Shown: piece after piece, positions 1 through 64,000 of the stretch
Position numbering within the stretch: position 1 is the stretch's first letter
Layout: each line of letters starts with the position of its first letter
Origin: Tridacna crocea
Lineage: Eukaryota > Mollusca > Bivalvia > Cardiida > Cardiidae
Assembly: GCA_943736015.1 (NCBI GenBank)
Contig: OX031068.1
Coordinates: 29,148,296-29,212,295, forward strand
Length of the DNA stretch: 64,000 nucleotides
Direction: 5' to 3'
Translations under genes and position numbers: made by a program
Notes under the pieces: generated by a model
The model's input: only the letters and a program-made list of their open reading frames with translations
Told to the model about the DNA's origin: nothing
Databases searched by the model: none

Positions 1-973
1 ATGCGCATACTTTAGCCGCAGTAATTAAGCACCTCCGAAAGTAGCCAAAGCGAGGTTTTGGGCGGAGTCTTTGTTTTGTAGGCGTACCATTCAATGGTAT
101 GCACGTACTCACGACGTCAAGCAGTTTGAAATAAGCCTTTTCCTCTCCAATAAGGGAGACAACTGTAGCATTACTAATTACAAAGTTTTGTACGAGTTGT
201 TTCCCTTTGACCATTAGTCGTTCATCATTCTCTTGCAAGACCCTTGTATTTCGAATGAATATCATTCCGGAACAAAAAGCCAAGCAAAATTGCAGGTAAA
301 ATTGACGAAAATAAGCGATAGTCGCAACAAATTAAACAAATTGAGGAGAAAAAGCAATGTAAATTGGTGTTAAAAAAAATTGATGCGAAAGGAACAAACC
401 GGAAATAGCAAATAATTAAGCTTGGTAGAGAAGACATGACACTATTTCTTTGATTTCTTTACGATTCTACGTGTGCCAATGGTTGTAAGTCGCATGTTTC
501 TTTTTTTCAAGTAAACACGTGTATATCTTTGCATATGAACTTTATCAAAGACAATAAAACAGTAAACATGAACGGGAATTATCTGTTCAGTATCCGGATT
601 GTAGATATATTCGGATAAAAGTTTGAATTGTGAGAAAAATTTGAAATTTGTTAAATACAACACCTTACGTTAGCTGGAAAGAAAATAAAAAAAATAGCAA
701 AATGAGAGAGGTTGGTATAAATACAGTTGCAAAAACTCGTTTCTATCGAATGGCAGTCATTTGAACACCCGGTAATTTCGACACCCTGTCATTTCGACAC
801 ATTTTGGTCATTTCGATCCCCGGTGGAAAAATGTTTGCAAACTTTGGTCATATCGACACCTTATTTTTTAGAACACTTTTTAAACTCGACCTTTTATTAT
901 CAAGGTACTTTAATTTCTTATAAAGATGTCATATCATTATAATTTTTTGTGGGTGTGTGATCAAAACAGGTTT
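1..973. other. No gene recognised
   Basis: AT-rich sequence with only short open frames and no splice-bounded coding segment. A short run near 770-870 repeats a TTTCGACACC-like motif about four times at irregular spacing. Nothing else is supported here. Confidence 0.5.
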
Positions 974-1254
974 TTAACCTTTTCCCAAGCGACAAACTTT
1001 TGGACTAGATCAAATTGAAAGCATTTGCAGACGACAATTCAACTCTTGCTGAAAAGATTATTTCTGTCTACGATAGGGTAGAAAACATTGTGGGAAAAGG
1101 AGAAAATGCTGGTTACCAGCATTTTCTCCTTTTCCCACAATGTTTTCTACCCTTCACAAAACAAATTTCAAATTTTCAGTAACTTTTATTTTGTCATCTG
1201 CAAATGCTTTTGATTCGGACAAGCCTAAAATATTGTCGTTTGGTAATGAGTTAA
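974..1254. mobile_element. Hairpin MITE, subfamily A, symmetric L-hairpin-L copy
   Basis: TTAA at both edges. The core (1081-1147) is a perfect inverted repeat: the arm GAAAACATTGTGGG runs through AGAAAATGCTGGT and its exact complement follows. Unusually both flanks are the same L arm in opposite orientation (AAGCATTTGCAGACGAC on the left, its complement near 1190-1210 on the right), so the whole element is a diverged palindrome rather than the usual L-hairpin-R. The TTAA target and C-rich TIR point to the piggyBac superfamily; no transposase is present. Confidence 0.9.
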
Positions 1255-1930
1255 ACTAATTTACAATACTTAGATTCCCTGACAGTGAAATTGTATGGCC
1301 TTAAATGTACGAAAAACCGCTCTTTCCCTATGTCGCTGAAAAAGGTGGTATCAGCAATGGTAAATTACAGTAAGCAATTGTGGAACTATGAAGAGAGTAT
1401 CAATGCCATACGTTAATCATATGCTTTAATTTCGTTTTAATGGTCATTTATTGGGGAATCTTACAATTTGAATAACTGTGGCACAATTATCAATTGTCGC
1501 TGAAAATTACTTAACTTCAGTGACTGCTCTGTTTTAGGTGATATGTGGAGTAGGGGCCCTAAATGATGTGTTTCTGTAAAACTTGAGTAATTCATAAACA
1601 ACCTCTACATGTTATCCAAAGTTAAGAAAACACATTTGCCTACTATAGTTAAAGCAAAAATATTGAGTGCATCAGGTATGGCTTGGGTACCAAATTTGTA
1701 AAATCTTATTTAACCTCCATGATTACTTTAAACAGAATTTCTGAGTGTTTATTGGTATCCTGATTGAATTTTCATACAGGCCAAGGTCCCATGTAGATGG
1801 CACAAGTGCTTCCTTTGGTAGGATTATCTTAAATCTGACTAAAACTGTCCAGAATATACAAAATCTTTAACTTCCATGATTGTTAACCTCCGGTACAAAA
1901 TCAATACTTTGCTACACCCTGCATTGTTTT
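1255..1930. other. No feature recognised
   Basis: AT-rich, intron-like sequence. I see no coding frame, repeat or structured element. Confidence 0.4.
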
Positions 1931-3384
1931 TAGCTCACCTGAGCACAACGTGCTCAAGGGGAGCTTTTAGGATCACCCGGTGTCCGTCGTCCATCGTGCG
2001 TCGTGCGTCGTCCGTCGTGCGTCGTGCGTCGTCAACAATTCTTTAAACATCAACTCCTCCTAAACCGCTGGGTGGATTTTGACCAAACTTGGCAGGAATG
2101 TTCCTTGGGAGCTCCTCTTTAAAAATTGTTCACAGAATTTGATTCCATTAAAAACTCTGGTTGCCATGGCAACCAAATGGAATTTTTTAGCAAATTCTTT
2201 AAAAATCTTCTCCTCTGAAACCGCTGGTCGGATTTTGAAATAATTTCACAGATATGTTCCTTGGGTGACCCTTTTCAAAAATTGTTCGTGAAATTTTGAT
2301 TCGTCAAAAAATGTGGCTCTGGTGAATGGGGGCTTCTTGCACTATACAGAAATGAAGGAATTCTTTAAAAATCTTCTCCTCTGAAACCGCTGGTCGGATT
2401 TTGAAATAATTTCACAGATATGTTCTTTGGGTGACCCTTTTCAAAAATTGTTCGCGAAATTTTGATTGGTCAAGAAACATGGCTCTGGTGAATGGGGGCT
2501 ACTTGCACTATACAGAAATGAAGAAATTCTTAAAAATTCTTCTTCTCTGAAACCGCTGGCCAGATTTTAAAACAATTTCACACAGATGTTCCTTGGGTGA
2601 CCCTTTTCAAAAATTGTTCGCGAAATTTTGATCCGTCAAGAAACATGGCTCTGGTGAATGGGGGCTTCTTGCACTATACGGAAATGAAGAAATTCTTAAA
2701 AATTCTTCTTCTCTGAAACCGCTGGCCAGATTTTAAAATAATTTCACAGAAATGTTCCTTGGGTGACCCTTTTCTAAAATTGTTCGCGAAATTTTGATTG
2801 GCCAAGAAACATTGCTCCAGTGAATGGGGGCTACTTGCACTATATGGAAATGAAGAAATTCTTGAAAATTCTTCTTCTCTGAAACCTGTGGTTAGATTTT
2901 AAAATAATCTGACAGAGATGTTCCTTGGGTGACCCTTTCCAAAAGCTGTACATATAATTTTGATCCGTCAAGAAACATGGCTCTTGTGAATGGGGGCTAC
3001 TTGCACTATACGGACATGATGAAATTCTTTAAAATTCTCTTTCTCTGAAACCCCTGGTCAGATTCTGAAATAATTTCAGAGAGATGTTCCTTGGGTGACC
3101 CTTTTCAAAACTTGTTTGTAAATTTTGATCCATCAAGAAACATGGCTCTCGTGGATGGGGGCTACTTGCTCTTATACAGAAATGAAGAATTCTTAAAAAT
3201 TCTTCTTTTTGAAACTGATGGTCAGATTTCGAAATGACTTTTACAGGTGACCTTTTGAAAATTGCTTGGCAAAATTATAAATTTTGTTCCAATGTTTCAA
3301 TACCTCAAAAAAAAAAAAAAAAATAGACTATGGTCATCTCAAAAATTCAGGTGAGCGATCCAGGGCCATCTTGGCCCTCTTGTT
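1931..3384 (+). mobile_element. Non-autonomous element with eight 168-bp tandem units
   Basis: Starts TTTTAGCTCACCTGAGC with a small GAGCACAACGTGCTC hairpin, followed by a GTCGT/GCGTCGTCC stretch (1981-2035). About eight degenerate units follow, marked by GAAACCGCTGG at about 2065, 2216, 2378, 2548, 2715, 2881, 3050 and 3210, giving a period near 165-170 bp. A poly-A run and GGTGAGCGATCCA lead to a terminal hairpin GGGCCATCTTGGCCC and TCTTGTT. A 3' hairpin near the end and internal arrays are Helitron/Helentron-like traits, but no Rep/helicase is present and that class is inference. Other members with related ends lie at 45819-46622, 49381-50542 and 61085-61165. Confidence 0.75.
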
Positions 3385-5188
3385 TACAATTTGAGTTATA
3401 ATAATGTTCACAATAATTGACATTGTCAATATATATACTGCGTCATAGATTACGAGTCAGAATATTTCTTTTTTTGCTGTTTTTAGAAGTGACAGCATGA
3501 TTGAAACAAAGGTGAGTGTTTTCTTCCAGATTTACCCTATATTGCATCTGATAATTATGTTATTGAACAAAGCTGAATCCCCATTTATTGATGTGTAGTT
3601 TCTTGGTTCATGTGCAGCCTTTTAACGTGTGTGCAAGTCACAGTCATCAGAATATTGTTGGTTCTGATATAAGAAATAAAATGTAACGGAAGTTTTGTAT
3701 CGAATGAAAACAAAAAAGTAGAGTGTAGTGCATCGTATTTCACAGTATAAAGGTTGTTGAAATAATTTGTGATAGATGCAAGTCTTTAGCCAATGATTAA
3801 GAGCCAAATCGTGAAATAAAGTACTGTAATTTGGCTTTTTCATAGAGTACGTAACCGAAGTTAAATGAAATCACCAAAAGTATTATATTTACGCCAAGAG
3901 GCACCACTTCAATACAAGCACTACAGAAACATGCTAGCAGTTGTTTTGCTGACACAACATAAGGCTGAGTACTAATATGTACATACAGTTTGGGTGAACT
4001 ATCACATCTTTATCCTGTAACAGAAGTTAATTAAATAAATTAGAATTTAACTTAAGCTTCAGGTTCTTATTTACTAGATTTTCATAACGAAATACAATAT
4101 GTATGTTTATTCCATTACAGAATGCCGTTATCAAGGTCTGAAATACAGAAAATACAGAAAAGATATCGCGAAAAGAAGAAAAAAGAATGTCAGAATTTCA
4201 TGAGCTTTTTGTAGGATCTGGACTTTTTTGCAGATGTATTTGGTGTTTTCAAGAGTGTTATACAGATAGAAAAAAGGATGGTGGAAATGGATTTCACACA
4301 CTAGTTTTGCGGTCCAGATATGACCACAAATAAAGATCTTTCATAAGACATAATCATTAACTTTGTTGTTGAAAACACAGTAGTAAACATTTGCGTTATT
4401 TAATATATTAACTACCGTTACCTGACTAGAATTTCAGAAAATCTCTATATATTTGATTGTAGTTTGGTTTTAGATAGTCAACCAAATGCTTCAGCAATTC
4501 CAAATCCCTGCATAAATTGATGCAGTATGTTGCATTGCATAATTTTTATGCATCGCATTGTGTAAGAATTGTGATAGATCCAGGCTCTCTAAGAATGTTT
4601 TTACTATTCAAACACCAATGACAGTGATAGCATTAATAGCTAAAGCAATCATTCTTGTTGCAAATGTAATAATACATTGCTTCAGTGCCATTTCTAACTT
4701 GGAACAATGTATTATGATCTTTCTCCTAGACTTAAAGTGTACTGGAAGGTGAGATGGTTTGTTACCGGCCTTTCCTATTTCTTTACTCAAAAAACTTTTC
4801 TTCAGTGTCGTTAAAACATGCGATTGTTTAAAGGGCAGCCTGGGTTCAGTCCAATCATTTTCTCCTTTTTTATATTGTGACATTACTTTGTCAAAAATGG
4901 GCAGCATTAAAAAAAGGGGGGGATAAAATAAATCAAACTGTAACCAAGGCTGTGTAAAGGGTTAGATGTAAAACCAAATTTGTCACCCTTTATAGTAATA
5001 TAGCTGACGAAAGAGTTGCCTCTGAAAAAGTAAACTGACTGTTCGATCAATACTGTAGCAAAACAAATGATTGCCAAGTGCAGGGAAAACGTAAATGATA
5101 ATAACTGCAACTAAAAATTGAATTGTCTGTACTTTTTCTCTTTCATATTTTCTGTTCTTCCCACGTAGTATGGCATTTGATTTTTAGA
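3385..5188. other. Intron-like sequence with weak exon-like sites
   Basis: No convincing gene. Two spots look exon-like: 3487-3511 sits between a strong pyrimidine tract ending TTTTTAG and a GTGAGT donor (25 nt), and after ATTCCATTACAG at about 4121 a 30-codon frame begins MPLSRSEIQKIQKRYREKK, a basic stretch. Neither joins to other exons. The rest is AT-rich. Confidence 0.3.
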
Positions 5189-5425
5189 TATAACTCTTTA
5201 CAAAACAACCAAATTATGGACTAAACCAAACTAAAAGCATTTACGGGCGTACATACACGACTAACTACATTTGCTCAAATGATAATTTTCTTTCTCTGAT
5301 ATTATTATGAATATTGTGGGAAAAAGAAGCAAAGGCTGTTTACCAGTATTTTCTCATTGTCCAGCAATGTTTTCTAAAACCTCTTTCATAGTTATTAAAG
5401 CTTGGGATTGCAGTACTTGTTCCTT
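5189..5425 (+). mobile_element. Degenerate hairpin MITE, subfamily A
   Basis: TAACTCTTTAC start, an L arm with AAAAGCATTT and a decayed core (ATTGTGGGAAAAAG against TGTCCAGCAATGTTTTC) with many mismatches, then an R arm ending CTTGGGATTG. No TTAA remains on the right. Confidence 0.6.
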
Positions 5426-5828
5426 TAGGATGAACATATTTTTTAACGCAATTTTTGTTTTATAAGTTTTAATAAATATATTTCATAGCTATATATTTTT
5501 GTATATATATTATCTTCCAATCAATTGTGTTATCCTTTATTTTACCTTTATCTTCTTTAGTTCAATAGATCTACTGGACTACTTATTAGTAATATAATAG
5601 CATTATGGCCCATCAAATTCCAGGAATTCTGAAAGATTTCTTGAAACAAATGGCAGCTGCGAAATTATTTTTTCGCCGTGCTTTTACCCATTTTGCTGCA
5701 TCTTTGCAGCAACTTTTGTACTTGTACTATTAAGATACCAAAAGTGTATAAAATAAGAAAACCTGTGATGGGTATATTGCAGTGAAAGGGAGGTTATGTG
5801 ATAAAATGAATACTTCCTCTATTGAAAG
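5426..5828. other. Intron upstream of the protease exon
   Basis: AT-rich sequence with no coding frame, interpreted as the 3' part of the intron before the serine-protease terminal exon. Confidence 0.4.
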
Positions 5829-6001
5829 GTGATAGTGGTGGACCACTGATGTGCAAGAATACAAGGGATAAATGGACAGTAATAGGCATTACGAGTTCTG
5901 GATCAGACTCCTGCAACGGGAATGCTCCAAGAGAGGCCAGCAAGTTTGCTGAGGTTTTGACCTCAATAGACTGGATCTCATCTTCTATACAGAAGAGATA
6001 A
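5829..6001 (+). CDS. Trypsin-like serine protease, terminal exon (partial)
   Basis: The 57 codons plus stop (TAA at 5999-6001) begin inside a glycine codon: the acceptor AG at 5827-5828 leaves GT GAT AGT GGT GGA CCA, giving GDSGGP with the catalytic serine of chymotrypsin-fold proteases. The phase-1 intron just before this block is classic for metazoan trypsin genes. Downstream are LMCKNTRDKWTVIGITSSGS and, at the C-terminus, FAEVLTSIDWISSSIQKR, matching the final beta-strand and the amphipathic helix (consensus Y..V....WI). Two cysteines (in LMCK and SDSCNG) fit the conserved disulfides. The His and Asp exons are not visible in the 5.8 kb upstream, so they lie beyond the left edge, or this is an orphan exon. 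The reading frame is intact. Secretion, substrate and physiological role cannot be judged from this exon. Confidence 0.85.
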
Positions 6002-6125
6002 TAGTGATTGGAGGAGGTAGATAGGGTATTATTTATCTCTTTTAACAGATGAATGTGTATTTTTTATGTCCCATGTGGTGGTAGTAGGTTTGGAAAATGG
6101 GTACCAGTCAGTGGTGGTGATTTGT

Positions 6126-6355
6126 TTAACTCATTACCAAACGACAATATTTTAGGCTTGTCCAAATTGAAAGCATTTTGCAGACAACAGAATAAAAGTA
6201 ACTGAAAATTTGAAATTTGTTTTGTGAAGGGTAGAAAACATTGTGGGAAAAGTAGAAAATGCTGGTTACCAGCATTTTCTCCTTTTCCCACAATGTGTTC
6301 TAAAGGCTTCTTTCACAGGGGAGTCAAAAGTAGGGATTGTGTGATAATGGGTTAA
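6126..6355 (+). mobile_element. Hairpin MITE, subfamily A
   Basis: TTAA at both ends (CTCATTACCAAACGAC start, GATAATGGG end), full L-core-R order. Core 6234-6300 carries one arm mismatch (AAGTAG against CTCCTT). Confidence 0.9.
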
Positions 6356-6788
6356 TGTGAACTCTGTAGTATCATTAGTATGTCATACAATGGCGGTATT
6401 AACAACACATTCTAATATTGTTTTAACCCTTAACCCATTACCAAACAACAAAATTTTGTAAAATAAATATAGTCACTCAGTTTTTCAATATTTCGGCCAG
6501 CGGCCTTTCTCAAGAAAAGAAACGTAAATTTATCTACTTTGTAGATGCATGTCTTATGCCATTGTTGTATACAGGATGTGACGTCATTGTGAAATACATA
6601 ATGTTTGATCCCGCGCTAATTAAATTAACGTTAATTGATAGCGGGAATCTTTGACGTTACACCCCGCTGGCCGGTGAGTCCGTAATTTCTGTATCCAAGT
6701 TGATTCGTACATTAATCTCTCTGTCTTACAGCCTGATTTTATTTGTTGTAATATAGAAAAAACAGCATTCTTGAAAAATGACCGTTAA

Positions 6789-8319
6789 GCGACCCATAGC
6801 TCATTTCACAAAATTAAAACCTACAAAGCAAATACAGATAGGAAAGATAATAATCTTAGAAGTGGAAATATTCAGTGCAATGCTAACCGGAAATATGGTT
6901 GCACAAATGAACATACATATCAAGAACCAAGATGTTCAGTTGTTAATCTTTCAAAACATAAATTAACTGACGCACAAATTTTTCTTCTCGAAAAAGGACT
7001 TAAATTCATTCCAACCAGTGGCAAGATAAATAAGATAAAACTTCTATCGGATTTAGCTGAGTGGGAACGTAGAATGAGACTGAAGGAATATTTTTATGAC
7101 AAAGAAGGAAATCTGAATGATGCATGTAATGTGCAAACGAAATTCCAATCGAAGCAGAAAAGTTATTTTATGCCCAATCCTGGGAGAGATGCCCACCTTG
7201 ACCTATATATAGAACTTGTAAAGACAGATATAATAGAAAATTTGAAAAAGAAAGGAAATTTCAACGTAACGAAGGAAGAAAAGGCTGCTTTTTTTTAGCT
7301 TCTAAACAACCCAGATATTGTGATTCACCCAGCCGATAAAGGATCGGGTATAGTCATAGTAGATAAGAATGAATACATAAGTGAACTATTAACCGAAATG
7401 GATAGAAGTGATATATATGAGAGGACGGAGCAGAAGCAGATTGAGGACAGTTATAAAGAAATAAAAAAAACTGGTAGATAAGATGCATAAGGAAGGGGTG
7501 ATCGCAAAGGAAATGAAACAATATCTAATTCCAAAATATGCAACTGCTGGAAAACTTAAAGGGAACCCAAAAATACACAAAAAGGACATACCGTACAGAA
7601 CAATTGTCAGTGGTATAAACACACCTACTGAGAGAATAGCAGAACTAGTAGAACATGAACTAAATCAGTACGTCGAATCTTCACCAAGCTATATACAAGA
7701 CACAAATGACTTTATCAATAAACTTGCAGATTTTAATGACAGAATACGAAAAGATAGTATTTTATTCTGCTTTGATGTTTGCAGGCTTTACCCATCAGTT
7801 CCTAGGAAAGAAGGATTGGCTGCATGCAAAGAAGCTTTAGAAATGCGCTCAACAAAATTAATTGACATCGAAAGTGCTATGAAACTGATCGAGGCTGTAC
7901 TTGACAACAACATATTCGAATTTGGCGACAACTATTTTATTCAAAGAAAAGGGGTGGCTATTGGTTCCAAATTAGGAAAAAACTTTGCATGTTCCTACAT
8001 GCGAAAATGGGATGAGGAACTTCTGAAATATTCAAAACAGCCAGTCTTCTACAAGAGATTCATTGACGATGGTTTTGGTATTTGGTGTGGGAGTGTAGAA
8101 AAACTTCAGGGGTTTGCAAAACATGCCAACAGCATACATAATGACATCAAGGTTGAGTTGAGAATGCACACGAGACAGATAGAGTTCCTAGATACTCTAG
8201 TGAAGATAGAGGATGATAAGATCTGTACGGACCTATGCGTCAAACCAACTGATAAACAACTTGAAATGATGTCACATCCTGTATACAACAATGGCATACA
8301 ACGTGCATCTACAAAGTAG
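6789..8319 (+). pseudogene. Penelope-like reverse transcriptase, broken ORF
   Basis: One frame is open from 6789 to 7295 and includes LSKHKLTDAQIFLLEKGLKF and the N-terminal region of Penelope-like RTs. An in-frame TAG (7296-7298) follows a T-run, then the same frame continues with NNPDIVIHPADKGSGIVIVD, a typical PLE block. A run of eight A near 7467-7474 causes a shift into the frame that begins in the 7480s and runs to the stop at 8317-8319. That part has PKIHKKDIPYRTIVSGINTP, FDVCRLYPSVP (RT motif A region), GVAIGSKLGKNFACSYM, and FIDDGFGIW (catalytic DD). It ends soon after LCVKPTDK; the usual downstream region and GIY-YIG nuclease of complete PLEs are missing, replaced by the sequence that is also in the inverted left arm. 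The element is therefore non-functional and reads as an internally deleted copy. Confidence 0.9.
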
Positions 8320-8334
8320 ATAAATTTACGTTTC

Positions 8335-8372
8335 TTTTCTTGAGAAAGGCCGCTGGCCGAAATATTGAAAAA
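8335..8372 (+). other. Hammerhead-ribozyme-like motif in PLE 3' region (degenerate)
   Basis: CTTGAGAAAGGCCGCTGGCC followed by GAAA. The GGCC-GCT-GGCC stem plus GAAA matches stem II and the conserved GAAA of hammerhead ribozymes, which are known in Penelope-like pseudo-LTRs. The other core strand reads CTTGAGA instead of CTGANGA, so catalysis is doubtful. The complement lies in the left arm near 6490-6515. Confidence 0.4.
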
Positions 8373-8628
8373 CTGAGTGACTATATTTATTTTATTTAAG
8401 TGTTGAATTCCCTACGGAATTATTTTTTGTATTGATAACAAAATTTTAGACTGGTCCAAATTGAAAGCATTTGCAGACGACAAAATAAAAGCGACTGAAA
8501 ATTTGAAATTGGTTTTGTGAAGGGTAGAAAACATTGTGGGAAAAGGAGAAAATGCTGGTTTTCCCACAATGTTTTCTAAAGGCTTCATTCTGAGGGGGCG
8601 TCAAAAGGAGGGATTGTGTGGTAATGGG

Positions 8629-8850
8629 TTAACCAAACGACAAAATTTGAGAACAGTCCAAATTGGAAGTATTTGCGGACGACTAATGTAATGTGAGTCA
8701 AAAATTGAAATCTGTTTTAGGATGGATAGAAAACATTGTGGGAAAAGGAGAAAATGCTGGTTACCAGCATTTTCTCCTTTTCCCACAATGTTTTCAAAAC
8801 GTTTCTTTTTCAGGGTAGTTAAAAGTCTTGATTGTGTGGTAAAGGGTTAA
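8629..8850 (+). mobile_element. Hairpin MITE, subfamily A, sharing a TTAA with its neighbour
   Basis: Begins at the TTAA that closes the previous copy, with a shortened left TIR (CCAAACGAC). Core 8729-8795 is a perfect palindrome around GGTTACC. The R arm ends GGTAAAGGG-TTAA. Confidence 0.88.
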
Positions 8851-8884
8851 TTCTTAATTCTTATATTAGTCTCCTAATAGGCTT

Positions 8885-9007
8885 GTGCCTTTACCACACA
8901 ATTCAAATTTTTATCGACTTGAAGAGCCTCAGAAGGCTTTTAAAATATTTTGGGAAAAGGAGGAATGCTAGTAACCAGCATTTTCTCCTTTTCTTTCAAT
9001 GTTTTTA
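8885..9007 (-). mobile_element. Truncated hairpin MITE (R arm and core)
   Basis: CCTTTACCACACAATTC start and an AAGGCTTTTAAAATATTTTG core arm; the right side stops after the hairpin near CAATGTTTTT. The L arm is missing. Confidence 0.7.
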
Positions 9008-9050
9008 GCTCCACTGGCTGAAGGCCAGCGAGCTATTGTCATGGCGTTGT

Positions 9051-9279
9051 TTAATTCTTTACCACACAAGAAAATTTTAGACTGGTCCAAAATGAAGGCA
9101 TTTGCAGATGACAAAATAAATGTGACTCAAAAATTGAAATTTGTGCTGGGAAGGGTAGAAAACACTGTGGGAAAAGGAGAAAATGCTGGTTACCCGCATT
9201 TTCTCCTTTTCACATAGTGTTTTCAAAGGCTTCTTTCTTAGGGGCGTCAAAAGTAGGGATTGTGTGGTAATGGTTTTAG
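9051..9279 (+). mobile_element. Hairpin MITE, subfamily A
   Basis: TTAATTCTTTACC start, full L arm, core about 9167-9231 with the CACTGTGGG variant and mismatches near the loop (GTTACCCGC), R arm ending GGTAATGG-TTTTA (right TTAA decayed). Confidence 0.85.
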
Positions 9280-9280
9280 C

Positions 9281-9351
9281 TACTTGTAATTTGTTATCTG
9301 CAAATACTTTCAATTTGAACCAGTCTAAAATCTCATCGTTTGGTAAAGAGT
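9281..9351 (-). mobile_element. Orphan L arm of hairpin MITE
   Basis: Contains ATCTGCAAATACTTTCAATT and CCAGTCTAAAAT, ending TTTGGTAAAGAG. It is one L arm alone, directly after a full copy. Confidence 0.7.
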
Positions 9352-9459
9352 CAGAAAAAATGTCTCACCCATTTAGATGACTAGTAACATAACTAAGAAT
9401 AAGAGATGAATTTAAGCAAACCTGTTATACATTATGCTTCTACAATTTAATATTTTTTT

Positions 9460-9689
9460 GTAACTCTTTACCAAAGGAGAAAATTTTAGACTGGTCCAAA
9501 TTGGAAGCATTCGTAGACGACAAACAAAAAGTAACCGAAAAATTGAAATTTGGTTTGGGAAGGGTAGAAAACGTTGAGGGAAAAGGAGAAAATGTTAGTT
9601 ACCAGCATTTTCTCCTTTTCCCACAATGTTTTCAAAAGGCTTCTGTATCATGGTCATTAAAAGTAGAGATTGTGTAGTAAAGGGTTAAA
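9460..9689 (+). mobile_element. Hairpin MITE, subfamily A
   Basis: GTAACTCTTTACC start (left TTAA decayed); core 9567-9633 with a few single-arm substitutions (ACGTTGAGGG, ATGTTAGTT); R arm ends GTAAAGGG-TTAA. Confidence 0.87.
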
Positions 9690-9827
9690 GGAATTTTAAG
9701 ATGATTTGGAATGGAAAGCACTCTTTTATAAAGGTTTTTCAGAAAGCATTCTCTGTTAAAATTGGTCGAGTAAAATAAGCATGGTATAAAGATAGTTAAC
9801 AGAAAAAGATGTTGATATTAGTTGTGA

Positions 9828-10052
9828 AATAATACCAAACAAAAACATTTCAGCTTTTGCCAAATTGAAGGCTTTGCAGTCGACAAATTCAGTGTGTCCC
9901 AAAATCTGAAATTTATCGCTTGATGGGTAGAAACAATTTGTTTGGAAAACAGAAAATGCTGGCTACCAGCATTTTCTCCTTTTCCAACAATGGTTTTAAA
10001 AGGTTTCTTCCTCAAAGTTGTTAAATCTCACTATTGTGTGGTAAAGGGTGAA
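9828..10052 (+). mobile_element. Hairpin MITE, subfamily A, diverged
   Basis: L arm with GCCAAATTGAAGGC; core near 9930-9998 with GCTGGCTACCAGC still paired but outer arm decayed; R arm ends GTGTGGTAAAGGG. TTAA lost at both ends. Confidence 0.8.
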
Positions 10053-10249
10053 AGGTTGAATTCCATTTTTTGTGGAATGTTGTTTGGTTGTATTGAACAT
10101 AGACTTTAGGTTATCAATAATATTGTTTTCTTTAGAATTTTTCATTCTAGCTTTTTGAATTATTTTACAAACTGAGAGTTAATTCAGATATATAAGTAGT
10201 CATATCTGGTAGCAAAGAAATGCTACACTGTGATATGAATTTATCTATT

Positions 10250-10439
10250 TACCCTTTTCCGCATGAAAAAAATTGACAGAGGTCCAAATTCAAAGTTATT
10301 GCAGGAAGCAAAATCGAACATGGCTTCTTGTGGGACTTAGAGAAAATGATGATTACCAGCATTCTCTCATTTTCCTTCAATGTTTTCAAAGGTGATCATA
10401 CAGGGTCAATAAAAATTGGGATTTCATTATAAAGAGTAA
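10250..10439 (+). mobile_element. Hairpin MITE, strongly decayed
   Basis: ACCCTTTTCC start, GGTCCAAATTCAAAG in the L arm, a core remnant GATTACCAGCATTCTCTC, and an R arm ending ATAAAGAG. Confidence 0.6.
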
Positions 10440-10460
10440 AAAAGCCTTACAGAAAAGCCT

Positions 10461-10513
10461 TGCTTTCAATTTGGACTAGTCTTATATTATGTTGTTTTGT
10501 AAAGAGTTAATGA
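10461..10513 (-). mobile_element. Orphan L arm of hairpin MITE
   Basis: CTTGCTTTCAATTTGGACTA followed by GTCTTATATTATG and GTAAAGAG-TTAA. A half element 20 bp after the previous copy. Confidence 0.65.
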
Positions 10514-10770
10514 AGAGTTAAAGAAGATCTTTTTGAAATCCAACATGTTGATATACCTAACATGCTGTATTGCTAAAGTACAGAAGGTTTTCCACAGAAG
10601 AAATAACTGTAAATGTACGATTATGTGTCTTGTATTTTGAGCATCCCAGATCCAGATCATTCCAAATGAATTTCAGGATTTCATTTTGTACGGGTTTGAA
10701 AGCAGTCTCAGAAAAAACTTTACCCTTAGAGTGTGAACCAAATACGATGTTCTCTGTCTAGAAAGAAGAG

Positions 10771-10990
10771 TAGACCCTTTACCAAACAAAGCTAACTTTT
10801 AACAGCCCTGGGATAAAATCTTTTTGAAAACATTGTGAGAAAAGGAGAAAATGCTGGTAACCAGCATTTTCTCCTTTTCTCACAGTGTTTTCTACCTATT
10901 CACAGAAAAATCTCTTCATTTAAACCACACTGAAATTGTCATCTGCAAATGCTTTGAAGTCTGAAATTTTGTGGTCTGCTAAAGGGTTAA
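10771..10990 (-). mobile_element. Hairpin MITE, subfamily A
   Basis: TAGACCCTTTACCAAAC start (TTAA mutated to TAGA), R arm left; core 10826-10892 is nearly perfect with GTGAGAAAAGG/CCTTTTCTCAC changed on both arms; L arm right, ending GCTAAAGGG-TTAA. Confidence 0.87.
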
Positions 10991-11614
10991 ATAGGCGCAA
11001 ACCCAAATAAGTGCAGCTCCAAAGCTGATCTTGTATGCATTATCTGAGCAAAGTAGAGAGTTCAGGTCAGAGATCAAACTACATGTTTGTGGATTCTGAT
11101 CTTGATCTAAGCTGACTGCAAAGTCAACCATACATGTGATCCATGCTTTACGAGTGAAGTTAAAATCCATTATTACCTCTCTTGAAAGGAATTTTCAAAA
11201 TATAATGCTTAAAAAAATCAACAACCTAAAGGAAAATCAGTATGAGAAAAGGGTTCAACATATGAAAATGTGAAGACTAAAGTGGCAAAAGAATAAAAAA
11301 ATGATTTTGAAAAAGCTGCTCCCCATCACAGTGTTTTCTGATTTACCTGCTGAAAGACAAGCCAAATCATATATTGTTAACTAAACCTGACATCATTCAA
11401 ATCATAGAAGGCTGTTAAAATATTTGTACAAATGGATTTTTTTTAAAATATCAATTGTATCTGATTGGTTTCTCCAATTTCCACAATGTTTTCCTGTCTC
11501 TACATCAAACTTTTATACATAGAATGGAAGATGAGTGCAAATTTGCATGATATTATACTGTAGCTAAATGATTTTGTTTTTCCTTAATTGCAGGTGTATA
11601 TGATCCATGCTCTG
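10991..11614. other. No feature recognised
   Basis: AT-rich, no coding frame; isolated TCTCCAATTTCCACAATGTTTTC-like bases near 11473 may be a worn half-core of the MITE family. Confidence 0.35.
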
Positions 11615-11886
11615 TTATTCCTTTACCAAACAACAAAATTTTAGACTCGTCCAAATTGAAAGCATTTGCAGACGACAAAATAAATGTAACTCAGAAATTG
11701 AAAAGTTGTCCTGGAAAACCTTATGGGAAAGGAGAAAATGTTGGTAACCAGCATTTTCTTCTTTCCCACAATGTTTTCTACCCTTTCTAACACAGATTTT
11801 AATTTTTGAGTTGCCAATAATTTTGTTGTCTGCAAATGCTTTCTTTTTGGACTCATCTTAAATAATGTCATTTGGTAAAGATTTAA
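11615..11886. mobile_element. Hairpin MITE, subfamily A, symmetric L-hairpin-L copy
   Basis: Both flanks are L arms: AGACTCGTCCAAATTGAAAG with GCAGACGAC on the left, and the complement (GTCTGCAAATGC, TTTGGACTCATC) on the right. The core near 11717-11780 keeps TTGGTAACCAGCATTTTC with losses. Second palindromic copy in the window. Confidence 0.85.
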
Positions 11887-12248
11887 GAGAGTGTTTTTAA
11901 GCTTATTGAGGTTGCAAGATGGAAAACTAGATAGAAGTTTTCAGAGTGAGGAAGTAGGAGGTACAAGTTTAAAGTTGACAGTATAAATATCTTGTTGGAT
12001 TCTACATGTTTATCACTGGATGTAGATTACTCGGATATGATCATCCCACCTTCAAACCCCACATTAGTTTCAAGCGTAAAAGACAATGCATTCATGTGTA
12101 CTTTGGTACTATATTTCATTGAATTTCTAACTGATTATAGTAGATGAAGAATTGGTATGTTATGAGGTCAAACTTATTTCATACATTTTCTCAATTTCAT
12201 AAGAAAACATTATAACTTTGGAAATTGTTTCAAGCATTTTAACCATCT

Positions 12249-12313
12249 TCCAAAGTGTTTTCAAAAGCCTTCATGTTTTCTTAAGAAGTGGATTGTTTGG
12301 TAAAAGGTGTAGT
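12249..12313 (+). mobile_element. Hairpin MITE remnant (core edge and R arm)
   Basis: CCAAAGTGTTTTCAAAAGCC leads to GATTGTTTGGTAAAAGG. L arm and most of the core are gone. Confidence 0.5.
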
Positions 12314-13167
12314 CTTGGTTGTTTATGGTCCTGAGTAGGACGTTTAAGTCATCAAGGCATTTGTAAGTCATTACTTCTCTTCAAAACCCAATGTTTCGGG
12401 CACTCATTAGAATTGTCTCGATGAGACGGTTCTAATGAACACCCGTAGGATTTAATGGAGAATAATTAAAAATCACTATGGAGATGATTTTTTTTCTTTA
12501 TTTAAGCCCCATTTAGTTTTTTACCTGCAATACTTGTGATTTGATAGAGTCTGAAAACATGTTAATTGGTAAAAAGTTCAACTGGAATAAGCTTCTAAAG
12601 GGAGAAAATTTGACGGAAAGGAAAGTGTTTCTAGTTTTGTTATGGTATGGTTTTGTGTTGGTTGATTTTGAAATTTATGATGGTTGAATTTAGCATTCAG
12701 GGACCAAGTTTTGATTAGAGATCTGTATTTTTACTTAATTTTGTCTTGTTATAAAGTTTCAATTAATATCCCTGCTGTAGATTTTTTTATTCAAAAACTA
12801 AATTTTGAAAAAGAGCAAAGTGTTACTCCTTTTCTAAATGTTTTTTTCATGTCATTTAAAAAAGGACATATTCCCTTTCTTCAATCATTTTTTATTACAT
12901 GTACTAGTTAGAGATATGATACACTCCTTAATGGTACAAATGTTATCATATCTTTTAGCAGTACAAGTTAGTGCAATGATTTTGTTCTTTTGTGAAATTT
13001 CTTTGATATGGTCTAATATATGTAAGCACATATCCATTTGCTACCCTTGAATTTTTACTACATGTATTTTTGTCAAAGATGTCACTTGTTTAATGTGCTG
13101 GTAAAATCACTAAGCCTTTTGTGAAGGAATATGTTAAAATAACTATGATTACATCGTAATTCTATTT
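12314..13167. other. AT-rich stretch with one hairpin
   Basis: Contains an inverted repeat at 12398-12446: GGGCACTCATTAGAATTGTC against its complement around a GAT loop, two of the differences being G-U wobbles. Otherwise only short frames in T-rich sequence. Confidence 0.45.
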
Positions 13168-13411
13168 ATCTTTTTACTAGACGACAAAATTTTAGACTGT
13201 TCCAAATTGCAAGTACATGTATTAGCAGATGACAAAAATCAAAGTTTTCATCAAATCAATCATAAATTGAAATTTGTTTTAGGACGGGTAGAAAACATTG
13301 TGGGAAAAGGATAAAATGCTGGTTACTAGCATTTCCTCCTTTTCCAGCAATATTTTCAAAGGCTTCTTTTACAGAGTTATGTAAACCAAGTATTGTTTGG
13401 TAAAGAGTTAA
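13168..13411 (+). mobile_element. Hairpin MITE, subfamily A
   Basis: L arm (GACGACAAAATTTTAGACTG) with a small insertion near ACATGTATTAGCAG; core 13291-13357 with a TTACTAGC loop edge; R arm ends TTTGGTAAAGAG-TTAA. Confidence 0.85.
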
Positions 13412-14004
13412 TGTACAGGTTTTCTGTAATACTGTGTGTAACATGACAGCTTTTAAAAAGATTGTGTCAGAAAGAGAATTGTTCATCCGTTCATCTGTTA
13501 CAATGATTTATCAACTCTTAGACAAGAAAGTCATAATTGTCTCTATACTTCTGTTCAGTTGCCTTTCATGTGGAATAGCTTATAGATTACATTTAACATA
13601 CTACAAAACTTCTATCAAATATGTACATAAAATTTAAGTCATGATACATCTATGTGCATATTATATATTAATTCCTGACTTCATAGCTTTTTTATTGTAC
13701 CTTACTTTTATGTCTATTTTTTTTGTTTTTTTTCATGTTTTTTTTTTTTATTTGTGAATATTTATAATACTACCAGTTTTTTTTATGAATTACTGACATT
13801 TTTTCAACATAGAATCTCTTTCTAGAATGGTTGTGCTAAATATATCATATCATTCCTTGTTTTCAAAAATTATGTTTACTTTTTATCCACGTGTTGTTTA
13901 ATTGATGAATAATAAGTAGTTCCCATCGATGTTTATCGGATTAGTTTTGACATTTTCATTTAACATTTTTGTTTTATCTAACAGCTAATTTACGGTAATC
14001 ATAT
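13412..14004. other. No feature recognised
   Basis: Very T-rich with homopolymer runs near 13720-13800. No coding frame or element identified. Confidence 0.4.
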
Positions 14005-14150
14005 AAGACCTTTACCAGACAATCTAAACTTTTAACCGCCCGAGTAGTTTTTAAAATATTTTTGGAAAAGGAGAAAATACTCTTAACTACCATTTTCTCC
14101 ATTTTCAAGTACTTTCTACCTTTTCAAAGAAGCATTTCTGAACTTGTGCA
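14005..14150 (-). mobile_element. Hairpin MITE, truncated and decayed
   Basis: GACCTTTACCAGACAATC start with an R-type arm (TTTTAACCGCCCGAG), a core with GGAAAAGGAGAAAAT, and a right arm that fades after TCTACC. Confidence 0.6.
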
Positions 14151-14300
14151 TCAAAATGCTCCTTTTCCCACAATACGTTAGATTTTGTGCAACAGTTGAA
14201 TGAAAATGGAACATGTTGTTAATCTGCTCCTTTTTTGTCACTAATGTTTATATGTCAATTGTCATTTACTTGAATCCAGAAGAAAAAAATGTTTAAGATC

Positions 14301-14466
14301 TACTTTACCATTAACCATACAACAAAATTTTGGACTTGTCCAAATTGAAAAATTTTGCAGGCAACATGTAAATGTCCTTGGTTACTTGCATTTTCTCCTT
14401 TTCTCATACTGTTTTAAAGTCTTTTTTTCCAGGGTTGGTAAAAATCATGATTGTGTAGCAAAGAGT
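14301..14466 (+). mobile_element. Hairpin MITE with one core arm deleted
   Basis: L arm (CAACAAAATTTTGGACTTG, TCCAAATTGAAAAATTTTGC), then directly the right core arm GGTTACTTGCATTTTCTCC; the left core arm is gone. R arm ends GTAGCAAAGAG. Confidence 0.65.
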
Positions 14467-14639
14467 CAGTGCAGTCAGCTGATAGAAAATAGTTAAAGAC
14501 AATTTAATGACTTAAAATTAAACAAGAAAATATTGATGCATAACATCAGTGACGCTGCAAATCGTTTGTTTCTGAAATAGAGCACATTACAGTTAGATAA
14601 TTTCTTACGCCAAGGGCATCACTTGAAAAAACTTAAGAG

Positions 14640-14705
14640 GTCCACATGGTGATACTACATGACAAATATTTAAGTCCACGTGGTGTACTACGTGACAAAG
14701 ATTTA
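14640..14705. repeat. 40-bp tandem duplication
   Basis: GTCCACATGGTGATACTACA, then TGACAAATATTTAA, is followed by GTCCACGTGGTGTACTACGT and GACAAAGATTTAA. Two diverged units. Confidence 0.6.
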
Positions 14706-15167
14706 AACTCTGGTCATCTGGGATACAATCTGGTTTTTATTGATTTGGCAATGAAAGTATGTTATTTTACATGTTAAAAAACAAAAAAAAAATCAGTCCA
14801 AAAAGGAAAAAAAAGTTGGGCCCAATCTGGTAATGAAAGGACAGTATTTTTGTAAATGTATGTAAAAAATGAAACCACTGAAACACTGAACCAGTCCATG
14901 CAGTAAACAATATGGCTACCCTCACAGTGACTTTTCAAAATCAAATCAGAATATAGTGCCACAGCTCATGGTGTGCCACAATAATGCCATTTATTTCTGT
15001 TATCAAAAACTCAGTTTGTATCATGGATAAGCAGATGAGCCTCACAGTTTTACTGGTTATCAGCAACAATCTCTAAACATTTTTTTTTCATGTCCTTTGT
15101 GACACAAGAAAATTACATATACCCTTAAAGTGCCTTGCAGAACTATATTTTTTTTTCAGGCCAGTTT

Positions 15168-15260
15168 AGTATAAGATCAGACTGCACATAATATGCAGTC
15201 TGATCTGATCAGACTACACATAACATGTAGTCTGATCTTAAACCTACACTGTGCATATAG
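15168..15260. repeat. Double hairpin of the GATCAGACTGCA family
   Basis: AAGATCAGACTGCACATAAT, then ATGCAGTCTGATCT, is one stem-loop; it is followed by GATCAGACTACACATAAC and ATGTAGTCTGATCTT, a second. The outer halves also pair. Related hairpins recur at least eight more times in the window. Confidence 0.75.
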
Positions 15261-15349
15261 TGCCGAGACATTCTAGTCAAAACCAACCCAAAAATAGCAG
15301 TTACATGCATATACCCTGATAAAAGCTTTGAGTTGTTTTGTTTTGCACT

Positions 15350-15545
15350 TTAACCCTTTACTACACAATTCTGACTTTAAATGGCCCTGAAAAAAAGACC
15401 TTCTGTAAACATTGTAGGAACAGGAGAAAATGCTCCTTTTCTTACCAGCATTTTCTCCTTCTCTACAGTTTACCTGCTGCAGATATCAATTTTTCAACCA
15501 TAGTTATTTTTGTCTTCAATTTTTTTCAATTTGTCATTTGGTAGC
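15350..15545 (-). mobile_element. Hairpin MITE, subfamily A, decayed right side
   Basis: TTAACCCTTTACTACAC start, R arm (ACTTTAAATGGCCCTGA), core near 15404-15472 with an extra CTCCTTTTCT near the loop, L arm fading to CATTTGGTAGCAAGG. Confidence 0.75.
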
Positions 15546-15769
15546 AAGGAAAAAATTAACATACATATCGTAATTTCATGTACTGCATATCATAATTTTA
15601 ATATGTATTACTCGTCGTTTGACTGCCACCATTTGTATTTTGTTTTTACAAAACCTAGTGTTGTTACTTAATGAATATAGAAATTGTTTTTTACAACCCA
15701 CCAAAATGTTTGTATTGTCTTTTTTTGAAACCATAGATGTTAATCATATCAACATTTCTTTTTATCATA

Positions 15770-15996
15770 TTAACACTTTACCAAACAATCCCGACAATCC
15801 TGACTTTTAACGACCCTGAGAATGAAGCCTTTTGAAAGCATTGTGGTAAAAGGAAAAAATGCTGATTACCAGCATTTTCTCCTTTTCCCACAATGTTTTC
15901 TACCTTTCCAAAGTCAAAATTCAGTTTTGGTTTTGTCGTCTGCAAATGCTTTCAATTTGGACATGTCCAAAATTTTGTCGGTTGGTCAGGAGTTAA
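15770..15996 (-). mobile_element. Hairpin MITE, subfamily A
   Basis: TTAA at both ends. R arm contains AACGACCCTGAG, core about 15834-15900 with GATTACCAGC, L arm with GTCTGCAAATGCTTTCAATT. Core mismatches are few. Confidence 0.87.
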
Positions 15997-16197
15997 GCTA
16001 TTTTCATAGACCAGATTTCCATGTTTGTAATGATGGAATATTAAAATATTTCAGCAATGATCTATTGCTCATCCATTTGAATGGATAGTCAGTACATTCA
16101 GGTTGTCAAAACACCTAAGTGTTTCTTGCACAACCGTACATGGCAACCAGCATTTTCATCTTTTCCACAATGTTTATACCCTTTATTAGTAGTATGT

Positions 16198-16420
16198 TTA
16201 ACTCATTTCCAAATGACAAAATTTTAGGTTTGTCCAAATCGACAGCATTTGCAGATAACAAAATAAAAGTGACTGAAAAATTTGTTTTGTGAAGGGTAGA
16301 AAACTTTGTGGGAAAAGGAGAAAATGCTGTTTACCAGCATTTTCTCCTTTGCCAACATTGTTTTCGAAAGGCTTCTTTCTCAGGGACGTCAAAAGTAGGG
16401 GTTGCGTGGTAATAGGTTAA
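16198..16420 (+). mobile_element. Hairpin MITE, subfamily A
   Basis: TTAA at both ends (CTCATTTCCAAATGAC, GGTAATAGG). Core 16299-16365 with single-arm changes (AAACTTTG, TTTGCCAACATTG). A further core fragment, CAACCAGCATTTTC to CAATGTTTATACCC, lies just upstream at 16133-16185. Confidence 0.88.
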
Positions 16421-16449
16421 TGAAATCATGTTTACACATTTGTTACCTT

Positions 16450-16709
16450 CACTTGCTTTCAAATTGGACAAGTCCAAAATCTAGGTCAATTTAACCCTTT
16501 ACCAGACAATCTATAATTCTAACAATCCTATAATAGAAGACTTTCAAAAACATTTTGGGGAAAGGAGGAAACACTGGTTTATCTGGTTACCAGCATTTTT
16601 TTCCCTTTTTCAGTAATGTTTTTTTCAATTTTTGAGTATCATGTAACATGTTTTCAAATTATTTTGCTTTGGACTAGTCTAAAAATTTGCCATTTGGTAA
16701 AGAATTTTA
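16450..16709 (-). mobile_element. Orphan L arm followed by a decayed hairpin MITE
   Basis: Orphan L arm at 16450-16485 (CTTGCTTTCAAATTGGACAA). The main copy starts at TTAA 16491 with CCCTTTACCAGAC; its core has an extra TTTATCTGG insertion before GTTACCAGC and ends in a worn L arm with TTTGGTAAAGAAT. Confidence 0.75.
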
Positions 16710-16904
16710 GAAATGTGCAAGATTACTGAAAAGGCACAATACTGAATTGTTATAATAGTGGATTTTTAGGCAATTTACTTCCCTTCTGTGGTACAATCTG
16801 TTAGAAAGTACATGTACATTGTATTTGACGGAGATATGCCCAACTTAACCAACTTGAGTGAAAAATGTTTTAAAGGACATAGCTACCATCGTTTGGAGGC
16901 ATAA

Positions 16905-17130
16905 ACTCTTAATCAAACAACAAAAATTTAGACCTGTCCAAATTGAAAGAATTTAAAGATGACAAAATAGGTGTGACTAAAATACTAAAAACCGTTTTTG
17001 GTCTGGAAGAAAACATTGTGGGTAAAGAAGAAAATGCTGGTGACCAGCATTTTCTTCTTTTCCCACAATGTTTTCAAAAGGTTTCATTTTCAGGGTCAGT
17101 AAAAGTCTGGATAGTGTGTTGAATGGTTAA
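16905..17130 (+). mobile_element. Hairpin MITE, subfamily A
   Basis: L arm AGACCTGTCCAAATTGAAAG, core 17009-17075 with loop GGTGACC and the paired change GAAGAAAATG/CATTTTCTTC on both arms; R arm ends GAATGG-TTAA. Left TTAA decayed. Confidence 0.85.
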
Positions 17131-17214
17131 GTTCTATTATACATTTACAAAGTGTGATTGTACATCAATGTTTGCACCAGCATTTTCGATGGAATTGTCT
17201 TCCCATCTATATTT

Positions 17215-18252
17215 TTTTTTCATCTATTTATAGAAATAGTACATACTTCAAATGGAACAATACTTACAAGGACCAATTCTTGAACGACATTTCAAGAGGA
17301 ATAGAAAATCTTCGAGAAAGCCTACTCTCTGACATAGAAAATCATAGCGAGTCTGACGTATTGCTTACCAAGTTTACGGATTTCTTATGCAAAATTAATG
17401 TGGCAACAAGTACTTTAAAAGGCATGTGTGTAACCCGGACAATAATTCAGAAAACCAAGATCAAGCATGGTTTGATAATGATTGCCGCGACAAGCGCACA
17501 CTGTACCGCGTAGCTCTAAATCATTTTAACAAGTTTAAAACCGAATCGGCTCGTAAAGAGCTATTTGAAAAACGCAGAGAATATAACAACTACTGCCAAA
17601 AACAGAAATCTCGATATAGTTCAAATATGTGAATGAAATGAAGCGAACGCGACCGCGAGAATTTTGGAAACTATTTATAAAAGAAACAATCGAACATTGC
17701 AGGAGAGGAAATTTCAATCAAAAACTTTCAGAACTACTTTAAAACTTTAGTGTCAGACAATGAAGGGAAACCCGACGAAGAGGTAGAATGTTTTATGTCA
17801 GATTTTGATATGACCTATTCTTCCGTTACATTTGAGGAGCTAGATACCAGAATTACACAGTCTGAGATCAGACGCGCATGCAAACAATTGAACACTAACA
17901 AGGCATGCTCGATAGATAACATACTATATGAATACCTGAAAGAGAGTATCGATCTAACAGTAAGCTCCTTCGAAATCCTTTTTAATTACATACTGGAAAC
18001 AGGAAACTTTCCAAAAAATTGGTCAAAAGGTCTCATTGTCCCCATTTATAAAAAAGGCGATCCGTTCGATCCTTCGAACTATCGAGGCATAGCATTGATA
18101 AGCTGTTTCGCAAAGCTATTTACGGTTATACTTAATAATAGACTGAAAGATTGGGCGGAAAAGAACAGTATCCTAACGGATGCTCAGTTCGGATTTCGAT
18201 CGGGCTTCGGCACTGTCGACGCAGCCATGTACGGGGGTCTGATCTCGTTTGA
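17215..18252 (+). pseudogene. LINE (non-LTR retrotransposon) ORF2 remnant, 5' part
   Basis: Segments in several frames belong to one non-LTR RT ORF. 17215-17440 gives FKWNNTYKDQFLNDISRGIE; after a shift, 17426-17632 gives AWFDNDCRDKRTLYRVALNH and KRREYNNYCQKQKSRY, the linker before RT. Another frame gives VNEMKRTRPREFWKLF. From about 17700 the RT domain runs: LNTNKACSIDNILYEYLKE, NFPKNWSKGLIVPIYKKGD, PSNYRGIALISCFAKLF and DAQFGFRSGFGTVDAAM, the fingers and early palm of CR1/L2/Jockey-like RTs. Similarity fades at about 18250, before the FADD catalytic motif. At least two frameshifts and the missing palm make it dead. Confidence 0.88.
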
Positions 18253-18694
18253 TTATAATAGAGATTTTTTTTCGTCATTGCCTATTAGGGTTCGTTATGC
18301 AATCGTCAGCATAATTAAAAACATGGCGGCGGCACCGTCTGCAATCCAAAACGATACCGTTTAATTTAATTTTGGAATGAATCTTGCAGTAATTTAGCAA
18401 AACAGCGGCTGAATAATTCTAAAAGAAACGGTCCTAAAGGTAAAATAAGCTCTTTTACATAGTTGTAACGTTATTTGATGACAGAAACTAACTGGGAATA
18501 GTTCAGGCGTTACGTAGAAAATTTGCGATAAACTGTAATTAATAGGCCATAGTTCTGTAGTCTGGCAATGAGCTGCGGGTAGTGTGTATGTGGGGGGGGG
18601 GGGGGGGGGGAATCAGCGTTATAAGCGTAACCCCGGATATAACGCTGTTGACAACCATGGCTCCCACTGACAGCGTTATAACGGAGCTCCACTG
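18253..18694. mobile_element. Foreign insert in LINE with one Tigger-like terminal repeat
   Basis: The LINE frame stops before this block and restarts after it. The right edge is the complement of CAGTGGAGCTCCGTTATAAC followed by TA (18695-18696), which resembles pogo/Tigger-type termini and their TA target. Two more GCGTTATAA/TATAACGC copies lie at 18615-18645. No matching left terminus is seen, and about 200 or more RT codons are absent, so insertion and deletion both occurred. A poly-G run lies at 18594-18610. Confidence 0.5.
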
Positions 18695-19310
18695 TACTAG
18701 ATAAATTTATTCCAATTTTCTCGAACAGACTAAAAGATATCTACATTACTCAATGGCATGAAGGTATTCAAGAATACAGCTCACTATCACTCTTTACATC
18801 GATTAAAACAGATTTCCTTCGAGCGAAGTACCTTGATGTGATTGGGAAAAGGTCATTACAAAATATGATAGCTAAATTAAGACTATCATCACATAATCTT
18901 ATGATCGAAAGCGGTAGGCATCAAAAAATAGAAAAAAACAGACGAAAGTGTATATTGTGCGATAAGGATGACATCGAAGATGAATATGTTTTTATCATAA
19001 TTTGCCCTTTTTTTTATGATTTAAGACAAAAGTTCATAGATAAATACTATAGAATTAAACCAAGTGTATTCAAATTTACGAAATTAATTAATTCACACCA
19101 AAAGAAACATTTGACAAACCTTGCCCTTTTTTGTAAACACGCATTTTTAAAAAGAAACCAGTTCATGTTGCAGTAAGTATTGCACTCTCACTCAGCCTTT
19201 TGTTACATTACTTTTTGACTACAATTTTCAACAACATGCATGTTTTACTATGTATTCATTGTACAATGAGTATGTATACTTGTGTGGATAATAAAGCTAT
19301 TATTATTTAT
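18695..19310 (+). pseudogene. LINE ORF2 remnant, C-terminal part and 3' tail
   Basis: One frame is open from about 18695 to the stop at 19174-19176: LDKFIPIFSNRLKDIYITQW, FLRAKYLDVIGKRSLQ, KLRLSSHNLMIESGRH, then CILCDKDDIEDEYVFIIICP. The last is the C..C....H/E..C-like knuckle found at the C-terminus of CR1/L2-type ORF2 proteins. The 3' sequence ends GATAATAAAGC and (TAT)n at about 19290-19310, a usual tail for this class. It is in the same orientation as the 5' part and probably the same insertion. Confidence 0.85.
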
Positions 19311-19537
19311 AATTATTTTAAGCATTTTTGTAAATTTTACATGACATTTATGTCTTTCTTTTTTCTACGAGTTAAAATCAAAGAAATTATTAACATAATT
19401 TGCCATGGTAAACACTATCAGGAAATCCCATTGTTTTTGGACACCTGTAATAAATCTAATTTGTCAGTTATCAAGCTTGTCGACTTGTATTTCATTCCTT
19501 ATTGATTTGAAACAGTTCTGATTTGTCAAGGTAACCG

Positions 19538-19700
19538 TTAAACCATTACCATGTGATTTTAAGTTTTAACAACCTTTAGATAGAATACTTTTGAAAACAT
19601 TGTAGGAAAAGGGACAGTTTCTTTACCCACAATATTTTCCACCCTGACACCGATAAATCTTATAGTTTGAGCCGCATTTGATTTGTCATCTGTAAGGAAT
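19538..19700 (-). mobile_element. Hairpin MITE, shortened core
   Basis: TTAAACCATTACCATG start, R arm with TTTTAACAACC, core ACATTGTAGGAAAAGG directly joined to TTTACCCACAATATTTTCC (tip lost), and a worn L arm. Confidence 0.7.
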
Positions 19701-19796
19701 TTTGGTGCTGACACTTTTGAGACTTTAGGAATATCTTTTTATCTATTATCAAAAGTTCGGATACAACCTGATTGAAAGCATTCTATAGACAACAAT

Positions 19797-20025
19797 TTAA
19801 TTCATTACCAAACGACAAAAATTAAGGTTTGTCCAAATCAAAAGCATTTGCAGACAACAAAATAAAAGTGGCTGAAAATTTGACATTGTTTTGTGAAGGG
19901 TAAAAAACATTGTGGGAAAAGGAGAAAATGCTGGTTACAAGCATTTTCTCCTTTTCTCACAATGTTTTCAAAAGGCTTCAGTCTCATGGGCTTTAAAAGT
20001 AGGGATAGTGTGGTAATAGATTTAA
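19797..20025 (+). mobile_element. Hairpin MITE, subfamily A
   Basis: TTAA at both ends. L arm with AAAAGCATTTGCAGACAAC, core about 19904-19970 with one tip mismatch (GTTACAAGC), R arm AAAAGGCTTCAGTCTCATGG. An orphan L fragment (GATTGAAAGCATTC) lies at 19752-19790. Confidence 0.88.
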
Positions 20026-20159
20026 GTTCTGTGTAGCAACATAATCACTGCCTTTTGGGGCTGTCTGATTTTACTGTATTTGTGTCACAAAATATACCGC
20101 ACTTTTCCATAAGAACTTGGGAATCAAATATTTTAATTCTTATATCAGGCTTAGAATCA

Positions 20160-20290
20160 CACTTCTTTACTAAGAGTCTGGCTTTTGAAAACATGTTTTT
20201 GAAAAGGAAAGAATTTGTCGGTTAAGATTTTTTCTCTCTTTTTTACACAATAATATCTACCATTGTAAGTTGACTCGGTTAATTTGAGCT
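20160..20290 (-). mobile_element. Hairpin MITE remnant
   Basis: CTTCTTTACTAAGAGTC and GGCTTTTGAAAACATG resemble the R side; the core is a worn A-rich/T-rich pair. Confidence 0.4.
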
Positions 20291-20390
20291 AGATTTTTTT
20301 TTGTTGTATGGAAATATTCTGAAGATGACAAGTGTCCACATTTTGTTGTCTTGTACAGAATAAGCCTCTCTCATAGCCAAATTTTAAGCC

Positions 20391-20490
20391 TTGACCACAC
20401 AATCCTTATATATTTAACAACCTTGAATAATTGGGCTTTTGAAAACATTGTGGAAAACAATGTTTTCTATCCTTTGACAGACAAACCCCC
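20391..20490 (-). mobile_element. Hairpin MITE, collapsed core
   Basis: TTGACCACACAATCC start, TTAACAACCTTGAATAA, then GAAAACATTGTGG joined directly to AACAATGTTTTC. Most of the stem and the L arm are gone. Confidence 0.6.
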
Positions 20491-20499
20491 CAGTTTTAG

Positions 20500-20766
20500 A
20501 CCTTTACAAATCAATCCCTGTTTTTTACAACCCTGAGATAGCAACCTTTTGAAAATGTGGGAAAAGGAGAAAATGCTGGTAATCAGCATTTTCTCCTCTT
20601 CCCATGATGTTTTCAGAAGGTTGGAAACAAATTACTTCTGTTTATTATGTTGTCTGCAGGTGCTTTCAATTTGGACTAATCTAAAATTTTGATAGAGAGT
20701 TAATATGTCATCTGTAAATGGTTTGGGCTTAGACAAGTCTAAAATCTAGTCACCTGGTAATGGGTT
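20500..20766 (-). mobile_element. Hairpin MITE plus orphan L arm
   Basis: CCTTTACAAATCAATCCCTG start, R arm, core at about 20552-20618 (GCTGGTAATCAGC), L arm ending GAGAG-TTAA at 20700-20703. A second L arm (CATCTGTAAATGG to GGTAATGGG) follows immediately at 20704-20766. Confidence 0.8.
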
Positions 20767-20790
20767 TACAAATTTGTTTTTCACCATACA

Positions 20791-21024
20791 TTAACCCATT
20801 ACCACACAATCCCTACTTTTTGACGCCTCTGGAAAAAAAGCCTTTCGAAAACAAAGTGGGAAAAGGAGAAAATGCTGGTAACCAGCACTTTCCCCTTTTC
20901 CCACAATGTTTTCTACCCTTCACAAAACTAATTTCAAATTTTCAGTCACTTTCATTTTGTCGTCTACAAATTTATGCTTTCCATTTGGACTAGCCTAAAA
21001 TATTGTCATTTGGTAATGAGTCAA
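20791..21024 (-). mobile_element. Hairpin MITE, subfamily A
   Basis: TTAACCCATTACCACACAAT start, R arm GACGCCTCTGG, core 20847-20913 with few mismatches (CAAAG, CACTTTCCCC), L arm CGTCTACAAATTTATGC, end GGTAATGAG-TCAA (right TTAA mutated). Confidence 0.88.
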
Positions 21025-21332
21025 ACAGACCCATCATGGTGTAGCAAAGACATTGCTTTTAAATTCCATTGGCAATCACTCAAAAAAATATTCTAACTTT
21101 TTCTATATTTTTTCATGAATTTCCGATGTTTATGATACAAAGCTTTAAAGCTTGATACTTGAGTTAACATATTTTGTATTTACCGAAATGATTGAAATGA
21201 GAAAATAACATTAAAAATGTATGATTATTAAGTAATATCAATATAGTTTGTGTTTATTATCAACCTTACACTTGTAACCCGTCACTAACTGCAAACATTA
21301 ACTACATGTATATACCGCAGGGTAATTGTTGA

Positions 21333-21560
21333 TTGGTTGTAATGGGGTTTAACGCCACTTTAATAGCTAAGGTCATATCATGGTGGTCGGTGACACATAC
21401 ATGTGTTTCCTGGCTTCTCATACCAGTACTAACACAACTTTCTTTCCAAAGCCACCGACTACTTTTCTCACATGCTTCAGCACAGGTGAAAGGTGAAAAT
21501 ATGCCAGAAGGAAAGTTCGCCTACAACAGGTATCGAACTCACAAGCAGAGGGTAAAGTTT
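21333..21560 (-). mobile_element. tRNA-derived SINE, bivalve type
   Basis: Reads GGGGTTTAACGCCACTTT, then GGTCATATCATGGTGG, TTTCCTGGCTTCTCATACCA and CCAAAGCCACCGACTACTTT, finally AGGTATCGAACTCACAAGC, the complement of a Pol III B-box-like region. The tRNA-like head is therefore at the right end. Diverged relatives lie at 27343-27440, 31695-31925, 46733-46935 and 60165-60340. Confidence 0.65.
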
Positions 21561-21957
21561 TAGACTCGTCAAAATTGACCTTACTGTAAAGGCTAGTTTG
21601 GTACGCGCCCCCCCCCCCCCCCCTTCTTTGTAACCTGACAAGCTAACCAGAAAATGGTGTCTGATACAAAGAGAAGGAGCATTTATTTCAGTTTTTCTGT
21701 TTTATTCTATCTGATATTTCGCTCTAGCTTAATTACAACAACTTTTCCCCAAACTTTCTTATCAATTGGAATAGTGTTGGCTGTTTTGATAATTCAGTAG
21801 ACACAATCAAATTATCGCATGTCTATAACAAATTGTGTCAATACTTTTTGTTTACATGACGCCCAATGCTGCATTTTCATTGTCCAATAAGATGTTGGAA
21901 CACCTCAATCAAAATTGGCAGAAAGGTCAATTATACCTTCACCAAACAATCCTCTGT

Positions 21958-22130
21958 TTAACTCTACCAAACAACAAAATTATAGCCTGGTCAAAATTGA
22001 AACCATTTGCAGATGGCCAAATGAATGTAACTAGGGAAGGATAGAAAACATTGTTGAAAATGGAGAAAATGCTGGATACCAGCTTTTTCTCCTTTTCCTA
22101 CAATGTTTTCAAAAGGCTTCTTTCACAGTT
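21958..22130 (+). mobile_element. Hairpin MITE, subfamily A
   Basis: TTAACTCTACCAAACAAC start, L arm with GCAGATGGCC, core about 22044-22110 (GCTGGATACCAGC), R arm fading after AAAAGGCTTCTTTCACAG. Confidence 0.8.
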
Positions 22131-22717
22131 ATGGTCTGGATTAGGTCAATTTAAACATTCGACCTTCAACTGTGATCTTGACCTTGGGCGTACTGAAACA
22201 CACATTTTGCATGTCACTAATACTTGTTAAGGAGAACGAGTGTGCAAAATTATTTTGAAATCAATTGATAAATGTAGAAGTTATGCTTCGGACAAGAATG
22301 GAACACACACACACAGATGGACACAGGTAAAGTCTATATCCCCCTCCCCAATTTCAGGGTGGAGGCATAAAAAGGGCACCTCCTTTGGTCACGAGTTATA
22401 CTTGTTTCAAGTTTCTGGGTCCTAAGTCACACAGCTATTGACTTACAGCATGGAGGAAACCATTTTCAAATAATTGCACCCATTTGATAATGTAAAATTG
22501 TTCTTTGATTCTCAGAATCAGGTCATGTGACGAAAAAACCGTCATACCATTTTTCATTGAACGCAATGGGACAATTGCCGATTTTTCCAAGTTGTGTATT
22601 ATCTAAATTTAGATTTCATGCAAACTATATTGGCTACATTTAGAATTTCATCGGTGAATCAGTCAAATCTGATACATGTATACAATATATATAATTATGT
22701 CTCTGTCTGAACACACA
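22131..22717. other. No feature recognised
   Basis: No coding frame. An ACACACACACAGATGGACAC tract with nearby CCCCCTCCCC at 22300-22360 resembles the tail of bivalve non-autonomous elements but is not classifiable. Confidence 0.35.
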
Positions 22718-22951
22718 TTAACCCTGTACCCCTTAAGGCATTTCTATGGTATTTCTAATTGACCCTAAATAACAGCAAGGATGAAGCTGTTTCTTATGTG
22801 TATACGGCACCTTTTAATAGCATAGAAAACATTGTGACAAAAGGTGAAATTGCTCGTCACGTGACGAGCAATTTCACCTTTTTCCACAATGTTTTCCAAA
22901 GGCTCCTACAAGCAATGCGTAGAAATGAGTATCTATGGAGTAAAGGGTTAA
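22718..22951 (+). mobile_element. Hairpin MITE, subfamily C
   Basis: TTAA at both ends. Left arm CCCTGTACCCCTTAAGGC with GACCCTAAATAACAGCAAGG; core 22825-22896 with tip TTGCTCGTCACGTGACGAGC, longer than in the other C copies; right arm GGCTCCTACAAGCAATGC ends GGAGTAAAGGG. Confidence 0.9.
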
Positions 22952-23377
22952 TATAGCGATGTCATCCTCGGGATACAGTCTAACTTTGACAATAAACTGA
23001 ACGATCCATAATGTCTCAAGTACAAAACTAAACAACATTTAGGAAAATAATGAAAATTTACTCTAATGTCCCAAAACATGTCGGGTCCTCTTCATAAATT
23101 AACGGAGGAGGGATCAGACCACGACAGAGCCCGTAAGATGGTAAATTTAAAACTCTCTTACTGTGTAGGTTCATGATGTAATAAATGAGAAATTTACAAA
23201 GTTGAAATTACAAACTCTCAAATGTACCATTTTGCCCTGTGTATCATTTTGCTCTGGTCTTCCCCACAACAGACAATTCCTTTTCGATTGCTTGTCATCA
23301 CTGCACTCCAGAATATACCATTTTCCATATACCAAGTCAATAGCATTGGTGGACAATATTCTGCTTTAGCCTTGACA
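22952..23377. other. No feature recognised
   Basis: AT-rich with short frames only; nothing splice-bounded. Confidence 0.35.
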
Positions 23378-23518
23378 AAGACAGTATTTTCTCTCTTTTC
23401 GACAATGTTTTTAGCCTTTGAAACTTAATTATATTAATTGAGCTGTACTGGGTTTTTCCTCTGCAAATGCTGTCTATTTGGGCATGCCTTGAAATAATTT
23501 TGTTCTTTTTGTGAAGAG
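23378..23518 (-). mobile_element. Hairpin MITE remnant (right core arm and L arm)
   Basis: AGTATTTTCTCTCTTTTCGA and CAATGTTTTTAGCC, then CTCTGCAAATGCTGTC and TTTGTGAAGAG. The R side and left core arm are missing. Confidence 0.55.
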
Positions 23519-23559
23519 CTTGGGCTGTTCAGAATTTTTTTTCATGCTTGAGGTAGCAA

Positions 23560-23740
23560 GTATAGAAAGCATTTGCAGACAATTATATTCAATATGGCTA
23601 AGACAGCTGAAAGTTTTCTTTGGATGGGTAGAAAACATTGCGGGAAAAGGAGTAAATGCTGGTTTACAGCAATTTCTCCTTTTCCCACAATGTTTTCTAA
23701 AGGCCTCTTTCCTTGTCAGCCTTGTGTGATAGAGAGTTAA
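23560..23740 (+). mobile_element. Hairpin MITE, subfamily A, 5' worn
   Basis: AAAGCATTTGCAGACAATT marks the L arm; core 23631-23697 with paired tip loss (GGTTTACAGC); R arm ends GATAGAGAG-TTAA. The outer L end is not recognisable. Confidence 0.8.
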
Positions 23741-23799
23741 AATTTATGTAACTATTCATTTGTCACAGTTTTCTGCACCTGATTTAGTCAATTAGCATA

Positions 23800-24027
23800 T
23801 TAACCCTTTACCCCATAAGGCATTTCTGTGGTATCTCTAATTGACCGTAAATAACAGCAAGGATGAAACTGTTTCTTATGTGTATATGACACCTTTTGAT
23901 AGCAAAGAAAACATTGTGGCAAAAGGTGAAATTGCTCGTCACGAGCAATTTCACCTTTTGCCACAATATTTTCCAAAGGCTCCTACAAGCAATGCATAGA
24001 AATGAGTATCTATGGTGTAAAGGTTAA
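23800..24027 (+). mobile_element. Hairpin MITE, subfamily C
   Basis: TTAACCCTTTACCCCATAAG start. Core 23907-23973 pairs TGTGGCAAAAGGTGAAATTG with its complement, tip GCTCGTCACGAGC, one mismatch near the base. Right TTAA present, with GGTGTAAAGG. Confidence 0.9.
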
Positions 24028-24119
24028 CAGGGTCCATAACCCTTCTCAGATTACAAAAATCTCAGCCTTGACATAAAGTTTGTGACGGGAACTTTCTTTG
24101 AAACTATGGAGTACATAAT

Positions 24120-24395
24120 TGGAAAGGATGATAGTGCTGATATCAGCATTTTCTCCCCCTTGGGGTTATTAAAATACATGGAAATTTAATAAGTCTTCAC
24201 CAGTCATCACTGAAATTTGGGACATGTCAAGATTGAACGCATTAATAGCACAAAGCAATTGAATGTAGCTGCAATGCAAGAATTTATTTTAGAAATGTGT
24301 GGAAACGTTGTGGGAAAAAGAGAAAATGCTTGATATCAGCTTTTTCTCCTGTTCATAAAATGTTTTCAAAAAACCACCTTTTTTATGATTTTAAG
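24120..24395. mobile_element. Two decayed hairpin MITE remnants
   Basis: 24120-24170 keeps GCTGATATCAGCATTTTCTC. 24205-24395 keeps an L arm (GGGACATGTCAAGATTG) and a core with TTGTGGGAAAAAGAG and CTTGATATCAGC, then TGTTTTCAAAAAACC. Confidence 0.55.
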
Positions 24396-24418
24396 ATCCT
24401 CTATCTAACTATCCATGA

Positions 24419-24522
24419 CTACTCTTTCAGCACATCATCCAAATTGGCACCGTCAAACTGTGGATAGGAGCTGGGCTCTTCCACAAACTTTTTGAGTGAC
24501 AACCATTTAGCCTGGAGAACAT
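24419..24522 (-). CDS. Terminal exon of an unidentified protein (Nudix-like?)
   Basis: On the minus strand a good acceptor (TTTTTAATTTCAG) is followed by a phase-1 exon of 104 nt and stop TAG (24419-24421). It encodes VLQAKWLSLKKFVEEPSSYP then QFDGANLDDVLKE. The pattern A.W..L..F/Y is seen near the C-terminus of some Nudix hydrolases (EI.AAKWM.L.E), but the Nudix box would be in an upstream exon that I cannot find, so the family is only a suggestion. Codon use and the clean ending support a real exon. The preceding exons should lie at higher coordinates. MITE remnants flank it on both sides, 3' within 30 bases. Confidence 0.6.
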
Positions 24523-24596
24523 CTGAAATTAAAAAGTAGGTTGTAATGTACTGAGTTACCCCCATTTCAATGTTACATACATCTTAACATGTATAC

Positions 24597-24815
24597 ATAA
24601 ACCCATTACCACACAATCCCTACTTTTGACACCCCTGATAAAGAAGCCTTTTGAAAACATTGTGGGAAAAGGAGTAACCAGCATTTTCTCCTTTTCCCAC
24701 GATGTTTTCTACCCTTCACAAAACAAATTTCAAATTTTCAGTCACTTATATGTTGTAGTCTACAAGTACTTTCGATTTGGACAAGCCTAAAATGTTTTCG
24801 TTTGTTAAGGCGTTA
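24597..24815 (-). mobile_element. Hairpin MITE, subfamily A, shortened left core arm
   Basis: ACCCATTACCACACAATCCC start (TTAA mutated to TAAA), R arm, core 24653-24710 in which GGAG joins TAACCAGCATTTTC (part of one arm deleted), L arm ending TTTGTTAAGG. Confidence 0.82.
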
Positions 24816-25040
24816 CTAGAACAAATTAACATGAAATGAATGACCTCTTTTACCATATATTATGTGCTTGAATAATTGTTCAAACTTGGCTTTGGCTAGT
24901 CTCGACTGCATGTAGAACTATGTAAATGTTTTTTAACTCTTTGTGCAGCTAATAGATTAAGGGTGCCTTTAATTAATACTTAAAAATAAACTTGATTTTG
25001 TTGGTTTAAATTGATAATTAATATATGGTGAGTGACATAG

Positions 25041-25115
25041 ATGTCAGATGCATTTTCCGAACAGTCCGATCTTGATCTATGTCATCTTTCTGAACAGTCT
25101 GATCTTGATCTGTCA
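25041..25115. repeat. GATCAGACTGCA-family elements, half-site pair
   Basis: ACAGTCCGATCTTGATCTAT and ACAGTCTGATCTTGATCTG in tandem, each the right arm of the hairpin motif. Confidence 0.55.
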
Positions 25116-25227
25116 TCAGCCAATGCCTCTTATTTGACTGTGGCACAGTAAGGGTCAGACTTGACATTTACTGTAAACAGAATTTCCATACTGTCTGATT
25201 ATACCCGATGATAACAAATATTCACTC

Positions 25228-25472
25228 TTTTACCCTTTACCATACAAAGACGAGTTTTAACGACCCTGGAAGAGAAGCTTTTGGGAACTTCCAAAAGCTT
25301 TTGGGAAAAAAATGTAGGAAAAGGAGAAAATGCTGGTAACAGCATTTTCTCCTTTTCCTACAATGTTTTTTTACCTTTAGAGACAGTTCGTCATTCCATT
25401 GCCATGTTATAAGCCGCTGAAAATACTCATGATTGGGGAAAGTCTAAAATTTTGCCATGTGGTAAAGGGTCA
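25228..25472 (-). mobile_element. Hairpin MITE, subfamily A
   Basis: ACCCTTTACCATACAAAG start, R arm with TAACGACCCTGGAAG plus a short internal duplication of CTTTTGGGAA, core about 25311-25368 (GCTGGTAACAGC), L arm ending GTGGTAAAGGG. Confidence 0.82.
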
Positions 25473-25633
25473 TTTATTCTTTGCATAAAGGTCAATTTCA
25501 GGTCAAGACATACTGTTTTTTATGGATCCCTAATTCTGTAATGTAATGCATAGTGTGATGCATCACACAGAGATACGTTAGGCCCCTGTTTGCCAGAACA
25601 TGGCTCAATTATGTCAATGATATTGTGAAATCT

Positions 25634-26050
25634 TTAACCCTTTACCGCACAATGCTGACTGTTAATGACCCTGAGAGCGAAGCCCTTTGAAAACATTGTG
25701 AGAAAAGGAGAAAAATCCTGGTTCTCCTTCGTTTCTTAACTTATCAGAGAAATATTGCACCATTTGAACCCCATTAAACCCTTTCCCAAACAATCCCTGG
25801 TTTTTACGACCCTGAGATAGAAGCCTTTTGAAAACACTGTGGGAAAAGGAGAAAATGTTTCTCCTTTTCCAACAATGTTTTCTGCCCTGCTGGAAACAAA
25901 CTTCAATTTTTGAGGTATGTTTATTATGTCGTTTGAAAGTGCTTTGAGTTTGGACCAGTCCAAAATTTTGTTATTTGATAAAGGGTTAAATTGTCATCTA
26001 CAATGTTTGAATTTGGATAAGGATAAAATGTTGTCTGCTGGTAAAAAAGT
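25634..26050 (-). mobile_element. Older hairpin MITE containing a nested copy
   Basis: TTAACCCTTTACCGCACAAT, R arm and a decayed core (GTGAGAAAAGGAG, TCCTGGTTCTCC) on the left; the L arm resumes after the nested copy (TCATCTACAATGTTTGAATT, GGTAAAAAAG). The same outer element without the insertion is at 26665-26834. Confidence 0.82.
25774..25989 (-). mobile_element. Nested hairpin MITE
   Basis: TTAAACCCTTTCCCAAACAA start and GATAAAGGG-TTAA end, inside the outer copy. The core near 25828-25882 has lost its tip (GAAAATG joins TTTCTCC). TTAA occurs on both sides; the paralogous site at 26774-26777 reads TTGA once. Confidence 0.9.
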
Positions 26051-26321
26051 ATGATGCATGTCCACGGATACTGGTCCCCCTTCATGCTCATACATTGAAA
26101 TCTTTCCTTGTAAAAGATCAATGTATGCACATAATGTATTAACTGCATATATATGCAGGGGTGTCATTGGATACCATCCAACTCATTGTCGCCAGCTTTA
26201 GGACTTTGTATGTACATATAGTTATTTGTTATCATGAAATTATTGCCATTATATATAATGCTAATGTGAATCATGTGTACTAAAACAAGAGTGCCATAGT
26301 CACAATATACCCCACCTCTAA

Positions 26322-26662
26322 TGAATGAATAGCGTTTAGAGGCCCGTCGACAACTTAGGTCATATTGGGCGCACTAACTTAGTAAACAATAATGTGAGGT
26401 GAAAATAACATACATATGCAACAATGTAAGACAAACATGATAAATGAGGAATGGACAAAACACAAAATGATGCCCCTTTTGTTGCCTTTTACGACATGCA
26501 TGCTGTCACGTTTGTTCCGCCAGATGAAATGGCAGATGTGTCAATCGAGGGACTGCAGTGGTTTATTCTTATACCCCCGATTAAACCACACAGGGTCCAA
26601 CAGGCCAACTGATTCCCATTCCAAACCCTATTTACATCGAGAAAGAAATGTAGGATTTGGAA
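26322..26662 (+). mobile_element. 500-bp dispersed retroposon-like element, 3' truncated
   Basis: AATGAATGAATAGCG, GGCCCGTCGACAACTTAGG, CATATTGGGCGCAC, TTTTACGACATGCATGCTGT and GATTAAACCACACAGGGTCC match the complete copies at 38264-38763 and 58246-58733. It ends at about TTTGGAAGAAG, where the duplicated MITE begins. Confidence 0.8.
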
Positions 26663-26664
26663 GA

Positions 26665-26834
26665 AGAGACCCTGAGGGAGAAGCCCTTTGAAAACAATGT
26701 GAGAAAAGGAGAAAATCCTGGTTCTCCTTTGTTTCCTAAGTTATCTGAGAAATATTGCACCATTTGAACTCCATTGAAATTGCATCTGCAATGTTTGAAT
26801 TTGGATAAGGTTAAAATGTCATCGTATGGTAAAA
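26665..26834 (-). mobile_element. Unfilled paralogue of the nested hairpin MITE
   Basis: GACCCTGAGGGAGAAGCCC, core remnant GTGAGAAAAGGAGAAAATCC, then CTCCATTGAAATTGCATCTG without interruption, L arm ending TATGGTAAAAAAGG. Confidence 0.8.
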
Positions 26835-27342
26835 AAGGATGATGCATGTCCATGGATACTGGTCCCCCTTCATGCTCATACATTAAAATCTTTTCATGTA
26901 AAAGATAATCTATGCACACAATGTATTAACTGCATAAATAATGCAGGGGTGTCATTGGATACCATCCAACTCATTGTAGCCAGCTTTAGGACAGAGTGTA
27001 TACATAATTACAATAATTTGTCATCATGAAATTATTGTCATTGTTTATAATGCTAATGTGAATCATGTGCCATCACAAAACCCTGACAATATGCAATTTG
27101 ATAACATGGTGAGAAACAGTCTGCTGAAATTTCATCCAAATCTGTCAAGAAACGTGGGAGGAATTGCATCCACAAGAAATAGACATACAGATGGACGAAG
27201 GGACGGAAAAATGGATGGCCATATGGATGCAGAACATGGCGCCGATATACTTCGCCTCCAGCTGCTTATAAATATGTATTTGTATGCCAATAACACTTTA
27301 ATGCACATAATGTATGGAAAAACTATGTATTGATTGAATGAA

Positions 27343-27440
27343 TGGTGTTTCATGCTGCTTTCAAAATTATTTCAGCCATATCATGGCAACAGCTCACATA
27401 ATTATTCATATTTTCCTGGTTTTCACCAGTACTAGGCTAG
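27343..27440 (-). mobile_element. SINE fragment, bivalve tRNA-derived type
   Basis: GGTGTTTCATGCTGCTTTCA, TTTCAGCCATATCATGGC and TTCACCAGTACTAGG match the central part of the SINE at 21333-21560; the tRNA-like end is missing. Confidence 0.5.
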
Positions 27441-27626
27441 GGCTCTAAAGTGGTAAACTATGTAAAAAAAAACTACTATCAGTGAGACTACGTTAAAGAA
27501 AAGCATGACAATGTGAGGCCTCAGGATGATAAAAAAAATCCTATCGTAATGTTTAGACAATCTATACAGTAATGTATAAAAGGCAAGTTTAATTGCATTG
27601 TTGGAAAGTAAATGTGCTGTTATTTG

Positions 27627-27842
27627 TAATCTGTCATTCATTTATAAAGGAAAGCACCTACAGGATCTAGAACGAATACAGTGTCTAAAAATGCATTCTT
27701 TTGAGCAATCTGTCATTTGCTTATGAGAGAAAGTTGCTGGCATGTTTAGAAAGGGTACAGTGCCTAAGAACTATTATAATTTGCAATATATCATTTGTTT
27801 GTGAAGGAAAGCAACTAGCAGGTTTAGAGAGACAGAAGTTCG
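27627..27842. repeat. 78-bp tandem repeat, about 2.7 units
   Basis: Units start AATCTGTCATTCATTTATAA, AATCTGTCATTTGCTTATGA and AATATATCATTTGTTTGTGA, sharing GGAAAGCA..TAGAA/GAGA..CAGTG. The period is 26 codons, so one frame stays open, but there is no other sign of coding. Confidence 0.65.
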
Positions 27843-28259
27843 AAAAAATACAAGGTGGCAGACTGGAGAAAACATCATCTGCTACCAAACAAACATCACT
27901 GGAACAAGAAAATTAGTTTCCAATAAAATTCTGCCTTCATTCTGCATATCATGTCATGTGAAATATTTAATGAGAGATGTCTGTGAAACATTTTCACTGT
28001 TGGAAAAGGGATTCAAGAAATATTATTGTAGTACATGTTAGCTTTAAAAACAAACTTTAACTTATGATACCCTGTTTTGCATGTAGTCACATCTAGGGAA
28101 ACATATATGAATTATCTTATAAATAAAGGAACAAGTGACATGGAGTGCACAGAAAAACCACAGCGAGATAGACAGACAATTGTAAGAAGCATCTCAATTG
28201 GACTTTGAGAGGCTCCATGAAAAATGCTGGTTTTGGTAATTACCATTATGGCAATTAAT
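27843..28259. other. No feature recognised
   Basis: AT-rich; no repeat or coding frame recognised. Confidence 0.35.
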
Positions 28260-28328
28260 GTATAATCTCTAAGTGACAAATGCTTACAATTTGGACAGGT
28301 CTAAAATTCCATCATTTTGTAGAGTTAC
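28260..28328 (-). mobile_element. Orphan L arm of hairpin MITE
   Basis: GACAAATGCTTACAATTTGG and ACAGGTCTAAAATTCC, ending TTTTGTAGAG, directly before a full copy. Confidence 0.65.
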
Positions 28329-28549
28329 CTCTTTACCAAATGACAAAAAGATTGTCTTTTACAAATTGAAGGCATTTACAGACAACAGTACAGTGTCGCT
28401 CAAATGACGGAATTTCTCCTTGTAAGGGGAGAAAACATTGTGGTAAAAGGAGAAAATGTTACCAGCATTTTCTCCTTTTCCCTCAATGTTTTCAAAGGGC
28501 CTATTTTGTAAGGGTTGTTAAAAGTCGGGATTGTGTGGTAAAGGGTTAA
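28324..28549 (+). mobile_element. Hairpin MITE, subfamily A
   Basis: GTTACCTCTTTACCAAATG start (left TTAA worn), L arm with AAGGCATTTACAGACAAC, core 28431-28493 with a shortened tip (ATGTTACCAGC), R arm ending GTGTGGTAAAGGG-TTAA. Confidence 0.85.
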
Positions 28550-29263
28550 AAACATTGACTTTATAGAGCTCGATTCTGATAAAACTTTAAATCAACAGCT
28601 CACAATAAAATCTTCTGATGGATTTGATCAAAGTCATAGTCTTATATTTAATAAATTTTGGCAAAATTTCAAATCAAAGTAAGACTGTATGAATGACACA
28701 AATATATTCCAAAAATTGATCGCCCAGACTTTTTTTTACCTGAATGGGTAGTTTCCTTGCACTGTTTAGTATCCAGGAAATTAAGGTGGTGTTGTAGACA
28801 TTGGTAAGCGAGAACTAAGCAAAATAAACACAGGCAACATTTTCGTGTAACATAGACAAGGTACAACTTTAATTCTCCCATTTTTAAGTTATAGCATAGC
28901 CTAATTCTGAAAGGGGTCAAGGTTTTTATCTATAAATCTTTGGGGGTGTTTAGATTCCCTTCAATATAAGTCATGTTTGGACAATTGTAGGCAAAATATC
29001 ATTTTATGCAAACTACCAGTAATAACTGGTATGGGTCCAGGCAAACATGCATCATGATGTTCTTTATTTCTGGTATGGGTCTAGCACCATAATGAACTAT
29101 ACTATACTTCTGACAAACTTAGGTTAAGCTTTTTTGTCAGATTGTTAAATGCTACATCAATGAACTTATTTGTGCCTCTCAACATGAAAAGGCAACATAA
29201 AGTAGCTTTTATTGACCATTTCAAGCAAAACAAGTAGCTTTCATTGACTTTGCATATTAAAAA
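28550..29263. other. No feature recognised
   Basis: AT-rich intron-like sequence. Two GGTATGGGTC phrases near 29030 and 29075 suggest a small local duplication. Confidence 0.35.
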
Positions 29264-29530
29264 CAGCTGCCCCTGAATAGACCGACAACTTTTCTAGCTT
29301 GCCTTGATCCGTCATTGGTGACAGCATTGACCCTTTATCTGTATACTATTTTCAACCTGACTTTATTGACTTTCAAATTAAGCACAGCTGCCCCTGAATA
29401 GATCGACAACTTTTCTAGCTTGCCTTGATCCGTCATTGGTGACAGCATAGACCCTTTATCTGTAGACTATTGTCAACCTGAAATTTACCTGGATTTCAGC
29501 TAGTACTCAAGTAGGTTGTATAAAATATCT
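29264..29530 (-). repeat. Two copies of a near-invariant 60-bp block
   Basis: 29264-29326 and 29384-29447 both carry CAGCTGCCCCTGAATAG, CGACAACTTTTCTAGCTTGC and CTTGATCCGTCATTGGTGAC, differing at one base, as a 120-bp tandem. The second continues leftward-related sequence (TTTCAGCTAGTACTCAAG) shared with 47822-48060. Other copies: 47822-47884 and, diverged, 48130-48189. Confidence 0.8.
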
Positions 29531-29777
29531 TGACTACAGTTATTCAAACTATGACTCATACTGGTGAGAATCTTACTCTTGCCAAAAATTCATGGATAGA
29601 AAAAAAGAAAACCAAAATTACCCTTCTGGTATGAATTCTTAATCAAATGTATATTTCATGTATACTTACTAGTGCAGCAAAATCACCCATTTGGCCAGGA
29701 CAACTTGTCTGAGCAATTCATTTCAAAGACACTGTTTGTTGCAATAAGGTCTTTCCCATATTTTCTAATCTTATCAG

Positions 29778-29990
29778 CTAACCATCATTTTAACAACCCC
29801 GAGAAAGAAGCTTTTTGGAAACATTGTAGGAAAAGGAAAAAATGCTGTTAACATTTTCTCCTTTAACCTGACGATGTTTTCTACCCTTCCCAGGACAAAT
29901 TTCAATTTTCGAGCTATAGCTATTTTGTTGTCTGCATTTGCTTTCAATTTTGACTTGTGTACAATTTTGTCGATTGGTAAAGATGTGAAT
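29778..29990 (-). mobile_element. Hairpin MITE, subfamily A, tip lost
   Basis: CTAACCATCATTTTAACAAC start, R arm (AACCCCGAGAAAGAAGC), core 29817-29883 with AATGCTGTTAACATTTTC, L arm with TTGTCTGCATTTGCTTTC, end GATTGGTAAAGA. Confidence 0.8.
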
Positions 29991-30800
29991 GCTGTCACTA
30001 AAGGAATAGGATCTAATCTATATAAGTGAAGCTTTACTTAATTAAGCTATGTACATGCGTGTCACATGTAAAGAAGAGCCAGAAGTCTTTTACGTAGTTT
30101 TAGTTACATTACAACTGTATTTCAGCTACTTGTAGATATTAGCTAGAAATTTTTTGTGTAGTTATAGTTATGTTACAATTATGATTATCATTTCAACTTC
30201 TTCCATCAATATGATGATAAAGGATGATTGCATGTTTTGTGAGACCTCTGTGTCATCTGATTATGGTAGACATTTGTGTGATTTTTCTTATGGTTATTTT
30301 TTTTTTTTTATGATTTGGTAAGCAGTAGAACAGTTGAAGAGATTATGGAGGTTAAACAGAAATTATGACACACAGACAGATATACAGCAATCTAGGCAAA
30401 ATCAAAGCGATCAACATGTCTTTCCAAAATAAATTCATGGGATAAAGTTCAAGAGATAATCTGCATCAAATCCTGTGTTTTCAAACTGCCGCTATGACTT
30501 CAACCTTACAAACTGGTATGCAAAACTTTAACTCTACATGCCATCAAGAATCAAGACTGGTATATGTGGAATACCATTAAGACTAGGCAAAGGGTTCAAA
30601 AGGTATGTGAGCAGACCTTTATCTCCTGGCAAAATTGACATTGACATGCAGCTTTGATGCAGAACAACAGTGTAATGCTATGTAACAAATAACTATACAT
30701 CAGACCTTATGGTCTTAAGAGAGATGCTTCTTTTAAAATGGTTACTTATGTCACTTTCTGTATTATATTGTGTACCTATATGTTTCTTTCTACAAAATAT
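29991..30800. other. No feature recognised
   Basis: AT-rich, no coding frame. TCTTTTACGTAGTTTTAGTT and TTTTTTGTGTAGTTATAGTT near 30090 and 30150 are a worn duplication. Confidence 0.35.
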
Positions 30801-31274
30801 GTGTACCTGGGACAGGACCAGCTTTGACCCAAAGTGTACAAGTTTGAACAACTTTGACTAGGAACACCATTATGATACAACTGTATTTATTATAGTGCAT
30901 GTTCCATGGTTTCAGACAAGGACGAAATAATTCTGAAACACATTCCTACAGAACATAAAGGAAAACAGGTGACCCGTGGCTCATAGTTCAAGAGAAGGAA
31001 AGTAAAAAGAATATGAAATTGAAACTCTGCAACATAACTGACCCATGCACAGGACCTGTTTTAATGTTTACTTTATTTATATAGACCATGTGATGCCACA
31101 CCAGGCCTGATGGCTTCAGAGGAGGTTTAAGTTTCTTGTATAATATGGTTACTCTGGGCATGGCCAACTTTTATAGCATAGGACCAATTTTAATAATTTT
31201 AATGACTATCCATTGATGCAACATACAAAATTTTGGTGCTGTTGGCTGTGTGTTTCAAGATAGAAAAAACAAAC

Positions 31275-31408
31275 AATAGAACTGTGTACAACATCAGACC
31301 CTTGGGGAAAAAAAACTGCACAACACTGAACCCTTGAGGAAAAAAAAAATGTGCAACTGTACATCCCTTGGGGGAAAAAAAATGTACAACACCCAACCCT
31401 TGGAAAAA
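31275..31408. repeat. Short tandem repeat, about 38 bp x 4
   Basis: ACAACATCAGACCCTTGGGG plus A-run, then CACAACACTGAACCCTTGAG, AACTGTACATCCCTTGGGGG and ACAACACCCAACCCTTGG. Confidence 0.65.
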
Positions 31409-31694
31409 AGCTATCTTTGACCCAGGACATTTTATTAGATATCAATAAATAACGGTTGTCTTATGCTTACGATAAGCAATAAAAACATGAAGGATCATAA
31501 AATCTTGTCCTTTAGCAAGAGTCATTGGAGCATATTGGAAATGTACATCAAGGCCCCTTCTTCCATGACAGGACATTTAATGGCAAACTATGAAAAAGAC
31601 CTCATATATCTCTTTTCAGTAATTTTTGTCAGTGGATATAGAAGATATCTGTCAGGATGGATGGACAGTTTAATTGTATAAAATTGATATGAAA

Positions 31695-31925
31695 TCCAGT
31701 TTTCATCAATATGTCAGTTATATAGCTGCTGCCAAGCACTTATCCATGCTTTCATGTACTCTGCACAGTATTATTCAAAGCCACTGGCTGCTTTCCAACA
31801 TAACCATTATTGAAACAATGATAAGCGGTGAATGAGGAATGAATCAGTAACAATGATTATCATCAATCCTCATAAAAATTGGCAGAGTTGGGGATCAATC
31901 CAGCAATCCATTATTCTTGATTCCC
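31695..31925 (-). mobile_element. tRNA-derived SINE, bivalve type, worn
   Basis: GCTGCTGCCAAGCACTTATC, CAAAGCCACTGGCTGCTTTC, GGGGATCAATCCAGCAATCC (B-box-like complement) at the right end. Confidence 0.55.
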
Positions 31926-32677
31926 ATATGCAAACAGGGCTCAGTGGATAGATGGACATACAGACAATGCAAAAACTATTTAAAACTTACAGAACTACAT
32001 GTACATGCAAAATGACAAACACTTGGATCGGGGCCAACTTTGACCAAGGATGCAAGACTTGCACAAATTTTAGATGAATACTGATCTTTAGATGCTATAC
32101 ACTAGGTATTCAGGCTTTGGCCTAACATCTCCATAGTTCAGCACAGAAGATTGAAAAAAAAAACCAACCATTTATGACTACATGTACAACAATAGGCCTT
32201 CAGAACACTGTCATTTCTGACACTTGGTGCAGGACTTGAACAACTAAATAATAATGAATAATTTATTTTCGATTCTACATACTTAATATTCAGAGCTTTT
32301 CCCCCCACACATCACCATAGTTTTAGCACAAAAAATAGTTTTTAAAAAACACAAAAGATATATAAACCCAAATCCAAAAATAGACTTTAGGGATGGGACA
32401 TCTTTGACCCCATGTGCAGGACTAGAACACTTTGGTAAGTATCTTTTGATGCTTTATGCTGAATACTCAGTCTTTGACATATCATCCCAGTTTCAGCAAA
32501 AAAGATTCATAAGTAATGATAGAACCCCCAATGTACATGCATAAAAACAGACCTTGGGAATCTTTGACTCCATGTGCAGGACTTGAACAACTCTTAGAAT
32601 AGTTATTTTTCTACTTCATATACTAGATATTCAGACTCTTGTGTAATATCTCCATAGTTTCAGCCAAAAACATGAAC

Positions 32678-32925
32678 AACAGGAGTGTCATCATCACAAT
32701 AAATGCCGCCACATCACAACAAAAAACTCACAATATGTGATAAGGTCACATGATGAGAAACATTCTGTGAAAATTTCAGAAATCCAAATTTCCAAATCCA
32801 TCTATAAGTATTGGGGAAGTTGCGTTCAAAAGAAATAGACTTATGTAAGGACAAACAAAGGAACGGACAGATGGAAGGACTGACAGAAGATGACACCAAT
32901 ATTCATTGCCTCTGATAGCATATAA
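32678..32925. repeat. Dispersed element starting ACAGGAGTGTCAT
   Basis: ACAACAGGAGTGTCATCATC start, middle GAGAAACATTCTGTGAAAAT and GAAATAGACTTATG, tail GGACAGATGGAAGGACTGAC. 27066-27255 carries a related middle and tail (GAGAAACAGTCTGCTGAAAT, AGAAATAGACATACAGATGG). Confidence 0.5.
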
Positions 32926-32967
32926 AAAAGCCTCATACAACCCCAAGTACAAAAAACAGACATTGGA

Positions 32968-33132
32968 AACTAGAGCTGTCACTGAATATGACTTTATACC
33001 CCAGCCAGCATTTTGACAATATTTTGGACACAGACATACACACAGACCAACACACAGACGGACGCATGGACATATGCAGGGACGGACACATGGACAGATA
33101 TGCTGATTCCAGTATAACCCGTGGGGGTATAA
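32968..33132 (+). mobile_element. TAGAGCTGTCACTGAA element, short copy
   Basis: Starts CTAGAGCTGTCACTGAATAT, ends ATGCTGATTCCAGTATAACC and GTGGGGGTATAA after a CAGACGGACG-type tract. Same ends as 42095-42404; internal part deleted. Confidence 0.7.
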
Positions 33133-33660
33133 AAACAGGGCAATCTCTGAACTTGTTTCAACAACTTAGGTTAATAATTATCTTTTTATTTTATATGCTA
33201 CATATTCAGAATATTAGGTCTATAATCTCAATAATTTTAGCTAAACAGATTTTAAAAAATCATAGACCCTCAAGTACAACAACAGACCTTGGGAACAGGG
33301 CCATCTTTGACCTCATGTGCAGGACTTGAACAACTGCCATGATTAATTATGTTTTGATGCTAAAAAATTATTATCTAGACTCTTTAGACCAACATCTTCA
33401 TGGTTTCGGCCAAAAAAATAAAAACTTGCAGAACAACTACAGGCAACAGACTTTGGGAACAGGGCCATCTTTAACCCCATGTGCAGGACTTAACTTCTAT
33501 GAATAATAATTTTTTGTTGCTAAAACTTATATCTAGATTCTTTGGACCAACATAGTTTCAGCCAAAAAAAAAAGAAAAAACTTGCAGAACAACAACAGAC
33601 AACAGACCTTGGGCATAGGACCATCTTTGACCCCATGTGCAAGACTTAAACATTTAAGGT

Positions 33661-36330
33661 AAAAAATGATTATATGTGGCTTTATACTTACCCAAATCTC
33701 CCAACACATAATACATTGGTTCCAGACAGTATTCCACTAAATATTCCTGGAAATTCCCCCATTCAAAATACATTTTGTTACTCCCAATATAGATATATTG
33801 GTTCTACGCAGCATTCCACTGAAAAATCTTAAGAATATTCTCAGTTATGTTTTACTTCAAACACTGATATATTGGCTCTAGACAGTATTCTAATAAAGAA
33901 ACCCTATAAGTTCCTCATTCACATGCTATTTTAAACAGTTATACATTGCTTCCAGACAATACTGTATTTTAAAAAATCCAAGAAATACCCTCATTTATGC
34001 ACCATTTCCAACACACACACATCGAATCTGGACAGTATTCCATTAAAAATCCTAAAAATACTCCCATTCATATCTTACATAGGGTTCGGAAAGTATTCTT
34101 ATAAAACATTCTAAAATTACTCCATTCATATGCTTCTGCTTTAGACAATATTCTATTAAAAAAAAATTCTGACACATTCCTTCATTTGTATGTTACTTTC
34201 AACACATAATACATTGGTTCCATACGGTATTCCACTAAAATTTTCTGAAAATTTCTTCATTAATATGTTACTTCCAACACAGATACTTCTGTTCTGAACA
34301 GTGTTCTTTTTAAAAAAATCCTAAAAATTCCCTCATTCATCACGGATACATAGGGTTTGGAAAGTATACATATAAAACATTCTAAAAGTACCCTATTCAT
34401 ATGCTACTGCAAACACAGATATATAGTTCCCGACATTATTTCATTAAAAGAGTCCTAAAAGTTTCGTCATAAATTTTGTTTCTTCAAACACTGGTATATT
34501 GTTCTGGATAGTTTTCTTATAAAAAATCCCTAAAATACTCTCACTCATGTGTTACTTCAAACACTAATACATTGGTTCCAGAGAGTTTTGTAATAAAAAT
34601 TTAAAAAACTACTCTCACTCATGTTACTTCCAACACAGGCACATCGGTTCAGACAGCACTCTATAAAAAAATCCTAAAAATACTCCTAATGTGCACATGG
34701 GTACCGAACAAAAATCTTTAAAAAAATCCTAAAAATACTGTCATTTATATGTTACTTCCAACAATGATATTTCTGCTTTAAACAGTACTCTATTAAAAAT
34801 TCCCTCATTCATATGTTACTTCAAAAACATGTTACATTGGTTTAAGACAGTATGCTAATAAAATCCTGAAAATTCCTTCATTCTTGTGTTACTTCCAACA
34901 TGGATACTTCTGTTTTAAAGAGCATTCTATTTTTAAAAAAACCCTAGATTCATTCATATGCTACTATCAACTCATGATACATTGGTTCCGAACAATATTC
35001 CACTAAAAGATCCTGAAAATTCCTTCATTCATACTTTACTTTCAACACAGATACTTTTGTTTTAAAAAAGTATTCTATTATAAAATTATAAAAATTCCAT
35101 TGATTATACATTACTTTCAATGCATGATACATCAGTATTCTACTAAAAAATCCTGAAATTTCCTTCATTCATAGGTTACTTCAAACACATATACTACTGA
35201 TCTAAATAGTAGTTTATTAACCCTTTCCCAAACAAGCCCTGGTTTTTACGTGTCTGTAGTTAAAGTCTTTTGAAAACACTGTGGGAAAAGGAGAAATTGC
35301 TCATAACGAACAATTTCTCCTTTTCACACAGTGTTTTCTACCCTTTTTTGAGAACTGTCTGGCATTTTCTCCAAATCTAAAATTGTCGTCTGCAAACTCT
35401 TTTGGTTTGGAAGAGTCCAATATTTGTCGTTTGGGAAAGGGTTAAAAAATCCTAAAAATTCGTTCATTCATACATATCCATTACTTCTAACACATGATAC
35501 ATCGGTTCCAGACAGCATTTCACTACAAAATCCTGATTTTTTTTCATTATTATGTTACTTCCAACACAGATACCTGTATTCTAAACAATAATCTATTTTA
35601 AAAAAAATCCTAAAAATTCCCTCATTCATATGTTACTTCCAACACATGATACATCAGTAACAGACAGTTTTCAACCCCAAAATCCCTTCCTTCATTATTA
35701 CTTCCAATACAGATATATCGGTTCTAGACAGCATTCCACTGAAAAATTCTAAGAAATGTTTCAATTCTATGTTACTTCAAACACTGATACAATGGCTTCA
35801 GACAGTATTCTTATTAAAAAAAAAAAGCCCAAAATACCCTCACATACCATTCTACAGACAGTGAAACATTGGTTCCAGACAATACTCTGTTAAAAAAAAA
35901 AAATCCTAAAAATACCCTCATTCATGCACTTTTTCCAACACAGATACATTGATTCTGGACAGTATTTCATTAAAAAATCTTAAAAATACCCTCATTCATA
36001 TGTTACTTCAATCACCGATACATAGGGTTTGGAAAGTATTCCTATAAAACATTCTTAAAGTACTCCATTTATATGCTACTTCAAAAACATACATTGTTTC
36101 AGAGTTTTCCATTAAAAAATCCTTAAAGTACTCTCATTCATTTTGTTTCTTCAAACATTGATACTTCGTTTCTGGCCAGTTTTCTTCTAAAAAATCCTAG
36201 AAATACCCTGAATCATACACTACTCCAAACAGTGGTACATTGGTTGAGAACAATATTCAATTGAAAAAAAGAGAAAATTACGCTCGCTAATACTCTACTT
36301 CAAACAGTGGTACATCGGTTCCAAACAATA
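33661..36330. repeat. 75-bp minisatellite-like array, interrupted by a MITE
   Basis: About thirty degenerate units built from CATTAAAAAATCCTAAAAAT, CCCTCATTCATATGTTACTT, CCAACACAGATACAT and GGTTCCAGACAGTATTC. Unit divergence is high and lengths vary. A subfamily B MITE occupies 35217-35445 and the array continues after it. Confidence 0.8.
35217..35445 (-). mobile_element. Hairpin MITE, subfamily B, inside the 75-bp array
   Basis: TTAACCCTTTCCCAAACAAG start with GCCCTGGTTTTTACGTGTC; core 35272-35338 with ACACTGTGGG and tip GCTCATAACGAAC (near GCTCGTAACGAGC); right arm TCGTCTGCAAACTC, end GTTTGGGAAAGGG-TTAA. TTAA intact on both sides. Confidence 0.9.
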
Positions 36331-36594
36331 TTCTATTGAAAAATCAGAGTTACCCCAATAATAGGCTATGTCAAACACATAATATGTTGCAATATACAGA
36401 TCAAATTCCTTATCAAAGGTGCAATATTCATGATACAATTCCTAAGGGTTTTTTCCCTAAACATTCAAAACTTTTCTGTTTTTGTAAGAAATTAATAGAT
36501 TTGGTGTCCAACATTGTTTATATGTATTATTTTTTTCATGACAGTCTATGACACCAAAATCACAATATGGGTATGGGCTCTTCAAAGTTTTAGT

Positions 36595-36831
36595 TTAACC
36601 CTTTCCCAAACGACAAAGGTTGGACTCTTCTACACCAAAAGAGATTGCAGGCGACAATTTTAGATAGGTGAAAATGCCAGCAAGTTCTCAAAAAGGGTAG
36701 AAAACACTGATGGAAAAGGAGAAATTGCTTGTTGCGAGTCATTACGAGCAATTTCTACTTTTCCCCCAGTGTTTTCAAAAGACTTTTACTGCAGACACGT
36801 AAAAACCAGGGCTTGTTTGGGAAAAGGTTAA
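36595..36831 (+). mobile_element. Hairpin MITE, subfamily B
   Basis: TTAACCCTTTCCCAAACGAC start, AAAAGGGTAGAAAACACTG core entry, core 36700-36776 with an enlarged tip (GTTGCGAGTCATTACGAGC), end GTTTGGGAAAAGG-TTAA. Confidence 0.88.
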
Positions 36832-36904
36832 ACATATTTATTTTACATCGATTGAGAAACAAGTTCTAACAACTTATACTACTCTCTCGATTCTGCTTCC
36901 TGGA

Positions 36905-37030
36905 AACTACACCAGTACTCACACCAAATGTGTGGGCCAATGAAAAATCCTACAGTTGATACCCGCTCCCGAGTATTGAACTCAGGACCTTATGGTTACG
37001 AGGCCGAAGCTCTACCTCGCAACCACGTAC
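36905..37030 (-). mobile_element. tRNA-derived SINE head
   Basis: On the minus strand: GGTTGCGAGGTAGAGCTTCG (A-box-like), CCTCGTAACCATAAGGTCC, and GAGTTCAATACTCGGGAGC (B-box-like GTTCAATAC). D-arm and T-arm-like pairs are visible but the acceptor stem is not intact, so it is a SINE or tRNA relic, not a functional tRNA. Confidence 0.55.
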
Positions 37031-38263
37031 ACAATACAGTGCTTTTTTCCTTTCTTTTATTCTTTTTTTCCTTTTTTTCAATTTTTTTTCTTTTATGTAA
37101 AATATTTCAATCTTTTTGGACTTTTCTGTGTATTTTGTAGATTTTTTTTTTTGTCTTTTTTTTATAGCAAGCACTGTGAAAAAATATATAAGAGGTCCAT
37201 AATGGGATTGTACATTTGGTCTCCTTTTTCCAAAACATGGCATTTCATTTGAAACAAAGAGAGTATACATCAACCCCCCTTGCTTCAAGACACATCACAA
37301 AACAGGTCTTTGTCATAGAAAGCTAAATGGTAAAGTACAAAAGTAAGAGTTGAAAAAGTTCAAGGGAAGATAATTCCACAACAAATTGCACCAGGGGTCA
37401 TCAAAATTACACATGTACAACTTCAGATGGACAGACAGATGGACAGACAGCCATGGCCAGTACAAATGGATGAATACAAACTTTTGGTTATATTAAATTA
37501 ATAATTTTCTTTATTCACTTCACATACACAATCACATCTTAGTATATGAACATTTTTGTAAATGCATACATTTACATGTGAATACCAACATTTTCTTAAC
37601 ATTCTTTTTTCACTTTTTTTACCCCATGAAATATAATATCATTTTCTTTTTCTCTTTTTGCCATTTTATTATTATTATAATTATTATTACCATTATTATT
37701 TGTATATTTTTGTTGGTTTTTTTTGGTTTTTTTTTTTTTTTCCTGTTTTTTTTTTTACATTTTTTTTCTTTTGTGTAAAATATTTCAATCTTTTTTCATT
37801 TTTCTTTACATATTTTATTATTTTTTTTCCCAACTTCCCTGTTTTTTTTTTTTTTTTTTTTGTCTTTTTTTTTATAGCAAGCAGTGTGATAAAAATATAC
37901 ATGTATAAAAAGTTCAAAAATGGGATTGTTCAGTTTGTGATATTGGCTGACTATCATAAGGAACATGTATGAATAAATATATTTGAACCGTGTTACTTAA
38001 AATCACTCCCAGTCTGCCAATTTGTATGGAAATAGTTTTGGTGGAATGTGTTGGTGTACATGTGTCAACAAATTGCACCATGGTCACGAAAGCTACATAT
38101 GCACAACTTCATAGAGATAGTAACACTATGTGTAAATATGAATTCAGTACCTCAAAAACTGTCAGAGTATTTTGGCAGGCAAATTTGTGTCTACGGATGG
38201 ACAGTAATGGTGATTCCAGTAGAAACTCCCCCCCCCTTTGTTTAAACAGGTGCCCTGATAGAC

Positions 38264-38763
38264 TGAATGAATTAATGAAGGCCGTTTTAAGGCCCGTCAA
38301 TAACTAACTTGGGTCATATTGGGCGCACTTACTTAGTAAACAATAGTGCGAGGTAAAAATAACATACACATGCAACAACATAAACATGATAAATGAGGAA
38401 TGGATGAAACACAAAATGATGCCCCTTTTGTCACCTTTTACGACATGCATGCTGTCACTTTTGTTCCGCCAGATGAAATGGCAGATGTGACTATCGCAGG
38501 ACTGCAGTGGTTTATTCTTACACCCCCAATTAAACCACACGGGATCCCACAGGCCAATTGATTCCCATTCCAAACCCTATTTACTTTGAGAAAACAATAT
38601 AGGATTTGGAATGAGAACTACCCAGCCTGCTGCAATCCTACGAATTACGAGGAAAGCAGCTGTTTGTCTCTAAATTTAGTCGCCTTCTACAACAAGCCAT
38701 AGAGAAAGGCCGAGGTCCTATTCTATACAGTAAAAAAATCCAGGGACCCCACGGGGAGCCCCA
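38264..38763 (+). mobile_element. 500-bp retroposon-like element, complete
   Basis: Flanked by ATAGAC at 38258-38263 and 38764-38769; the duplicate block at 41010-41030 has GATAGACAGATAAC uninterrupted, so the boundaries are exact. Starts TGAATGAATTAATGAAGG, ends ACGGGGAGCCCCA. Internal TTTTACGACATGCATGC and GTCGCCTTCTACAACA are two related half-motifs. No A-tail and no ORF. Confidence 0.85.
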
Positions 38764-39219
38764 ATAGACAGATAACTCTAGCAAAGAAGAGCTGGAGAAG
38801 GGTGATGCTCCATATCGGTTTCCTCTGTTTCTGGGGACTCTTACCACCCATATGCCACAGAGGTGAAGGCAGCCACTAATTTCAAGGGCCCCGAGTGGCG
38901 GGGGCCCAACATGGAAACAAACTTGGAAATAATAACATTTAAGGGCAATGACTGAGAAAAAAATGATCAAACCAAAACATTGTCAGTTTTATTCTTCTTA
39001 CAAGCTTTTTCCAAAAAGCTATAAAAATACAATAGACATTCAACTATGACAACGATAAGTTTTATGTCATGCTTTTTTTAAAATCAAAACTCCGCAGATG
39101 GACAGACGGAGGGACAGCCATGGCAATTCCAGTATACCCTCATCAATTTCGTGATGGAATGAAAAATAAAGGTAATCTCTAATTTAATCTTGGTCTGGAA
39201 CGAAGCAACAGACAGCATG

Positions 39220-39320
39220 GATTTAAGATCAGACTGCACTTTTCACATAAATAGAATTGTGCACAATTTGAACAAACAATAGTGATCAGGCTTAAAGCCC
39301 TGAATGTATAGATAACAAGC
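39220..39320. repeat. GATCAGACTGCA-family element in copy 1
   Basis: TTAAGATCAGACTGCACTTT followed by TGATCAGGCTTAA about 70 bp later. Same in copy 2 at 41498-41575. Confidence 0.5.
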
Positions 39321-39420
39321 ATTCTAATAGTATTGCATAGCAATACCCAGTCCCCTACCGGCCGTATGTATCGCTGGTATGTGTCAAGGCTGTATGTATC
39401 GCTGGTATGTGTCAAGGTTT

Positions 39421-40059
39421 TTTGAAAGAGTTGTAAAAGTAATGACTGTGAGATTTTAAGCTTGACTTTTAATCAAGATTAGATTGTAAACGTTTAAAGA
39501 TGGGGCTCTGGATTTAAATTCTAGCGGAGAACTTAATAAAGTACTGACTAAATGAAAATATTTTTCTCATTTGATACAAGGGCTATAATGCAGTCCTTCC
39601 TAATGCAGGATTTCTTTAAAACAACAGCTATAATTCAACAGTCCTGGTAGAAAGGTTCATCAAATGTTACTGCATACAAAATATAACAAGTATGGTCTCA
39701 CAAAAGACCATCCAACAAAGTCTAAACTGTTACATTATTTTTTTTTTCATTTCTGAATCATGGACTTCTAACAAAACATTGTGTTACATTTGGATATTAG
39801 AAATTGAGCTTTCCTTCTTTTACAATCTACAAAAGTCTCTTATGACGTTTTTACTTATAGATTTCTGGAACAAAACTCCTGAACATCTGACATTGCACAA
39901 CTTGATGATTATTCTTCATGTTTTGGTTTCAGATCTGAAACATGAATGATTTGGAAGTGAAGGGCCTGAAATCTCCTAGACTAGGGATAAGCATAATTTT
40001 TTTATAAAATTAAATTCATAATGGTCTCTAGTTACTTCACACACACAACACACAGAAAC
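39421..40059. other. No feature recognised between the duplicated blocks
   Basis: AT-rich; no coding frame or repeat recognised. Confidence 0.35.
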
Positions 40060-41690
40060 TATCACATCATATACACTTTTTTTCATAAATCTTTTTTTCG
40101 CTTTTTTTCCTGTAAAATGTATCATTTTCTTTTTCTTTTCTTTCCATTTTTATTATTATTTATTTATTACTCTTATTATTTCTCTGTTTTTCTTGCTTTT
40201 TTTTTTAAATTCTTTTTTCCTTTTTTTTAAATTCTTTTTTTCTTTTATGTAAAATATTTCAATCTTTTTGGACTTTTCTAGGTATATTTTAAAGATTTTT
40301 TTTTCTTTTTTGTCTTTTTTTTTTATAGCTAGCAATATGAAAAAATATATAAGAGGTCCATAATGGGATTGTACATCGAGTCTCCTTTTTCCAAAACCTG
40401 GTATTTAATTAAATGAAAACAAAGAGAGTATACATTAAACCACCTTGTTTCATGACATTTTTTTTTATATTATTATTATAATTATTTTTACCATTATCAT
40501 TTCTGTATTTTTTTTTTACATTTTTTTCTTTTGTGTAAAATATTTCAATCTTTTTTTATTTTCTTTACATATTTTATTATTTTTTTTTCCAACTTTCCTG
40601 TTTTTTTTTTTTTTTTTTTTTGTCTTTTTTTTTTATAGCAAGCAGTGTGATAAAATAAATAAAAAGTTCAAAAATGGGATTGTTCAGTTTGTAATATTGG
40701 CAGACTATCATAAGGAACATATAAGAATAAATATATTTGAACCGTGTTACTTAAAATCACTCCCAGTCTGCAAATTTGCATGGAATCAAGGACAGAAAAA
40801 ATAGTTTTGATGGATGTGTTTGTGTGCATGTGTCAACAAACTGCGCCATGGTCATGAAAATTATATATGCGCAACATCATATAGATAGGAACACTGTGTG
40901 TAAATATGAATTCAGTACCTGAAAAACTGTCTGAGTATTTTGGCAGGCAAATTTGTGTCTACGGACGGACAGTAATGGTGATTCCAGTAGATGCCCTCCC
41001 CCTTTGTTTATACAGGTGCCCTGATAGACAGATAACTTTAGCAAAGAAGAGCTGGAGAAGGGTGATGCTCCATATCGGTCTCCTCTGTTTCTGGGGACTC
41101 TTACCACCCATATGCCACAGAAGTGAAGGCAGCCACTTATTTCTAGGGCCCCGAGTGGCGGGGGCCCAACATGGAAACAAACTTGGAAATAATAACATTT
41201 AAGGGCAATGACAGAGAAAAAAATGATCAAACCAAAACATTGTCAGTTTTACTCTTCTTACAAGCTTTTTCCAAAAAGCTCTGAAATAAAATAGACATTC
41301 AACTATGACAACGAAAAGTTTTATGTCATTCTTTTTTTTGATCAAATTTAAACTCTGCAAAATTCTGCAGATGGACAGACGGACGGACAGCCATGGCAAT
41401 TCCAGTATACCCCCATCAATATCGTGGTGGAGGGAATAATTAAGATAATCTCTTATTTAATCTTGGTCTAGAACGAAGCAACAGACAGCATGGATTTAAG
41501 ATCAGACTGCACTTTTCACATAAATAGAATTGTGCACAATTTGAACAAACAATAGTGATCAGGCTTAAAGCCCTGAATATATAGATAACAAGCATTCTAA
41601 CAGTATTGCATAGCAATACCCAGTCCCCTACCGGCAGTATATATTGCTGGTATGTATAGTTTGTGAAACTCTGTGGAGGCGAAAAAAACA
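40060..41690. repeat. Duplicated T-rich block, copy 2
   Basis: Same order of segments as 37030-39420 but lacking the 500-bp element and the extra 400 bp. Ends near TACCGGCAGTATATATTGC. Apparent reading frames on the minus strand come from the shared non-coding sequence. Confidence 0.85.
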
Positions 41691-42094
41691 TACTCGACCC
41701 CCTTTCAGAATTATAAGCATTGTGTCAGCCTTTGTATTCAATGCTTAAGTGGAAGCCAGATATAAAAACATTTTCCTTGTTAAAATTCTTAGAAGTTTTA
41801 CTCTGACAAGTTGTGTTTGTGAAGCACAAATGCCCCTATAAAGGTAAATTTTTGGAAAAACTACCTTTATCTTGTGAGATGACCTTGACCTTAGCATCAG
41901 CAGGTGTGTACCAATGAGACGTACCAGCTTACCAAGCATAAGTTTTATAACTTAATTACTTTGAATACACAGAGAAATGACTCTTAAAAGCTTTGAGGAC
42001 AAATTTTCATAATAAGGATTAAATTCTTTTTAGTTTGACCTTGGATATAGAACCCACAGAAGTATATCATGGTGGTTGACTCCTACAGGAAAAA
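41691..42094. other. No feature recognised
   Basis: No coding frame. GATGACCTTGACCTTAGCAT resembles phrases common in bivalve repeats but is not assignable. Confidence 0.35.
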
Positions 42095-42404
42095 CTAGAG
42101 CTGTCACTGAATGTGACTTAATACCCCTACCAGCGCTTTGATAGAAAAAAAAAAAATCAAGTCAAGGGGAGATAATTCCTCAACCAGGGGAAGTTGCACT
42201 GAAAAATTGTGTCTTGGAAATCTTCAATATATGATCAATATACGTGCAAAGTTCCAATACAATTGAAGAAAAACTGTGGGAGGAGTTCATGACACAAAAT
42301 TGCTAGTATTTTGTACACAGATGGGCACATGGACCAACACACAGACGGACGGACAGACAGGCTGATTCCAGTATACCACGAAAAACTGTTATGCGGGGGT
42401 ATAA
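42095..42404 (+). mobile_element. TAGAGCTGTCACTGAA element
   Basis: CTAGAGCTGTCACTGAATGT start with AATACCCC, body AAGGGGAGATAATTCCTCAA, tail GGACGGACAGACAGGCTGAT, TCCAGTATACCACG and terminal CGGGGGTATAA. ATACCCC and GGGGGTAT form a short inverted pair. Confidence 0.7.
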
Positions 42405-42755
42405 TGAAGAGAATATGTACCAGCATTTAGAAAAAAAGTGTGGAAAACTGTTTAATCAGTGAAAATTCTAAGTCAAATGCCTGTAAATCTGAGAAAAATC
42501 AGTGGAGTGGAACAAAACTGGAACTGGATCTGAAGTCATGGTGGTTGACTTACACACCAAAAATGAAGTGAATATGTACCAGGGTTTAGAAAAAAAGGGT
42601 GGAAGTGTTTTATCAGTGAAAATTTTAAAGTCCCAGGCCCATAAAACTACGCAAAATCAGTGGTGCGGAACGAAAGTTGAATTTGATCTGTAAGTGATAG
42701 TGGTTGACCTACAGAGCAAGAATCAGGTCAATATCCACCATCAGTTTGGAAACGA
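42405..42755. repeat. 170-bp tandem units, first segment
   Basis: Two units with ATCAGTGAAAATT, AAGTC..CC..TAAA, AATCAGTGG..GGAACAAAACT and GTCATGGTGGTTGACTTACA. A third unit reappears at 43853-43985 beyond an inserted element. Confidence 0.65.
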
Positions 42756-42769
42756 GCAGCAAATTGTCG

Positions 42770-43852
42770 CAAGATACGCCGGCCACACCGCCAGTTGTCA
42801 AGGGGGAATGCTAATCGTAAAGGGCAGGTAGAGGAAAATAGCAGTGCAGCAGATTATGATTCTTATGCACTACATTACATAATTTTTCAACAATCATGCA
42901 TACCAATTTGAAGATGTTTAGACTGAAAATGACAAATTTACATTCCGGACAAGCAGAAATGCTGTGAAAATGACGATCAAAGGGAAATATACTCAAAGAC
43001 AGCATGAGGTAGAGTCACGGTTCTTTCGCACTGCTCTTTGTATTATTGCAACAAACACAAATGCCATGTTTCAAGTCAATCGGACCAGAAATGACAAAGT
43101 TAGGCACTGGACCAGCGGAAAATGCTGTTAAAATGACGATCAAAGGGAATTAACTTAAAATCAGCATGTGGTAGAGTTATGGTTCTTTTGCACTGCACTC
43201 CCTATTATTGCAACAAACACAATTGCCAAGTTTCAAGTCAATCGGAATTCAGATGACAAAGTTATGCTGCGGACAAACAAAAAATGCTGTTAAAATAAAG
43301 ATCAAAGGGAAATAACTCAAAGACAGCACAATGTAGCGTTATGTACTTTTGCACTGCACTCCGTATTACTGCAACAAACACAATTGCCAAGTTTCAAGTC
43401 CAGAGATGACAAAGTTATGCTCCAGACAAGCAGAAAATGTTATTAAAATGACGATCAAATGGAAAATAACTCAAGACAGTACGAGGTAAGAGTTATGGTT
43501 CTTTCACACTGCACTCTGTATTATTGCAACAAACAAAATGCCAAATTTCAAGTCAATCGGACCAGAGATGACAAAGTTACTCTCCGGACAAGCAGAAAAT
43601 GCTGTAAAATTGACGATCAAAGGGAAATAACTCAATGAGAGCTCAAGGTAGAGTTACGGTTCTTTTGCACTGCACTCCGTATTATTGCAACAAACACAAT
43701 TGCCAAGTTTCAAGTCAATCAGACCAGAGATGACAAAGTTATCCTCCAGACAAAGAAGGGGACGCCGCCCACCCACCCGCCTCGACGCCATGGGTGATCC
43801 CATAATACGTCCGTCGAAATTCGACGTCCGTCGAAATTCGACGGACGTATAA
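42770..43852 (+). mobile_element. Element with six 160-bp tandem units, ending in a palindrome
   Basis: Starts near AAGATACGCCGGCCACACCG. Units repeat ATGACAAAGTTATGCTCCGG, CAAGCAGAAAATGCTGTTAA, AATGACGATCAAAGGGAAAT and CTCCGTATTATTGCAACAAA with markers at about 43048, 43210, 43373, 43527 and 43687. After GACGCCGCCCACCC and GGTGATCCCATA it ends in the ACGTCCGTCGAAATTCGACG palindrome (43801-43847) and TATAAT. It splits the 170-bp array. A Helitron-like class is inference from structure only. Confidence 0.7.
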
Positions 43853-43988
43853 TAAGTCTTGAAAACTGTTTTTTCCGAGAAAATTTCCAAGTCCAAGGCC
43901 TGTAATTTAGTTAAAAATCAGAAGACCGGAACAAAACTCAAATTTAATCTGTAAGTCATGGAGGTTGACTTACCAACCAAAAATCAGC

Positions 43989-44220
43989 TTAACCCCTTAC
44001 TCCATAGATACTCATTTCTATGCATTGCTTGTAGGAGCCTTTGGAAAAAACATTGTGGCAAAAGGTGAAATTGCTTGTGACGAGCAATTTTACTTTTTGC
44101 CACAATGTTTTCTACTCTTATCAAAAGTTGTCATTAACACATAAGAAATGGCTTCATCCTTGCTGTTATTTAGGGTTAATTAGAGATACCATAGAAATAC
44201 CTTATGGGGTAAAGGGTTAA
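43989..44220 (-). mobile_element. Hairpin MITE, subfamily C
   Basis: TTAACCCCTTACTCCATAGA start, GCATTGCTTGTAGGAGCC; core 44045-44112 with TGTGGCAAAAGGTGAAATTG and two mismatches; end TTATGGGGTAAAGGG-TTAA. TTAA intact on both sides, abutting the 170-bp array. Confidence 0.9.
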
Positions 44221-44334
44221 TATCTGCCAGTGTTTAAATAAAAAGTCCAGAAAAGTGATTTGCTGGACTGATGGACAGACAGACTGACAGAGTGCAAACC
44301 TAAAGTCCCGTCCCACTTTGTCGTCAGGGGACTA

Positions 44335-44475
44335 AGAAATTTGAATTTTTCACTGATTGGGCAGAAAACATCGTTGGAAATTTGAGAAAATGCTGGTTTT
44401 TCCTTTTTCCATGGTGTTTTCATAAACCCTGTCTCAGGGAGGTTAAAACAGGATTGAAAGGTAAAGGATAAACCA
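44335..44475 (+). mobile_element. Hairpin MITE remnant
   Basis: TGGGCAGAAAACATCGTTGG, GAGAAAATGCTGGTTTTTCC, GTGTTTTCATAAACC, GGGAGGTTAAAACAGGATTG. L arm worn away. Confidence 0.55.
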
Positions 44476-44476
44476 A

Positions 44477-44890
44477 GGCCACATCAGGAGAATATTTTAA
44501 GGGGCATAATCTCTGATGTACAACATATTTTGTGATGTATTCTTGTGAGAATAACCTTGAAATTGCATTTACCTACCAGGACCAAAACCACTATAAACCT
44601 TGGTGATTTGGCAGCAAGTTCAATCACCTCTGGGAACATACCCTGTCTTGATAACCTGTTGATGACAGCATGACATTGGCATGTCACTATCACACAAGTG
44701 GGGTGTGATGGGACAATTCTGGCAATCTTCAGAACGTCACTGACGACAAGCCGTTGGTATTCCATCCCAAAGTGGGGCGTAACCTCGACAGTCTGTGATC
44801 ACAACACACAATACATCTTCTTGTCCAGGATAAAACCACGGAAACATCAGGTGTATGAGAATGTTAACCCATTTTTAGGGTGAAAACACC
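44477..44890 (-). repeat. Dispersed repeat with a 93-codon open frame
   Basis: Homologous along its length to 51000-51315 (+): AAAAATGGGTTAACATTCTC, ACTGTCGAGGTTACGCCCCA, AAGATTGCCAGAAT and CAACAGGTTATCAAGACAGG have counterparts there. Its lower end (TTCTCACAAGAATACATCAC) matches 53690-53745. The frame 44484-44765 reads YQRLVVSDVLKIARIVPSHP then SRQGMFPEVIELAAKSPRF, and the other copy is broken, so former coding content is possible but no family is recognised. Confidence 0.5.
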
Positions 44891-45094
44891 CTCATTACCA
44901 GCTACACTTCACCAGGAGGAACCCAGCAAACACTGTGATGACTGTGAGGGTGGGGCTTTAACAAGAGACTTAGGCTGATCTTACTTAAAATAGATTCTAA
45001 ATTTGTATTATTTGACCTTTCTTGAATTGCATAATAGAGACTGGTTGCTAAAAATCATGAGCCAAGTACAACTTAAAGTTCATTTTGCAGATAT

Positions 45095-45140
45095 GGTAGA
45101 TCAAGTTCAGACTGCACAGAGCATGCAGTATCATCTGTGA
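45095..45140. repeat. GATCAGACTGCA-family hairpin, worn
   Basis: TAGATCAAGTTCAGACTGCA, a short loop, and TGCAGTATCATC. Confidence 0.5.
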
Positions 45141-45469
45141 TGTGCAATGCCTGACGGTTTGCTCAGTGTTCTGGTGAAATCAACCTTGAAATTACACAAT
45201 CTATGTCTATATTCTATTAAAATTATTGGTCCTTTTCTTATTTGGCAGGCACTTTCAAGAGTCAAGCTTATACCATTATCCCCAACCCCTTTAGAAAATT
45301 TCAGCCAACTTAACTTCTACACTGCTACAGAAATGAAGGTAAAACTTGCATATATTATGCCTTATCCTGCTATATAACTAACACTGAACTTTCCAGTCGA
45401 TAATAAAAACCCAAATTGTGATTTTTCAAAGTTAATTTCTTGGTGAAACACTATATCGTTTTTGGACAG

Positions 45470-45522
45470 TAAGGATCAAAGATTTGACTGCACATTCTAA
45501 TGCAATCTGATCTTGATCTACA
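45470..45522. repeat. GATCAGACTGCA-family hairpin
   Basis: GATCAAAGATTTGACTGCAC, loop ATTCTAA, TGCAATCTGATCTTGATCTA. Confidence 0.65.
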
Positions 45523-45565
45523 CTTTCCCAAAAAGGTCAGCGCGTCACACTCAGCAGCCTAAGAG

Positions 45566-45778
45566 TTAACCCATTACCACACAATCCCTACTTTTGACGA
45601 CCCTAAGTAAGAAGCCTTTAGAAAACGCTGTGGGAAAAGGAGAAAATGCTGGAAATTCCCACAATGTTTTCTACTCTTCACAAAACAATTTTCAAATTTT
45701 CAGTCACTTTTATTTTGTCGTCTGCAAATGCTTTCAATTTGGAGAAACCTAAAGTTTTGTTGTTTGGTAATGAGTTAA
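45566..45778 (-). mobile_element. Hairpin MITE, subfamily A, one core arm shortened
   Basis: TTAA at both ends. R arm CTACTTTTGACGACCC, core 45621-45672 in which AATGCTGG joins AAATTCCCACAATG, L arm GTCGTCTGCAAATGC, end GGTAATGAG. Confidence 0.87.
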
Positions 45779-45818
45779 ATATAGAGACTAATACATAAAA
45801 ATAATGTTCAACAAATGG

Positions 45819-46622
45819 AACAAGAGGCCAGTAAGGGCCTAAATCGTTCTACCAGCAATTACTGACCAGTTAAATTTGCTAAATTTTCCAACAGTATCAT
45901 CAGCTTCAAGGCATATTTCAGCAAATTTCTGCCATTTTTTAACATCCATTAGTCACCAATGCCAAAATGAAAAAAAAAATGCATGCTAGTCAGAGTAACA
46001 GGATAAAAACGGCCTAAAATGTATTTTGCAAGGGACACATAGGGCAATAATCAAAGGGTTTTATTAATCTCTGTAACACACAATAGCATCAAACTTTAAA
46101 CAATGTGCGACAAATAATTTGGACTACTATTTTGTACACAAGATTCAGTCAGCAAATACATTAGCCATTAAATATTGAGGGAAAAAAGGAAAATGATTGG
46201 AAACATTTTTACATTCTGTCCCAATTTTAAAGATAATTTTTACTATTAGAGCCATGCTCGAATTGTTTTCTACAATTCCTTTAAATTTGGTTTGTCTAAA
46301 AATCATGTTGTTTGGTAAAGAGTAAATACAAATAATCTGAGCAAGTTGCAGAAATATCCGAAAAATAATCTCCAAAAAATGTAGACCTTATTGTGTAAAA
46401 AAATCAAACTTTCCATACATGTTAGATTTTCTTAAAGTTCAAAGGGTTTCACTCTCTGGATTAATTGAATAATGTGCATAATTTTTAGAAAAGATTGAAC
46501 TACAAATGTTGACTATATCACAAAATTTAAAATAATGTATATCAATGGACAGATGGATAGATAGATGACAGAAACCTTGCCTTGGCAATGGCTCTTCTGG
46601 CCTTAGGCCTGTAGAGCTAAAC
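45819..46622 (-). mobile_element. Non-autonomous element related to 1931-3384
   Basis: AACAAGAGGCCAGTAAGGGC at the left is the terminal hairpin; GGCCTTAGGCCTGTAGAGCT and AAA at the right is the complement of TTTAGCTC. The interior holds worn tandem units (TGCCAAAATG, AATAATCAAAGGG) and a hairpin MITE remnant. Confidence 0.65.
46180..46325 (-). mobile_element. Hairpin MITE remnant
   Basis: AAAGGAAAATGATTGGAAAC and a right L arm, TTTAAATTTGGTTTGTCTAA with GTTGTTTGGTAAAGAG. Confidence 0.5.
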
Positions 46623-46732
46623 AATCCACTCCTTGAATTTTTTTCTTATAGCAGCTCTCTAAATACAAATTTGAAAGTAACTTCAATAAAGTGCAGTTAT
46701 AAATGAATTTTGTAAATAAACCCTTATGATTG

Positions 46733-46935
46733 TATGGTGTTTGATGCCGCTTTTCTTTCAGTTATATTGCTGCTGCTAGAGTACATATCCATGCTTTCCT
46801 GGAGTCTCTTTTACCAGTAATTCACACAATCTTCTTTCCAAGCAACTGGCTGCTTTCCCACATAATCATCTTTGAAAAAAAAACTCAGCTTTGAGAGAGG
46901 AATGAATCCTCAGAAAGAAATTTGCTGAGCCGAGT
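46733..46935 (-). mobile_element. tRNA-derived SINE, bivalve type, worn
   Basis: TGGTGTTTGATGCCGCTTTT, GCTTTCCTGGAGTCTCTTTT, TTTCCAAGCAACTGGCTGCT and TTTCCCACATAATCATC follow the order of the SINE at 21333-21560. Confidence 0.55.
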
Positions 46936-47821
46936 GTGGGGTTGTAAAGTTGTAAAAAATCTTAAAAGAATGTTGTAAATGGAAAAAAAGGTAGACAAAT
47001 TTTTATCAATTTCACAGAAACTTTCTAAACACTCATTTGCTCTGTTTAGTATCAGGGAAATTCCAGTCAGAAAAAATGCCGAGTTAATTACTCAAAGGCT
47101 GACAGAATAGTGGAAGTCTTATATCTTCTGTGAAAAGACCAAGATTTTCGTTTTTTCCGAACAAAAGAGGAGATTACTGCCTCTAAAGTTGGTTCAAAAC
47201 AAACCGGAATGGTTACTGATCTTTCATGGGCAGATTGTTGTAAAAAAAATCATCCTTTCAAGCTTTATTTTCTCTATCAGAGCCATGCAGTTTAAAAAGA
47301 AATTACTTGCAGGTTAGAATTCAAACAGTGCAATACTCAAGTAAAAATATGCAAGCTATATACCGATTTGGATGTAGGAAAAACTCTTCATGTAAGATGT
47401 ATTTGAATTTTGTAGGAGTATTAGATTGTAACAAGGGCCAATGTCAGCTACTCTAATACTGTTAAGAGTCTAGGCTCTATCCATACAGTTAAGGAAGAGT
47501 TAGAGTTACGCCATTTTAAATCCTGGTTTGGACAATTTTAGGCAAGATTTGTCACACAAGCTAGTTACTTTTCAAGGTTCAGGACAAAGATCCCCTGAAA
47601 AATATATTTGGTTATAACTAGCCTAGCACTGGTCTTTACACATTTTTTGCATTCTAGTCTTGATCTCAGTGATATGTTAAATTTATCTAAATCTTTGATT
47701 AGAAAGTGAAAAAGAGTCCACTGATGTGGTCTGTAAAAATGGTCTGCCCCGTGGGTGATTTACTTTTCTTCATTTTGAGGAAATACCTCAGGTGTGTAAG
47801 ATTGACTGTACACTGGAATAT
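46936..47821. other. No feature recognised
   Basis: AT-rich, intron-like; no repeat or coding frame identified. Confidence 0.35.
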
Positions 47822-48189
47822 AGCTGCCCCTGAATAGACCGACAACTTTTCTAGCTTGCCTTGATCCGTCATTGGTGACAGCATCCTCACCCCATCTGTG
47901 GGCAGTTGCCAATCTGCCATTATCCTGGACTTCAGCCAGTACTAGTCTAGCTTGTATGAAATATCTTGCTAACTGTAACTGTACAAACCTTGACTTAATC
48001 TGGTGGAAATCTTACCCTCCCAAAAATCTATGGTTAGAGAAAGATAAGGGCTGTTGTAATGAATTCTGTACAATTATCTGCATTGAATAGAGACAAATAA
48101 ATCATGCTGGGATTACTTTCCTACAATTATCTGCCCCTTAATAGGTCAACAAGCTTTCTGGTGTGCCTTGATCCATCATTGGTGACAGT
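47822..48189 (-). repeat. 60-bp block, third and fourth copies
   Basis: 47822-47884 matches the 29264 block at all but about one base and continues (TTCAGCCAGTACTAGTC, AATCTTACCCTCCC) in register with 29448-29590. 48130-48189 is a diverged fourth copy (CTGCCCCTTAATAGGTCAAC). A minus-strand frame across 47770-47960 is open but appears to be chance. Confidence 0.75.
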
Positions 48190-48389
48190 CTATTTCAACT
48201 TTTCTGTTCACAATACGAAAATCCTATGGATTTAAGTAGATATAACTCACTAGTTTGACTTTGGCGGCATTAAAAAGAAAACGAAATGTATATTTGTATT
48301 TTTTCATGACACTGTTAAGTTTTTTATAAACAAGAGGATGACAAATAATAAACTCAACCTAAGCTGGAATATAAGTTAGCTGATTTGAG

Positions 48390-48795
48390 TACAAAAAGAG
48401 ACCTTAGTTTTTGCATGAAACTGGGCCCCGTTTCACACAAAAACTAAAGTCTCTGTTGAAGGAGCCCATTTCCAGCTTATGGTAAGTCTGTTACTTGAGA
48501 GTGGAGATCCATTTTACTCATATTAACCACCTTTAGACACAATCTAAAATCCTAAGTTGATACAACATTTTTCAGTAAAAATTTCAGCAAAATAATGGAA
48601 TTAAGCCTGTTAAAATGACTTAGGTCAACTATTTCGATAAGCAGAGTCTGAAACCTAGAGTCAACTTACAATTGGAGAATATTTCTGCAAATGTTAAAGA
48701 AATTCGAATGAAATGATCGAGTCAACTGAAGTCAGACACTGAGTCTGTTAGTGGACTGTAGCAAAATAAGAGTTTAGGTTTTGTGAAACTGGGCA
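48390..48795. mobile_element. TIR element with head-to-head partner end
   Basis: GGGCCCCGTTTCACACAAAA with ACTAAAGTCTC (48424-48453) faces GAGTTTAGGTTTTGTGAAAC and TGGGC (48766-48795), a TIR pair of about 30 bp. Immediately left, AGAGACCTTAGTTTTTGCAT and GAAACTGGGCCC (48397-48428) is the same terminus inverted, making a palindrome centred on GGGCCC. No transposase. Confidence 0.65.
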
Positions 48796-49194
48796 AAGGT
48801 TTTTGCAATTTTAGCACCAGAATCATCCTGGTTTTTGTCCTGAATAAGAATAACTCTTTATAATCTACCTTTGAGTTTTAACACTACTTTTATTTGGTTC
48901 CTTTGTTTCTAAAGTCAGGCAATTTATGTAACTAAGGGTGGACAAATGCAATGACTACAAGCAAACACATTTGACTACAGAGAAAAGTTTTCATTGGCTG
49001 TCTCTGCCATTAAAAAAGGAAACACTTCTAGGCGAATAATTTTTCCATTTTTGCCTGCATGTATTTTTATTCATAAAATTGTCTTCATTTCAGGTAAAAC
49101 AGATACAAACTTATTCTGCATTTTTCTGGCAGCATAAAAATCAGAGTAGACAAAAAAATTGTGGTGATAATGGTATAAGGTTGACCCCCTTAGT
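48796..49194. other. No feature recognised
   Basis: AT-rich; no repeat or coding frame identified. Confidence 0.35.
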
Positions 49195-49376
49195 CTTAAT
49201 CCTTTACTGAATAAAGGTTTGAAAAAAATTCTGAAAAAAAAAAAATGCTGGTTACCACTGCAAAGAAAAATCCATCAAATTTCAATTTGTCTGTGAACAG
49301 GATTTTTTTTTTCATTTGGTTGTGAGTTAACCCTTTACAGAATAATTTTTCATTTTAAAATCCTAAGTAAGGAGGT
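49195..49376. mobile_element. Decayed hairpin MITE followed by an R half sharing its TTAA
   Basis: ATGCTGGTTACCACTGC and GTTGTGAG-TTAA (49327-49330) end the first; CCCTTTACAGAATAA and TTTTAAAATCCTAAGTAAGG begin an R-type half in the next bases. Confidence 0.55.
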
Positions 49377-49380
49377 TGGG

Positions 49381-50542
49381 GACACTACAGGCCCTTGAGG
49401 GCCTGAACTGCTCTACTGGTTGTAAGCTTTGCTAACAAGTATTTTCTAGCATACAATCATTGATGTCAAAAGAAAAAAGACAAAAACACCAACAAAACAT
49501 GGTGGGAAAGGGGGGGGGGGCTGTAATTGGGCTTGAATCCACTCATACAGCATGATAAGTAGGCATGAATAATTGAGCAATTAGTGAAATAATCCAAGTA
49601 AAATTTGTTTAAGACCACTTTATTGGAAATCCAACAAGGATTTCATACTTGTAAGACTGCTGCTCATTATGACAAAAGTTTTGGATTTCATGGCAGTTTA
49701 CATGAACCAACAATGTGGATTTTGTTAAATAAACAAGACTTAGTCACCAAATGGCTGATTTACCTTAAATGATGCTGGATTTTCTTCATATTCAAAAGCA
49801 TAAAATTCCTTGATGATTATACAAGTTATTTGCAAGTTTTAAAAAAACTGGATCAAAATTGCCTACTGAATCAAGTAAACAAGAAATGCAACTAAAAATG
49901 GGTACTTTTCCTAATAGGGTTTGGATTGATGATATTAAATAACCTTTGCAAGTTTCAAGAAAATATGACAACAAAATTAATGTGGTCTTAAATTGTGTAG
50001 GAAAGAAAGACTTAATGTTAAACTATAAATGGCTACTTTTCCCTTCCTAATGGTTACATTTTTTTCCCAAATCAATATAGTTAAAGCCATTGATATTACA
50101 ACCGATCTGTGCAAGTTTTACAAAAATCTGACCAAAGGCAGACTTTATTGTGAAAACAAGAAAAGCAAATGTACTACCTGAAATGGCTAATTTACCTTTT
50201 TTTATTGTCAATTTTTTTTCCAAACTCAACAGGGTTCAAGCTAATGATAATATAAAGAAACTGTGCACATTTCACAAAAATCCAGCTTCAAAATGTGTGC
50301 CTCATCCCATCAACAAGAATTCTAAGTTTGCAACTTTTTATGGCTACTTCTCCCTAATTGGGATATTTGTTTTCAAAATCAATAGGGTTTAGGCTGTTGA
50401 CTGTAGCAAGAAACTGTATAATTTCTATGAAAATCTATTATGATTCAAAAAGAAAAAGACTTACAAATGAATGGACAGGATGACTAAGAAAACCATGCCA
50501 TGATGTAATTAGCTCTACTAGCTTTTGACCAACAGAGCTAAA
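49381..50542 (-). mobile_element. Non-autonomous element with 165-bp tandem units
   Basis: Left end ACAGGCCCTTGAGGGCCTGA (hairpin) and ACTGCTCTACTGG; right end TAGCTCTACTAGC and CAGAGCTAAA, the complement of TTTAGCTC. About five worn units between 49620 and 50500 share AATCAATAGGGTTTAGGC, GTGCAAGTTTCA.AAAA and AATGGCTACTTTTCCC. A 12-base G run lies at about 49508. Confidence 0.65.
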
Positions 50543-50800
50543 AATTGAGAGTAGACAGTGTTTTATTTGCTTATGTTTTGTTTTCCTCCTTTTGAAAGAC
50601 AAGCTTATCAAAGGAATCATTAGGATTTTTATATTTACAAATACTTTTAATGATGGAATTGTTTGAAAAGAGTTAAAATACCTGCCAAATATGAAAAGGA
50701 TATCTTAAAACAAATTTTTAGACAAGACACAGATATTGCAACTTCAAGGTTTCTTTCACCATCAATCTTCACAAACTGTCAAACAGTGTACATCAAAAAT

Positions 50801-50840
50801 GTGACTGCATGTTCTGTACAGTCTGATCTTAATCTACACC
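50801..50840. repeat. GATCAGACTGCA-family hairpin
   Basis: GTGACTGCATGTTCTGTACA and GTCTGATCTTAATCTACACC. Confidence 0.55.
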
Positions 50841-50999
50841 CTGCAATAGGAACTGAAAGTTGTACTTGACTCTAAAAAATTCAAAATCTACTTTACTAAA
50901 GATCATCCTAAGTCTCCAATTATCCCATTCCCACACTCACGGTCATGATAGTGGTCTGAATTCCTGATAGTGAAGGGTAGCACATATACCAGGGGCATT

Positions 51000-51315
51000 T
51001 CCCCCCCAAAAAATGGGGTAACATTCTCATAGACCCAATGTTACCTGGTTTTGTCCCAGTTCAAGAAGCTGGATTGCATGTTGTGGCCAAAGACTGCCAA
51101 GGTTCAGCCCCAGTTTGTGACAGACTACCGCAGGTTTGCTGCCGGTGATGTTCCAAAGATTGACAGAATCCTCTCATCTCACCACACTGGTGTGTGGGTG
51201 CCACACCGTTGACTCGCTGGCATTCACAGGTGATCAAAACAGACTGTGCCCCTAGAGATGATTCAATTTAGTTCCAAATTACCAAGGTGTATCTCTTTTT
51301 TGGCCCCAATAGAAG
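51000..51315 (+). repeat. Dispersed repeat, second copy of 44477-44890
   Basis: AAAAATGGGGTAACATTCTC, ACTGCCAAGGTTCAGCCCCA and CACAGGTGATCAAAACAGAC align base by base with the complement of 44580-44880. Every frame is interrupted. Confidence 0.65.
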
Positions 51316-52379
51316 ACTGCTTTCACCAGAGAAGGGTTTAAGTGCCTGCTAGATAAATAAAATGACAAATTAAGAAGTATGGTAGTCATAAATCGCTCAC
51401 CTACTTAATAAGAGCTAAAACTGTATGACAAAAGGTAAGACTCACATTAGCTGAGTGTTTGAATCTTGATTGTTCTATCTTTGTTAAGTAATAGCAAAAT
51501 GAGTTTTAAATGAATAGCACTGTTATAATCTACCTGCTAAAACCTATTGTCAACTCAAATTCCACAAACATAGCTCAAAGAGTGTTGAAGAAACTGCAGG
51601 TTTCACTCTTCCTGTACATAGTAACAATGTGAGTGCACATGAAAATGTTTTACGTCAATGAAGGTGTGCACATCAGCTGCATATAAAGATCACTATCACA
51701 GTGAAGTTTCACAGACACAAGTCATAGAATGTTAAAAACTACAGGACCAAAGGAAGAATTTTGAAGTTCTTCCAACAGAACACGATGTAAAACATGAGAC
51801 CCCTGGGACAGGACAATCTTTTAACATCTTTGGGTACATTCTGAACAACTTGAGAATGGATCAACCTATGTAGTAGACACATACCAAACATCAACGTTCT
51901 ATGCTTTTGGGTATCAAGCAAGATTTCTCCATACCGTTTTCCTCTTGTTACTCCATGGTTGACCTGTGACCAATATGGCTGGACATTAATTTACAACATG
52001 GACATATAATGAAGAACTTTGACTAACAACCATCCTATCATGCTTAATATCAAGTATCAACATTCCAGGTTTTGTGGCCCTAGAAAAGAAAACCTTAAAA
52101 GTTTTTTATACATGTGTAGCACAGAATGTAGAATCCCACAAAAAAGAACTATCATCATGCAGCACAGTTTGCCTGTATAAGTTAATTTGTCATGGGAGGG
52201 GGGACAGTGTCCTGAAACAGCTACAGGGTCCCAGCCTAGGAAAGAAAACACAAGACTAACTCATTAGCAAGGGTAAGAACAATATCAATCACCAAACTAA
52301 ATATAAAAGAAGTTAAACATTTAATTTTGAGAAAATAAAGGCTCTAGAACAACTTAAACATGGAATTTAAAACTGTTCA
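51316..52379. other. No feature recognised
   Basis: AT-rich sequence with no coding frame that looks genuine. Confidence 0.35.
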
Positions 52380-53000
52380 TGACGTAGACTTTAAAAGTCA
52401 TATGTGTTAGGAGAGGTATATTGCTGAAAGAAACTTTGGACCTCTATCACAAATATGAACCAAAGCCATCATACAGTTTTGAGGATGTGGGTTCTTCAAA
52501 AAATTTAAAGTAAACTTTGAATGACCAATATGAAATTCGAAAGTCAGTTGGAAATGATTAGTATGTGAAGACCTTTACAAAAGTACTAAAAATGTACAAA
52601 GTTAACAATGGGTATGACAAAAATAAACATAAAGCTTAAGCCAACAATGTAGAGTTAACAAAGCTATGGAATGATTGAAAAGGAAACTTCAACATTAAAT
52701 TTCAAAACTGGTGATCTTGACTTCAAGATAGTGTGTATGGGGATGGCCTGGGAATGGCTCAATAGAACTTTGGACCTATATCTGTTACCAAGCCATATTT
52801 GAAGCTAATCCATCATTCAGTTTGGAAAATATGAGTTTTAACAGAAATTATAACTTTGATATACAGTGTTAAAGTCCACAACCTGGGCACTGCACTGCCG
52901 ACAGAAACTTCGAACCTACCGGTATATCATCATCGTAACAAATATGAACCAATCCATATGGTTGGAAAGTGTAGGCTCTTAAACATGTGAAAAAAAAATT
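52380..53000. repeat. Degenerate tandem repeat, three units
   Basis: GAAACTTTGGACCTCTATCA with AAATATGAACCAA near 52430, AGAACTTTGGACCTATATCT near 52770 and GAAACTTCGAACCTACCGGT near 52905, each followed by a CAT.CAGTTTGG..ATGTGG phrase. Units are unequal in length. Confidence 0.55.
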
Positions 53001-53137
53001 GTACATGTAAATGCTGCCTCCAACACAGATGCTGACACCATGAGTAGTAAATTGTTCACATCATTAAAATCATTTTGAATCAACTTTTGACTGACATGTC
53101 GGAAGGGGGGGGGAGTTTTTTAAATTGTGGTTGAACA

Positions 53138-53604
53138 GATATACACACGGCGGGGAATCACGCGACACAACAACAACAACAATAACCAACACATTTGAAG
53201 AAATTTCCCGACTTCAGGTAGGAAAATCTTCAATAATTCCGTTAATACATGACCTATTGGAATTTGGTTTGAAGCAGAGAAGGCGGAAGGACTCCAGGGA
53301 TTTGCTTGATGTGTTAGATTTTGTAAACAACACCTGATAAAAAAGTTATTGACGAGCAAACAAATTTTTTGGATAATTTGTTTGCTCATCAATAACTTTT
53401 TTATCAGGTGTTGTTTAAAGAATCTAACACATCAAGCAAATCCCTGGAGTCCTTCCGCCTTCTCTGCTTCAAACCAAATTCCAATTGGTCACGTATTAAC
53501 GGAATTATTGAAGATTTTCTTACCTGAAGTGGGGGAATTTCTTCAAATGTCGGTCATTGTTGTTGTTGTTGTGTCACATGATTCCCCGCCATGTATACAG
53601 TTGT
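53138..53604. mobile_element. 460-bp fold-back palindrome
   Basis: Left arm 53138-53366 and right arm 53374-53604 are complementary over about 229 bp around a loop of about 7 bp. Matching landmarks: CGGCGGGGAATCACG/CATGATTCCCCGCC, CTTCAGGTAGGAAAATCTTC/GAAGATTTTCTTACCTGAAG and GCTTGATGTGTTAGATT/GAATCTAACACATCAAGC. Differences between arms are scattered substitutions. No ends or target duplication identified. Confidence 0.9.
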
Positions 53605-53679
53605 TGGACAATAAGCAATCACAATGGCCCACATGAAGCACTTCATGCTCAGGTGAGTTGATTGGAAGAGAAGATATAA

Positions 53680-53790
53680 TTAAAGCAATTTCAAGGCTGC
53701 TCTCACCAGAATACCTCACAAAATATAAAAGTGTACATCAGAGTTGAGACTGCATTCCTGTGCAGCCTGATCTTCGTCTACAAGGGCTGT
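53680..53790 (+). repeat. Dispersed repeat tail with GATCAGACTGCA-family hairpin
   Basis: ATTTCAAGGCTGCTCTCACC and AGAATACCTCACAAAATATA match the lower end of 44477-44890; GAGTTGAGACTGCATTCCTG and TGCAGCCTGATCTTCGTCTA form the hairpin. Confidence 0.55.
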
Positions 53791-54744
53791 CCCATTAAAT
53801 CATAGACAATGGGAGTAACAATAACACTGAGGTTTTATTAAACTAAGCTTACTATTTGCTGAAAACATCATTAAGATATAAAGTATAGTCAACATCTTAA
53901 ACAATTCTGAAATATATCACAAATTGCCAACCAGTGCACATTGTGAAGTTAACAACTGCATGTAATGGTAAGCTTATATTCTTAAGCTTATATTCTTTCA
54001 AACAGCACATCACTGCTGTAAAATATAGCACATAACTGCTCTACAATATATATACTTGTAAAAGTATTGCACACATTAAGAAATCTTTTTATATCAAATG
54101 TCTATGATTCAATGGGACAACCCTTGCACACTGTGTGACCACGGGAATATAGTTACTTTAGGAGTAACAACAGATGGTTTTAATAGAATAACAAATATAC
54201 ACATCAAACCTTTCTGTGGACCACTTGTTCTTATCAAATTACGAATACTGTATCACATCCTATCAAAATTTATAATTCTAGCACTGAAATATATACATTA
54301 GCATTGGTGGTAGCCAGTCATTGTTTTTGCATGGGAACCACATAATCACAACTCCTAAAAGTCATGTTTTCTCTTTATACATGGGCAATTACAGTTGACA
54401 AAAGTTTTCTTTGTTGAGTGTGAACATTAAGACCTTATTATACAATTTCACATATGCTGGGTGACAGATAATATATTCCTGTGTCTCACACAGGCAAGTA
54501 TGGATAACCAAGGTTTGAGGAGATACCTTTAGCCAGATGACAAGGACAGGGTTGGATGACAAACTCAAAATTCAACTTTGATTTTCTAATCCTCTGTTTT
54601 AACCACTCAACATTCAGTTTGAAATGATTAATTAAAGGCACAAAACTACCAAAGTGGGTACATAATTAACTGTGGGGAGAACATGACAGGAATGATAATT
54701 ACCCCCTTACCTAAAAAACCAAAGATGTATTAACCTACAGAAGA
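53791..54744. other. No feature recognised
   Basis: AT-rich; a 20-base phrase AAGCTTATATTCTT is duplicated near 53965-53995. No coding frame. Confidence 0.35.
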
Positions 54745-54905
54745 AGACTAAAAGAAATTGTGGAAATAAAAGAGGAAAAAATGCTCACAGCCAACATTTC
54801 CTCCTTTTACAATGTGACATTGTTTTCTATCCTTCCATCATCTGAGTACCATTTATTTTTGTCCTCTGCAAATGCTTTCAATTTTGGTCAAGTCTACATT
54901 GTTAC
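54745..54905 (-). mobile_element. Hairpin MITE remnant
   Basis: AAAGAAATTGTGGAAATAAA, ACATTTCCTCCTTTTACAAT, GACATTGTTTTCTATCCTTC, then GTCCTCTGCAAATGCTTTCA in the L arm. Confidence 0.6.
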
Positions 54906-55079
54906 TAAATCGACTTGACTACATGTATAGGAAATGACCAGACTGAAGCCTAATAAATAAAAAAGACCGAAATGGAACAACCTAATTATGCAATTACTTT
55001 GAAACCTTCTCATGGTGTCTGTCTACAATTGGATTAAAGCAAACTTCCCTGACTAAAACCAAATTACCTAATTTTTTGT

Positions 55080-55640
55080 ATTTTGCAATGACATCTGTCG
55101 GCCTCCTCCTTTCCCATTGCCAACCAATTTTATTGTAACCTATTGGATGACTGCTTAAAATCATATGTCATAATTCAGGGAAATATAATGGCCTCCTCCT
55201 CCCCTACAGCCAAACCCTTACCACCTTTTTTCACTATCAATTGTCATTGTACATGTATTATTACTTGTTTTTTTTATATTATGTATTACTACTTGTTTTT
55301 TTTTATATATATATATTTTGGCTCTATTTTCTTCTCATAATGCAGGGATACACACTTGCCTCCTCCTCCCCTACAGCCAAACCCCTATCATCTTTTTTTT
55401 CACTACCAACTGTCTTTGCACTATTTGTATTTAAAATTTTGTTGTTTTTTTTTGTCATAATTCAGGAATATATTATGGCCTCCTCCTCCCCTACAGCAAA
55501 ACCCTTACCACCTTTTTTCCCCTACCAAATGTCATTTATTTACTATTTGTATTTAAGTTTTGTTGTTTAATTGTTTTTCTCGTCATAATTCGGGAAAATA
55601 TTATGGCCTCCTCCTCCCCTACAGCCAAACCCTCACCACC
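55080..55640. repeat. Tandem repeat of GGCCTCCTCCTCCCCTACAG units
   Basis: Five units near 55097, 55188, 55357, 55475 and 55602, each GGCCTCCTCCTCCCCTACAG then CCAAACCCTTACCACCTTTT and TTCACTA.CAA.TGTCAT, with T-rich spacers. Unit length varies (90-170 bp). Confidence 0.75.
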
Positions 55641-56960
55641 TTTTTTATGTATGGATAAAACCTACAACATCAACAATATTAGGGTAGCTGACAGTGGCCC
55701 TTGTATTAACTTTACCTTGCCCTTATGACTGCAAGTTAAATAATTACAAGTGACCTTTCTCCATAGTTGCAACTTCCACTATTTCCTAGTGAACATGCTG
55801 TATCAAAAATTTTTCCTTGACCAAAACAAGTAAGTAGCACCTAAAAAAAATCTTGGTAGTAATTGTTCTAACGATGTACAACTTAAAAACTCATGGGAAT
55901 CTAACCTTTACAAAGATTATTGAATAAAATATTGACCCTCACAAGTATTAGGGTAGCTGAAACTGGCCTTTATTATAATCCAGTACTTGTCACCATGGTT
56001 CTGAATATACCAATTTATGTAAAACATGTGCTCTTCGAAGAATTTACTTGACCCAAACAAGCAAGTCTCACATATAAAATGCTTGCAATTGTTCTAGACA
56101 TGACCCATACTAGTGTGAATCTAACCTTTTCAAAATTTACAGATAAAACCTAGACCATAACTAGTATTAGGATAGCTGACATTGGCCCTCATTATTACCT
56201 TACACTTGCCTCAACTCTTCCAAAAATACATGTATATATATAAAACAGTAAGTTTAGCAACTATTGGGGTATCTCATATCTATTCTCTTAATATCCGTAC
56301 ACTTATTTCAATTGGTTGCAAATCCTACCTTTTATTGTAAAAAGCACATGATCTATGAGGGATTGTTCAAGGTTTGAAACCAGTGACATCTTGCTTGTAA
56401 GTGTTACTGTTCTAGCCATGACCTGTACCAGTGACAATTGAACCTTCCAAAAATTTCTGGATAAAACTGAACCCTTTTCAATATATTGGTAGCTGACATT
56501 GGCCCATGTAATAAACATAGTTCTCTCTATGGTTGCAATCTCTACCGTTAATTGTGAAACACATGCTTTATAAAGAAATTTTCCGAGATCAAGCCTAGTG
56601 AACAGCTCATATAGATAAAAACTTGGATTTAACTGTTGTAACCATGACCTATGATAATGAGAATCCTGCCGTTTTCCCAATATTTACAGATAAAACCTTT
56701 ACCATGACCAGTATTAGAGTAGCTGACATTGGCCCTTATTCAGAACCTAATACTTGCACTCATGGTTGCAAGTTCTACCATTTAATGTAAAATACAATGT
56801 CATGTCCTTTTTTGAAGAATTTTTCCAACACCCAAACCAGTAGTAGCACATAAAATACTTTGCTTTTTTATCGTTCAAACCATGAAAGGCAGATGTACTA
56901 GAGCTAATCTAACCTTTTCAAAAATTATTGACTTGAGCAAAGTTGTGAGAAAAAAAGAGC
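55641..56960. repeat. Degenerate tandem repeat, about 260-bp units
   Basis: AGTATTAGGGTAGCTGACAT with TGGCCCTTATTA recurs near 55677, 55946, 56164, 56480 and 56709, followed by ATGGTTGCAA.TTCTACCAT and TGTTCTAGCCATGACC. A minus-strand frame of 125 codons (56303-56680) lies within the repeats and has no recognisable domain. Confidence 0.7.
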
Positions 56961-57181
56961 TGAAAAATCAAATGTAGCATAGAAAAGGCTATAACTCTGC
57001 AAATATTCATTACAAAGGGATATACTGACATTATTCACAATTAGTTATTGACTGTGAACTCCTGTAAAATTTCACTGAAAATGGGCAAAGGATTTAAGAA
57101 GAGAGGAGCAGCAAATTGAAAGTAACATTTTATAGAGGACTACATACTGCAAAACTCATGGTATAGGGACAGGCTGACTCT

Positions 57182-57290
57182 ATGTACAACTACATATTGA
57201 TTGTGTGAAAAAGCATCAACAGTGTGATGAGACTATGCACAATTACATATTTGATTACGTGAAAAAGCATCAACAGTGTGATGAAATATA
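57182..57290. repeat. 53-bp tandem duplication
   Basis: Two copies of ACTACATATTGATTGTGTGA or ATTACATATTTGATTACGTG followed by AAAAAGCATCAACAGTGTGA. Confidence 0.8.
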
Positions 57291-57449
57291 TCTTAAAAAA
57301 AAATAGACAAAGCTACTGATCTCAAAGTAACTAAGGGTTTGAATATTTGCTTTGTTGGCATCATTAAATATCTCTGAGTGTGTGCAGTCATGCATATTTT
57401 AATTGTTTAAAGTGATAGTAGTATATGATTAAAAATGAGTGTGTTCAGT

Positions 57450-57673
57450 GATACTTTCCCAAACAAGCCCTGGTTTTTACTTGTCTGCAGTAAAAGTCTT
57501 TTGAAAACACTGTGGGAAAAGGAGAAATTTCTCGTAACGAGCAATTTCTCCTTTTCCAACAGTGTTTTCTACCCTTTGACAGCATTTTGCCATTTTCTCA
57601 AAATCTAAAATTGTCATCAGCAAACTCTTTCAGTTTGGAAGAGTCCAAAATTTGTCGCTTGGGAAAGGGTTAA
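57450..57673 (-). mobile_element. Hairpin MITE, subfamily B
   Basis: ACTTTCCCAAACAAGCCCTG start (left TTAA lost), core 57503-57569 with ACACTGTGGG and tip CTCGTAACGAGC, right arm CATCAGCAAACTCTTTC, end GCTTGGGAAAGGG-TTAA. Confidence 0.9.
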
Positions 57674-57679
57674 TCATTA

Positions 57680-58130
57680 AAGGAGGAGGCAATAGTATAA
57701 AATTATCAGTAAGTGAGTTCATTTATGGATATTTTAATTGTTGAAAGAAGCAATAGTTTATAAATATCATTGAGTGGGTTGAAATGTTTTCATCCATGAG
57801 GTGATTCAGTTATGTACATTTAATTGTGATACGAAGCTATAATATTTATATCTTATCATCCATGAGTGGGTTCAGTTTTAGACATTTTTATTATATGGAG
57901 AAGCTGTTGTAAAAATATGTGTAATTATCCGTAAGTGGGATCAGGTATAGACATTTTAAGTATTAAATGAGGCAAAAGTATCCACATGTAATTATACGAG
58001 TATTTTCCATTACAGATATTTCGATGCATATTTTAATGATTAAAAGGGGGTTAGGGTATATACATGTAATAACCTATGAGTGGTTTGAATTATAGACATT
58101 TTAATCGTTAAAAGAGGCTATAGTATATAC
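57680..58130. repeat. Degenerate tandem repeat, about 75 bp
   Basis: Units with GACATTTTAATTGTTAAAAG, AGGCAATAGTATATACATGT and AATTATCCATGAGTGGGTTC, about six, strongly diverged. Confidence 0.6.
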
Positions 58131-58245
58131 ATAAGACATACAAAAGTTTTTCCATAAAATCCTACGAGAAAGTTATGACCCCAGGGAAAAGCCATTTTTG
58201 ACCACAATTCTACTATTGACCCGTGGTGGGGCTCCACAAGATGAA

Positions 58246-58733
58246 TGAATGAACAGCGTTATAAGGCCCGTCGACAACTTAGGTCATATTGGGCGCACTT
58301 CCTTGGTAAACAATACTGCGAGGTTAAAACAACATACATGTGCAACAACGTAAGACAAACATGATAAATGAGGAATGGACGAAACACAAAATGATGCCCC
58401 TTTTGTCGCCTTTTACGACATGCATACCGTCACGTTTGTTCCGCCAGATGAAATGGCAGATGTGACGATCGCGGGACTGCAGTGCTTTATTCTTATACCC
58501 CTGATTAAACCACACAGGGTCCCACAGGCCAATTGATTTCCATTCCAAACCCTACTTATATAGAGAAAAATATATAGGACTTGGAACAAGAACTGCCCAG
58601 CCTGCTGCAATCCTACAAATTATGAGGAAGGCAGCCGTTGGTCTCTAATTTTTGTCGCCTTCTATGATATGCCATAGAGAAAGGCCGAGGTCCTATTCTG
58701 TACTGTAAAAAAAACCCTGGGACCCTACTGGGA
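58246..58733 (+). mobile_element. 500-bp retroposon-like element, complete
   Basis: Flanked by CCACAAGATGAA at 58234-58245 and 58734-58745, a 12-bp target duplication. Body matches 38264-38763: GGCCCGTCGACAACTTAGG, TTTTACGACATGCATACCGT, TTTTGTCGCCTTCTATGA, GAAAGGCCGAGGTCCTATTC. No ORF. Confidence 0.87.
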
Positions 58734-58859
58734 CCACAAGATGAAATCCCATACCAAATAATACAGGTTCAGAAGGTTTGGTTATAAACAAAAAGGCCCT
58801 AAAAAGTTAAATCCCTACAACAGGGCTAATTAAGCAGTCCTAGGTCTTATGGTTAGTCA

Positions 58860-59345
58860 CAAGATTTGTAGAGTTTTCGCTATAAAAGCCAACGTGTAAA
58901 CTTGTGACCCCCTAGGGTGGGGCCAAACTTAAACCCAAGATCATAATTACAGCAGTCTTGGTTGAGGCCCACTAGATAAAGCTACATGCAAAATATGGTA
59001 GCCCAAGGCCCTATTGCTAGGTACCAGAAGAAATATTAAGTTTTCTCTATTTAAGCCCATGTAAACATTGTGATCACCAAGCCAAATTTGACCACAGGGC
59101 TATAATTTGACAAAAATTTTATAAAGGTCCACTAGGTAAAGCTACATGCAAAATTTGGAAGCCCTTGGCCTTATGTCTAGGTACAAAAATATTTTTAAAG
59201 TTTCTTTATACAAGTCCATGCAAAACTTGTGACCCCGGGACAGGGCCAAATTTGACCCTAGGGCTATAATTTTGGACACTCCAGGTAGATGCCCTCTTGA
59301 TTAAGCTACATGGCCAAGTTAGCAGCCCTAGGCCCTATTTGGAGG
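58860..59345. repeat. Tandem repeat, about 175 bp x 3
   Basis: CTTGTGACCCC..GGGGCCAAA, CCACTAGATAAAGCTACATG, CAAAATATGGTAGCCCAAGG and CCTATTGCTAGGTACCAGAA recur in diverged form near 58900, 59065 and 59235. Confidence 0.75.
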
Positions 59346-59704
59346 GACCAGAAGATTTTAAAATTTTCACTTTCAATCCATGCATATATGGCAGAATTTT
59401 AAGTACACTTCTTATTGCTCATTTAGAATATAAGAACTTCAGAGTTAAATATAATTATCAGATATTTTTTTCTCTCATGTTTGAAAACTGAAAAGGCAAG
59501 TTTTTGGTGCCATTCTTTTGAACACAGAGACAGAACATTATTTCTGTTATGTAAATATTTACAGAATGATAATTATTATCTTTTCTAATACGGAATAAAA
59601 AATCCTAGAAAATTAATCTTTGACAGAATTATAATGCATCATAATATTGCACCTTCAACAGTGGTTGTCCTGATAGAACAGCATGAAAAAAATTATGTCT
59701 ATCC
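59346..59704. other. No feature recognised
   Basis: AT-rich; no coding frame or repeat. Confidence 0.35.
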
Positions 59705-59933
59705 TTAACTCTTTACCACACGAGAAAATTTTAGACTGGTCCAAATTGAAAGCATTTGCAGACGACAAAATAAATGTGACTGAAAAATTGAAATTTGTTC
59801 TGGGAAGGGTAGAAAACACTGTGGGAAAAGGAGAAAATGCTGGTTACCAGCATTTTCTCCTTTTCCTACAGTGTTTTCAAAAGGCTTCTTTCTCAGGGGC
59901 GTCAAAAGTAGGGATTGTGTGGTAATGGGTTAA
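59705..59933 (+). mobile_element. Hairpin MITE, subfamily A, near-consensus copy
   Basis: TTAACTCTTTACCACACGAG start, complete L arm (AGACTGGTCCAAATTGAAAG, GCATTTGCAGACGAC, TTGTTCTGGGAAGGGTAG), core 59812-59878 with one mismatch, complete R arm (GGCTTCTTTCTCAGGGGCGT), end GGTAATGGG-TTAA. A good reference for subfamily A. Confidence 0.93.
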
Positions 59934-60039
59934 TAGTCAGCCCTAATCAATCTCTACCAACGTGATCAACGCAACTGACACTTTTCAGTCTAGAAGAGAG
60001 ACACATAATTTGACTTTCAATAATATTTTTGCCACAAAA

Positions 60040-60150
60040 ATCTCAGAAAAGTGGACGAGGCCAGCATTTTCTACTTTTCCTGCAATGTTTTCTATCCTAT
60101 CAAAGACTGAAATCATTGTTTGAGCTAGATTTGACTTTCTGTCTTCAGAT
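60040..60150 (-). mobile_element. Hairpin MITE remnant
   Basis: GGCCAGCATTTTCTACTTTT, CCTGCAATGTTTTCTATCC, then a worn L arm. Confidence 0.5.
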
Positions 60151-60164
60151 GACTATCCTCTTTT

Positions 60165-60340
60165 TGTCACACAAGTGCCGATATAACTTATTTCCAAGCT
60201 ACTGACTATTTTTCTCACATGCAGCAGAGGTAACAGGTGAAAAATTGGCGGAAAGAAAATTTGTCTCAACCATGTAACAAATCTGCAATCAATAATTTAT
60301 TAGTCAGACATACTAACTACTGAACTAACTGGCTGGGCAT
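60165..60340 (-). mobile_element. tRNA-derived SINE with recognisable A box
   Basis: TTTCCAAGCTACTGACTATT and CAGAGGTAACAGGTGAAAA match other copies; at the right end the complement reads CCAGCCAGTTAGTTCAGTAG, an A-box-like tRNA D-arm region. The B box is worn. Confidence 0.65.
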
Positions 60341-60417
60341 AAAAAATGCATATAATTATATACACTGAGAGATGGACAATGGGAATGCTATCATTGAAGG
60401 GAGTAAGGGGTAATGAG

Positions 60418-60641
60418 TCAACACTTTACCAATCATCTAGAGTTCTAACAACTCCTAGTAAGACAGCTTTTGAAAAACTTGTAGGAAAAGGAGGCAAATC
60501 TGGTAACCAACATTTTCTAATTTTCCCTCATGAGCATCTTCTCCTTTTCCTACAATGTTCTCTCCCCTTTAAAAGAAAAGTTCAACCAATTGAGCCACAG
60601 TTTGGACAAAACATAAGTTTTATTGTCTGTTAAAGAGTCAA
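60418..60641 (-). mobile_element. Hairpin MITE with TCAA at both ends
   Basis: TCAACACTTTACCAATCATC start and TGTTAAAGAG-TCAA end. Core about 60472-60560 with an extra stretch (TTTTCCCTCATGAGCATC) in one arm. Both targets read TCAA instead of TTAA. Confidence 0.8.
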
Positions 60642-60850
60642 CAGTGCTAAAATATGAAACTCACCCGATTCACACGACATTGTAAAATTTCACTCTGTTA
60701 TCTGGAAAAATAAATAAAATATACCTATGAGAAAAAGTTCAGCATATTCCATCTCATTCAGATAAAACATTTTTTTTTTTAGTAATATCTCTGTTTAGCA
60801 TTTAAACCTTTCCCAAAAATTCAGCCCAGTGATTTAGGAGGAGGAGATAT
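60642..60850. other. No feature recognised
   Basis: AT-rich spacer. A minus-strand TTATTTTTCCAG..GTGAGT pair near 60665-60710 encloses stops in all frames. Confidence 0.35.
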
Positions 60851-61079
60851 GTAACCCTTTACCAAACGACAAAATTTTAGACTGGTCCAAATTCAAAGCA
60901 CTTACAGACGACAAAATAAATGTTACTCAAAAATTGAATTTTGTTTCCAGCAGGGTGGAAAACATTGTGGGAAAAGAAGAAAATGCTGGTTACCAGCATT
61001 TTCTCCTTTTCCCACAATGTTTTCAAAAGGCTTCTATCTCAGGGTCATAAAAACCAGGGATTGTTTGGTAAAGGGTTAA
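60851..61079 (+). mobile_element. Hairpin MITE, subfamily A
   Basis: GTAACCCTTTACCAAACGAC start (left TTAA worn), L arm AGACTGGTCCAAATTCAAAG, core 60958-61024 essentially perfect (one change, GAAGAAAATG), R arm CTTCTATCTCAGGGTC, end TTTGGTAAAGGG-TTAA. Confidence 0.9.
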
Positions 61080-61084
61080 AGAAA

Positions 61085-61165
61085 ATGTTGATGACTCACG
61101 ACAGACACACCATGATCCTAAAAGCTCCCCCGGGCAAGTTATGCTCAGGTGAGCTAAAAAGGTAT
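61085..61165 (-). mobile_element. Fragment of the TTTAGCTCACC element family
   Basis: The minus strand reads TTTTAGCTCACCTGAGCATA, then GGGGGAGCTTTTAGGATCAT, as in the first 60 bases of the 1931-3384 element. Truncated against the MITE. Confidence 0.7.
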
Positions 61166-61242
61166 CCAAAATTATCTGAGCATTGAGACTAGGAAGACGC
61201 TTCAAATGTTGCTGCTCATCAACTACATGGTATACCATTTTT

Positions 61243-61460
61243 TTAACCCATTCCGAATGACAAATTTTGGACTCTTCGAAACCAAGAGTTTGCAGACGAC
61301 AATTTTAGATTTGGAGAAAAGGCCAGAAAGTTCTCAGAAAGGGTATAAAACACTGTGGGAAAAGGAGAAGTTACGAGCAATTTCTCCTTTTCCCACAGAG
61401 TTTTCAAAAGACTTTTACTGCAGACACGAAAAAAACAGGGCTTGTTTGGGAAAGGGTTAA
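61243..61460 (+). mobile_element. Hairpin MITE, subfamily B
   Basis: TTAACCCATTCCGAATGAC start, GAGTTTGCAGACGAC, core about 61346-61404 with tip shortened (AGTTACGAGCAA), R-type arm GACTTTTACTGCAGACACG, end GTTTGGGAAAGGG-TTAA. Confidence 0.88.
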
Positions 61461-61606
61461 GATAACAAATAACATAAGCCACATTCTGACAAAAAAGGAG
61501 GCTTAATGCAATGCGAAAAATATTGGCGCCGACCTGGGTCAAAACTATCATAGGTCATTTTTCTGTATGTCAGAGGAGCATCCTACCAGACAATTAAGTT
61601 GGATGT

Positions 61607-61839
61607 TTAACCCTTTACCACACAATCCCGACTTTTAACAGCCCAGAGAAAGAAAACTTCTGACAACATTGTGGGAAAAGGAGAAAATGGTGGTAACCAG
61701 CATTTTCTCCTTTTCCCACAATGCTTTCTGCCCTTCCCAAATGAAATTTCAATTTTTGATTCACATTAATATAAACTGTCTTCTGCAAATGCTTTGAATT
61801 TGGACTAGTCTAAAATTTTGTAGTTTGGTATAGAGTTAA
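61607..61839 (-). mobile_element. Hairpin MITE, subfamily A
   Basis: TTAA at both ends. R arm TCCCGACTTTTAACAGCCC; core about 61665-61731 with ATGGTGGTAACCAGC; L arm TCTTCTGCAAATGCTTTGAA; end TTTGGTATAGAG. Confidence 0.88.
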
Positions 61840-62032
61840 TAAACCCTTTACTCCATAGATACTCATTTCTATGCATTGCTTGTAGGAGCCTTTGGAAAAC
61901 ATTGTGGCAAAAGGGGAAATTGTTCGTGACGAGCAATTTCACCTTTTGTCTCATTGTTTTCTGTGCTATCAAAATTTGTCATAAACACGTAAGAAACGGC
62001 TTCATCCTTGCAGTTATTTAGGGTCAATTGGA
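61840..62032 (-). mobile_element. Hairpin MITE, subfamily C, right end truncated
   Basis: AAACCCTTTACTCCATAGAT start directly after the preceding copy; core 61895-61961 (ACATTGTGGCAAAAGG, TTGTTCGTGACGAGCAA, with changes TTTGTCTCATTG); arm AACGGCTTCATCCTTGC, then the terminal part is missing after AGGGTCAATTGG. Confidence 0.85.
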
Positions 62033-62320
62033 TTTTGTGGATCCACAATTTTTGTTGAATTGCTTGGTACAGAGTCGGACAGAAAAGGAAGGACCGACAA
62101 CACTAACACTATAACCCTCCACCTTCGGCGAGAGATAATAAAAAGTACTTTATGAAAACACTGACAAGTTGAACCATTTGGTTTTTGCCAATCAGAAACA
62201 ACACTACTTTGTAATTTTCAAAACTTATTGAGAATTAGACAAGGGGTGTCGATAAGAACGGCTGATAAATATGGGTCCAGCTCAGTGTCCTATCAATTTT
62301 AAAATGTAGTGAACTATGTA
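62033..62320. other. No feature recognised
   Basis: No coding frame; CCCTCCACCTTCGGCGAGAG is a GC-rich island without recognisable function. Confidence 0.3.
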
Positions 62321-62370
62321 AATCCAAGATCAAATTGCACAGAAAGTGTAGTCTGATCTTGGTCTTTGCT
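62321..62370. repeat. GATCAGACTGCA-family hairpin
   Basis: CCAAGATCAAATTGCACAGA and GTGTAGTCTGATCTTGGTCT. Confidence 0.65.
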
Positions 62371-62463
62371 GTTTGTAAAAGCTACTACAGTTTGTTTCTT
62401 GCTTCCACTCTTAAAGTTTTTGAATTATTTATCTATAATAGTGTGTGAAATTCGGGTACTTAC

Positions 62464-62553
62464 ATTTAAACTGTATCTGAAGATACTGAAATATTTCAGC
62501 CATCTCAGGAAAACAGGAAGTGTAATGACGTTCACCAGTAAACCACTAAACAC
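62464..62553 (-). CDS. ABCG2-like half-transporter, internal exon
   Basis: Minus strand: acceptor TATATTTCAG, 30 codons in phase 0, donor GTAAGT. The peptide is VFSGLLVNVITLPVFLRW then LKYFSIFRYSLN. It aligns with the ABCG2 block FSGLLVNLTT..SWL.W..YFS..RY, which covers the end of transmembrane helix 5 and the re-entrant region before the large extracellular loop. The exon joins in phase to the one upstream at 63847-64000 (..CYVIMM + VFSGLL..). ABCG2-type proteins are plasma-membrane half-transporters that dimerise to export xenobiotics, porphyrins and urate; the substrate here is unknown. The next exon, expected to begin A.. NE., was not found downstream. Confidence 0.85.
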
Positions 62554-62620
62554 CTGAAATATACAAATATACAAATTAGTAAAACAATTTGAAGATAAAT
62601 GTACTTAAAACTCATGAACC

Positions 62621-62815
62621 TTAACCCCTTACTAAACAACCCTGAGTTCTAAAAATATTGTTAGAAAAGGAGGAAATGCTAGAAATCAGCATTTTTCACA
62701 ATGTTTTCTACCAATCTTTTTGGACAAATTTCATCTTAGAACTGTATTTATTTGGTGTTTACAAAAAGCTTTCAAGTTGAACCTGAGTAAAATTCTGTTG
62801 TCTAGTAAACAGTCA
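62621..62815 (-). mobile_element. Hairpin MITE, subfamily A, worn
   Basis: TTAACCCCTTACTAAACAAC start, R arm mostly deleted, core ATTGTTAGAAAAGGAGGAAA with tip CTAGAAATCAG, L arm worn, end GTCTAGTAAACAG. Lies in the intron between the two ABCG2-like exons. Confidence 0.75.
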
Positions 62816-62952
62816 ACCTGAAAAATGAATTAAACTGAACATTTCACCTGACAGTAATAACACAAAATCTACCCTAATTTCAGAAGGTATTTTTGCCTGG
62901 AAAAACCTGCCATTTCAAAATGGATGCCAGATCAAAGATCACACTACACATT

Positions 62953-63027
62953 GATAGGCGAGTGAAACACTATTCTAAGTGGCTGTACAATGTACAGGCA
63001 CTTAGAATAGTGTTGCACTCGCCTATC
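62953..63027. repeat. 36-bp-stem hairpin
   Basis: GATAGGCGAGTGAAACACTA with TTCTAAGTGGCTGTAC, a 3-base loop, then the complementary arm GTACAGGCACTTAGAATAGT with GTTGCACTCGCCTATC. Two mismatches only. No homology to the MITE core. It lies in the ABCG2-like intron. Confidence 0.85.
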
Positions 63028-63106
63028 GACATTTTGTGCAACAAGATTGCGATACACACATCTGTAAATGAGTATTCATTCCCACTTTCCAGCCTAAGTA
63101 ACTATT

Positions 63107-63335
63107 TTAACCCTTTCCCAGACGGCAAATTATGGACCAGACCAATTCAACGCATTTTGCCGATGACAAATTAATAGTTGCTTAAAAGATGATTTTTCTA
63201 TATGATAGGATAGAAAACATTGTGGGAAAAGGAGAAAATGCTGGTTACCAGCATTTTCTCCTTTTTCCCACAATGTTTCCAAAAGGCTTCTATTCCTTTC
63301 CTGTAAAAACCAGGGATTGTTTGGGAAAGGTTTAA
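63107..63335 (+). mobile_element. Hairpin MITE, subfamily A, with TTTCCC termini
   Basis: TTAACCCTTTCCCAGACGGC start, L arm with GCCGATGACAA, core 63213-63280 near perfect with one extra T, R arm GGCTTCTATTCC, end GTTTGGGAAAGG-TTTAA. It has a subfamily A core with B-like ends. Confidence 0.9.
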
Positions 63336-63610
63336 GTAAGTATATAGTTGAAAGACTTATGTACTAGGTACCATGTTGGAGGATCACCATGATCCTCAGT
63401 CATTTCAGCACAATTTATACAGCAATCTCACAATGGTGTTTTCTTTTTTCTGTACATTTTTACCAACCATCAAAAAATCCATTTACCACAGGGATGTTCA
63501 TGTTCTTAAACTTGTCTGCATTAGGCTTGTTTCATGAGTAAATGAATTACAAAGTTAATTCTAAAATCAAATCATCTTTCACAACTATAGTTACTTTTGT
63601 ATTAAGTATG

Positions 63611-63656
63611 GATCAAGATCAGCTACACAAACAATGCAGTCGGATCTTTGATCTAC
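63611..63656. repeat. GATCAGACTGCA-family hairpin
   Basis: GATCAAGATCAGCTACACAA and ATGCAGTCGGATCTTTGATC. Confidence 0.65.
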
Positions 63657-63846
63657 CCTGTTGGCTTTGCAGAGAGACAGTCTGGAACAGAAAAATACTG
63701 AAATTACAATGATCCGAGTTTTATTTTCGACTGAAAATGTCTATTGGGTTTATTTGGTGCTCTAAGATTTTACTGAATTTTTAGGAAAATTATACATTCA
63801 CGTGCTCTAGAATATAAAAGATAAAGTAGATAAACCTCTCACTCAC

Positions 63847-64000
63847 CATCATGATAACATAGCACATGGCAATAAGCAGGTTGGCAATAGAAAATATTCT
63901 AATGATGACACTCAGCAGGAATGAAAGTACCAAGGCAGATAGGGACACTAGGAAAAGGAACAGTAAATACAGCAGGAATCTGTCACACTCAGATCTGTAC
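63847..64000 (-). CDS. ABCG2-like half-transporter, internal exon (runs off the window)
   Basis: Minus strand, open from the right edge to a GTGAGT donor at 63841-63846. The peptide reads CDRFLLYLLFLFLVSLSALV then LSFLLSVIIRIFSIAN and LLIAMCYVIMM: two strongly hydrophobic helices. The order and spacing match ABCG2 transmembrane helices 4 and 5 (..FF.MMFTLMMV.. SSMALAIAAG.. VATLLMTICFVFMM). It runs directly into the next exon at 62553 in phase 0. The ATP-binding domain exons must lie beyond 64000. A GTACAG at the very edge could be the acceptor, but the frame also continues through it. Confidence 0.85.

Follow-up and report, generated by a model that had tools for sequence, protein, structure and literature searches.

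Why should a short transposon maintain an internal palindrome that is unrelated to its own termini, and which transposase moves it? The question is raised by a 64,000-nucleotide stretch of the Tridacna crocea genome (hereafter the window; GCA_943736015.1, contig OX031068.1, positions 29,148,296 to 29,212,295), which is densely occupied by a TTAA-flanked MITE family of ~229 bp, 229 bp being also the most frequent length. Each element comprises an L arm of 107 bp, a 67-bp palindrome with 33-bp arms (the core), and an R arm of 55 bp. The half-core GAAAACATTGTGGG, allowing at most two mismatches, matched the window 80 times (1.15 expected; 80 was reached in 0 of 100 shuffles), and the TIR CCCTTTACCAAAC matched 59 times at the same tolerance (2.39 expected). 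Four seeds yielded 55 merged intervals comprising 11,387 bp, and the family covers 17.8% of the window. An initial annotation had proposed more than fifty copies or remnants, in keeping with the 56 core loci that we counted. The MITEs are short and non-coding, as the two ORFs of at least 150 amino acids in the window fall outside the MITE bodies. The copies are as follows:

974..1254, no strand assigned: L-core-L' copy, perfect core 1081-1147 between two diverged 107-bp L arms, TTAA at both ends
6126..6355, plus: full-length L-core-R MITE, core 6234-6300, TTAA at both ends
8435..8631, plus: L-core-R MITE, shortened core 8527-8576; an inserted element splits off the start of the L arm (6431-6458)
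8630..8851, plus: L-core-R MITE, core 8729-8795, abuts the copy at 8435..8631
9051..9278, plus: L-core-R MITE
9460..9688, plus: L-core-R MITE
10248..10440, plus: degraded copy
10771..10990, minus: L-core-R MITE
11620..11884, no strand assigned: L-core-L' copy
13166..13411, plus: L-core-R MITE
15770..15996, minus: L-core-R MITE, TTAA at both ends
16198..16420, plus: L-core-R MITE, TTAA at both ends
16491..16708, minus: degraded L-core-R MITE
16902..17130, plus: L-core-R MITE
20791..21024, minus: L-core-R MITE
22718..22951, plus: family-2 MITE, core 22825-22896, the same core with compensated pair changes, L arm unalignable
23800..24027, plus: family-2 MITE, core 23907-23973, right end placed by eye
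24598..24816, minus: L-core-R MITE, shortened core
25229..25473, minus: L-core-R MITE
25775..25989, minus: L-core-R MITE, shortened core
28325..28549, plus: L-core-R MITE, slightly shortened core
35217..35445, minus: L-core-R MITE of the CCCTTTCCC TIR subtype, which interrupts a tandem array at a TTAA
36595..36831, plus: L-core-R MITE, CCCTTTCCC subtype, TTAA at both ends
43989..44220, minus: family-2 MITE, core 44047-44112
45566..45778, minus: L-core-R MITE, shortened core, TTAA at both ends
59705..59933, plus: best full-length copy, L 107, core 59812-59878, R 55, TTAA at both ends
60851..61079, plus: L-core-R MITE, left end GTAA
61243..61460, plus: L-core-R MITE, TTAA at both ends
61607..61839, minus: L-core-R MITE, TTAA at both ends
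61840..61973, minus: partial copy of family-2 type, core 61895-61961
62621..62816, minus: degraded L-core-R MITE
63107..63335, plus: L-core-R MITE, TTAA at both ends

The layout is closely kept, the L arm being exactly 107 bp in 31 of 58 copies and the R arm exactly 55 bp in 43 of 58; in L-core-L' copies, 974-1254 among them, the core is flanked by two L arms that visibly differ. The family made up 12.2% (SE 2.6) of a genome sample of 18 stretches of 10 kb, each beginning at position 5,000,001 and thus spread rather than random. As this sample held 37 exact half-core 14-mers where 67 were expected, the coverage may be low. The 1.05-Gb assembly contains 390,213 such 14-mers, and two estimates place the number of core loci at roughly 0.65-1.2 million: calibration by 14-mer count gives 1.17 million, and plain scaling of the 111 loci found in 180 kb, 11 of which are array copies, gives about 650,000.

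The elements end in TTAA followed by a CCC/CTC TIR and occupy TTAA targets. It had been proposed that at least fifteen copies keep TTAA at both ends; the strict window count, which omits family-2 copies, is lower, at 11 of the 25 copies that span both model ends. Two family-2 copies (cores 22825 and 44047) also end in TTAA-type sequence at roughly the distances expected. When window and sample were combined, TTAA was present at both ends in 45 of 72 copies and at one end or more in 65. Among 38 de novo TTAA candidates the core was found in 25, with CCC starts in 19 and CTC starts in 6. Of the 67 pairs of neighbours whose model ends face each other, five abut at the TTAA position, and the shared TTAA is intact in four of these. 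Empty sites for the copy at 35217-35445 were found in other monomers of the tandem array, to which its joined flanks gave 26 alignments across the junction, some overlapping; one of the three that were inspected has a 4-base gap at the junction. The joined flanks of 60851-61079 match empty relatives at L023:8449-8559 and L015:239-346.

TTAA is the target of piggyBat and piggyBac, and the initial annotation had judged that TTAA plus a CCC-start TIR fits piggyBac. The host search for a transposase that it proposed bears this out, since an autonomous partner whose ends match those of the MITE resides in the same genome. There are 118 matches to PF13843, and we looked at 18 of these loci, ten of them on the upstream side only. 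An autonomous piggyBac of ~7.2 kb occurs at C3 and C5 with the same TTAA borders and different flanks, the two copies being 99.8% (3,035 bp) and 98.9% (1,584 bp) identical. The left end of this element matches the MITE R arm, and its ends show the same CCC/CTC asymmetry; the CTC end of the MITE departs from the strict piggyBac hallmark CC(C/T), as does the autonomous right end. A ~6.4-kb relative at C7 matches the R arm better than the ~7.2-kb element. The R arm of the CCCATTACC subtype scored 25 against the C3 left end, and that of the CCCTTTACC subtype scored 30 (34/38 bp) against the C7 left end, with 17 the best of 500 shuffles for each. Four subterminal repeats at 35-bp spacing are present in both the C3 and the C7 element, and the MITE R arm resembles one unit of this left-end repeat. 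The L-end TIR of the MITE equals the right-end TIR of one autonomous element, and both MITE TIRs are matched by a partner, although the score of the 14-bp L-arm end against the C3 and C7 right ends is not by itself above shuffles, and past these 14 bp the L arm has no match to either right end. The partner transposase matches piggyBat (PDB 9c0f, E 5.8e-40) and piggyBac (6x67, E 4.8e-36). Assignment of the MITEs to the non-autonomous piggyBac transposons is thus well supported by sequence.

In neither the C3 nor the C7 element did we find a match to the core in the terminal ~480 bp on either side. Matches deeper inside resemble nested MITEs, some of them weakly arm-flanked, and the nearest (32 bits) lies 490 bp in from the right end of C3. 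As these autonomous elements do without the core near their ends, the palindrome is not needed for transposition as such. Other piggyBac loci were rejected as partners on the grounds that their ends do not match the MITE: L028, L031 and L036 (CCCTTTATATAC), L029 and L039 (CCCTTGTCATGC or CCCTAGTCATGCGGG), and L037 and L040 (CCCTTTCAGTGCGGG). A TIR was looked for and not found at L032 and several other piggyBac loci, and at C1:49496002, read on both sides, the element borders were not identified.

Alignment of the copies, as the initial annotation had suggested, upheld its view of the core as the most conserved part of the element. Divergence was 6.97% in the core (396/5,683 cells), 19.6% in the L arm, 19.4% in the R arm, and 13.5% and 11.4% in the TIRs, so that core divergence was 2.8-fold lower than that of the arms in a comparison to which tandem-array copies contributed no rows. 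Of 88 elements, 85 could be compared, and in 83 of these the core was less diverged than the arms (Wilcoxon p 1.6e-15). Its conservation is not only a matter of ascertainment by core, since 81 of 82 elements picked by their arms alone carry it. The core/arm divergence ratio is still 0.61-0.67 in the closest copy pairs, so selection at the level of the sources may not be the whole story. Deletions fell in the core in 13 of 28 events, in 30% of the length; we rejected this excess as proof of hairpin extrusion, as it is weak (p 0.043 overall) and not significant in young copies. Core gaps of at least 4 bp occur in 15 copies, two pairs of which are alike in aligned position with arms that are not close; the core of the nearest neighbour is ungapped for 13 of the 15 and gapped for 1, and for 1 no nearest neighbour could be computed. 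Given that there are few sources, shared truncated cores were set aside as weak evidence.

Two-sided changes within the core maintain its pairing. Among ungapped 67-bp cores (67 of 157 from family 1, minus nine array copies at L017 and L019, plus 10 of 12 from family 2), we counted 69 two-sided cells, compared with 18.3 in shuffled and at most 21 in slid controls. When gapped cores were included and gap cells set aside, 148 cores contained 71 compensated and 497 one-sided changes, against a permuted mean of 22.2 compensated. Array copies were collapsed in both tests, as in the comparison of family 1 and family 2 cores, and left uncollapsed in two other analyses, one of which also took in gapped cores with gap cells set aside. 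Outside the subfamily-diagnostic pairs the excess is weaker, at 19 versus 9.3, a value reached in 1 of 500 permutations. Of the six pairs that showed three or more two-sided cells, four (pairs 14, 21, 26 and 31) changed by flips rather than wobble-path transitions, A:T to T:A and G:C to C:G being changes that cannot pass through G:U, though these flips chiefly separate family 2 from family 1 and may be few events. In a genome-wide count of the intact and one-sided classes, pair 20 was intact in 152,335 cases and one-sided in 4,215; we base no conclusion on these two figures. The core is kept in sequence and pairing in the lineages that multiplied, and resident copies decay mostly one-sidedly. 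The palindrome, changed in matched pairs, appears to be kept for shape as well as letters. The whole element folds as a stable stem-loop at -95.7 kcal/mol, compared with -50.1 kcal/mol for shuffled sequence (z -10.5); the core loop is one base, or three in the predicted fold.

At least two families with different arms have this core in common, which the initial annotation had overlooked. Family 2 has the same core and layout as family 1, its long arm being exactly 107 bp in 8 of 12 copies and its short arm exactly 55 bp in 8 of the 9 found. The cores of the two families can be aligned throughout, but their L arms align no better than shuffles (251/500 as good) and their R arms are marginally alike (12/500 as good). 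The first TIR bases, CCCTTTACC, are common to both. The arms could be homologous but saturated, in which case the equal spacing may be partly inherited. A third TTAA family has a similar layout around a hairpin (H2) unrelated to that of families 1 and 2 (H1), and H2 recurs in MITEs with other ends; the H2 count drew on 34 of 51 sequences, with the structure written from one of those.

With somewhat better than even confidence, we infer that these are piggyBac MITEs whose core would act as a DNA-level cis element raising transposition of the 229-bp element. The core may offer the transposase or a host protein a site of dyad symmetry; alternatively, an extruded cruciform could serve as a hinge that lets ends only ~230 bp apart be synapsed. 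The fixed 107/67/55 layout, with an arm difference of 52 bp or about five helical turns, would fit both docking site and hinge, the helical-phase argument being post hoc. Possession of a single subterminal repeat, versus four in the parents, might also lift autoinhibition, which has been reported for the ends of piggyBat. The conserved layout, the non-wobble flips and the one-base loop slightly favour such a DNA-level role. It is quite unlikely that the core was instead selected as an RNA hairpin, with read-through transcripts diced to miRNA or siRNA as for human Made1/hsa-mir-548, even though its covariation, the fold of the whole element far better than shuffles (z -10.5) and a 33-bp stem near the 37-bp inverted repeats of Made1 (PMC1784062) would suit one. 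The loop of one base (three in the fold) is too short for the usual microprocessor substrate, the window has no Rfam match at gathering score, four of the six informative pairs are flips, if perhaps few events, and there is no evident reason why small RNAs would aid the spread of the element. Microprocessor substrates usually need a loop of about ten.

We also regard it as unlikely that the palindrome is a by-product of two fused half elements, persisting from few sources and homogenised by recombination or template switching with no benefit. L-core-L' copies with differing L arms are what exchange at a palindromic joint would yield, and the weak core-deletion excess (13/28 events, p 0.043) and some excess of compensated pairs outside diagnostic positions are compatible with this; yet a neutral core should decay like the arms in source lineages, whereas families 1 and 2 retain it although their L arms can no longer be aligned with each other, pairing has outlasted changes at several pairs, and a third family pairs a similar layout with an unrelated hairpin. 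That the core arms derive from subterminal inverted repeats, or transposase sites, of an autonomous parent that is lost or was not read, joined when its transposase gene was deleted, seems distinctly improbable. The ends of piggyBac do hold asymmetrically placed 19-bp palindromic sites bound by a CRD dimer (PMC11707139), and the MITE core is likewise asymmetric (107 versus 55), but among the 18 of 118 loci looked at, both partners with two ends read lack the core near their termini. Mobilisation by Kolobok is extremely improbable: it shares the TTAA target, but its termini are 5'-RR (PMC9587614) and the MITEs start with CCC or CTC, which led us to reject it on termini; in addition, the transposase encoded by the matching partner is that of a piggyBac.

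Beyond a role for this one core, we raise tentatively, as a doubtful but possible extension, that MITEs carry palindromic hairpins as portable cis modules selected for shape: H1 occurs in two TTAA families, and H2 in a third as well as in differently ended MITEs presumably moved by other transposases. Such modules, as synapsis hinges or symmetric docking sites, would let ~200-bp elements out-transpose their parents and, if this is true, would account for the growth of one MITE group to about a tenth of an animal genome. It is an old open question why MITEs are more numerous than their parents by orders of magnitude, and here one genome holds a likely parent, its MITE, reduced subterminal repeats, fixed geometry and a covarying palindrome. 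The contribution of the palindrome to transposition is therefore directly testable; should it matter, it would rank as a cis determinant of a new kind, useful in short transposon vectors, and might also account for the internal region of coral CMITEs, as yet unexplained.

In the literature searched, with subscription papers and Repbase outside its scope, we found no account of piggyBac MITEs that have a covarying palindromic core. The closest known elements are the CMITEs of Acropora corals, TTAA MITEs with CC(C/T)T-type ends, one family of which is linked to a resident piggyBac and which also occur in tandem arrays; in several families the internal region is more conserved than the TIRs, and its authors suspect that it acts in transposition (PMC2872659). 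The MITEs described here resemble them in that conservation between families is higher in the internal region than elsewhere. CMITEs have a length of ~100 bp and a copy number estimated at ~1,600 in A. millepora, compared with ~229 bp and roughly 0.65-1.2 million core loci here, and the portion available describes no palindrome, covariation or fixed geometry, in contrast to the covarying 33-bp-arm hairpin of this family (PMC2872659). piggyBat and piggyBac (PMC11707139; PDB 9c0f, 6x67) are alike in transposase family, repeated subterminal sites at one end and palindromes bound by CRD dimers. The subterminal repeats are spaced 35 bp in four units here, against 44 bp in three units in piggyBat, and the palindrome of the MITE is a near-perfect 67 bp in the interior of the element, where those of piggyBat and piggyBac are 14-19-bp end sites (PMC11707139). 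Made1/hsa-mir-548 is also a near-perfect palindromic MITE able to form a hairpin RNA, but its palindrome is the TIRs themselves, unlike the hairpin here (PMC1784062). The highly conserved domains of SINEs, such as the V domain, are likewise internal modules conserved across different non-autonomous elements (PMC6887750). Finally, the first TIR bases are common to the families described here, unlike those of CMITEs (PMC2872659).

A typical copy of MITE family 1, at 59705-59933, consists of TTAA, an L arm, a 67-bp palindromic core, an R arm and a second TTAA. Among the 58 copies measured, the L arm, TTAA included, is exactly 107 bp in 31 and 105-109 bp in 49, and the R arm, counted in the same way, is exactly 55 bp in 43. 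The 169 core loci identified in 254 kb comprised 88 with an L-core-R arrangement in either orientation, 3 in which two L arms surround the core (L-core-L'), 47 with one recognised arm and 31 with none recognised, some of the last belonging to family 2, which has the same core but another L arm. No R-core-R arrangement was called among these 169 loci. Of the 72 copies spanning the whole model, 45 retain TTAA on each side, a count that is not independent proof by itself, as the model includes part of the TTAA; insertion at TTAA is independently supported because copies abut and empty sites exist. There were two empty-site cases, in one of which (60851-61079) the left end reads GTAA.

In two other genomic stretches (L017 and L019), cores are spaced at ~1.64 kb and ~1.85 kb, apparently in tandem arrays whose monomers each contain a single MITE. 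Within the window, a MITE L arm (6431-6458 and 8435-8524) is split, with a short duplication, by a ~2-kb element at 6459-8397 that lies between inverted repeats recognised by eye and is apparently a younger insertion than the MITE. Its 278-aa ORF (7483-8319) appeared reverse-transcriptase-like by eye and had no Pfam matches.

The half-core, a sequence from one arm of the core palindrome, matches the window 80 times at up to 2 mismatches (1.15 expected) and the TIR 59 times (2.39 expected), and 11,387 bp of the window are MITE matches. The window itself corresponds to C13:29148296-29212295, and its host is probably a bivalve mollusc, as suggested by a repeat characteristic of that group. Across the 1.05-Gb assembly of 31 contigs, of which C1-C18 are chromosome-sized, there are 390,213 exact occurrences of a half-core 14-mer, compared with 11 of its reversed-order control, and 152,335 of the central 39 bp of the core, compared with 0 of the control. 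In 18 stretches sampled at one identical coordinate on each of 18 contigs, MITE matches account for 21,989 of 180,000 bp (12.2%, SE 2.6%, bootstrap 7.7-17.1%).

The initial annotation had related these elements to piggyBac, and a search of the host genome for a piggyBac transposase with the same TIRs identified a partner with matching ends. The genome contains 118 matches to PF13843, many with open frames, of which 18 loci were read, mostly in part. Two copies of a ~7.2-kb autonomous element, on contigs C3 and C5, share a 486-aa exon and have identical TTAA borders and different flanking DNA; they are 99.8% identical over 3,035 bp and 98.9% identical over 1,584 bp, a comparison that takes in the outer parts of the C5 copy. 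The element appears to have an intron, and its exon matches piggyBat (5.8e-40) and piggyBac (4.8e-36), with the catalytic aspartates aligned. Its left end is TTAACCCATTACC and its right end, inverted, is TTAACTCATTACC; the resulting CCC/CTC asymmetry (left/right) is also that of the MITE (R/L). The first 39 bp of the left end align without gaps to the CCCATTACC subtype of the MITE R arm at 32 of 39 positions, scoring 25 where the best of 500 shuffles scored 17. For the L arm, the match to this element is confined to the terminal 14 bp and scores no higher than shuffles. A single-copy relative of ~6.4 kb on C7 agrees with the CCCTTTACC subtype of the R arm at 34 of 38 bp; its borders were inferred from an identity of ~71-72% at each end. 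In both elements the subterminal repeat is present four times at a spacing of 35 bp, and the MITE carries one. According to PMC11707139, the subterminal repeats of piggyBat inhibit its transposition, and the MITE may gain from having fewer. Taken together, these are very probably piggyBac MITEs.

At least three other piggyBac families, with TIRs of their own (CCCTTTATATAC, CCCTAGTCATGCGGG and CCCTTTCAGTGCGGG) and each with open-frame copies, are present in the genome.

Loci of other piggyBac families
L028
L029
L031
L036
L037
L039
L040

The palindrome had also been proposed to be the most conserved part of the MITE, and this was borne out in 88 elements, where the core diverges from consensus by 7.0% (396 of 5,683 positions), the L arm by 19.6% (1,480 of 7,571), the R arm by 19.4% (622 of 3,207), and the left and right TIRs by 13.5% and 11.4%. 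Of the 85 elements in which enough positions align, 83 have a core less diverged than the arms, and the core is present in 81 of 82 elements selected on their arms alone. Between pairs of elements, the ratio of core to arm divergence is 0.41 (2,955 pairs) and rises to 0.61-0.67 among the closest 0.5-5% of them, which we read as constraint acting mainly in multiplying lineages, with an unexplained residue.

Pairing within the core is conserved as well. Across the ungapped cores of families 1 and 2 (62 distinct sequences), pairing holds in 93.0% of cells, and two-sided changes occupy 69 cells, compared with 18.3 in shuffled data (0 of 500 reach 69) and at most 21 with the partner slid, although such compensation counts are inflated by relatedness, a single inherited change being counted many times. 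The number of pairs showing a two-sided change, 11, is less striking, as 47 of 500 shuffles reach it. After arrays were collapsed, 148 family-1 cores contained 71 compensated changes (permutation mean 22.2), 28 double changes without compensation and 497 changes on one side; seven chosen subfamily-diagnostic positions contributed 52 of the compensated changes (12.8 permuted) and the other positions 19 (9.3). Resident copies therefore decay mostly one-sidedly, while the lineages altered both sides jointly. Six pairs have three or more two-sided cells, and four of these (pairs 14, 21, 26 and 31) are flips that mark family 2; those at 26 and 31 also occur in the family-1 copies with cores at 35272-35338 and 57503-57569.

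The family-2 core is the family-1 core with four compensated flips, and its 32-bp half-core has 20,724 exact occurrences genome-wide. The layout agrees with that of family 1: 8 of 12 loci have a long arm of exactly 107 bp, and a short arm, identified in 9, measures exactly 55 bp in 8 of them. The L arms of the two families are no more alike than shuffles (251 of 500 as good); for the R arms, 12 of 500 shuffles are as good. Family 3, represented by 30 matches of which two are full copies, combines TTAA and CCCTTAA ends with a hairpin of ~30-bp arms unrelated to the family-1 core; one full copy measures 107/42, and the other, which appears to contain an insertion, 41/138. This hairpin is related to those of MITEs with other ends, as read by eye, and its type (H2) also covaries, with 111 two-sided cells compared with 39.3.

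We tentatively favour the palindrome as a DNA-level cis element in transposition, a reading that on its own we would place somewhat short of even odds, because spreading lineages keep the sequence, pairing and spacing of the core, because the flips speak against changes by way of a wobble, and because another TTAA MITE family in this genome has a like layout around a hairpin of unrelated sequence. A point against this reading is that the core is missing near the ends of the likely parents. The palindrome may instead act as RNA, and it is possibly a neutral by-product if a few sources account for everything. In PMC2872659, the Acropora CMITEs are likewise TTAA MITEs, with an internal region conserved above the TIRs, as in family 1; a covarying palindrome, a constant spacing around it and so high an abundance did not appear in the literature searched.

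Strong hairpins number 98 in 254 kb and 0 in one shuffled copy, and 67 of the 98 overlap cores of family 1 or 2. The H2 hairpins form a strongly covarying superfamily common to MITEs with differing ends, and at least four more hairpin families, apparently unrelated, have longer arms (28-68 bp).

Hairpins in other genomic stretches
L020:708-773, H2 hairpin
L012:5852-5919, H2 hairpin
L025:7257-7318, H2 hairpin
L025:6074-6138, H2 hairpin
L025:4556-4627, further hairpin family
L011:1800-1888, further hairpin family
L020:6205-6297, further hairpin family
L014:2922-3061, further hairpin family

The window also contains a fragment resembling a retrotransposon reverse transcriptase at 17750-18364 (RVT_1, at E 6.4e-6, which falls short of the curated cut-off) and two tandem arrays.

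Tandem arrays in the window
2192-3235, 166-bp units, 6.3 copies
42929-43753, 162-bp units, 5.1 copies
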